28,868 nucleotides of DNA, from IMG/VR virus record IMGVR_UViG_3300025079_000016, positions 1-28,868 of that record; one strand, given 5' to 3'. The notes beneath the pieces were generated by a model that made no database searches, was not told the origin of the DNA, and saw nothing but the letters and a program-made list of their open reading frames with translations. The stretch's first letter is position 1; each line of letters opens with the position of its first letter. Shown here one piece after another: positions 1-28,868 of the stretch. A program made the translations under genes and the position numbers. Origin of the DNA: a virus.

Positions 1-427
1 ATTTAACAAATGCAATACGAGCATGACCCTTGCTTACTTTGCGAGGATACACTTTCCAAAACTCATCGAACTTTGAAAGTGCCAATTTGTCACTCGAAGT
101 TTTATTACCCATTACTAATTTAACTATATTACTCTTATCTTCGTGTGCCATTTTGTCACCTTCATCTATTAAGCATGTGAATTGATAGACATTTGAATGC
201 CCTATGTTACCACGTTTCTTGGTTAAGAAACCTGTCTTAACGAGATAGTTTACTGCTCTAATTACAGATCGTTTAGAAAGTTCAGTGTCTAAGCTTAACC
301 TATCAATGCTGGGGAAGCATACGCCTTCGGCGTCTGTGTATTTAGCAATACATATAAGAACATATTTAGCTGTATAATTTTTAACTTGCCAACTAATAAC
401 TTCTCTGATTAGTATGTCGGCATACAT
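1..427 (-). CDS. Winged-helix replication-initiator-like protein (partial, C-terminus off window)
   Basis: The reading frame opens with ATG at 427 and stays open to base 1, giving 142 codons, so the 3' end lies outside the window. A good ribosome site (GGAAGGA) sits about 7 nt upstream of the start. Residues about 10-85 read as a helix-turn-helix/winged-helix domain of the HTH_36 or phage replisome-organiser kind: AKYVLICIAKYTDAEGVCFP, then SIDRLSLDTELSKRSVIRAV as the recognition-helix region, then LVKTGFLTKKRG as a wing. A second block, KFDEFWKVYPRKVSKG, starts near residue 120 and is typical of phage replication proteins related to lambda O and DnaD-like initiators. The role as an origin-binding or helicase-loading protein is inferred from these two blocks. 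It is the last visible gene of the minus-strand arm and may lead into replication genes beyond position 1. Confidence 0.75.
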   Translation of the reverse strand, partial: MYADILIREVISWQVKNYTAKYVLICIAKYTDAEGVCFPSIDRLSLDTELSKRSVIRAVNYLVKTGFLTKKRGNIGHSNVYQFTCLIDEGDKMAHEDKSNIVKLVMGNKTSSDKLALSKFDEFWKVYPRKVSKGHARIAFVK

Positions 428-487
428 TGTGTTCCTTCCCAAGCAATGTTTTGTTTAGAGTAGTGTCCACTATCTCGCCTCTCAACT

Positions 488-519
488 GCCCCTGATAGCT
501 AACTCCTACTATCGGGGGC
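488..519. other. 11-bp stem-loop between two minus-strand genes
   Basis: GCCCCTGATAG (488-498) pairs with CTATCGGGGGC (509-519) over 11 bp, including one T-G wobble, around a 10-nt loop. On the plus strand it is followed by TTTT, as in an intrinsic terminator facing against the left arm. On the minus strand it covers the stop codon of the HTH gene and lacks a following U-tract, so it may instead be a processing or attenuation hairpin. Direction and function are not settled. Confidence 0.45.
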
Positions 520-711
520 TTTTCTATACTGCGCGATTCTTGCTCCACTATCAAGTAAAATCATTTCTTTTTCTATAGCATAACCAGATGACTTGAGATC
601 AAAAATTCTTGACGCTAATCGAAAGCATCTAAACCATTCTAATGCCTGATAACCAGTAATAGTATTGCCCCTATCAAGCCATTTTTTAATTAATATTGTC
701 TGTGCTTCCAT
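499..711 (-). CDS. Small helix-turn-helix phage protein (HTH_39-like)
   Basis: This 70-aa protein reads through a compact HTH pattern: ILIKKWLDRGNTITGYQALE, then WFRCFRLASRIFDLKSSGY, then IEKEMI and a C-terminal ARIAQYRK. I recognise the pattern GxxITxxEALxxFxxxRLAxRIxDLxxxGYxIE from small phage proteins of the HTH_39 (helix-turn-helix) family, whose usual length is about 65-80 aa. The start at 711 has GGAG nine bases upstream and overlaps the end of the nuclease gene by 26 bp, which suggests translational coupling. The family is thought to bind DNA, but no target is known. The stop codon lies inside the 488-519 stem-loop. Confidence 0.72.
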   Translation of the reverse strand: MEAQTILIKKWLDRGNTITGYQALEWFRCFRLASRIFDLKSSGYAIEKEMILLDSGARIAQYRKAPDSRS

Positions 712-1030
712 TGTTTTTAACTCCTAATAAATCTGCAAACAATTCACCATCCATAATAACAAGTGTCTGCGGCTTGCCAGTACGTCGCTTGTAAAAAGCT
801 ATGTCCCGATTGTCTAACACCTTGAAAGGACTAGGAAAATTAGACTTGTCTCTGTACTTTACCTCACCTACCAAATGCCGTCCGTCCAATGTGATGTGGA
901 TGTCTCCGCTCCACTCTCCTCCGAGCGACCCTGAGAGTGGGACTTTTTTTGCTTTGATCCCGATTCCATTGAGCCACTTGACGAACCAGTTTTCGTGGTA
1001 AGTTCCTTTCGACTTATTCTTGTTTGCCAT
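686..1030 (-). CDS. Hjc-like PD-(D/E)XK endonuclease (putative Holliday-junction resolvase)
   Basis: The 114-aa protein carries the ordered catalytic residues of archaeal-Hjc-type resolvases. These are E13 in KGTYHE near the N-terminus, then the VPLSGSLGG loop (residues 30-38), D43 in WSGDI, and E56 and K58 in LVGEVKYR. Family knowledge: such enzymes bind branched DNA and cut it with Mg2+, and phages use them to resolve recombination intermediates or to debranch DNA before packaging. The length is slightly short for Hjc (about 120-140 aa) but all visible active-site residues are present. The start at 1030 keeps the conserved N-terminal E. Its first 163 bp overlap another open frame (868-1194), so this gene may share DNA with a zinc-binding protein. 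Exact substrate preference is inference. Confidence 0.8.
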   Translation of the reverse strand: MANKNKSKGTYHENWFVKWLNGIGIKAKKVPLSGSLGGEWSGDIHITLDGRHLVGEVKYRDKSNFPSPFKVLDNRDIAFYKRRTGKPQTLVIMDGELFADLLGVKNNGSTDNIN

Positions 1031-1194
1031 GTGTCATCCTCATAACAACTGATACATATCATGTGATACTTAGCTGGCTTGAAGCTGGCTAAGATTGCAA
1101 CAAAATATTTTGTAATGGTATTGCAACTATCGCACTTAACAGTGCCTTCTTTAATCTTTGTACCCGCAGACTTTGATCTTAACGCCAAGTGCAT
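868..1194 (-). CDS. CxxC/CxxC zinc-binding-like protein overlapping the nuclease gene
   Basis: A 108-aa frame lies between the XRE gene and the nuclease gene. Its N-terminal half looks like a small zinc ribbon: C21xxC24 (KCDSC) and C47xxC50 (ICISC) with a hydrophobic stretch between them. The C-terminal half, from about residue 55, is Ser/Gly/Glu-rich and lies entirely over the nuclease gene in another frame, so its sequence is probably dictated by that gene. The start at 1194 overlaps the end of the XRE gene by 44 bp and has no clear ribosome site. The four cysteines and the otherwise empty 120 bp between the neighbouring genes support a real gene, but a shorter product or an assembly frameshift near 1030 is possible. 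No function can be assigned. Confidence 0.48.
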   Translation of the reverse strand: MHLALRSKSAGTKIKEGTVKCDSCNTITKYFVAILASFKPAKYHMICISCYEDDTWQTRISRKELTTKTGSSSGSMESGSKQKKSHSQGRSEESGAETSTSHWTDGIW

Positions 1195-1420
1195 CCAACC
1201 AGCACGTTAGCATAAACCCAGAAGGTACACGTTTGTACTGTTCCCATTTGTGGATAAGTGAATTGGTACATCCTATCTCCGAAGCTAATTCTTCTTGTGA
1301 CCAGCCTTTATCATGTCGTCTAGCTACAAGCTGGTCAATAAGATCAACGTAGGAATCAGTAGCGTCAGTAATCTTTTGATAGTTTTGTAGCTGTGGCATC
1401 GCAAAACAAATTGCATACAT
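1151..1420 (-). CDS. XRE/Cro-type helix-turn-helix regulator
   Basis: The 89-aa protein has a single Cro/C1-type HTH. LVARRHDKGWSQEELASEIG spans helices 1-2, CTNSLIHKWEQYKRVPSG spans the recognition helix and turn, and FMLTCWLDALGVKIKV closes the fold. The WSQEELA and HKWEQ blocks are classic for the XRE family. The start is uncertain: ATG at 1420 is the first, and a second ATG at 1399 (MPQLQN) would shorten it by seven residues; neither has a strong ribosome site. Just upstream lie two direct copies of GTCAAGTT (1432-1450) that could be its own operator. It probably controls transcription of the early arm; whether it is a lysogeny repressor cannot be said, as no integrase is visible. Confidence 0.82.
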   Translation of the reverse strand: MYAICFAMPQLQNYQKITDATDSYVDLIDQLVARRHDKGWSQEELASEIGCTNSLIHKWEQYKRVPSGFMLTCWLDALGVKIKVCGYKD

Positions 1421-1431
1421 GCCACAAGACT

Positions 1432-1450
1432 GTCAAGTTTACGTCAAGTT
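1432..1450 (-). promoter_or_regulatory. Direct repeat GTCAAGTT x2 upstream of the XRE gene (candidate operator/promoter)
   Basis: GTCAAGTT occurs at 1432-1439 and again at 1443-1450, spaced 11 bp start to start, about one helical turn. Read on the minus strand this gives two AACTTGAC copies, the nearer one continuing as TTGACA, a sigma70 -35 match. The position 12-30 bp before the XRE start suits an autoregulatory site. No clear -10 is seen. Confidence 0.35.
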
Positions 1451-1582
1451 ATTACGATCTGTTTCATTGTTGTGTGTACCATTTATCCATTTATCACCCA
1501 ACACTTTAGCAAACACTTCGTTTAGCATTCGCTCTAGTTTTAAGTTCCATGTATTAACTGTGGTCTTTGCGTTCTGTTTCAT
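1439..1582 (-). CDS. 47-aa hypothetical protein
   Basis: ATG at 1582 opens a 47-codon frame that ends TAA at 1439-1441. The sequence begins MKQNAKTTVNTWNLKLERML and continues NEVFAKVLGDKWINGT. It fills the otherwise empty gap between the 75-aa gene and the XRE gene and overlaps the former by 29 bp. A GGAG lies 11 nt before the start, a rather long spacing. I recognise no family. Its end (HNNETDRNNLT) resembles the end of the upstream gene (YNNETERKDHS), because a 16-bp direct repeat covers both places. Confidence 0.5.
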   Translation of the reverse strand: MKQNAKTTVNTWNLKLERMLNEVFAKVLGDKWINGTHNNETDRNNLT

Positions 1583-1588
1583 TGTTGT
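1458..1588. repeat. 16-bp direct repeat pair, 115 bp apart
   Basis: TCTGTTTCATTGTTGT is found at 1458-1473 and at 1573-1588. On the minus strand both copies encode NNET in the same register: at the end of the 75-aa gene and at the end of the 47-aa gene. The second copy also contains the start codon of the 47-aa gene. This suggests a short local duplication. Confidence 0.6.
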
Positions 1589-1781
1589 ATGACTCCATAT
1601 ATATATCTATTTGAGATTGAAGCATATCGCATTGTTCAACACGAATGCCTTTGCTAGTACCTTCGGGCCACCAGTGAGGATCAGCATCTCGCCAGTAATA
1701 AGCATCAGCACTACCTCTATCTGCTGGTGAGCCGTGATTGGTTTCTAATCCATCCATCATGTATGATTTAATTTTGCCCAT
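1554..1781 (-). CDS. 75-aa phage protein with HGSPADRGSADAYYWR block
   Basis: The protein is 75 aa. Its central block, HGSPADRGSADAYYWRDADP followed by HWWPEGT, resembles a recurring motif in small phage proteins (HGSxxDRGSADxYYxRxxxPH), normally 60-90 aa long and of unknown function. The aromatic and acidic content is high and there is no membrane segment. ATG at 1781 overlaps the stop of the upstream gene by one base (TAATG), so it is probably read by coupled translation. Later methionines at residues 8-9 lack ribosome sites. The role is unknown; its place among early regulators suggests an accessory host-interaction function, which is inference only. Confidence 0.65.
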   Translation of the reverse strand: MGKIKSYMMDGLETNHGSPADRGSADAYYWRDADPHWWPEGTSKGIRVEQCDMLQSQIDIYMESYNNETERKDHS

Positions 1782-2020
1782 TATCTTACAATACTCCCTG
1801 TTCTTTTGATTAATTCATCAACACCAATAGCAATCCAATCACCTATTATTTGACCAAGATGAAAGTGACTGCGAATCTTTATGCTTTCACTACCTACTAA
1901 CTGTTCACCTAGTTTCTTGGTGGTGTCTAAGATTCCTATCTCAGCATCTTCATTGTACCACTGAGAAATAGAAATAATATACTTCTCATCAAGTGGAATT
2001 GTAATTATGTTTGGTTCCAT
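1781..2020 (-). CDS. 79-aa hypothetical early protein
   Basis: The protein is 79 aa. It starts at ATG 2020 with GGAGT five bases upstream, the best ribosome site in this stretch, and ends in a one-base overlap with the next gene. It is acidic at the N-terminus, with alternating hydrophobic residues (IITIPLDEKYIISISQWY) suggesting beta strands, and ends in a helical WIAIGVDELIKRTG segment. No recognisable domain, signal or membrane segment is seen. Position and spacing place it in the early minus-strand operon. Confidence 0.65.
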   Translation of the reverse strand: MEPNIITIPLDEKYIISISQWYNEDAEIGILDTTKKLGEQLVGSESIKIRSHFHLGQIIGDWIAIGVDELIKRTGSIVR

Positions 2021-2029
2021 TTATTACTC

Positions 2030-2224
2030 CTAGTATGGTATTTCATCATTGAAATCTATTTCTGGTTGTGCATCTTCCCATGCTTTGATTGCTCTAGTTA
2101 GAAACTTATCCCGATTAAAGTTAGGAATATCTTTCTCCAACTCATCAGCTATTGCATTGAAGTGAGTAGGCCAAAGCATTGGCGCTACCCTCTTGATTAG
2201 AATCTCTTCTATCTGATTCTCCAA
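2030..2224 (-). CDS. 64-aa (or 49-aa) hypothetical early protein
   Basis: The open frame starts with TTG at 2224, overlapping the previous gene by 16 bp, and gives 64 aa. A second candidate start, ATG at 2179, has GAGGG eight bases upstream and would give 49 aa beginning MLWPTHFNAIADELEKDIPN. The helical FNAIADELEKDIPNFNRDKF block followed by an acidic tail (DAQPEIDFNDEIPY) resembles other small phage early proteins, but I know no function. I favour a real gene because it keeps the tight minus-strand tiling; the exact start is open. Confidence 0.58.
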   Translation of the reverse strand: MENQIEEILIKRVAPMLWPTHFNAIADELEKDIPNFNRDKFLTRAIKAWEDAQPEIDFNDEIPY

Positions 2225-2418
2225 ATCCGAACGCCTTCCTTTATTGTTCTAGTTGAAACTTTTATACCAATACGAGCAGCAACTTGGTGAAACCTTTGAC
2301 GAGTAACAATATCTTCTTTAGTTATAAGAACACTATCACCAACTTCCATTTCTTTTAATGTATCAGAAACAAGTGAACGCTTGAATTCTTGAATTGGTAT
2401 TCCCTTTTCTATCTTCAT
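2209..2418 (-). CDS. 69-aa phage protein with MEVGDSV and EGVRIWR blocks (DUF7303-like)
   Basis: I place the start at ATG 2418 rather than the farther ATG at 2433. GGAAG lies at proper spacing before 2418, and it forms an ATGA overlap with the DUF932 stop. The product is 69 aa with KEMEVGDSVLITKED early, a helical FHQVAARIGIKVSTRT centre and KEGVRIWRIR at the end. This arrangement (MxVGDSFxV..., AAxRxGxKFTTR, EGxRVWRV) recurs in many small phage proteins, which I believe are grouped as DUF7303; the name is from memory. The pattern suggests a small nucleic-acid-binding fold, not proven. Confidence 0.68.
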   Translation of the reverse strand: MKIEKGIPIQEFKRSLVSDTLKEMEVGDSVLITKEDIVTRQRFHQVAARIGIKVSTRTIKEGVRIWRIR

Positions 2419-3287
2419 TGTATTTCTTCCCATTGATTAGATTTAAGAGCCTTGATTAACTGACCCTCACGAATGCGACGAGTATTTTCTGGTGATACTG
2501 CGCCATCACAATGCGTAGACCAGTAAGTCATAGCATTGTATAATGCCCATTGATTTCGACCAAGCTGTGCGCTTTCATTATCAAAGTTACCAAGCAATGC
2601 TTGCAACTGTCGATCATTAAATTTAAGTGCGCTACCTCTGGTCTGTGTCTTGCAAAGTGTAGACTTGAAGAAACTTTCTGCACCTTCTGTAGTTACAGGA
2701 GTAGAACGATAACCATCAAACAGTTGCTTGTTGTTTTTGAATATCTCTAAGCCATTAAGTATTTTTTGACCTGATCCTTCTACGTTTACTTTAGTGGTAT
2801 GCTTTGCCCAAGTCTTAGCTATTGAATCAGGAGTAGTGCATCCATTCAAGCACCAAAGTCTAAGTGCATCAGTTGATTGTTGGAATGCCCATGAACCATC
2901 ATATGAATTATAGAATTGAACTCTAAATTCTATGTGATCATTAACTTCTGGATCAACAATACGTTCATTAGGAAAGCGTATTTCACCTCTAAGTTTGCGA
3001 CCATTTTCAATTACAAAAAACTTTGCATTGTAATCTGTACCAAGCTGATTGTGTTTTGATTTGATTGCATCCATCACGCTATTAACTACATCGTCGTGCT
3101 TAATAATCTGGTACTTAGAGCCATGAACACCAAGCGAATCGCCTGTGTCTGTGCGTATAACGTGCTGACTCCGAGGTATCTCCTTACCTACAGAGTCAAA
3201 CACTGGTTGCATTTCAACTGGAAAATCCCAGCTAGTATTGCTGTAAGCTCCAAGAGAGCTATCAAATTGTGGTAGTGTATCTAGCAT
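2415..3287 (-). CDS. DUF932-family phage/plasmid protein
   Basis: The 290-aa product matches my recognition of the DUF932 family (TIGR03299 phage/plasmid-like proteins). Features are a VIRTDTGDSLGVHGSKYQII block near residues 43-62, HDDVVNSVMDAI, a beta-rich FFVIENGRKLRGEIRFP stretch, FRVQFYNSYDGSWAFQ, and RLWCLNGC with the nearby SIAKTWAKHT. Family length is about 270-400 aa, so this is a complete member. DUF932 proteins are common in phages and plasmids; I know no established biochemical role, though genes often sit near recombination or replication functions. ATG at 3287 overlaps the upstream stop by one base and has GGGA upstream. This is the largest gene of the visible left arm. Confidence 0.85.
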   Translation of the reverse strand: MLDTLPQFDSSLGAYSNTSWDFPVEMQPVFDSVGKEIPRSQHVIRTDTGDSLGVHGSKYQIIKHDDVVNSVMDAIKSKHNQLGTDYNAKFFVIENGRKLRGEIRFPNERIVDPEVNDHIEFRVQFYNSYDGSWAFQQSTDALRLWCLNGCTTPDSIAKTWAKHTTKVNVEGSGQKILNGLEIFKNNKQLFDGYRSTPVTTEGAESFFKSTLCKTQTRGSALKFNDRQLQALLGNFDNESAQLGRNQWALYNAMTYWSTHCDGAVSPENTRRIREGQLIKALKSNQWEEIQ

Positions 3288-3406
3288 TACTTAGTTCCCT
3301 TTCGCATTGCTTTTATCGACTTTGGAATTACATTTTGATTTGCTTTTCTTTTAGCAAATGCTTTGTTTGATTTTGCTGCGCGCCTTTGCGCTCTATTCAT
3401 TTTCAT
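3287..3406 (-). CDS. 39-aa strongly basic peptide
   Basis: The small frame runs from ATG 3406 to TAA at 3287-3289. It begins MKMNRAQRRAAKSNKAFAKR and ends SIKAMRKGTK; more than a third of its residues are K or R and there is no acidic residue. A near-perfect ribosome site (GGAGGA) sits eight bases before the ATG, inside the end of the upstream gene, and the stop overlaps the DUF932 start by one base. The MNRAQRRAAKxxK opening is shared by many tiny phage proteins. Function is unknown; nucleic-acid binding is an inference from charge. Confidence 0.72.
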   Translation of the reverse strand: MKMNRAQRRAAKSNKAFAKRKANQNVIPKSIKAMRKGTK

Positions 3407-3532
3407 TTACATTCCTCCGAATGATAAGATTACGTAAGCTATTATAATCCACAATAATATTCCAAGCATGTCGATTAAAAATAGAACTGGATTGTCTGCG
3501 TACTGCCTCAGTACCCTTGCTATTAACTGCAT
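3407..3532 (-). CDS. 41-aa single-span membrane peptide
   Basis: ATG at 3532 with AAGGAG eight bases upstream opens a 41-codon frame ending next to the start of the 39-aa gene. After a basic-amphipathic N-terminus (MQLIARVLRQYADNP), residues about 16-38 form one long hydrophobic helix, VLFLIDMLGILLWIIIAYVI. The predicted product is an inner-membrane peptide. Tiny early membrane proteins in phages may act in superinfection exclusion or host takeover, but nothing here shows which. It is tightly tiled into the same operon as the DUF932 gene. Confidence 0.7.
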   Translation of the reverse strand: MQLIARVLRQYADNPVLFLIDMLGILLWIIIAYVILSFGGM

Positions 3533-3639
3533 TTTAACTCCTTCGTTGCGCCCAATTGGACGGCTAAATACTTAGTAGCACTTAGCGATCGAATTGGTAT
3601 TAAGGAGCGACCGAAGCCGCCCCTTGGGGCTGTGGGTTC

Positions 3640-4050
3640 CTACGCCACCTTTGCCTTGAGTGCTGCTAGGCGATCATTGGCAATACGCATTGGCGCGCGC
3701 TTCTTAGAAGCTGCTTCCCATTGTGTGCCATTGATCTGTTCGTAGACGCTAAGGTCTGCATCGTGACGCTCGATAAGGAGTGTAAGCTCGTACTCCATCT
3801 GGTCTATTACATTGATGATCGTGTCAGCCTTGGCATCTTGATTGCGTTCAACTGCTGCTTCATAGTCGCAAAGCTTGTCTGCAATCTGTTTCTTTTTGTA
3901 GTTGACTGAGTTGTTTGATACATAGCATTCGTCTCTAGCTATACCGATGATGAATCTTTCATTAGGTTCTACATCCATTGTATTTTGGTAGAATGAAAGT
4001 ACCGCCAATTTAAGTTCGATAAGTGTAGGTTGTTTAGTAGCTTTAGCCAT
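3640..4050 (-). CDS. 136-aa hypothetical protein, first gene of the minus arm
   Basis: The open frame extends upstream to 4305, but I choose ATG 4050 (MAKATKQPTLIELKLAVLSF). It has GGAGA six bases before it, and the sequence above it is GC-rich and unlike coding sequence. The product is 136 aa, soluble and mostly helical: ELKLAVLSFYQNTM, FIIGIARDECYVSNNSVNYK, then two long charged helices and a basic C-terminus (ASKKRAPMRIANDRLAALKA). No known family is recognised. As the first gene of the early arm, behind a structured leader (4069-4101), it may be expressed earliest. It could be a host-modifying or DNA-associated protein; this is inference. Confidence 0.7.
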   Translation of the reverse strand: MAKATKQPTLIELKLAVLSFYQNTMDVEPNERFIIGIARDECYVSNNSVNYKKKQIADKLCDYEAAVERNQDAKADTIINVIDQMEYELTLLIERHDADLSVYEQINGTQWEAASKKRAPMRIANDRLAALKAKVA

Positions 4051-4068
4051 CTCTAGTCTCCAAGTTGT

Positions 4069-4101
4069 AAGTCGCGGAGACCATCTCCGCAACGACGACT
4101 T
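4069..4101. other. Strong stem-loop in the leader of the minus arm
   Basis: CGGAGA (4075-4080) and TCTCCG (4084-4089) pair around the 3-nt loop CCA, and AAGTCG (4069-4074) pairs with CGACTT (4096-4101) beyond a one-sided bulge (4090-4095). Twelve base pairs are formed in total. It lies 19-51 bp upstream of the 136-aa gene and could shape its 5' leader or block read-through from either side. There is no T-run, so it is not a classical terminator. Confidence 0.5.
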
Positions 4102-4424
4102 CATGCAAGGAGACAAATCCGAGCGAACAGCGAGGCTTGCAGTACGCAAGTTGCTTCCCCACAAGGAGGACAGGGAGCCGCAAGACCACATCACCACATA
4201 CACATAACGATTGCTGGTGTCGGGATGTGCTTCTTCAGCGCAGCGCGATACCAGCAAGACAAGCTGAGAAAGGAAGCTGCTTGCGAACTGATTTGGCCCA
4301 TGCAATGAACAAAGGAGTGCGGAGATGGACGTAGAGGCACAGCTTGGTGACGCCAGAGATGCGAAACTACAACATCACCGAAACGCAGAGAACTTAAATT
4401 GGGGGTGCAACCTTTGTAGTATGC
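4102..4424. other. GC-rich region between the divergent arms without a convincing large gene
   Basis: This stretch is richer in G and C than the arms: 34 of 60 bases in 4081-4140, compared with 17 of 60 in 23821-23880. Long open frames on the minus strand here look like shadows of GC-rich sequence. On the plus strand three tiny frames follow one another: 4103-4207 (34 codons), 4225-4308 (27 codons) and 4325-4450 (41 codons). Only the last has a good ribosome site. The region may hold the arm-separating control sequences, a small RNA or a packaging site; none of these is shown. Confidence 0.4.
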
Positions 4425-4450
4425 TTTGTGCGTTGACAGCCTGTTTATAG
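4325..4450 (+). CDS. Possible 41-aa peptide in the inter-arm region
   Basis: ATG 4325 is preceded by AAAGGAG at 7 nt spacing, an excellent ribosome site. The frame reads MDVEAQLGDARDAKLQHHRN and ends with a Cys-rich CNLCSMLCALTACL. It contains the promoter-like motif of 4425-4461 in its last codons, which argues against it being a maintained gene. It resembles no family I know, and composition alone does not decide. Confidence 0.22.
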   Translation: MDVEAQLGDARDAKLQHHRNAENLNWGCNLCSMLCALTACL

Positions 4451-4461
4451 AAGGTTTAGCA
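4425..4461 (+). promoter_or_regulatory. Late promoter-like bipartite motif, copy A (upstream of small terminase)
   Basis: TTTGTGCGTTGA at 4425-4436 is followed by TTTAGCA at 4455-4461. The same two parts recur at 7764-7799, and the first part recurs at 11684 and 23005 with weaker second parts, always just before a late gene block. The first part ends in TTGACA here, a perfect -35 hexamer, with 17 bp to TTAGCA. It is read as a promoter for the packaging genes; a phage-specific or sigma factor is unknown. Confidence 0.6.
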
Positions 4462-4463
4462 AT

Positions 4464-4486
4464 GGGGGGAGAGAGGGAGAGGGGGG
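4464..4486 (+). repeat. 23-nt purine-only tract with near mirror symmetry
   Basis: The tract consists only of G and A: a G6 run, AGAGA, G3, AGA and a second G6 run. It is close to a mirror repeat, so triplex or G-quadruplex formation is conceivable. It lies 18 bp upstream of the small terminase start in the presumed 5' leader; a proper ribosome site (AGGAGAG) follows it separately. Confidence 0.55.
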
Positions 4487-4503
4487 CTACCATAGGAGAG
4501 TAG

Positions 4504-4881
4504 ATGAGCAATATAGAACAAAGAAAGCTAACCCATAGACAAACAGCGTTAGTAGATACGCTCGTAGCAAATGGTTGTACAATAAAAGTAGCTGCCGCAG
4601 AAGCCGGATATGCAGCTGGTGAAGCTGGAAGAGTGAGTGCTTCCAAAGCCTTACGTCAACCACACGTACAGCAATACATGATGCAAAGAGTGAATGAGCA
4701 GTTAGGATTGAACGCTACAACTGCTGCAGTGCGAGTAATGAACCTAGCGAATGGAGCTAGATCAGAGTATGTACAGCTAGAAGCAGCGAAGGATATTCTT
4801 GATAGGGCTGGCTACAAGCCGATAGATCGTAGTCAAGTGCAAGTAGCTGGGGATATTCGGGTTAGTATAGACCTAGGCTAG
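4504..4881 (+). CDS. Terminase small subunit
   Basis: The 125-aa protein has the layout of phage small terminases. The N-terminal DNA-binding helices (LTHRQTALVDTLVANGCTIK) lead into VAAAEAGYAAGEAGRVSASK, the recognition-type helix-turn-helix with the typical AAxxAGYAxxxARVxASKxLR pattern. PHVQQYM and a long helical oligomerisation region follow, and the tail ends at VQVAGDIRVSIDLG. The small subunit would select viral DNA for packaging and recruit the large ATPase subunit. The start has AGGAGAG seven bases upstream. The large subunit gene lies 1.36 kb downstream, separated by six tiny genes, an unusual gap. Assignment rests on motif and context. Confidence 0.8.
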   Translation: MSNIEQRKLTHRQTALVDTLVANGCTIKVAAAEAGYAAGEAGRVSASKALRQPHVQQYMMQRVNEQLGLNATTAAVRVMNLANGARSEYVQLEAAKDILDRAGYKPIDRSQVQVAGDIRVSIDLG

Positions 4882-4918
4882 CGGTAGGGGCCTCCAAAAC
4901 TTGGCCACAGTTGCTAGC
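4877..4918 (+). other. Inverted-repeat structure after the small terminase gene
   Basis: GCTAGC at 4877-4882, containing the stop codon, is repeated at 4913-4918. Between them GGCC (4889-4892) and GGCC (4903-4906) flank CCAA-AAC-TTGG. These can nest into one stem-loop. There is no T-run after it, so an RNA processing site or weak terminator is more likely than a strong intrinsic terminator. Confidence 0.35.
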
Positions 4919-5003
4919 GAGTAGTCCCAAACAGACATTATTGTTAAAAAAGGTTCGCCTAAAAATATTTATCTGATATATGGTTTATTGAAAGGGATTT
5001 GAG

Positions 5004-5288
5004 ATGAGCACACCAGCTTGGACTAGGAAGGAGGGTAAGAACCCTAAAGGTGGTTTGAATGCCAAGGGTCGTGCTGGCACTGGTATGAAGGCTCCTGTTA
5101 AGAGTGGTGATAATCCTAGACGTGCTAGTTTTTTGGCTAGGATGGGTAATATGAGGGGGCCAGAGAGGGATTCTAAGGGCAAGCCTACTAGACTTCTTCT
5201 TAGTTTACAGGTGTGGGGTGCGAGTTCAAAGGCTGATGCTAGGGCGAAAGCTAGAGCAATTAGCAAGCGGAATAAGGCGAAGGCATAA
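5004..5288 (+). CDS. 94-aa basic phage protein (DUF6321-like)
   Basis: The sequence follows a pattern I know from many phages. WTRKEGKNPKGGLNAKGRAG comes first, then KAPVKSGDNPRRASFLARMG, then RDSKGKPTRLLLSLQVWGAS and a basic end (SKADARAKARAISKRNK). I believe this family is DUF6321. It is complete at 94 aa, very rich in K, R and G, and has no hydrophobic core long enough for a membrane span. Function is unknown. It is the first of six tiny genes between the two terminase genes, so a role in DNA packaging or virion DNA binding is suggested by place and charge only. Its stop overlaps the next start by one base. Confidence 0.78.
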   Translation: MSTPAWTRKEGKNPKGGLNAKGRAGTGMKAPVKSGDNPRRASFLARMGNMRGPERDSKGKPTRLLLSLQVWGASSKADARAKARAISKRNKAKA

Positions 5289-5458
5289 TGGCTGTTAATG
5301 CATCTGGTAATTATACTAAGCCTAAGATGAGAAAGAATTTATTTAACAGGATTAAGGCTGCTAGTGTTCAAGGCACTGCTGCTGGTCAGTGGTCGGCTAG
5401 AAAGGCACAACTATTGGCAAAGCGGTATAAAGCTGCTGGTGGTGGGTATAAGTCATGA
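5288..5458 (+). CDS. 56-aa basic phage protein
   Basis: ATG at 5288 overlaps the previous stop (TAATG) and the stop overlaps the next start (ATGA). The product opens MAVNASGNYTKPKMRKNLFN and ends QWSARKAQLLAKRYKAAGGG plus a few residues. This pattern (NASGNYTKPxMRKxLFxxIKA, GQWSARKAQxLAKxYKxxGGGY) recurs in phage genomes, usually beside the same small basic genes. No function is known. Strong conservation of such a short sequence and the perfect overlap with both neighbours support it as a real gene. Confidence 0.75.
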   Translation: MAVNASGNYTKPKMRKNLFNRIKAASVQGTAAGQWSARKAQLLAKRYKAAGGGYKS

Positions 5459-5694
5459 AGAAGCCTCAGAAGTCCTTATTGAATTGGGGCAAGCAGAAGT
5501 GGCGCACCAAGTCTGGCAAAAAGTCTAGTGAAACTGGTGAGCGTTACCTTCCTTCTAAGGCTATTGCTGCTCTTAGTGATTCTGAATATGCAGCTACAAC
5601 CAGAGCTAAACGAAAGGGTAAAGCGTCAGGCAAGCAGCATGTGGCTCAACCTAAGAAAATCGCAACCAAAGTAAGGAAGTATAGAAATGCCTAA
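5455..5694 (+). CDS. 79-aa basic phage protein
   Basis: The protein is 79 aa with about one third K and R. It opens KKPQKSLLNWGKQKWRTKSG, continues through SETGERYLPSKAIAALSDSE and YAATTRAKRKGK, and ends KKIATKVRKYRNA. I recognise it as a recurring small phage protein (KPQKSLxxWxxQKWRTKSGKxS...GERYLPxKAI); it may be what some databases call DUF5872, though I am not sure of the number. Role unknown. Its start shares ATGA with the upstream stop and its end overlaps the 41-aa gene by 8 bp. Confidence 0.75.
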   Translation: MKKPQKSLLNWGKQKWRTKSGKKSSETGERYLPSKAIAALSDSEYAATTRAKRKGKASGKQHVAQPKKIATKVRKYRNA

Positions 5695-5812
5695 TGTTAT
5701 GGGAAAGAAGTATCCGTACACTGCTAAAGGAATAAAGGCAGCTAAGGCTGCTGCCACCAAAGGTATGCCCAAGAAAAAGAAGAAGGGTAAATCTCTTCTT
5801 GGGAGATACTAA
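5687..5812 (+). CDS. 41-aa lysine-rich phage peptide
   Basis: The frame opens MPNVMGKKYPYTAKGIKAAK and ends in a lysine cluster (MPKKKKKGKSLLGRY). The opening MPNVxGKKFPYTxxGxxAAK is a recurring phage peptide pattern found near the other small basic genes of this region. It overlaps the 79-aa gene by 8 bp and ends 2 bp before the next start. Function unknown; the positive charge suggests nucleic-acid contact. Confidence 0.7.
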   Translation: MPNVMGKKYPYTAKGIKAAKAAATKGMPKKKKKGKSLLGRY

Positions 5813-5814
5813 GT

Positions 5815-6048
5815 ATGGCTTGGTATTATCCTAGTGGTGAGTTGTATGTAGGTGATACTCATAAGATAGCGAATGTAACGTACTCAGGCACTAATCATAT
5901 GTCTGATTCGCGTAGATTGGTAGAGGGGCCAGAGCCAGAACGTGCTAGAAGCTCCAAAGGTAGGTTAAGGGCAGATGATCCCTCTACACTTGAGATTAAT
6001 GAGGCATATCAGAAGCCAAAGCCTAAAAGGAAGGCTAAGAAGAAGTGA
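5815..6048 (+). CDS. 77-aa phage protein with basic tail
   Basis: The product has an N-terminal part with aromatic and beta-prone residues (MAWYYPSGELYVGDTHKIAN, then VTYSGTNHMSDSRRLVEG) and a C-terminal basic tail (KPKPKRKAKKK). The N-terminal WYYPSGExYxGxxHxxxxxxxSGxxHxxxSxRL pattern recurs in similar tiny phage genes. There is no membrane segment and no known function. The stop shares bases with the GTG start of the next gene, so the two are probably translationally coupled. Confidence 0.7.
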   Translation: MAWYYPSGELYVGDTHKIANVTYSGTNHMSDSRRLVEGPEPERARSSKGRLRADDPSTLEINEAYQKPKPKRKAKKK

Positions 6049-6245
6049 GTTTTATAGGTTCTATTCCCCAGCAAGACCTAGTAATGTTGCGCGGAATTGT
6101 AAGAAAAGTACATTTTGCTCACGTTGAAGCCAAGTATGGTAAGAATCTTATTACAGATCATGAATGTGACAAGCTAATTGATAGTATTGCACCAGAGGTT
6201 GTGCAGAATATGATTAGATTTGGTGTGGATAAGGGTCTTAGGTAG
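6045..6245 (+). CDS. 66-aa hypothetical protein just before large terminase
   Basis: The gene starts with GTG at 6045 (GTGA overlap with the upstream stop) and ends in TAGTG shared with the terminase start. The product is 66 aa and helical, with the block QQDLVMLRGIVRKVHFAHVE and HECDKLIDSIAPEVVQNMIR; unlike its five neighbours it is not strongly basic. The motif ITDHECDKLIDSxxPxxxxxxIRxGVDxG resembles small phage proteins often placed directly before the large terminase. Perhaps it is a packaging accessory; function unknown. Confidence 0.68.
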   Translation: MSFIGSIPQQDLVMLRGIVRKVHFAHVEAKYGKNLITDHECDKLIDSIAPEVVQNMIRFGVDKGLR

Positions 6246-7774
6246 TGGTTGATTTCAAGTACAAGCCTGATGGTGATGTACTCAAATCGTTTATGAAGGA
6301 TAATACTTTTCTTCGCGCTATTCGTGGGCCTGTTGGCTCTGGTAAGTCTGTTGGCTGTTGCATTGAGGTGTTTCGCCGCGCTCTTGGTCAGGGGAAGAAC
6401 GCTGCTGGAATAAGAAGAAGTAGATGGGCTATCATTCGTAACACCAACCCACAGCTTAGAACAACTACTATTAAGACTTGGCTTGATTGGTTTCCAGAAA
6501 GTGATTGGGGTAAGTTTACTTGGTCTGTTCCTTACACTCACCATATTAAGAAGGGTGATATAGACCTAGAGGTTCTCTTCTTAGCACTTGATAGGCCCGA
6601 AGATGTTAAGAAACTTCTATCATTAGAGCTTACTGGCATCTGGATTAACGAGGCAAGAGAGATTCCCAAGTCTATTATTGACGCTTGCACGATGCGTGTT
6701 GGCAGATTCCCTTCTATGCGAGAGGGAGGCCCGACTTGGACAGGAGTTATAGCTGATACCAATGCGCCAGAAGAAGATCACTGGTGGCCTATCATGTCTG
6801 GTGAGGTTCCTGTTCCAGATCATATACCAAGAGAGCAAGCCAAAATGCTTGTTAAGCCTGACAACTGGAAGTTCTTTACTCAACCCTCTGGGATGAAAGA
6901 AGTGCTATCAGAAGAGGGCGAAATACTTAGCTACCAGCCTAATAAACATGCCGAAAACTGCAAAAATATGATGAAAAGTTACTATCCAAATCTTATTCAA
7001 GGTAAAACTAAGAGTTGGATTGACGTTTATGTTATGAATAGGCTGGGTGCTATACAAGATGGAAAGCCTGTGTACCCGATGTTTGCATATGAAACACATG
7101 TTGCTAAAGAGGAAATACCAGTGGGGGCTGACTTGCCTTTATACATTGGAATTGACTTTGGGCTTACCCCTGCGGCTGTAATTGGTCAGAAGATTAGAGG
7201 AAGATGGCTTATTCAGTCTGAGGTTGTAGCCTTTGACATGGGCATTGTTAGGTTTGCAGAGGTGTTAAGGAATGAGATTGCTACTAGATATTCTCAAGTT
7301 TCCGATGTCTATATTTATGGTGATCCAGCAGGTGATTTTAGGGCGCAAACGGACGAATCTACCCCTTTCCACATACTTAGAGGTGCTGGCCTACGCGCAT
7401 TTCCCGCCCCGTCTAATTCCGTTGATCTCCGCTTGGAATCGGTTACGACTCAGCTTAATAAAATGGTGGAAGGGAAGCCAGCATTCCTAATTGATCGGCG
7501 CTGTTCTCAGCTTATCAAGGGATTTGATGGAGGATATGGCTATAAACGCATGGAAGTTAGCGGCGAAAGATACGCAGACAAGCCAGATAAGAATATGTTT
7601 TCCCACATTCATGACGCATTGCAGTATTTATTGTTAGGTGCTGGTGAGGGTAGGGCATTAATGTCCAATCAAAAGCCTTCTCAGGTAATTAATGCAAGAA
7701 AAGACTTTGATGTATTTACCAGAAAGCCAAAGGTTGGTGTAAAAAAACCTAGTGTGTGGTCACTTGTGCGTTGA
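6245..7774 (+). CDS. terL: Terminase large subunit
   Basis: The protein is 509 aa, starting at GTG 6245. The N-terminal ATPase shows Walker A at residues 28-35 (GPVGSGKS), an RNTNPQLRTTT motif near 65-75 and Walker B with catalytic acid at 132-136 (IWINE). The C-terminal RNase-H-like nuclease begins around YIGIDFG with D304, continues through YIYGDPAGDFRA and ends with a conserved DALQYLLLG, giving the three acidic metal ligands. It pumps DNA into the empty head and cuts concatemers; the small subunit at 4504-4881 supplies specificity. Length is normal for a podovirus enzyme. Its stop codon is part of the promoter-like motif copy B. Confidence 0.95.
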   Translation: MVDFKYKPDGDVLKSFMKDNTFLRAIRGPVGSGKSVGCCIEVFRRALGQGKNAAGIRRSRWAIIRNTNPQLRTTTIKTWLDWFPESDWGKFTWSVPYTHHIKKGDIDLEVLFLALDRPEDVKKLLSLELTGIWINEAREIPKSIIDACTMRVGRFPSMREGGPTWTGVIADTNAPEEDHWWPIMSGEVPVPDHIPREQAKMLVKPDNWKFFTQPSGMKEVLSEEGEILSYQPNKHAENCKNMMKSYYPNLIQGKTKSWIDVYVMNRLGAIQDGKPVYPMFAYETHVAKEEIPVGADLPLYIGIDFGLTPAAVIGQKIRGRWLIQSEVVAFDMGIVRFAEVLRNEIATRYSQVSDVYIYGDPAGDFRAQTDESTPFHILRGAGLRAFPAPSNSVDLRLESVTTQLNKMVEGKPAFLIDRRCSQLIKGFDGGYGYKRMEVSGERYADKPDKNMFSHIHDALQYLLLGAGEGRALMSNQKPSQVINARKDFDVFTRKPKVGVKKPSVWSLVR

Positions 7775-7799
7775 GTTTTGTTAGGACTTGTGTTTAGCA
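7764..7799 (+). promoter_or_regulatory. Late promoter-like bipartite motif, copy B (upstream of portal block)
   Basis: TTGTGCGTTG at 7764-7773, overlapping the terminase stop, is followed after exactly the same distance as in copy A by TTTAGCA at 7793-7799. A ribosome site (AGGAG) for the next gene starts 10 bp later. Identical spacing of both parts over unrelated filler is the strongest evidence that they work together. Confidence 0.6.
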
Positions 7800-7819
7800 G
7801 AGATAACTAGGAGATCATT

Positions 7820-8722
7820 ATGTGCAAAACCGATAAGAAACAGAGTAGTGTAAGGGTAACTGAGGCCACCGATACAGACACAACAAAGGCTTTAACTATT
7901 GTAAGCACTACGCCCCAAGGTGTTAAAAAGAAATTGTTTGGGGCTGATGATAAAGCTTCCTATGTAACCTTATCTGATGGCACTAAAGTTTATTCTGAAA
8001 CTGGCTCTGCTTTAAATACTTCTGAAGAAGTTGCACAAGCTACAGCAAGGGCAGAAGAAATTATAGCAGAAAGGCAATCTCTGATTGATGATTCTGCCGC
8101 TGCTCAAAAGAAACTTGATGATGAAGCTGCCGCAGAAGCTGCTGCTCAAGCTGCCGCCGCAGAAGCTGCTGCCGCTCAAGCCGCAATAAATGATGCCTCT
8201 AAATTAAAAGATCAACAAATTACAGATTTAGAAAATGAGCTTCAAAAAGAAATAGATGCGGCAGAAGCTGCTGGTGAAGCCTCTACTACTCTTTTTACTG
8301 AAAAAGTACAATCACTTGAGACTCAAATATTAGATTTAGAAAAGGCACATGCTGAAACTGTAGGTGAATTTACTGCTGCTGCGGCTGCTGGCATTGGAAA
8401 TACAAGTCAAACGGTAACTCAAATTATTGAAACAGCACCCGATGCTGCGATGGTAGAGCAAGAACGTCTTGCTGCTGCTGAACTAAGAAAGCAAAGAATA
8501 GAACGTGCTAGGTCTAAGCAGTCATTACTTAAAAGACGCGAAGAAAGAATACAAGAAGTAGGCTCTGGTCGTAAAGTATTAAGCGGAGAAGAAATGGACT
8601 TGGGAATTAATTACAGAGACTCACTTATTTCTGCCTCTACTGGCAAGCGAATGGGGTCTGGTCGGCGCTCTCTCCTTACTGGTTCTACTGGTGGAATTGG
8701 TTACTATAGTAGGTTTGTATAA
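7820..8722 (+). CDS. Ala-rich coiled-coil protein upstream of the portal
   Basis: The product is 300 aa. Residues about 70-160 are extremely rich in A and E, with heptad-like spacing (coiled coil), and KLKDQQITDLENELQKEIDA continues it. The middle (residues 185-200) is Ala/Gly-rich; the C-terminal part is basic and ends in GRRSLLTGSTGGIGYYSRFV, a short tail motif I recognise from proteins found directly upstream of portal genes in marine podoviruses. There is no catalytic motif. It may be a head-tail or core assembly factor; evidence is context only. The stop overlaps the portal start by one base. The N-terminal half is probably fast-evolving and the tail conserved. Confidence 0.65.
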   Translation: MCKTDKKQSSVRVTEATDTDTTKALTIVSTTPQGVKKKLFGADDKASYVTLSDGTKVYSETGSALNTSEEVAQATARAEEIIAERQSLIDDSAAAQKKLDDEAAAEAAAQAAAAEAAAAQAAINDASKLKDQQITDLENELQKEIDAAEAAGEASTTLFTEKVQSLETQILDLEKAHAETVGEFTAAAAAGIGNTSQTVTQIIETAPDAAMVEQERLAAAELRKQRIERARSKQSLLKRREERIQEVGSGRKVLSGEEMDLGINYRDSLISASTGKRMGSGRRSLLTGSTGGIGYYSRFV

Positions 8723-10278
8723 TGATGAATGACCCAAAGAAATACATGGAGAGATACGAGAAAGCAAAGTCTCATAGGCAAAACTTTGTTGATTTGTTTG
8801 AGGAATGCTATGAGTATGCCCTTCCTCAACGTGAATCCTTTTTCTTTGAAAGCGCAGGGCAGCGCAGAGATGATAAAATCTTTGATGAAACTGCTGTTGT
8901 TGGTGTTCAAGAGTTTGCATCTCGTTTGCAGTCTGGTCTTGTTCCTAACTTTGCGCGATGGGCAGACTTAACTTCTGGTTCTGAAATACCGCCCGAAGAT
9001 AAAGACGCAGTAGACAATGATCTTGATGAAGTAACTGAGTATGTATTTGAAATACTACAGAACTCTAACTTTTCTCAGGAAGTACACGAATCTTTTATGG
9101 ACTTAGCAGTAGGCACTGGCGTTCTTTGCATTGAAGAGGGCGATGCTATTAACCCCATTACCTTCTCAGCCGTTCCTTTGCCTCATGTGGTATTGGATAC
9201 TGGTGCTGATGATAAGATTGACCATGTGTTTCGTGAGCGAAAGGGCATAAGAAACTCAGAGTTATCTATTATTTACCCAGAAAAGGGGTTTGATAAAAGA
9301 GTTTCTGATCGGATCATGCGCGATCCAGAAGGTAAGTGTACAGTATTAGAGGTGGTTTGTAAGGATTACTCTAAGAAAAACGAAGAAGCTTACCTACATT
9401 ATGTAATTGATATGGCAACCAAAACTAATCTTACTGAAAATAAGTTTGATGGTGTAGGTTCTAATCCGTATGTTTGCTTTCGTTGGACTAAATGTGCTGG
9501 TGAAGTATATGGTAGAGGCCCATTGATTAACGCTTTGTCTGCGATTAAGACTACTAACCTTACTATTCAGCTAATACTTGAAAATGCACAAATGGCTATC
9601 TCCGGTATTTATCAAATGGATGATGATGGCATTATAAATCCAGATACAATTAACTTAGTCCCCGGAACAATTATTCCAAAATCTCCACAATCAGGTGGAT
9701 TACAACCCATTCAATCGGCTGGACGTTTTGATGTTGCTGATCTTGTACTAAGTGATATGCGTCAGAATATTAAACGTGCGCTTTACAGTGAAATGCTAGG
9801 AAACCCAGATAAAACCCCTGCATCTGCTACAGAAGTTGCCGAGCGTATGGCTGATTTATCTCGTAGAATAGGCTCTGCATTTGGTAGATTGCAAGCTGAG
9901 TTAGTGCAACCTGTATTACAGCGCGTAGTACACATACTTCGTAAACAAGGTCGCATTGATTTGCCTACAGTTAATGGCAGAGAAGTTAAGATTCGTTCTG
10001 TTTCTCCTTTAGCACAAGCGCAATCCAACCAAGATATATCTTCTGTTGCACGTTTTCTTGAAATGATTCAAGCATACTTTGGTGGTGATATGACTAACAT
10101 GCTAATTAATTCAGAAGAAACTGCTATTTATTTAGCAAAACAATTTGGTGTTCCTGACAGCTTGATTCGTGATGCAAATGAGCGTAAGCAGATAGTTGCA
10201 ATGATGCAACAAATGGCGCAAGCTCAACAGCAAGCTAATGCACCAGCAGAAACGGAACAACAGATTGCCGCAGAATAA
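8722..10278 (+). CDS. Portal / head-to-tail connector protein
   Basis: The 518-aa protein matches the T7-like head-tail connector family (PF12236). It opens YEKAKSHRQNFVDLFEECYE followed by YALPQRESFF, and carries SRLQSGLVPNFARWADL, VGTGVLCIEEGD, a beta-rich wing region, GRGPLINALSAIKTTNL and the stem/crown helix block with TPASATEVAERMADLSRRIG. It would form the 12-subunit ring at one head vertex through which DNA enters and leaves, binding the terminase and later the tail tube. The C-terminus is glutamine-rich (MMQQMAQAQQQANAP). Length fits the family (about 500-560 aa). It overlaps the next gene by 41 bp. Confidence 0.93.
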   Translation: MMNDPKKYMERYEKAKSHRQNFVDLFEECYEYALPQRESFFFESAGQRRDDKIFDETAVVGVQEFASRLQSGLVPNFARWADLTSGSEIPPEDKDAVDNDLDEVTEYVFEILQNSNFSQEVHESFMDLAVGTGVLCIEEGDAINPITFSAVPLPHVVLDTGADDKIDHVFRERKGIRNSELSIIYPEKGFDKRVSDRIMRDPEGKCTVLEVVCKDYSKKNEEAYLHYVIDMATKTNLTENKFDGVGSNPYVCFRWTKCAGEVYGRGPLINALSAIKTTNLTIQLILENAQMAISGIYQMDDDGIINPDTINLVPGTIIPKSPQSGGLQPIQSAGRFDVADLVLSDMRQNIKRALYSEMLGNPDKTPASATEVAERMADLSRRIGSAFGRLQAELVQPVLQRVVHILRKQGRIDLPTVNGREVKIRSVSPLAQAQSNQDISSVARFLEMIQAYFGGDMTNMLINSEETAIYLAKQFGVPDSLIRDANERKQIVAMMQQMAQAQQQANAPAETEQQIAAE

Positions 10279-10525
10279 CCACATTGGTTTAGATGGTCTA
10301 GCAAGAACAACGGCAGAAGAAGATAAGTTAAGTTTGAATATCGGAACTGTTTTTGCAACCCCAGCAGGTAGTGAGGTTCTTCGCTATCTACGCAGTATTA
10401 CAATAGAAATGGTAAGTGGCCCAAATATAACCACTGACGAGTTGCGCCATTTAGAGGGCCAGCGTTATCTTGTTGGCCTTATTGAGCGTCATTCCCAACG
10501 AGCGCATAAGGTAAAAAACAAATGA
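10238..10525 (+). CDS. Bbp19-like phage protein
   Basis: The 95-aa product has a helical core: LNIGTVFATPAGSEVLRYLR, then ITIEMVSGPNITTDELRHLE and GQRYLVGLIERHSQRAH. The pattern VFxTPxGxxVLxYLR..., LRHLEGxRxxVGxIE is the Bbp19 type seen after portal genes in many podoviruses. Function is not established; a role in head completion is inferred from its fixed place between portal and scaffold. The start at 10238 lies inside the portal gene without an obvious ribosome site, and no better in-frame start exists before the conserved core. The end overlaps the scaffold start (ATGA). Confidence 0.75.
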   Translation: MHQQKRNNRLPQNNHIGLDGLARTTAEEDKLSLNIGTVFATPAGSEVLRYLRSITIEMVSGPNITTDELRHLEGQRYLVGLIERHSQRAHKVKNK

Positions 10526-11238
10526 GTGAAGAAGCAGTAGAAGAAACAGTAGAAGAGAAGGACTTTGTTGTAGCAGAGGATTCTCAACCAGAACGTCCTG
10601 AGTGGCTACCAGAAAAGTATAACACTGGTGAGGACTTGGCAAAAGCATACACAGAGTTATCAAGTAAGTTAGGGCAAAAGGAAGAGGATTTACGCAGTAA
10701 GTTTCATGAAGAGTTACAAGCCGAAGCATTTAAAGATAGGCCCGAAACCGCTGGTGGTTATGAAATACCAGAAGGCATAGACGAAGAATCAACGCTTGAT
10801 AGCGATCTATTAAAGTGGTGGTCTGAGCATTCTTTTGAGAATGGGTTTAGTCAGGACGAGTTTAACAAAGGCTTAGAGATGTACACCAGTGCTATAAGTG
10901 CAAATCAGCCAGATTTAGATGCGGAAGCAAAAAAGCTTGGTGATAACTCTAATGCTAGAATAGAGGCTGCTGGTTTATTTGCCAATCAGTTCTTTGGAGA
11001 AGATCATATGCCAGCCATAGAACGTCTTGCTGAAAGTGCTGATGGCATTATTGCTTTAGAGTTCATTATGGAAAAGATGAAATCACCTTCTGTAAATAGT
11101 GATTCTGTGTCTGCAAGCAAAGTTACTGAGGAAAACCTTAGAAAAATGATGGAAGATGAACGCTATTGGCATCCAGCTAGGCGCAGCAATGATTTTGTAA
11201 AGGAAGTTCAGAATGGATTTAAAACCATTTACGGATGA
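10522..11238 (+). CDS. Capsid assembly scaffolding protein
   Basis: The 238-aa protein is strongly acidic at the N-terminus (EEAVEETVEEKDFVVAEDS) and then has RPEWLPEKYNTGEDLAKAYT, the conserved entry motif of T7-like scaffold proteins. A charged helix, a PETAGGYEIPEGID linker and helices near the C-terminus (EENLRKMMEDERYWHPARRS) follow. The last helix with RYWHPARR and a C-terminal basic/aromatic end suits binding to capsid subunits. It should guide coat protein into a procapsid around the portal and then leave. Position directly before the gp13-like and capsid genes supports this. The C-terminus overlaps the next gene by 26 bp. Confidence 0.85.
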   Translation: MSEEAVEETVEEKDFVVAEDSQPERPEWLPEKYNTGEDLAKAYTELSSKLGQKEEDLRSKFHEELQAEAFKDRPETAGGYEIPEGIDEESTLDSDLLKWWSEHSFENGFSQDEFNKGLEMYTSAISANQPDLDAEAKKLGDNSNARIEAAGLFANQFFGEDHMPAIERLAESADGIIALEFIMEKMKSPSVNSDSVSASKVTEENLRKMMEDERYWHPARRSNDFVKEVQNGFKTIYG

Positions 11239-11749
11239 ACCTAAGATAATTTCTAGGGGTGGCTCTTATCTTACCCCTATGACTGAGGACCATATTGATG
11301 AACTTGTAAGAGTTTTAGCATTTGAGAATGTTAGAGAGCTTGCTATGTCTGGTCAAACAAATATCCGAGAAGCCCTAGAGGAAATGTACTCTACTTGTGA
11401 AATGTATGTAGTACGCAGTAAGGAGGGCGATCTTCTTTGCATGGGTGGCTTGTCATATAACGATGATTGGCCTCAGTTGTTTGCAATGTTTTCTAGGAGA
11501 ATGAAAGAAAACTTTCATTTAATGGCTAGAGGTTCAAAGATGCTTATCAACTTCTTAGACAAAACTCAGGAGGGTATGACCATGACAATACTCTCTGAGT
11601 ATGCCCCTATGATTAATTGGGCAGCATGGTTAGGCTTTGAACCGATTGGTATCAGTGAAGATAAAAATATTAAGTATGTTGAATTTGTGCGTTGCAATCC
11701 AAATAAAAACAATGTTTACAATTCCGCATCGCGGCCCGCAACGCATTGA
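11213..11749 (+). CDS. T7 gp13-like, acetyltransferase-fold protein
   Basis: The 178-aa protein resembles the T7 gp13 family (PF11090), whose members look like GNAT acetyltransferases. Visible parts are LTPMTEDHIDELVRVLAFEN, an internal MYVVRSKEGDLLCMGGLSYN strand pair, a helical MLINFLDKTQE segment and the GNAT-like end block YAPMINWAAWLGFEPIG. In T7, gp13 is needed for proper virion assembly but is not a major component of the particle; enzyme activity is unproven. Here it lies between scaffold and capsid, not among the internal virion genes as in T7. Promoter motif copy C is read through its last codons (EFVRCN). Confidence 0.72.
   Translation: MDLKPFTDEPKIISRGGSYLTPMTEDHIDELVRVLAFENVRELAMSGQTNIREALEEMYSTCEMYVVRSKEGDLLCMGGLSYNDDWPQLFAMFSRRMKENFHLMARGSKMLINFLDKTQEGMTMTILSEYAPMINWAAWLGFEPIGISEDKNIKYVEFVRCNPNKNNVYNSASRPATH
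11684..11720 (+). promoter_or_regulatory. Late promoter-like bipartite motif, copy C (upstream of capsid)
   Basis: TTTGTGCGTTG at 11684-11694 is followed by TTTACA at 11715-11720, matching copy A and B in position but lacking the G. It sits in the 3' end of the gp13-like gene and 109 bp before the capsid start, a fitting site for extra transcription of the most abundant structural protein. Confidence 0.55.
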
Positions 11750-11769
11750 TCGGCCCCTTTTGGGATACC

Positions 11770-11812
11770 TGAGTTGATATGATAGTGCGGATACCCGTAG
11801 CACCGAAACTCA
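11770..11812 (+). other. Structured leader of the capsid gene
   Basis: TGAGTT (11770-11775) pairs with AACTCA (11807-11812), enclosing GTGC (11785-11788) paired with GCAC (11800-11803) and a small inner CGG/CCG pairing. Together they form a branched hairpin that ends 16 bp before the capsid start and leaves the ribosome site (TAGGA) free. It may stabilise the capsid mRNA or be an RNase III site, as in T7 leaders. Confidence 0.4.
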
Positions 11813-11828
11813 ACTTAGGACTATTGAA

Positions 11829-12638
11829 ATGGCTAATACAATCGACACAGCCTTTATCAAGCAGTTTGAGACAGAGGTTCACATGGCATATCAGCGTATG
11901 GGTTCCAAGCTACGGAACACAGTACGCTCAACCAATGTGACAGGCTCAATTGCTCGATTCCAAAAAATAGGCACTGGCTCTGCCACAACTAAATCTCGCA
12001 ATGGTAATGTTACTCCTATGGAGTTAGCACACACCACAGTTGAAGCTACAATGGCTGACTACTATGCTGCAGAATATATTGACAAACTTGACGAATTGAA
12101 AACAAATATCAATGAGCGTCAAGCTGTAACTCAATCTGCTGCTGCTGCATTAGGTCGTAAAACTGATGAACTAATTACAACGGCACTAGATGCTGGCGCA
12201 AATAGTACACAGATTCACGATGCTAGTTCTGCATTAGAAAAAGCTGATTTACTTTCATTGTTTCAAACATTTGGCAATGCAAGTATTCCAGAGGACGGAC
12301 AACGCTATCTTGCTATGTCTCCTTCTGGTTTTGCTGACTTGTTCTTGATTACTGAGTTTGCTTCTTCTGACTTTGTTGGTCCACAAAACTTACCTTTTGC
12401 TGGCGGTATGACAATGAAAGAGTTCTTAGGATTTAAGATATTCTCAACGTCTGCTGTAGCTGGTGGTAAGAACTTTGCTTATCATACAACTGCTGTTGGT
12501 ATGGGTGTAAACTCTGATGTTTCCACTGAAGTAAACTATGTAGCCGAGAAAGTTTCTCATCTTGCAACCTCAATGATGTCCATGGGCGCTGTTGTTATCG
12601 ACGATAACGGTGTCTATGAAGTCCTTGATAATAACTAG
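11829..12638 (+). CDS. Major capsid protein (Phage_capsid_2-like)
   Basis: The 269-aa protein matches the short HK97-fold-type capsid family I know as Phage_capsid_2 (PF19821). It has TAFIKQFETEVHMAYQRMGS then KLRNTVRSTNVTGSIARFQKIG, the conserved TTVEATMADYYAAEYIDKLD (the ADYxxAExIDxLD belt), ALGRKTDELITTALDAGANS, RYLAMSPSGFADLFLITEFA, FLGFKIFSTSAVAG and a closing EKVSHLATSMMSMGAVVIDD. Length is small compared with T7 gp10 (about 345 aa) but normal for this family. It forms the icosahedral shell. It has its own upstream promoter-like motif and structured leader, and the terminator at 12919-12936 lies downstream, so it is likely the most highly transcribed gene here. Confidence 0.88.
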   Translation: MANTIDTAFIKQFETEVHMAYQRMGSKLRNTVRSTNVTGSIARFQKIGTGSATTKSRNGNVTPMELAHTTVEATMADYYAAEYIDKLDELKTNINERQAVTQSAAAALGRKTDELITTALDAGANSTQIHDASSALEKADLLSLFQTFGNASIPEDGQRYLAMSPSGFADLFLITEFASSDFVGPQNLPFAGGMTMKEFLGFKIFSTSAVAGGKNFAYHTTAVGMGVNSDVSTEVNYVAEKVSHLATSMMSMGAVVIDDNGVYEVLDNN

Positions 12639-12649
12639 GAGGTTATAGA

Positions 12650-12913
12650 ATGGCTTATAGTGCAAGTGGTCTCTCTCGTATCGGTGGCGACTCAAATGGT
12701 AGTTTGTGGATGTATACATCTGCAGATGCAATTGCTACTGTAAACACAGAAGGTTACTTTAACAGCGCAGCTAATATGCTTGCTGTTCGTGACTTGATTA
12801 TTGTTTGCGATACAAACGTCCCAACAACTAACTTCTGTAATGTTCTTTCTAATACTGGTTCAGTTGTAGATGTATCTAATGGTACTGCTGTTGTGGAAAC
12901 CGATGGCGACTAA
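12650..12913 (+). CDS. 87-aa probable head decoration/stabilisation protein
   Basis: The product is 87 aa with beta-prone blocks: MAYSASGLSRIGGDSNGSLW, MYTSADAIATVNTEGYFNSA, VRDLIIVCDTNVP and VVDVSNGTAVVETDGD. The pattern SLW(x)YxSADAxAxVxxxGYF...VGDLIxVxDxxx...VxxSNGTAV is known from small genes located directly after phage capsid genes. The likely role is a capsid decoration or head-completion protein, based on this pattern and place. A good AGGAGG ribosome site precedes the start, in line with high expression together with capsid. Confidence 0.72.
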   Translation: MAYSASGLSRIGGDSNGSLWMYTSADAIATVNTEGYFNSAANMLAVRDLIIVCDTNVPTTNFCNVLSNTGSVVDVSNGTAVVETDGD

Positions 12914-12918
12914 ATACT

Positions 12919-12936
12919 TGGGGGCTTCGGCCCCCA
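12919..12936 (+). terminator. Hairpin terminator after the capsid block
   Basis: A 7-bp perfect stem, GGGGGC with GCCCCC and a flanking T-A pair, closes the very stable TTCG tetraloop (12926-12929). CTTTACTT follows, a weak T-rich run. It lies five bases after the decoration gene stop and before tail tube A. T7 has its main late terminator at the same place behind the capsid gene. Partial termination would give a high capsid to tail ratio. Confidence 0.75.
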
Positions 12937-12954
12937 CTTTACTTAGGATAAATC

Positions 12955-13545
12955 ATGGCACTTAGTTCACCAGCAAATAGCGCAATTGATATATGTAGTC
13001 GTGCTTTAATCTTGATTGGTGCAGAACCAATTACGTCTTTTGAGGATGATACAACTGAGGCTTTAATTTGTGGTAATATGTATGAAGATATTGCTAGAAG
13101 TAATTTGGTTTCTACACGATGGCGCTTTGCAAGCAATCAAGCTGTACTAGCTAGGCTTAGTGATGCACCTACTGGAAGGTTTGACGCTGCTTATCAATTG
13201 CCTTCTGACATTTTGTTTACTCATGCGGTAACTGTAAACGATTATTCGATTGAGTATAACATATACGGCAGCAAGGTATTCTGTGATGCAGATACTCAAG
13301 ATCAACTTATACTAGACTATACGTTTAGAGCCGAAGAAGTTTACTGGCCTTCTTATTTTTCTATTACTGTTGAGTATGCAATGGCTATTGTTTTAGCTAC
13401 AGCATTAGCTAGAGATCAAAGTTTAGCGCAATTAATGCAGTTTCAATATAATCAACTTACTGCAAAAGCTCGCTCTATTGACTCTCAGCAACAAACCACA
13501 CGTAAGCTAACAACATCTAGGTTTATTACTCAAAGGCGTAGTTAA
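12955..13545 (+). CDS. Tail tubular protein A (T7 gp11-like)
   Basis: The 196-aa protein fits the gp11/TTPA family: SAIDICSRALILIGAEPITS near the N-terminus, YEDIARSNLVSTRWRFASNQ with the conserved R-(x)-L-x-x-x-x-W-x-F block, then YQLPSDILFTHAVTVNDYSI and LDYTFRAEEVYWPSYFSITV. T7 gp11 forms a 12-mer adaptor between portal and nozzle; the same role is expected here. Length is near T7 gp11 (196 aa). The stop overlaps the next start (TAATG), and gene order TTPA-TTPB is conserved. Confidence 0.88.
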   Translation: MALSSPANSAIDICSRALILIGAEPITSFEDDTTEALICGNMYEDIARSNLVSTRWRFASNQAVLARLSDAPTGRFDAAYQLPSDILFTHAVTVNDYSIEYNIYGSKVFCDADTQDQLILDYTFRAEEVYWPSYFSITVEYAMAIVLATALARDQSLAQLMQFQYNQLTAKARSIDSQQQTTRKLTTSRFITQRRS

Positions 13546-15815
13546 TGCGGAAAGCAAGAGTAGCACTTACAAACTTTCAATATGGTGAAATTAGCCCGTC
13601 TTTAATATCAAGGACGGATTCTGTTATATATCAATCTTCGGCGCAGAGTTTAAAGAATTTATTTATTAGGTCTGAGGGTGGCGCTATGAAGCGTGGCGGC
13701 TTTCAAGCTATCCATGATTTTACTGGTGTTACTGTAAACACAGACAAAAGGCAGCAAGTAAGAGTTATTCCTTTTATTTTTTCTGATGATGAGCAGTATG
13801 TAATTGCTTTGTCTGAAGGTAAGATGGAGGTATTCTTTATTAATCCTACTACTGGTGTGTTGGCATTAGCAACGACTGTAACCACTGATGTAAATAGCGA
13901 CACTGTTCCTTGGACTGCAGATTACTTGCATGAAATTACTTATGCTCAAGGTGGTGATATTGTATTCCTCGCTCATAATACCTTTCCTACTCAACAGCTT
14001 GTTCGTACTGGTCTTAGCAGTTTTCAAGTAGAACCATTTACATTTAGCTTACAAGCTGGTGGCGCAAGAACATATCAACCTTACAATGCATTTCAAGGCG
14101 CAGGGATTACTTTAAATCCTTCGGCAACAACTGGTAGTGGAATAACTGTTGTAACAAGTGGTGCTTACTTTGATGTTACTGGCTCTCAATCAGGTGGTAA
14201 TTACACTAATTCAAAGCATGTTGGTAAAAGTTTGCTTTACCATGATCAAGAGCTTTATATAACCTCTGTGCAATCTGCTACATCTGTAACTGCAAATGTT
14301 ATCGACGAGCTATTTGTTTCTCTTGATGCCAGCGCTTTAAGGACTGTAGATGGATCAACAACTGTAGAAGTTACTCATTTACGTCACGGTATGGTTGCTG
14401 GTGATGCATTTACAGTTAGAAATGCAACTGCTGTTGGTGGTATTGCAGCAAGTAATATTAATGGGGCTGAAACAGTTGCAAAGGTTTTAGACGAAAACAG
14501 ATACACTTTTGTTGCTGGTGGTTCTGCCAATGCTTCGGAAGATGGTGGTGGTATAGTTCAGATTGTAACTCATGCGCCTACTATAGATTGGTATGAGCAA
14601 TCTTATTCTGCATTAAGAGGCTACCCTGCTGCTGTTGGGTTTCATGAAAACCGTTTATGGTTTGGTGGTACTGTTGCAGAGCCAGATAGTATTTGGGCTA
14701 GTAAGAGTGGATTGTACTATAACTTTGATCTTGGTACTGCGGCTGACGATGATTCAATACATCTTATTGCTAGTATTGGTGAGATAGCTACTATACGACA
14801 TTTTGTATCTAATCGTGATATACATATTTTTACTGCTGGTTCTGAATTTTTTATTCCTACATTTCAGAATGAGCCAATCACACCAACTAATGCTAGGATA
14901 AAGCGTCAGACTTCATTTGGGGCTACCTACATTAGACCTCAACCTTTTTATGGCGCTACTATATTTGCTCAAGTTGGTGGTAAAATGGTTCGCCAGTTTA
15001 TTTATGACGATAGTGAGCAAGCTTATAAAGCCGATCCTATTTCATTGCTTTCTTCGCACTTGATTTCTGACCCTGTTCAAATGTGTGTAATCAGTGGCGC
15101 GGTAAATACTGCGGAATCTTTTGTCTTTGTTCAGAATTACACAGGCGACATTGCTGTATATAATCTTAATAAAGTTGAGGGTGTAGCTGGCTGGACTAAT
15201 TTTGAAACGGATGGTTCTTTTCACTCAATTACCTCCATTGAAAACAGAGTGTTTGCTGTAATAAAATACGATCTAGGCTCTGGTACTCCTAGCTTTGTTC
15301 TTTGTGAGTTAAATGTTAGCATGAATACAGATTGTTCCAATAACTATACTGGTTCTTCTGGTGTATTTACTGTATCTAATTTCTTTGAAAATGGTGCTGT
15401 AGTTGATGTAATAAGCACTACAGATTACTTAGGGCAATTTACTGTTGCTGGTGGTCAGATTGATGTATCATCTGTAGATGCTTCTCTAACAGCTTGTCAG
15501 GTAGGCTTTGGCTTTGATGTAGAGATTAAAACAAATCCTATAGACTTGGCTTTGTCTGCTGGCCCTTTAACTGGTGAGCCTAGAACATTATCTAAAGTAA
15601 TCTTGGATTTAAACTCCACGCTATCTGTGTCTGTAAACAACAAGAAGTTAATTATGCGTAAAGTTAATAGTGATATGAGCCAAAATAGGGCTGCGGTTAC
15701 TGGTAAAAAAGAGTTTCACTTATTGGGTTATAGTCGTGATCCACAAGTAACAATAACACAAACTGCTCCCTTGTTTTTACAAGTTAATGGGATTGTCGCG
15801 GAGGTATCTTTCTAA
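13545..15815 (+). CDS. Tail tubular protein B / nozzle (T7 gp12-like)
   Basis: The product is 756 aa, close to T7 gp12 (794 aa). It opens TNFQYGEISPSLISRTDSVI, then SAQSLKNLFIRSEGGAMKRG, the typical entry of TTPB proteins (GELSPxLxGRxDLxxYxxGxxxLxNxxxxxxGGxxRRPG). A beta-rich body with propeller-like repeats follows, including GFHENRLWFGGTVAEPDSIW followed by ASKSG, as well as TNARIKRQTSFGATYIRPQP. It forms the tail nozzle below the gp11-like ring and anchors fibres. No cleavage or enzymatic motifs are seen. Overlaps with both neighbours indicate one translation unit. Confidence 0.88.
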   Translation: MRKARVALTNFQYGEISPSLISRTDSVIYQSSAQSLKNLFIRSEGGAMKRGGFQAIHDFTGVTVNTDKRQQVRVIPFIFSDDEQYVIALSEGKMEVFFINPTTGVLALATTVTTDVNSDTVPWTADYLHEITYAQGGDIVFLAHNTFPTQQLVRTGLSSFQVEPFTFSLQAGGARTYQPYNAFQGAGITLNPSATTGSGITVVTSGAYFDVTGSQSGGNYTNSKHVGKSLLYHDQELYITSVQSATSVTANVIDELFVSLDASALRTVDGSTTVEVTHLRHGMVAGDAFTVRNATAVGGIAASNINGAETVAKVLDENRYTFVAGGSANASEDGGGIVQIVTHAPTIDWYEQSYSALRGYPAAVGFHENRLWFGGTVAEPDSIWASKSGLYYNFDLGTAADDDSIHLIASIGEIATIRHFVSNRDIHIFTAGSEFFIPTFQNEPITPTNARIKRQTSFGATYIRPQPFYGATIFAQVGGKMVRQFIYDDSEQAYKADPISLLSSHLISDPVQMCVISGAVNTAESFVFVQNYTGDIAVYNLNKVEGVAGWTNFETDGSFHSITSIENRVFAVIKYDLGSGTPSFVLCELNVSMNTDCSNNYTGSSGVFTVSNFFENGAVVDVISTTDYLGQFTVAGGQIDVSSVDASLTACQVGFGFDVEIKTNPIDLALSAGPLTGEPRTLSKVILDLNSTLSVSVNNKKLIMRKVNSDMSQNRAAVTGKKEFHLLGYSRDPQVTITQTAPLFLQVNGIVAEVSF

Positions 15816-16351
15816 TGGGTTTGCCAATTGTTCTTGCTGCCATTAGTACCTTTGTCGGTATTAGTAGTGCTAAAAAGCAGCACGATGCTTCTGCTGCATC
15901 TGCAAAAGCTGCTGAAGAAGCTGGGATTTTGCAAGCTCGTCAATATGCTTCTGAAATGTTTCTTATGAAATCTCAAGCTATTGCTAAGTCTAATCAACGT
16001 ATAGAAGAAATGAATCGCGCTGAGTCACAAAACATAGCCGCCTTTTCTGCAATGGGTAGAGATGATAGATCGGTTGATGCTTTTTTAAAACGGAACAGAG
16101 AACTTGCTGGTCAGGATATTGCTAACATAGCAACAGCTAGTGTTTTAGAAGAAGCTAAATACAGAACGCAAGCAAGCATGGCTTATGTTTATGGGCAAAA
16201 TGCTGCTGCTGGAATTAGAGCTCAAGGAAGTATTAACTTGCTTTCTAATATCTCTAGTATTGCTAAGTCACTTCCTCCATTGTTTGCTACTTCGCCTATA
16301 ACTTCTACCCAAGCTATTACAAATAAAATGACTTCTGATAATACTTTCTAA
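15815..16351 (+). CDS. Internal virion protein B-like (T7 gp14-like)
   Basis: The 178-aa protein starts with a hydrophobic stretch (GLPIVLAAISTFVGISSAKK), followed by long Ala-rich helices (QHDASAASAKAAEEAGILQA) and a conserved-looking NIAAFSAMGRDDRSVDAFLK then RNRELAGQDIANIA. This is the layout of gp14-type internal virion proteins, about 180-200 aa long. In T7, gp14 is ejected first and forms a channel in the outer membrane; the same role is inferred here from order (directly after TTPB, before two giant proteins). It has no enzyme motif. Confidence 0.78.
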   Translation: MGLPIVLAAISTFVGISSAKKQHDASAASAKAAEEAGILQARQYASEMFLMKSQAIAKSNQRIEEMNRAESQNIAAFSAMGRDDRSVDAFLKRNRELAGQDIANIATASVLEEAKYRTQASMAYVYGQNAAAGIRAQGSINLLSNISSIAKSLPPLFATSPITSTQAITNKMTSDNTF

Positions 16352-16363
16352 AAAGGTTAAGCT

Positions 16364-19300
16364 ATGCCAGTTCTTCGTGAAAGAAAACAATATCAAAGCG
16401 CTGGTCCTGTTGGGGTACTTAGAGTAAATACTGGTGAGCAAGAAAAATATCAGGCCATTTCTAATGCGGCTGACAAACTAACTAAGTTAGCTGTTGGTGA
16501 AATGAGTCGTTCCTCTAAGATTATGGGCGCACAGAAGGCACAAGAAGTCTCTGATGTAATGACCATTGATCCCAAGACAGGAAAACCACAGGCTTTAAAC
16601 TGGTCAGAGCAAAGGCAATTCTTTGGCAGGGATTCGGCAGAAGCTTACCAGCGTGTAATTACCGAAAGGTTTCAACAAGAAATAGATGTTGAGATTAGAG
16701 AAAAGGCTACTCAGCTTGCAATTGAATATGAGAATGACCCTTACTCTGTAGAAAAGTACGAAGATAAAATGAATGCGTACTTAGCTGCTATGGCTGAGAC
16801 TAATTCTGTCGATGGTAAAGAAACTGCATATACTAACTACATTATGTCTCAGGGTTCAGAGTATATTTCTAAGACTACTCTGGCTATGCAAGCTGAAAGA
16901 AAACGTAGGGAGGATGCTAAGACTGCGGCTAGGCTTCAAGAAGTTATTACAAACAGAGATAATGCTTTATATGAATTTGGTTTAATTGGAGATTTTGAAA
17001 AAGCTAACAATATTATTTCTGCTAATGAATCAACATCTACTGATGCTGAAAGTTCAAATTTATTTAAAGCTGGATCAACTTCTTCTGTAGTTCGATCAAG
17101 TATGAGTGCCTTTGCAAAAGGCTCTATTGAAAGGCTTTATAATCAAACAACTTCTGTAGCTGAAAGGGATGCTATTAAGTTTGCAATTAGAACTAATGGC
17201 AAAGAAATGTCTACTCTTAGCGATGATTTAATTAAGCAAGTAAAATCAATTTTACCGTTTATTACCAATCAAACTAGACAGTCTATTCTTTCTAATTCAC
17301 AAGCTTACTCTGCTAACATGAGCAAACTTGAAGCTGTTAAAGCGGCTCAATTAAATGCGAGGGTGCAACGAGATTTAAGAGAATCACTGATAGAATATAA
17401 TCGTGACAACACATTAGCATCTTCTGCCTTATTTAATAAATTAAACAATGCAAAAGATGACAATGAGTTTTTTGCATTTGTTACTGAGTATAGCAAACAA
17501 AGCGAGTTTGATCAGGCAACAATTCGAGCACGATATTTAAACGGACAAATCTCAGAAGATAAATATAATTCTTTAATAAAAGATGAAAGGCGTTCTATTT
17601 TAAATTCTATAATAGCTGCTGGTGCATTAGACGGAAATCAAGAGCAAATAGAAACATTTAGAGATGCTCTTAGCAGCATTAATCCAAAAGTTATTCGCAA
17701 TTTAACTAGAAAACAAAAGGCTATTGTAGCAAGATTAAATAAAAAAATTCCTGTTTCATTTTACAACAGAGAAGATGATTTGGCTCATGTTCAATCTTTA
17801 CTCTCAGGCTCTGTAAACGACCAAAGGAAAAGATTAGAATTATTTTTATATGATGACTTTCTTAGAGACAAGGGAGATGATCTTTTTAAAGAAATGAGAG
17901 AGGGCAGTTTTAAATTAGATGATTTAATTGAATTTGATAAATTGGTTATAGCAAGTAGTATATCAAATGCAAAAAAAGAAGCGTATTTAGCAAAAATAGA
18001 TACTAATAGGGCTATTGGTTTAATAAATAATATTCCTAATATTAATTCTGTAGATATAAATAAAGTTGGTGCTTATGTAAGAAGCAATGGTGAAACAAAT
18101 TTAGGTTTAAGTGAGGAACTTAAAAAAGACGCTGATGCAATACTTGTATATATTAATGAAGAAAATCGTAACAAAATTCAAACAGAATTAACTAGTAGGG
18201 AGTCAGAGCTTAGACAAAACGAAGATGTTTTAAGGCAACAGTTGCAAGAAGAAGCATTAAAGCTAGAGCTTAAAAGCCAAGCTTTAGGGCTTGGTAGTAT
18301 GACAGGTACTGAAAAGACTAAACCTATTAGAGAAGAAATGTCTAATTTAATAAAAGCGAATGGCATTGATATATTTAACATGAATTCTGAAGCAGAAGAG
18401 TTTTATATGGCGGCTAGAACAACTATGCCTCAACATTTAATTGAAGCTTTTAGGAGCCTAGCTTCTGGTACATCTGATATTAAAGGTGCTGATGTTATTT
18501 TAAATCATTTTATTAGACTTTCAAATGATCCAGATGGAAGGGGAGAATTTGTAAATAGGATTGGAAGCCTTTTAAGTAATGAAGATTTTGCAATATTAAA
18601 AGATGCTGCTGAAATTAGAACCTCTCTTGGAGGTCAGGCAAAAAATGGCAGTGAAATTATTCTTGATTTAAAAAATCAAGCAACAAGTAATCTTGCGCAG
18701 ACAAACTATGACAATGTGTTTGGTGATAAAAGCCCTTCTCAATTTGTTGGTGAGCATTATAAAGATGATCCTATGATTGTATCTGAGTTAAGTGCAACAG
18801 CAGAATATCTAGCAAGAACAGGCAATGATAAAGAAACAATTATATCTTTATTAAATGATATTGTTGATGGTCATTATCGGGAATCTGAATATGTTGTTGA
18901 TCCTAGTTTACCTTTAGGAACTCCGTTTAGATCAAGAATGTCTTTAAAGGCTATCTTTCCTGACTTTGATGAAAGGCAAGAGTTTATTAAAAGGGTAAAC
19001 TCAAAACTTCCAGATGGATATTCTCTTGGAAAATCGAGTGGTCCAAAATTAAGCTCAATAGAAGAACATAGAAAACAATTTGGCGGTCAAGAAATTCTTA
19101 AATCTGATACAGTTTTATCTATTGAAGCTGGGGTTTCTGAAGTTAAAGAAGAAACTCAAATATATTTAATGCCATATGGCAATACTGACGAATATCAATA
19201 TTATGCTTATTACAAAGAAAAAAGATCAGGAGAATTAAGGCATCTTGTTCTTATAGCTGACAAAGATATTACAGATGATAAAGGGTTACTTATAGTAAAA

Positions 19301-19474
19301 GAAGGTCAACCTTATTGGCCTATGTTTGATAAAGATACTATGTCTAATTATAGAGATATGATTAAACAAAGAGATATAGATGCTGAACTTAAAAAACTAC
19401 AATCAAGAATAAGTACAGAGGACTTTTCAAAAGCATCTACATTAGCAAGTAAATATCAGCTAAGGTTAAGATAA
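16364..19474 (+). CDS. Internal virion protein C-like (T7 gp15-like)
   Basis: The 1036-aa protein is almost wholly helical and charged, with no membrane segment and no clear enzyme motif. It opens VLRERKQYQSAGPVGVLRVN, includes EQRQFFGRDSAEAYQRVITE near residue 85 and long coiled stretches (SRESELRQNEDVLRQQLQEE). Size and position suit the gp15-like inner-core protein (747 aa in T7; longer in marine podoviruses). It should form part of the internal core and leave with the DNA to build the trans-periplasm conduit. The gene is more AT-rich than its neighbours. No lytic transglycosylase signature is found. The stop overlaps the next start by one base. Confidence 0.72.
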   Translation: MPVLRERKQYQSAGPVGVLRVNTGEQEKYQAISNAADKLTKLAVGEMSRSSKIMGAQKAQEVSDVMTIDPKTGKPQALNWSEQRQFFGRDSAEAYQRVITERFQQEIDVEIREKATQLAIEYENDPYSVEKYEDKMNAYLAAMAETNSVDGKETAYTNYIMSQGSEYISKTTLAMQAERKRREDAKTAARLQEVITNRDNALYEFGLIGDFEKANNIISANESTSTDAESSNLFKAGSTSSVVRSSMSAFAKGSIERLYNQTTSVAERDAIKFAIRTNGKEMSTLSDDLIKQVKSILPFITNQTRQSILSNSQAYSANMSKLEAVKAAQLNARVQRDLRESLIEYNRDNTLASSALFNKLNNAKDDNEFFAFVTEYSKQSEFDQATIRARYLNGQISEDKYNSLIKDERRSILNSIIAAGALDGNQEQIETFRDALSSINPKVIRNLTRKQKAIVARLNKKIPVSFYNREDDLAHVQSLLSGSVNDQRKRLELFLYDDFLRDKGDDLFKEMREGSFKLDDLIEFDKLVIASSISNAKKEAYLAKIDTNRAIGLINNIPNINSVDINKVGAYVRSNGETNLGLSEELKKDADAILVYINEENRNKIQTELTSRESELRQNEDVLRQQLQEEALKLELKSQALGLGSMTGTEKTKPIREEMSNLIKANGIDIFNMNSEAEEFYMAARTTMPQHLIEAFRSLASGTSDIKGADVILNHFIRLSNDPDGRGEFVNRIGSLLSNEDFAILKDAAEIRTSLGGQAKNGSEIILDLKNQATSNLAQTNYDNVFGDKSPSQFVGEHYKDDPMIVSELSATAEYLARTGNDKETIISLLNDIVDGHYRESEYVVDPSLPLGTPFRSRMSLKAIFPDFDERQEFIKRVNSKLPDGYSLGKSSGPKLSSIEEHRKQFGGQEILKSDTVLSIEAGVSEVKEETQIYLMPYGNTDEYQYYAYYKEKRSGELRHLVLIADKDITDDKGLLIVKEGQPYWPMFDKDTMSNYRDMIKQRDIDAELKKLQSRISTEDFSKASTLASKYQLRLR

Positions 19475-22400
19475 TGAAGAATGGTCTTACTGCAGTACAA
19501 GATATTCAAAATAGATTAAGTCCTGAACTTCCAGCTGATTCTCCTACATTTGCCGAAACTGCCAGTGCAACACTTTCACATAGGTATATGCCATTAATAG
19601 ATTATACTAGGGAAGTAAATCAATTTGGTTACGACTATGAGCCAGAAGAAGGTTATGCTGCTGTAGATCATATTCCAAAAGATTTAGAGCAATACACTAC
19701 TTCATTGCTTCGCGCTAACAATCAAAAACATATGGATTTTTTATCTACGTCTTTAAGAAAAAAGCTAGATGTAAGAGAAACATTAGACAACTCAGGTCTT
19801 GGCTCTTTATTTCTTTCAGAAATTTTTGATCCTATTAATTGGGTTGGATTTCCTTTAGCCAGAGGTTTAAGCGCTGGTCGTGCTGCCTTGCGTGTTGGTA
19901 CTGGCACTGGCGCTATAGTTGCTGCTCAAGAATCAATTAGGTATCCATTTGATCCCTTTGCAACAAAAGGAGAAGTAGCTGCTAATGTAGGTACTGCGTT
20001 TGCATTTGGCTCTATACTTGGTGGTTTGTCTAGGATTACTAATACTAGAAAAGTAGTGGCAATAAGGGATGCTGAAATAGAAATAGGAGAGTTGCGAAAA
20101 GCGATTGATCCTGATGATCTTTCTATAGCTCCTAGTTTGTTTACTGATTCTTGGTTGTATAAGTCTGTAACAACGCCAATGAAAAGGATTCTACAGGATA
20201 AAGACCTTCCTGATAGTGTAAAATTAACTACATTAGAAATAGCTAATGACGCTGGTATTTTATTAGCTGCTAACAAAGCTGGTAAGGCTTTAAGGCCATC
20301 TGTATTTCAAAATGCAAAATTATTAGAAGGTGAGTGGGTGCAATCCTACGATGATCTAGTAAGAATCTGGGGAGATTCTACTAAGCAAGGCGTTACTAAT
20401 CCTATGGATTACCTTTATAAGCGCTCTGACTTTGAAAATTGGGTAGAGTCTGTAGACCAAAAAGCAATACAAGGCATAAAGCCAGCCGATGACTTTGAAT
20501 CTAATGCTATGTCAATTATTAATAACTACTATGACAAATGGGAAACAAGATTAACTAAACAAGGCATGATTGGCAACGATACTTTCTACGCAAAAAACAT
20601 ATTAAAAAGACAGGAGGAAATAACTCTTCTTAAACAAAAGTTAGATAAAGCTAAGAATGCAGATTACATTGACACATTAAAAGCTTCTATTGCTAGGCAT
20701 GAGGTAGAAATTAAACATCATGAATCTATGCTTGGTAAGACGATGCCTAAAGGAGAAAATCTTTTTCGTCCTAGATATTGGGATAGGGATGTAATTAGAG
20801 CAAACAGAGAAGAGTTTGAACAAGTTTTATTTAATTGGTTTAGAGACAACCCTGCAACTGTAGCTAAAGCTAAAAACGGTTCTATAGAAGAAATACAATT
20901 ATCAAAAAACCCTGTTGATATTCAATTAAGAGTTACAAGAATGACTGATGATCTTCTTGGTGATGGTGATCCTCTTGAGTTTGATGCTGGTTATTTCGGC
21001 ATGGGCAAGTCAAAGCATATGAAACACAGGGTTGTTGATATACCTAATGATCGTGTTCTTAAATTTATAAATACAAATCCAATTCAAGTAATGAAAGCGT
21101 ATGCAACTCGGGTAGGTTCTCGTTATGAGTTTTCTAGGCAGTTTGGTGGCAAAACTATTGATGAGTTAATGGATACCAAGAAAATAGAAATGCTTGAAGC
21201 TGGTATATCTATAGATAAAACACATGCTCACATGAAGGATATGCGTCATTTATATGAGCGTGTAGCTGGCAGTGTTGTTCGTGATACTAATACTTGGGAC
21301 TTTAAGACTGCTCAAATCTTGCGTGATCTTGCTCAATTAAATTATCTTGGTTCGGCTGGTATATCTACGATTACAGAGCCAGCTAAGATTCTTATGGAGC
21401 ATGGTCTTGGGCCTACATTCCGAGGTTTGTTTAATATTTTGTCTGACAGCCAATTAAAAATGGGGGCTAAAGAACTTCGCATTGCTGGTGAGGCGTTAGA
21501 AATATTGCATGGTAGCTCTCACATGCGCCTTGTGGATGATGTTAATAATAATCCTCTTAAATCTACAGTATTTGATAGGGCTAAGAATTACTTTTATTTA
21601 GCTAACGGACTTGCTCCAATAACTAGAATATTTAAAGACTTTGACGGTATGATGCGTAGTCATACACTTATTGATTATTCTGTAAGATTAGCTAATGACA
21701 AAGCAACTCGTATGGAAATGGAGTATCTATCTCGTTACGGCATAGATGCTGAAGTTGCAAAAAAGATTGCTAATGCTCCTTGGCAACGTGGTAAATCTGG
21801 TTTGTATCTTGCTAATACTAAAGCTTGGTCTGATACTATAGAGTTTCCTTCTACAAAAGCTGAGATTGTAAGTGGCCCAACAAATGCTTACACGCACGGT
21901 CAGACGGGCCTACCTGATGATAGATATAAACCAGCATTTTACACTCATAAGGAAGGGAAAATATATATAGATGAGGAATATATTCGTGATGTTATGTGGG
22001 ATGCTAAAGGCTGGAAAAATCCTAGAATGAAAGGTGTTAAACCTATAGAAGATGGCATTATAAACTCTCCAAATGATTTAGTTTCTTTCATTAAGATGCA
22101 TGAAATTATGCATTCACTTAATAGGCCAGAAGATTTAGATTTATTTGTCGATGGTGTTAAACTACAAAAATATGATGGCAGAAAAAAAGCTCATGTTGCT
22201 GCATACGAAAATGCAATTAATGATTTAGCTATAGTTGAAATTAAAAAACAGCCTAGAGTAGAAGAAAATACTGTTAGAAGGTTTCGCACTGCTTTATCTT
22301 CTGGTGCTGCAAATACAATTTTAATGGGAACCCCTGCTGATAAACCTATAATTACAGATGGTATTGCCTATATTCCTATGCGAGTTGCTAAACAGTTTGG

Positions 22401-22998
22401 AATGAAAGAGGATTCTAAGTATCGCGGTTATGCTAGAGTAGAAAATGGATTGCTTGGATTACCATTCCAGTTTTACAGTTATAGTTTAGCGGCAGTAAAT
22501 AAAATTACAGCTGCTCATGCTCATGGCCAATTAAAGAATCAGTTTGTTGGAATTGCATTATCAATGGGCTTGGGTTACATGGTGCTTGATTACAAAACAC
22601 CAGACTTTGTTGATCTTAGTTTTCAAGATAAGTTTGCAAGATCATTTGATTACTCAGGAACAGCGGCATTATACACTGATTTAATGTATACTGGCATGAC
22701 TACTTCTTTAGCTCTTGGTGGTCCTAATATTACAAACGGATTCTTACAACCTAGATACCCACAACAAAAAGATAACATAGATGCTGCTACTGGCATTCTT
22801 GGTGCTGGCCCTTCTATAGCTGATGATTATATTAGAGGTATGCACGATTTAGTTACTGGTAATGTTGGGGAAGGTACTAAAGAAATAGCTAGAAGTTTAC
22901 CTTTTGCTAGAATGTGGTTTTGGAAAGGTAAGATGAATGAGCTTACTAGAATGTTAGAAACTGAAATAGACGAACCTTCAGGATTTGGGCGTTACTAA
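19474..22998 (+). CDS. Internal virion protein D-like (T7 gp16-like) with embedded zinc-protease motif
   Basis: The 1174-aa protein is in the gp16 place. Near the N-terminus it has GLGSLFLSEIFDPINWVGFP and an Ala/Gly-rich hydrophobic patch (GTGTGAIVAAQESIRYPFDP, then VGTAFAFGSILGGLSR). A region with LNYLGSAGISTITEPAKILM follows in the middle, and NGLLGLPFQFYSYSLAAVNK near the C-terminus, both typical of marine podovirus gp16-like proteins. Unlike T7 gp16 there is no N-terminal transglycosylase. Instead, residues 876-880 read HEIMH, a zincin HExxH motif, with E912 in AAYENAIND as a possible third ligand. It is probably ejected with DNA, and the protease would act on peptides or proteins of the envelope; activity is inferred. 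Confidence 0.75.
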   Translation: MKNGLTAVQDIQNRLSPELPADSPTFAETASATLSHRYMPLIDYTREVNQFGYDYEPEEGYAAVDHIPKDLEQYTTSLLRANNQKHMDFLSTSLRKKLDVRETLDNSGLGSLFLSEIFDPINWVGFPLARGLSAGRAALRVGTGTGAIVAAQESIRYPFDPFATKGEVAANVGTAFAFGSILGGLSRITNTRKVVAIRDAEIEIGELRKAIDPDDLSIAPSLFTDSWLYKSVTTPMKRILQDKDLPDSVKLTTLEIANDAGILLAANKAGKALRPSVFQNAKLLEGEWVQSYDDLVRIWGDSTKQGVTNPMDYLYKRSDFENWVESVDQKAIQGIKPADDFESNAMSIINNYYDKWETRLTKQGMIGNDTFYAKNILKRQEEITLLKQKLDKAKNADYIDTLKASIARHEVEIKHHESMLGKTMPKGENLFRPRYWDRDVIRANREEFEQVLFNWFRDNPATVAKAKNGSIEEIQLSKNPVDIQLRVTRMTDDLLGDGDPLEFDAGYFGMGKSKHMKHRVVDIPNDRVLKFINTNPIQVMKAYATRVGSRYEFSRQFGGKTIDELMDTKKIEMLEAGISIDKTHAHMKDMRHLYERVAGSVVRDTNTWDFKTAQILRDLAQLNYLGSAGISTITEPAKILMEHGLGPTFRGLFNILSDSQLKMGAKELRIAGEALEILHGSSHMRLVDDVNNNPLKSTVFDRAKNYFYLANGLAPITRIFKDFDGMMRSHTLIDYSVRLANDKATRMEMEYLSRYGIDAEVAKKIANAPWQRGKSGLYLANTKAWSDTIEFPSTKAEIVSGPTNAYTHGQTGLPDDRYKPAFYTHKEGKIYIDEEYIRDVMWDAKGWKNPRMKGVKPIEDGIINSPNDLVSFIKMHEIMHSLNRPEDLDLFVDGVKLQKYDGRKKAHVAAYENAINDLAIVEIKKQPRVEENTVRRFRTALSSGAANTILMGTPADKPIITDGIAYIPMRVAKQFGMKEDSKYRGYARVENGLLGLPFQFYSYSLAAVNKITAAHAHGQLKNQFVGIALSMGLGYMVLDYKTPDFVDLSFQDKFARSFDYSGTAALYTDLMYTGMTTSLALGGPNITNGFLQPRYPQQKDNIDAATGILGAGPSIADDYIRGMHDLVTGNVGEGTKEIARSLPFARMWFWKGKMNELTRMLETEIDEPSGFGRY

Positions 22999-23004
22999 GT
23001 ACAG

Positions 23005-23038
23005 TTTGTGCGTTGATGCATTCTAGTTCTTTTTGTAG
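23005..23038 (+). promoter_or_regulatory. Late promoter-like motif, copy D (upstream of tail fibre)
   Basis: TTTGTGCGTTGA at 23005-23016 lies directly after the gp16-like gene. The second part is weaker: TTTGTAG at 23032-23038, three bases nearer than in copies A and B. A ribosome site (AAAGGAG) and the fibre start follow within 25 bp. It would give the fibre block its own transcription start. Confidence 0.5.
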
Positions 23039-23060
23039 GTTGCGTTTAAAGGAGTAACCT

Positions 23061-24995
23061 ATGACAATTAACATTGCTGATAATTCCCCTCGTATATCTT
23101 ATTCAGTATCTCAGGGTGCTACAACAACTAGCTTTGCTGTACCTTTTGAGTTTTTTAATGACGCAGACCTTAATGTGTATATTGATGGTACTTTAAAAAC
23201 TATTACAACGCATTACTCTGTATCAGGTGGGGATGGCTCTACTGGTACTGTTGCTATGTCCGTTACTGGTGCAACTGGTGGCAGCACTGTAGTTATAACT
23301 AGAGACATTGCTCTTGAAAGAACAACTGATTTTCCTACATCTGGCGCATTTAACATTGTATCGCTTAATACCGAGTTAGATCGTTTTGTTGCTATTGCTG
23401 CTGATCTTGATGATAAAGCCAATAGATCATTACAACTTACTGATTTTGACGCTGCTGCTTCTTTGGTTCTTCCTGATGTAGATGGACGCAAAGGTAAGAC
23501 TCTTGCGTTTAATGCATCTAGTGGAGCCGCTGAAGCTGGCCCTACTATTGGTGATGTTCAAACTGTATCTGCTGCATCTGCCGACATTCAAACGCTTGCT
23601 CATATTCAAGATGGAACAACAGCAACTAATGCAATTACTACAGTGGCTACTAATAATTCTAATGTTACTACTGTTGCTGGTGTATCTTCTAATGTTACTA
23701 CCGTTGCTGGTATATCAGCAAATGTAACTACGGTTGCTGGCATATCGGCAAATGTTACTACTGTTGCTGGTAAAGCTAGTGAAGTTGCTTCTGTAGCTTC
23801 AAAAGCTTCTTTGCTTACTTCTGATTTTGTATCTGATCTTAATACTTTAACGTCTGATATTATAGCTGATCTTAATACTCTTGCTACATCTGACATTGTA
23901 AGTGACCTTAATGCTCTTGCTGCTGCTGACATTATATCTGACATGAATACTCTAGCTGTAGCTAGTGTTATTGAGGACATGGGGATTCTTGGTACTTCTG
24001 ATGTAGTAGCTGACATGGCAATATTAGGTACATCAGATGTAGTTGCTGATCTAGCAATACTGGCAACTTCTGATGTTGTTGCTGATCTAGCAATTTTGGG
24101 TACTACTGCAATTGTTGCAGATATGGCAATATTAGGTACGTCTGATGTCGTTGCTGACATGGCTATTTTAGCCACTTCTGATGTTGTCACAGACATGAAT
24201 GTTTTAGGTACATCAGATGTTGTAACTGACATGAATGTTCTCGGAACATCAGCCAACGTAACTGCGATGAACACGCTTGGAACATCTGCAAATGTAACGG
24301 CTATGTCTAACGTGTCTGGCTCAATTGCAAATGTTAATACAGTTGCGTCTAATCTAAGCTCTGTGAATAACTTTGCAGCGCAGTACAGAATTGCAAGCTC
24401 TGATCCCAGTTCCAGTTTAACCGAGGGCGATCTGGTATTCAATACAACCTCAGATAAGGTTAGGGTTTATAATGGGTCGGCTTGGCAAGACGTTGCGCCA
24501 GTAGCTACCAGCGTTAATGCAAGTCAGATCAGCGATGTAACGGCAACGGCGGCAGAGCTAAACTACAACGACATTGCAACTCTTGGAACCTCTGCGGCAT
24601 CCAAGACTGTCACGGCTGATGCCAACGGCAACATAAAGATTAGTGAAGAAATCCAAGCCAAGGCATATTTAGAAACTGTGGTTGCTTTATCGGCTGCGGC
24701 TACTGTCACGCCTGATCTATCTACAGCTAATGTCTTTACGCTTACGACAGATCAAAACACGACCTTTGTGTTTAACTATGGCAACATTCAACTGACAACA
24801 GGTGACGCATACGCATTTACTCTCAGAGTTCTTGCTGGCGGTGGGCATTCATTAACTTGGCCCTCAAGCGTTAAGTGGGCTGGCGGTACTGCGCCCGATG
24901 CACCAGCAAGCGGAGAATATAACACATATGTTTTTGTAACGGTTGATGGTGGTAGTCGATACGAAGGTGCGCAAGCAGTAGATGCAGGGGCATAA
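23061..24995 (+). CDS. Tail fibre protein with T7-type N-terminal attachment domain
   Basis: The 644-aa protein opens with a T7 tail-fibre N-terminal domain (PF03906-type): PRISYSVSQGATTTSFAVPF, then EFFNDADLNVYIDGTLKTIT and ALERTTDFPTSGAFNIVSLN up to about residue 140. This part anchors the fibre at the nozzle/portal junction. Residues 201-240 hold four 10-residue repeats and residues 254-420 hold fourteen repeats of about 12 residues, the slender stalk. The distal part has the common TATAAELNYNDIATLGTSAA collar and a beta-rich end (ATVTPDLSTANVFTLTTDQN). No host-range peptidase is seen. Codon and base use change within the gene near 24250, hinting at exchange of the distal domain. Confidence 0.87.
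   Translation: MTINIADNSPRISYSVSQGATTTSFAVPFEFFNDADLNVYIDGTLKTITTHYSVSGGDGSTGTVAMSVTGATGGSTVVITRDIALERTTDFPTSGAFNIVSLNTELDRFVAIAADLDDKANRSLQLTDFDAAASLVLPDVDGRKGKTLAFNASSGAAEAGPTIGDVQTVSAASADIQTLAHIQDGTTATNAITTVATNNSNVTTVAGVSSNVTTVAGISANVTTVAGISANVTTVAGKASEVASVASKASLLTSDFVSDLNTLTSDIIADLNTLATSDIVSDLNALAAADIISDMNTLAVASVIEDMGILGTSDVVADMAILGTSDVVADLAILATSDVVADLAILGTTAIVADMAILGTSDVVADMAILATSDVVTDMNVLGTSDVVTDMNVLGTSANVTAMNTLGTSANVTAMSNVSGSIANVNTVASNLSSVNNFAAQYRIASSDPSSSLTEGDLVFNTTSDKVRVYNGSAWQDVAPVATSVNASQISDVTATAAELNYNDIATLGTSAASKTVTADANGNIKISEEIQAKAYLETVVALSAAATVTPDLSTANVFTLTTDQNTTFVFNYGNIQLTTGDAYAFTLRVLAGGGHSLTWPSSVKWAGGTAPDAPASGEYNTYVFVTVDGGSRYEGAQAVDAGA
23661..23780 (+). repeat. Four 30-bp repeats coding for NVTTVAG-type units
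   Basis: Four direct units begin at 23661, 23691, 23721 and 23751. Each encodes NVTTVAG plus three variable residues (VSS, ISA, ISA, KAS). They form the first part of the fibre stalk, probably a triple beta-helix or coiled stalk. Synonymous differences between units indicate old duplications. Confidence 0.8.
23820..24320 (+). repeat. Fourteen tandem units of about 36 bp in the fibre stalk
   Basis: A first 33-bp unit (SDFVSDLNTLT) is followed by thirteen exact 36-bp units from 23853, with the consensus SDVVADMAILGT. Positions 3, 4, 7 and 10 are hydrophobic. The units differ synonymously, and the last two drift to SANVTAMNTLGT, merging into the earlier repeat type. They lengthen the stalk of the fibre trimer. 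Confidence 0.82.
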
Positions 24996-24998
24996 TCA

Positions 24999-26897
24999 AT
25001 GAGCAATGTATCTAAGAAGATGTTAATGGCTGCGGCTGGCGCTGCTGGTGGCGATGCGCTAAACGTAGAGGATGTTTTCAGCACTTATTTGTACGAGGGA
25101 AATGCATCGAATAGTCATGCAATTGTTAACAACATTGACCTTGCTGGCGAAGGTGGAATGATTTGGATAAAAAACAGAGATGACGATGGTAATCATTATT
25201 TGCTGGACACGGAGCGTGGTGATGACAGTAGAATTTCGTCAAATAGATCGGACGCAGAAACGACAGGGATAGGCACAAACTTTGACCAGTTTACTTCAAC
25301 TGGTTTTATTCTAAACAGTAGTTTTATTTTAAATGCCAACAACGATAGCTTTGTCTCTTGGACATTCCGAAAAGCCCCTAAGTTTTTTGATGTAGTTACA
25401 TATACGTCAACTGGAACAGCAGGGCTTGCTATAGATCACAGTCTAGGTAGTGTGCCAGGTAGCATATTTGTTAAATGCACTAGCCATGCTGATAACTGGT
25501 ATATTTATCATAGGGGTATTTCAGGTGATCCTGAAGACCAAGCATTATTTTTAGATACTAATGCTGCTGCTGCAGATAATACTTCCTATTTTAATGATAC
25601 TGCTCCTACCGCAACTCAGTTTACTCTAGGTGATAATGCAGGTACTAATGCTGGCTTTGGTAGAACATATGTAGCCTACATCTTTGCCCACGAAACAGAG
25701 TCTGACTCTATGATTCAGTGTGGTTCATATGACGGAAACGAAAGCACGTATCCTACTATTACACTTGGGTGGGAGCCTCAGTGGATTTTGGTAAAGTCAA
25801 TTACGAACACAAGAAACTGGGCTATTTTTGACACGATGCGAGGTCTGCCAGTTGGCGGCGGTGACGAATATCTCAGGCCAAACACAACTGGCGCAGAAAC
25901 AACAAACGACAATCAGCATTTTAATATTAACGCCACTGGTTTTTCGCCATCTTCAGTCGAAACATTGGTCAATGGTAACGGTGAGACTTATATTTACGTA
26001 GCAATCAGAAGACCTAACATGAAAACCCATACAGATGCTACTAAGGTGTTTGCTGTTGCTCCTAGAACGAATACAATTCCAAGCTTTGCAAGTGGTTTTC
26101 CTGTAGATTTTTGCATTGGTCCAAGAACGATAAACGGTTCTGATAATAATGAAATTAAGACTAGGTTAATTTCGGATGGTTATTTAAGAGGCAACACCAC
26201 AGGTGCTGAAACGGCTTCTGGCCAAGTTGCAAATTTTGGACACAACGATGGTTTCTTTAATTTTGACGGAGCAGACGCAAACCAATACAGTTGGATGTGG
26301 AAACGTGCCAAAGGTTATTTTGATGTAGTTGCTTACACTGGTAATGATACTGCAAGAACTATAGCTCATGGTCTTGGTGTTGTACCAGAAATGATTTGGG
26401 TAAAAACACGTAGTACTGCAAATGCGTGGTGGGTATATTATGGAGATAACACAGATTATTTAGTTTTAAATACTACTGCTGCAACTGTAGATTCTAATTA
26501 CCCGTGGCAAGATACTTCACCTACAAGCAGTGTATTTACAGTTGGAGATATTGCTAATGTAAATGAAAATGGTGCTACTATTATAGCCTACCTATTTGCA
26601 ACATTAGCAGGTGTATCTAAAATAGGTACAGTAACACACTCAGGAAGTTCAACAGATGTAGCCTGTGGATTTTCAGCAGGTGCTAGATTTGTGATGCTTA
26701 AACGTGTTGATGCTACTGGAGATTGGTACTTTTGGGATAGTGTTAGAGGTATAGTTTCAGGAAATGATCCTTATCTACTATTTAATACAAATGCAGCACA
26801 GGTCACTAACACAGACTTAATAGACCCACTGTCATCAGGTTTTCAAATCTCAGGTGACTTCACTGATGGTGACTATATTTTTTATGCAATCGCTTAA
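24999..26897 (+). CDS. Second fibre/receptor-binding-like protein with repeated DUF7483-type modules
   Basis: The 632-aa protein begins with a short MSNVSKKMLMAAAGAAGGDA lead and then carries repeated beta-rich modules. One type is FDVVTYTSTGTAGLAIDHSL followed by GSVPGSIFVKCTSHADNWYI (from residue 130), echoed from residue 441 as FDVVAYTGNDTARTIAHGLG followed by VVPEMIWVKTRS. The other type has WILVK, NWAIFDTMRG, a LRPNTTGAETT-like strand and a closing SGF. I recognise this as the DUF7483-type module common in marine phage fibres; the name is from memory. It probably attaches to, or extends, the first fibre and binds the host surface. Starting 4 bp after the fibre gene, it belongs to the same unit. 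Confidence 0.72.
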   Translation: MSNVSKKMLMAAAGAAGGDALNVEDVFSTYLYEGNASNSHAIVNNIDLAGEGGMIWIKNRDDDGNHYLLDTERGDDSRISSNRSDAETTGIGTNFDQFTSTGFILNSSFILNANNDSFVSWTFRKAPKFFDVVTYTSTGTAGLAIDHSLGSVPGSIFVKCTSHADNWYIYHRGISGDPEDQALFLDTNAAAADNTSYFNDTAPTATQFTLGDNAGTNAGFGRTYVAYIFAHETESDSMIQCGSYDGNESTYPTITLGWEPQWILVKSITNTRNWAIFDTMRGLPVGGGDEYLRPNTTGAETTNDNQHFNINATGFSPSSVETLVNGNGETYIYVAIRRPNMKTHTDATKVFAVAPRTNTIPSFASGFPVDFCIGPRTINGSDNNEIKTRLISDGYLRGNTTGAETASGQVANFGHNDGFFNFDGADANQYSWMWKRAKGYFDVVAYTGNDTARTIAHGLGVVPEMIWVKTRSTANAWWVYYGDNTDYLVLNTTAATVDSNYPWQDTSPTSSVFTVGDIANVNENGATIIAYLFATLAGVSKIGTVTHSGSSTDVACGFSAGARFVMLKRVDATGDWYFWDSVRGIVSGNDPYLLFNTNAAQVTNTDLIDPLSSGFQISGDFTDGDYIFYAIA

Positions 26898-26924
26898 TCA
26901 GCAGACAGAGAGGATTATCAACTA

Positions 26925-27422
26925 ATGTCTGAATATCGAAACAAAACTAGCGGCAAAGTCTTGAGCCAAGGTCAAGTCAGAGCGCAACATCCTAACACTT
27001 CTCTCCCTCGCGTTTGGACAGCCGACACATTAACATTCCTCAACGTCGATCCTGTATTTGCAAGTCCAGCGGCTACTACTAGCCAGTATCAAAGATCAGT
27101 GCGTGATGGTGTTAAACAAGATGCTAAAGGTAATTGGGTAGAAAAATATGTAGCCAGAGACATGTTTGTTGACACAACAGTAGACGGTAAAACAACTACC
27201 AAAGCGCAACATGAAGCAGCCTATCAAGCTGGATTAGACGCAGCCCTCGCCACAACTGAACGCGCCAAACGTGACGCTCTGCTTGCATCTACAGACTATC
27301 TTGCTTTGTCAGACACTACTCTTAGTGCTGATATGACTACTTACAGACAGGCTTTGCGCGATATTACGGCTCATTCTAATTGGCCTAATCTAGCTAATAG
27401 TGACTGGCCTACCAAGCCGTAA
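26925..27422 (+). CDS. Tail fibre assembly-like protein
   Basis: The 165-aa protein has an N-terminal substrate-mimic-like region (SEYRNKTSGKVLSQGQVRAQ, HPNTSLPRVWTADTLTFLNV) and a C-terminal helix block, RAKRDALLASTDYLALSDTT then YRQALRDITAHSNWPNLANS plus DWPTKP. The C-terminal RDxLLAxTDxxxLxD...YRQALRDIxxxxxWP pattern is the phage tail assembly chaperone type (PF16778-like). The gene directly follows the fibre genes, the standard place of such chaperones. It may help fold or trimerise the fibres or be a minor tail part; the pattern match is to the C-terminal half only. Confidence 0.68.
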   Translation: MSEYRNKTSGKVLSQGQVRAQHPNTSLPRVWTADTLTFLNVDPVFASPAATTSQYQRSVRDGVKQDAKGNWVEKYVARDMFVDTTVDGKTTTKAQHEAAYQAGLDAALATTERAKRDALLASTDYLALSDTTLSADMTTYRQALRDITAHSNWPNLANSDWPTKP

Positions 27423-27432
27423 GGAATAGAAT

Positions 27433-27624
27433 ATGAATAAACGTACAGTAGGTGATGCTCACGATAGGATTGATGGATTAGAAAAACAAATTGTAGCAAT
27501 GCAAACTGAAATGGACATTCAATTTCGTGATCTATTTAACAGAGTAAAAAGATTAGAAGCTGTTGTTATAGGCACAAGTGCTTTTATTATTATACTCTTA
27601 TTGCGTTTAGTAATTATGTTATGA
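27433..27624 (+). CDS. 63-aa coiled-coil plus single-span membrane protein (XhlA-like layout)
   Basis: Residues 5-42 form an amphipathic helix with heptads (RTVGDAHDRIDGLEKQIVAM, then QTEMDIQFRDLFNRVKRLEA) and residues 44-63 form one hydrophobic span ending at the C-terminus (VVIGTSAFIIILLLRLVIML). This layout, a coiled coil followed by a C-terminal anchor, resembles XhlA-type lysis accessory proteins but also many phage membrane proteins. AAGGA lies nine bases before the start. The stop overlaps the next start (ATGA). It is part of the presumed lysis cluster. Confidence 0.68.
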   Translation: MNKRTVGDAHDRIDGLEKQIVAMQTEMDIQFRDLFNRVKRLEAVVIGTSAFIIILLLRLVIML

Positions 27625-27878
27625 TTGATCCTGTGTCTACAATAGCTATTGCGTCTAGTGCGTTTTCTGCGCTGAAGAAAGGCATGCAAGTAGGTAAAGA
27701 TTTGCAAGATATGGGCAGTCAACTTTCTCAATGGGCTGGTGCTATGAGTGATTTGGATTATGCAGATAAGCAAACTCAAAAGCCTAGTGTGTTTCAGATA
27801 TTAGGTGGTGGCGTAGAGCAGCAAGCAATGGAAGTGTTTAGTGCTAAAAAAAAAGAGATTCAATGCGCGCTGAATTAA
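27621..27878 (+). CDS. N-terminal part of a split membrane-associated phage protein
   Basis: The frame codes for 85 aa: MIDPVSTIAIASSAFSALKK, GMQVGKDLQDMGSQLSQWAG, AMSDLDYADKQTQKPSVFQI and a short end. I know a recurring phage protein of about 150-160 aa with this N-terminal half (MIDPxxAIAxAxxAFxxxKKG...LxxWxGAxSDxxxAxK...PxxFKxLxxGxxExEAMxxFxAKKK), and its second half matches the next overlapping frame. Here the frame stops seven codons after a run of nine A (27846-27854). Thus the product is either a short protein or, by a -1 shift at the A-run, the front of a 155-aa fusion. Function unknown; a lysis or membrane role is suggested by the C-terminal span of the second half. Confidence 0.7.
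   Translation: MIDPVSTIAIASSAFSALKKGMQVGKDLQDMGSQLSQWAGAMSDLDYADKQTQKPSVFQILGGGVEQQAMEVFSAKKKEIQCALN
27846..27854 (+). promoter_or_regulatory. A9 slippery site (candidate -1 frameshift)
   Basis: In the frame of the upstream gene the bases read GCT AAA AAA AAA GAG. A heptamer A AAA AAA followed by G allows tandem -1 slippage. After a -1 shift the reading continues as AGA GAT TCA ATG into the second frame without a stop, yielding KKKRDSMRAELKDY. The alternative is a real or sequencing-related loss of one A. Confidence 0.5.
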
Positions 27879-28087
27879 AGGATTACATTTCAGTTATGTA
27901 TGGACCTAGCCATTGGGAAGAATTGTTATCTATAGAAGCTGATATACGACAGCAAAAAAGAGAGAACGAATATGCTAGGATTGAATTAAAACAAAAGATA
28001 ACAGAATGGACTGCTGGCATTGGATTGTTTGCTATTCTTATTGGTGCTTTAATTGGATTCATTTGGTTGGCAAACATGGAGAGTTAA
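27863..28087 (+). CDS. C-terminal part of the split membrane-associated phage protein
   Basis: The open frame has its own ATG at 27863, overlapping the previous gene by 16 bp, and codes for 74 aa. MRAELKDYISVMYGPSHWEE leads into a charged helix (LLSIEADIRQQKRENEYARI), followed by ELKQKITEW and one C-terminal membrane span (TAGIGLFAILIGALIGFIWL). The upstream part RxELKxYIxxxYGPxxWEELxxxExxIRxQ is the normal second half of the protein family named in the previous entry. No good ribosome site precedes ATG 27863, which favours expression by frameshift or by coupling. Alternative: an independent small membrane protein. Confidence 0.68.
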   Translation: MRAELKDYISVMYGPSHWEELLSIEADIRQQKRENEYARIELKQKITEWTAGIGLFAILIGALIGFIWLANMES

Positions 28088-28306
28088 ATGACAAGTACAA
28101 TCATAGATGAATACAAACTTTTTCCTAGAGCTATGATGCTTGTAGTTACAATACTTACCTATCAATCAGTTCATTGGTTTATGTCGCTTGAAGCACCCAG
28201 CCCTTCCCAAGCTGGCCTAGTGTCTGTATGCATGGGAGCATTGACAGGTTGCTTTGGAATCTGGATGAATAAAGAAGTCAAGACTGATGGAGGAAATGTG
28301 AAATGA
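28088..28306 (+). CDS. 72-aa two-span membrane protein (holin-like candidate)
   Basis: Two hydrophobic helices are visible: residues about 14-32 (RAMMLVVTILTYQSVHWFM) and about 41-60 (QAGLVSVCMGALTGCFGIWM), with a short polar SLEAPSPS turn between them and a charged C-terminus (NKEVKTDGGNVK). The opening IIDEYKxxPRxxM and the NWFMSLxxPxxxQAxxVS-like middle recur in small marine-phage membrane proteins. Size and topology suit a class II holin, but such proteins are not shown to be holins. It begins immediately after the previous stop and overlaps the next start by 4 bp. Confidence 0.68.
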   Translation: MTSTIIDEYKLFPRAMMLVVTILTYQSVHWFMSLEAPSPSQAGLVSVCMGALTGCFGIWMNKEVKTDGGNVK

Positions 28307-28545
28307 AATGGTTCTTGCCTTTATCTTGGTGGTCTACATTGATGGGCTACCTCACGAAACAGGAGGAATCCCAGCCTTCCGTTCCATCATATCTTGCGGG
28401 GAATACGCCCGATGGATTGAGCAAACCGGCAACGAAACGTGGACGTCCAAAAGGGTCTACCACCAAAACAAAATCCAAGCGTGGTGCGTCCCAAAATTCC
28501 TCCCAAAAGAAATCAAGTTCTGGGACTGATAGGAAAAAGAAATGA
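28303..28545 (+). CDS. 80-aa basic protein with AT-hook-like motif, overlapping another gene
   Basis: The start at 28303 has a strong GGAGG eight or nine bases upstream and shares ATGA with the previous stop. The product starts MKWFLPLSWWSTLMGYLTKQ and then becomes polar and very basic, with KRGRPKGSTTKTKSKRGASQ (an RGRPKG AT-hook-like core) and an S/K-rich tail. It overlaps for nearly its full length with the frame at 28308-28529. Its ribosome site favours it as translated; the low-complexity tail is also what an overprinted frame may look like. Function unknown; an AT-hook would bind DNA minor groove. Confidence 0.55.
   Translation: MKWFLPLSWWSTLMGYLTKQEESQPSVPSYLAGNTPDGLSKPATKRGRPKGSTTKTKSKRGASQNSSQKKSSSGTDRKKK
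28308..28529 (+). CDS. 73-aa phage protein encoded inside the basic gene (second frame)
   Basis: This frame, in the +2 register relative to 28303, codes for 73 aa: MVLAFILVVYIDGLPHETGG, then IPAFRSIISCGEYARWIEQT and a C-terminal QAWCVPKFLPKEIKFWD. The plan (hydrophobic MxxFxLVVYIDG start, a middle FRxxxxCxxYAxxI and a final YCVPxxxxxxxxxxxD) recurs in many small phage proteins of unknown function, so I think it is the more ancient of the two. No separate ribosome site exists; the ATG is five bases after that of 28303, so the same GGAGG may serve both at different efficiencies. Confidence 0.6.
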   Translation: MVLAFILVVYIDGLPHETGGIPAFRSIISCGEYARWIEQTGNETWTSKRVYHQNKIQAWCVPKFLPKEIKFWD

Positions 28546-28868
28546 TTACATTACTAGGTAGTTTGCTTGGCTTTGGCACTTCGTTTTTACCAGAAGTTCT
28601 TAACTTTTTTAGGGCTGGACAGGAGCATAAGCATAACCTTGAGCGTATGACGCTTGAGATGGATATGATGACTAAGCGTAATGAATTAAAGCTAAATATC
28701 ATAGACAAGCAAGCTGAGATTAAAGAAACAGAGGGTCTATATAAACATGATAGCATGGATGCAGGAGGCTTTATTAACGCACTACGAGGTAGTGTCCGTC
28801 CTGTTATCACTTATGTTTTTTTTGGCCTTTTCGTTGCCATCAAAGTCACGGCGTTAATTGCTTTGATG
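28542..28868 (+). CDS. 3TM-holin-like protein (partial, C-terminus off window)
   Basis: ATG at 28542 overlaps the previous stop (ATGA) and the frame is open for 109 codons to the window end. The start is hydrophobic (MITLLGSLLGFGTSFLPEVL), the middle is a long charged helix (ERMTLEMDMMTKRNELKLNI, IDKQAEIKETEG) and near residue 80 comes NALRGSVRPVITYVFFGLFV, the start of the membrane part. RGSxRPxxTYxFF is the signature I know from phage holins of the GTA_holin_3TM type (PF11351). It probably forms or triggers the inner-membrane lesion at lysis. The remaining membrane spans lie past 28868. Confidence 0.72.
   Translation, partial: MITLLGSLLGFGTSFLPEVLNFFRAGQEHKHNLERMTLEMDMMTKRNELKLNIIDKQAEIKETEGLYKHDSMDAGGFINALRGSVRPVITYVFFGLFVAIKVTALIALM

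Follow-up and report, generated by a model that had tools for sequence, protein, structure and literature searches.

How are the late genes of a T7-like phage timed when the phage seems to lack a polymerase of its own? The phages considered here have T7-like capsids and tails with no phage polymerase seen, and the timing of their late genes was previously unexplained. We addressed the question in the 28,868-base uncultured virus record IMGVR_UViG_3300025079_000016, which was analysed over its full length and is called the window below. Its structural module is T7-like and comprises small and large terminase (terS and terL), portal/adaptor, capsid, tail tubular and internal virion proteins and tail fibres, while a leftward early arm encodes an O-like replication protein and helix-turn-helix (HTH) proteins. 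By protein, the closest isolate was Pelagibacter phage Hodr (portal 62%), which carries no copy of the element described here; none of the phage isolates compared with the window at the nucleotide level matched it. Relatives were gathered via protein matches to the capsid, terL, Hjc-like, f37 and terS proteins.

A ten-base box ahead of the late genes

A preliminary description of the window had reported four copies of the sequence TTGTGCGTTG, all on the plus strand. All four were found to be exact, at 4426..4435, 7764..7773, 11685..11694 and 23006..23015. By chance, the two strands together should hold 0.08 copies, as estimated from dinucleotide shuffles of the window; of 100 shuffles, none gave four. 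A search for one-mismatch copies across the window returned none. Random copies elsewhere had been named as an observation that would speak against a promoter; no copies were present elsewhere or on the other strand. The sequence is not palindromic.

The copies had been placed just before the starts of late gene blocks, and the next start codons indeed follow within 55-144 bp. Copy 1 lies 78 bp ahead of terS (4504..4881, plus strand; phrog_2538, 2.4e-13), which opens late block 1. Copy 2 precedes by 56 bp a plus-strand gene without family (7820..8722), itself followed by the portal/head-tail adaptor gene (8722-10278, plus strand; phrog_332, 3.4e-95). Copy 3 stands 144 bp ahead of the gene for the major capsid protein, in late block 3 (11829..12638, plus strand; phrog_3437, 2.5e-58), and copy 4 stands 55 bp before the tail-fibre gene of late block 4 (23061..24995, plus strand; phrog_21412, 6.6e-20). 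The boundaries are less clean than described in two cases: copy 2 overlaps the stop codon of terL (6245..7774, plus strand; phrog_2, 4.1e-20), and copy 3 is embedded in the final codons of the ORF before it (11213-11749).

Absence of the box from the same places in relatives had also been named as adverse, and here too the outcome favoured a promoter. In 20 records, 50 exact copies were present in 19, all in late orientation, and a control search with the backwards pattern gave no copies. In about 1.57 Mb of related phage contigs (an earlier set, which includes redundancy), TTGTGCGTTG occurred 220 times on the late strand and never on the opposite one, and one common variant, TTGTGCATTG, occurred 37 times forward and twice in reverse. 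Of 93 distinct capsid upstream regions, 83 carried the box, about 144 bp ahead of the gene; it was in none of 531 regions covering the 120 bp before nine further late genes. At the terL end, 89 distinct box sites were collected for the logo; among 102 distinct relatives, 71 had TTGTGCG at this site and most of the remainder had TTGTGCATTG (TTTGTGCATTG). The tail-fibre copy was located at the same place in G001-G005 and G007, and extra copies were present upstream of a DUF6321 gene in some relatives. The offset of the terL-end box from the stop codon ranges from -22 to +22, so that the box falls in different reading frames; as it slides around the stop codon in this way, coding constraint is ruled out as its cause. 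The same element is found before several late operons, only in the direction of transcription, at conserved places and independently of frame, and the view that it marks a phage late-promoter class, originally offered as likely, is strongly supported by these comparisons.

Just 3' of copy 3, the capsid mRNA leader contains a structured RNA (11726..11848, plus strand; model match 108.6 bits) that shows covariation. Of its cells, 99.4% pair, compensatory changes occur in 7 of 11 pairs, and the signal is destroyed by sliding the partner. An internal-loop module, GG-C-CC opposite GG-AYAC-CC, occurs twice in it. The RNA is kept in box-less relatives; it matched no Rfam family at gathering score, and its model gave no significant match in Rhodospirillales prophages.

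Promoter anatomy and the transcribing polymerase

Read as a promoter, the box with a looser downstream element would represent a -35 region and a weak extended -10. The preliminary description had called the motif bipartite. This applies well to the first part, which is near-invariant: in logos made by class, TTGTGC(G/A)TTG is invariant, the next base is mostly A or C, and these ten bases hold the conservation. The second part is weak. The reported TTTAGCA at 4455 and 7793, TTTACA at 11715 and TTTGTAG at 23032 are present as described, yet an exact TTTAGCA is not what relatives preserve. They conserve only a downstream TG, at +28/29 (terL end), +29/30 (capsid) or +30/31 (terS), and a T at +32; in the tail-fibre class the second element is not clear. 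In the window, copy 1 is followed by TTGACA (-35-like) and by TTTAGCA (-10-like, 4455-4461), and the -10-like sequences of copies 2, 3 and 4 are TGTTTAGCA (7791-7799), TGTTTACAAT (11713-11722) and the weak TGTAGGTT (23034-23041), respectively. The filler between the two parts, said to be unrelated, diverges among relatives as well, while the box does not. Measured against sigma70 promoters (TTGACA/TATAAT, 17 bp), the -35-like ends attributed to all copies hold at the terS copy, the only one with TTGACA, whereas elsewhere the box yields just TTGA or TTGC; the -10 is weak and TG-extended. Transcripts would start at about +44 from the box, which at the terL-end copy is a few bases 5' of the ribosome site. 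The predicted terS start falls on a polypurine run, GGGGGGAGAGAGGGAGAGGGGGG (4464..4487, plus strand), and a G-run element together with the box is conserved upstream of terS in relatives.

Some terS promoters lack the box. In these, TTGACA is still in the same place, and in lieu of the box there is an inverted repeat of the GTGACG...CGTCAC type upstream; many phages bearing the XRE protein introduced below have a terS promoter of this kind, with the different palindrome and no box. Since box-less terS promoters retain TTGACA at the same place, the promoter class is probably sigma70-like, most clearly at terS. These features also bear on whether the box is a promoter element at all. Its sites are boundaries between modules, which are places of phage mosaicism, and its terS copy adjoins the polypurine element, a possible packaging site, so a site for DNA packaging, recombination or RNA processing between genes might be envisaged. 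This is highly improbable given that the box keeps a strict orientation and a fixed spacing both to the -10-like element and to the ribosome-binding sites, and that a terS variant has the consensus TTGACA.

As for the polymerase, the preliminary description saw no phage RNA polymerase gene, and none was detected in relatives either: PF00940 (single-subunit RNA polymerase) had no match in 20 records, in a search that lacked a positive control, as the control genomes gave none either. PF04542 (sigma70 region 2) matched in 0 of 13 records while its positive control matched in 10 of 14, so that a phage sigma factor of the T4-like kind was not found in this form. With neither a polymerase nor a sigma gene detected in these searches, transcription of the late promoters probably falls to the sigma70 RNA polymerase of the host. 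An unrecognised phage polymerase or sigma factor could in principle read the box as its own promoter, given that a long conserved box with a weak -10 could suit a phage polymerase and that a 1036-aa virion protein (16364-19474) matches no family. We consider this very unlikely in view of both domain searches (of which the PF00940 one had no positive control), of the circularly redundant relative G002, which contains no further large non-structural ORF, and of the sigma70 -35 left in place at box-less terS promoters.

An XRE-family protein as candidate reader of the box

The boxes come and go together. For 67 relatives, the terL-end site as well as the capsid site was visible; 60 of these carried both boxes, 6 carried neither and 1 carried the capsid box only. 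Box-less long contigs contained no copy at any position, and a repeated-k-mer search of box-less genomes revealed no evident substitute. On the terL tree, the terL-end box switches state 5 times or more, and 8 times on the best tree. That the boxes are present or missing in concert suggests that one trans-acting factor reads all box sites.

We compared 877 ORFs of 17 long genomes, of which 13 have boxes and 4 (G010, G037, G038 and G040) do not. One family showed the matching distribution, an XRE (Cro/C1-type) HTH protein encoded in all 13 box-bearing genomes and in none of the 4 others; two further matches were antisense ORFs over the same locus. In the window it is encoded on the minus strand at 1151..1399 (about 82 aa; the ORF opens at 1420 and homologues start at the second Met). 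It consists of a stand-alone HTH_3 domain (PF01381, 34.7 bits, 1.8e-8; cut-off 23), which places it in the XRE family. Related solved structures include P22 C2, and the protein weakly matches the CII-like PHROG phrog_4836 (1.7e-5). Among all fragments that show the XRE locus as well as the terL end, 68 had both protein and box (33 distinct terL), 8 had neither and 1 was nominally discordant; the latter has a 59% XRE relative, a one-mismatch terL site, TTGTGAGTTG, and an exact box at the capsid. Three readers had been proposed at the outset: a host sigma variant, a phage activator or an off-window polymerase. Of these, a phage-encoded protein is favoured by the comparison of relatives, and the candidate lies inside the window.

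Other candidates were rejected. A winged-helix HTH_39 protein (499-711) was not found in two box-bearing genomes (G002 and G003), HTH36 also occurs in the box-less G010, and a conserved 79-aa protein at 5455 is also present in box-less genomes and has no HTH. The XRE residue following KWE was considered as a determinant of box base 7: Gln went with G in 20 of 20 cases, and other residues with A in 15 and G in 8. This was rejected as well, with only 2-4 changes on the trees and an effect not separable from descent.

The XRE-less, box-less genomes of the screen form one clade by terL, and the association may thus rest on a single evolutionary event. In a second box-less clade (G021, G022, L132, L147, L291, L293 and L305), no contig reaches the XRE locus. 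Two contigs with terL N-termini 96% and 90% like G021 (L405 and L407) do carry XRE, with their late sites cut off; if G021-like phages such as these are without the box, XRE may be necessary but not sufficient. XRE proteins usually bind palindromes as dimers, so the asymmetry of the box counts against an XRE reader, as do the many terS promoters of XRE-bearing phages with another palindrome in place of the box and the lack of a descent-independent link between the XRE residue and the G/A variant of the box. In light of the single clade and of the second one with no contig at this locus, we can only infer that the XRE protein binds the box. The same pattern of descent leaves some room for a host factor, an alternative sigma or host activator, that would read the box while XRE does something else and both were lost jointly. 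Host regulators, for example CtrA, are reported to control alphaproteobacterial phage genes (PMC9437464). However, close relatives, presumably with similar hosts, lose all boxes at once, and XRE was the sole matching gene family in 17 genomes, which renders the host-factor explanation unlikely.

Would the XRE protein activate or repress? In XRE-less phages the terL-end promoter gap is wholly gone and the terL stop codon abuts the next ribosome site. Loss of the promoter itself, and not just of a binding site, favours activation over repression, and would be expected if the promoter were useless without its activator; with a weak TG-extended -10, the promoters should be poor without help. The opposite can also be argued: the box might be an operator, an early XRE repressor sitting on each late -35 and delaying late transcription until diluted or inactivated. 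Most XRE/Cro-C1 proteins act as repressors, the box shares bases with the -35, and an early XRE protein of phage phiCbK repressed 93% of its direct targets (PMC10462132). Yet a phage that lost its repressor should still have a functional promoter, and weak -10 elements suit an activated one, so we regard the operator as a doubtful alternative, and we infer that XRE binding activates the late promoters.

Our preferred reading, held with moderate confidence, is that of an XRE late activator acting with host sigma70 RNA polymerase at four late promoters as one regulon. According to this model, the host enzyme would use a class of late promoters whose upstream parts are the four boxes, with TTGTGCGTTG overlapping the -35 and the weak TG-extended -10 about 17-19 bp further on. 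The small phage-encoded protein, produced from the leftward early operon, would bind the box and recruit or stabilise RNA polymerase at all of its sites jointly. The genes for terminase, portal, capsid and tail fibre would thereby be switched on as one regulon.

Relation to known late-control systems and significance

In the P2/P4 Ogr-Delta systems, one small activator serves several late promoters with sigma70 polymerase, an arrangement similar to that proposed here. Ogr is a zinc-finger protein (PF04606) that binds a dyad near -55, and the site in these phages differs from such a dyad; no Ogr/Delta zinc-finger Pfam match was found among the early-region proteins scanned. Lambda CII, a small HTH activator that binds at the -35, as proposed for the XRE protein, and echoed in the weak phrog_4836 match, recognises TTGC-N6-TTGC, unlike the box TTGTGCGTTG. 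Lambda Q relies on one late promoter and anti-termination read-through, in contrast to four separate boxes per genome.

Phage Mu C is a member of the Mor/C family. It serves four late promoters (Plys, PI, PP and Pmom) with non-consensus -10/-35 elements (PMC4461284). The phages described here would resemble Mu in having dispersed non-consensus late promoters that host RNA polymerase reads and one small phage protein turns on jointly (PMC4461284), but the candidate is of the XRE/HTH_3 type, and its presumed target is asymmetric, 10 bp long and joined to the -35. In Caulobacter, GafY contacts RpoD to activate phage-like genes with a degenerate -35, while itself binding far upstream and requiring IHF and the anti-terminator GafZ (PMC11150451). 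If XRE is the activator, both would be cases in which the structural genes of an alphaproteobacterial phage-like element depend on an activator at a degenerate -35 (PMC11150451); in the present phages, however, the box lies directly at the -35, and read-through is replaced by four separate promoters. As protein family, site or position differs, we do not file the system under Mu C or GafY. TgrL (gp216) of phiCbK is, similarly, an early XRE regulator of an alphaproteobacterial phage; it mostly represses host genes, and the portion of the source used here reports no late-promoter role (PMC10462132).

On present evidence, we see an even chance that the 82-aa stand-alone XRE protein is a dedicated late activator of an asymmetric 10-bp, -35-fused box at four promoters, with the circuit either retained or lost as a whole in a very common group of marine podoviruses and circuit-less phages appearing to rely on the terS promoter alone. 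If this is true, the box and its XRE reader would explain how particle assembly is timed without a polymerase of the phage's own. With the box and a candidate protein named, late control becomes testable by reporter, and culture of the host is not needed. The box, with its strict strand rule, provides an annotation marker for hundreds of uncultured marine contigs, and the unit-wise loss of the circuit represents a natural experiment on the rewiring of late regulation.

Structured RNA in the capsid mRNA leader

A structured RNA with strong covariation was found in the leader of the capsid mRNA (window 11726-11848). Paired cells amounted to 99.4%, and seven of the 11 pairs were compensated. Within this RNA, an internal-loop module, GGCCC / GGAYACC, occurs in two copies. 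When the leader was searched against Rfam, no family reached the gathering score. The structure was also present in the related contig L164 and in relatives lacking the late box, i.e. the 10-bp element TTGTGC(G/A)TTG. The MAGs to which L164 and three other contigs of this phage group (L162, L163 and L165) had been assigned bear the titles Euryarchaeota, Rhodobacterales, Gammaproteobacteria and Opitutae; given such titles, these bins are of no use for naming the host.

Two proteins of the window matched no family in the databases searched. The first, a basic protein of 79 aa (5455-5694) with no match in Pfam or NCBIfam, was 85-94% identical among relatives whose large terminases (terL) share about 80-90%. 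The second, of 1036 aa, is encoded in the virion region (16364-19474) and had no match in PHROG or Pfam.

Elements upstream of the small terminase gene

Immediately 3' of the promoter of the small terminase gene (terS) lies a polypurine element, GGGGGGAGAGAGGGAGAGGGGGG (window 4464-4487). Many relatives carry it near terS almost letter for letter, and in others it has shrunk to G5+ N3-14 G5+ (40/41 terS upstream regions). It could possibly represent a cos/pac packaging site, or a quadruplex or triplex element.

In seven relatives (L007, L009, L045, L103, L107, L132 and L136), the terS late box is replaced by an inverted repeat of the GTGACG..CGTCAC type, which abuts TTGACA on its 5' side. Degenerate forms were detected in further relatives, both with and without XRE, the small helix-turn-helix protein (window 1151-1399, minus strand) that is the candidate reader of the late box. 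It seems that terS is under the action of a second regulator.

Late box copies and their candidate reader

Additional late boxes precede the DUF6321 gene in L007, L059, L071, L098, L103, L107, L127, L136 and L138. L138 contains a pair of boxes 33 bp apart, one on each side of a hairpin, and in L123 and L133 a GTGGAA..TTCCAC-type hairpin is located immediately 5' of the box at the terL end.

Among the XRE proteins of relatives, all 20 distinct ones with Gln after KWE went with a G at base 7 of the box; with Ala, Ser, Thr or other residues at this position, it was A (15) or G (8). This sequence pattern, which is not independent of descent, is suggestive of the residue after KWE being a specificity contact.
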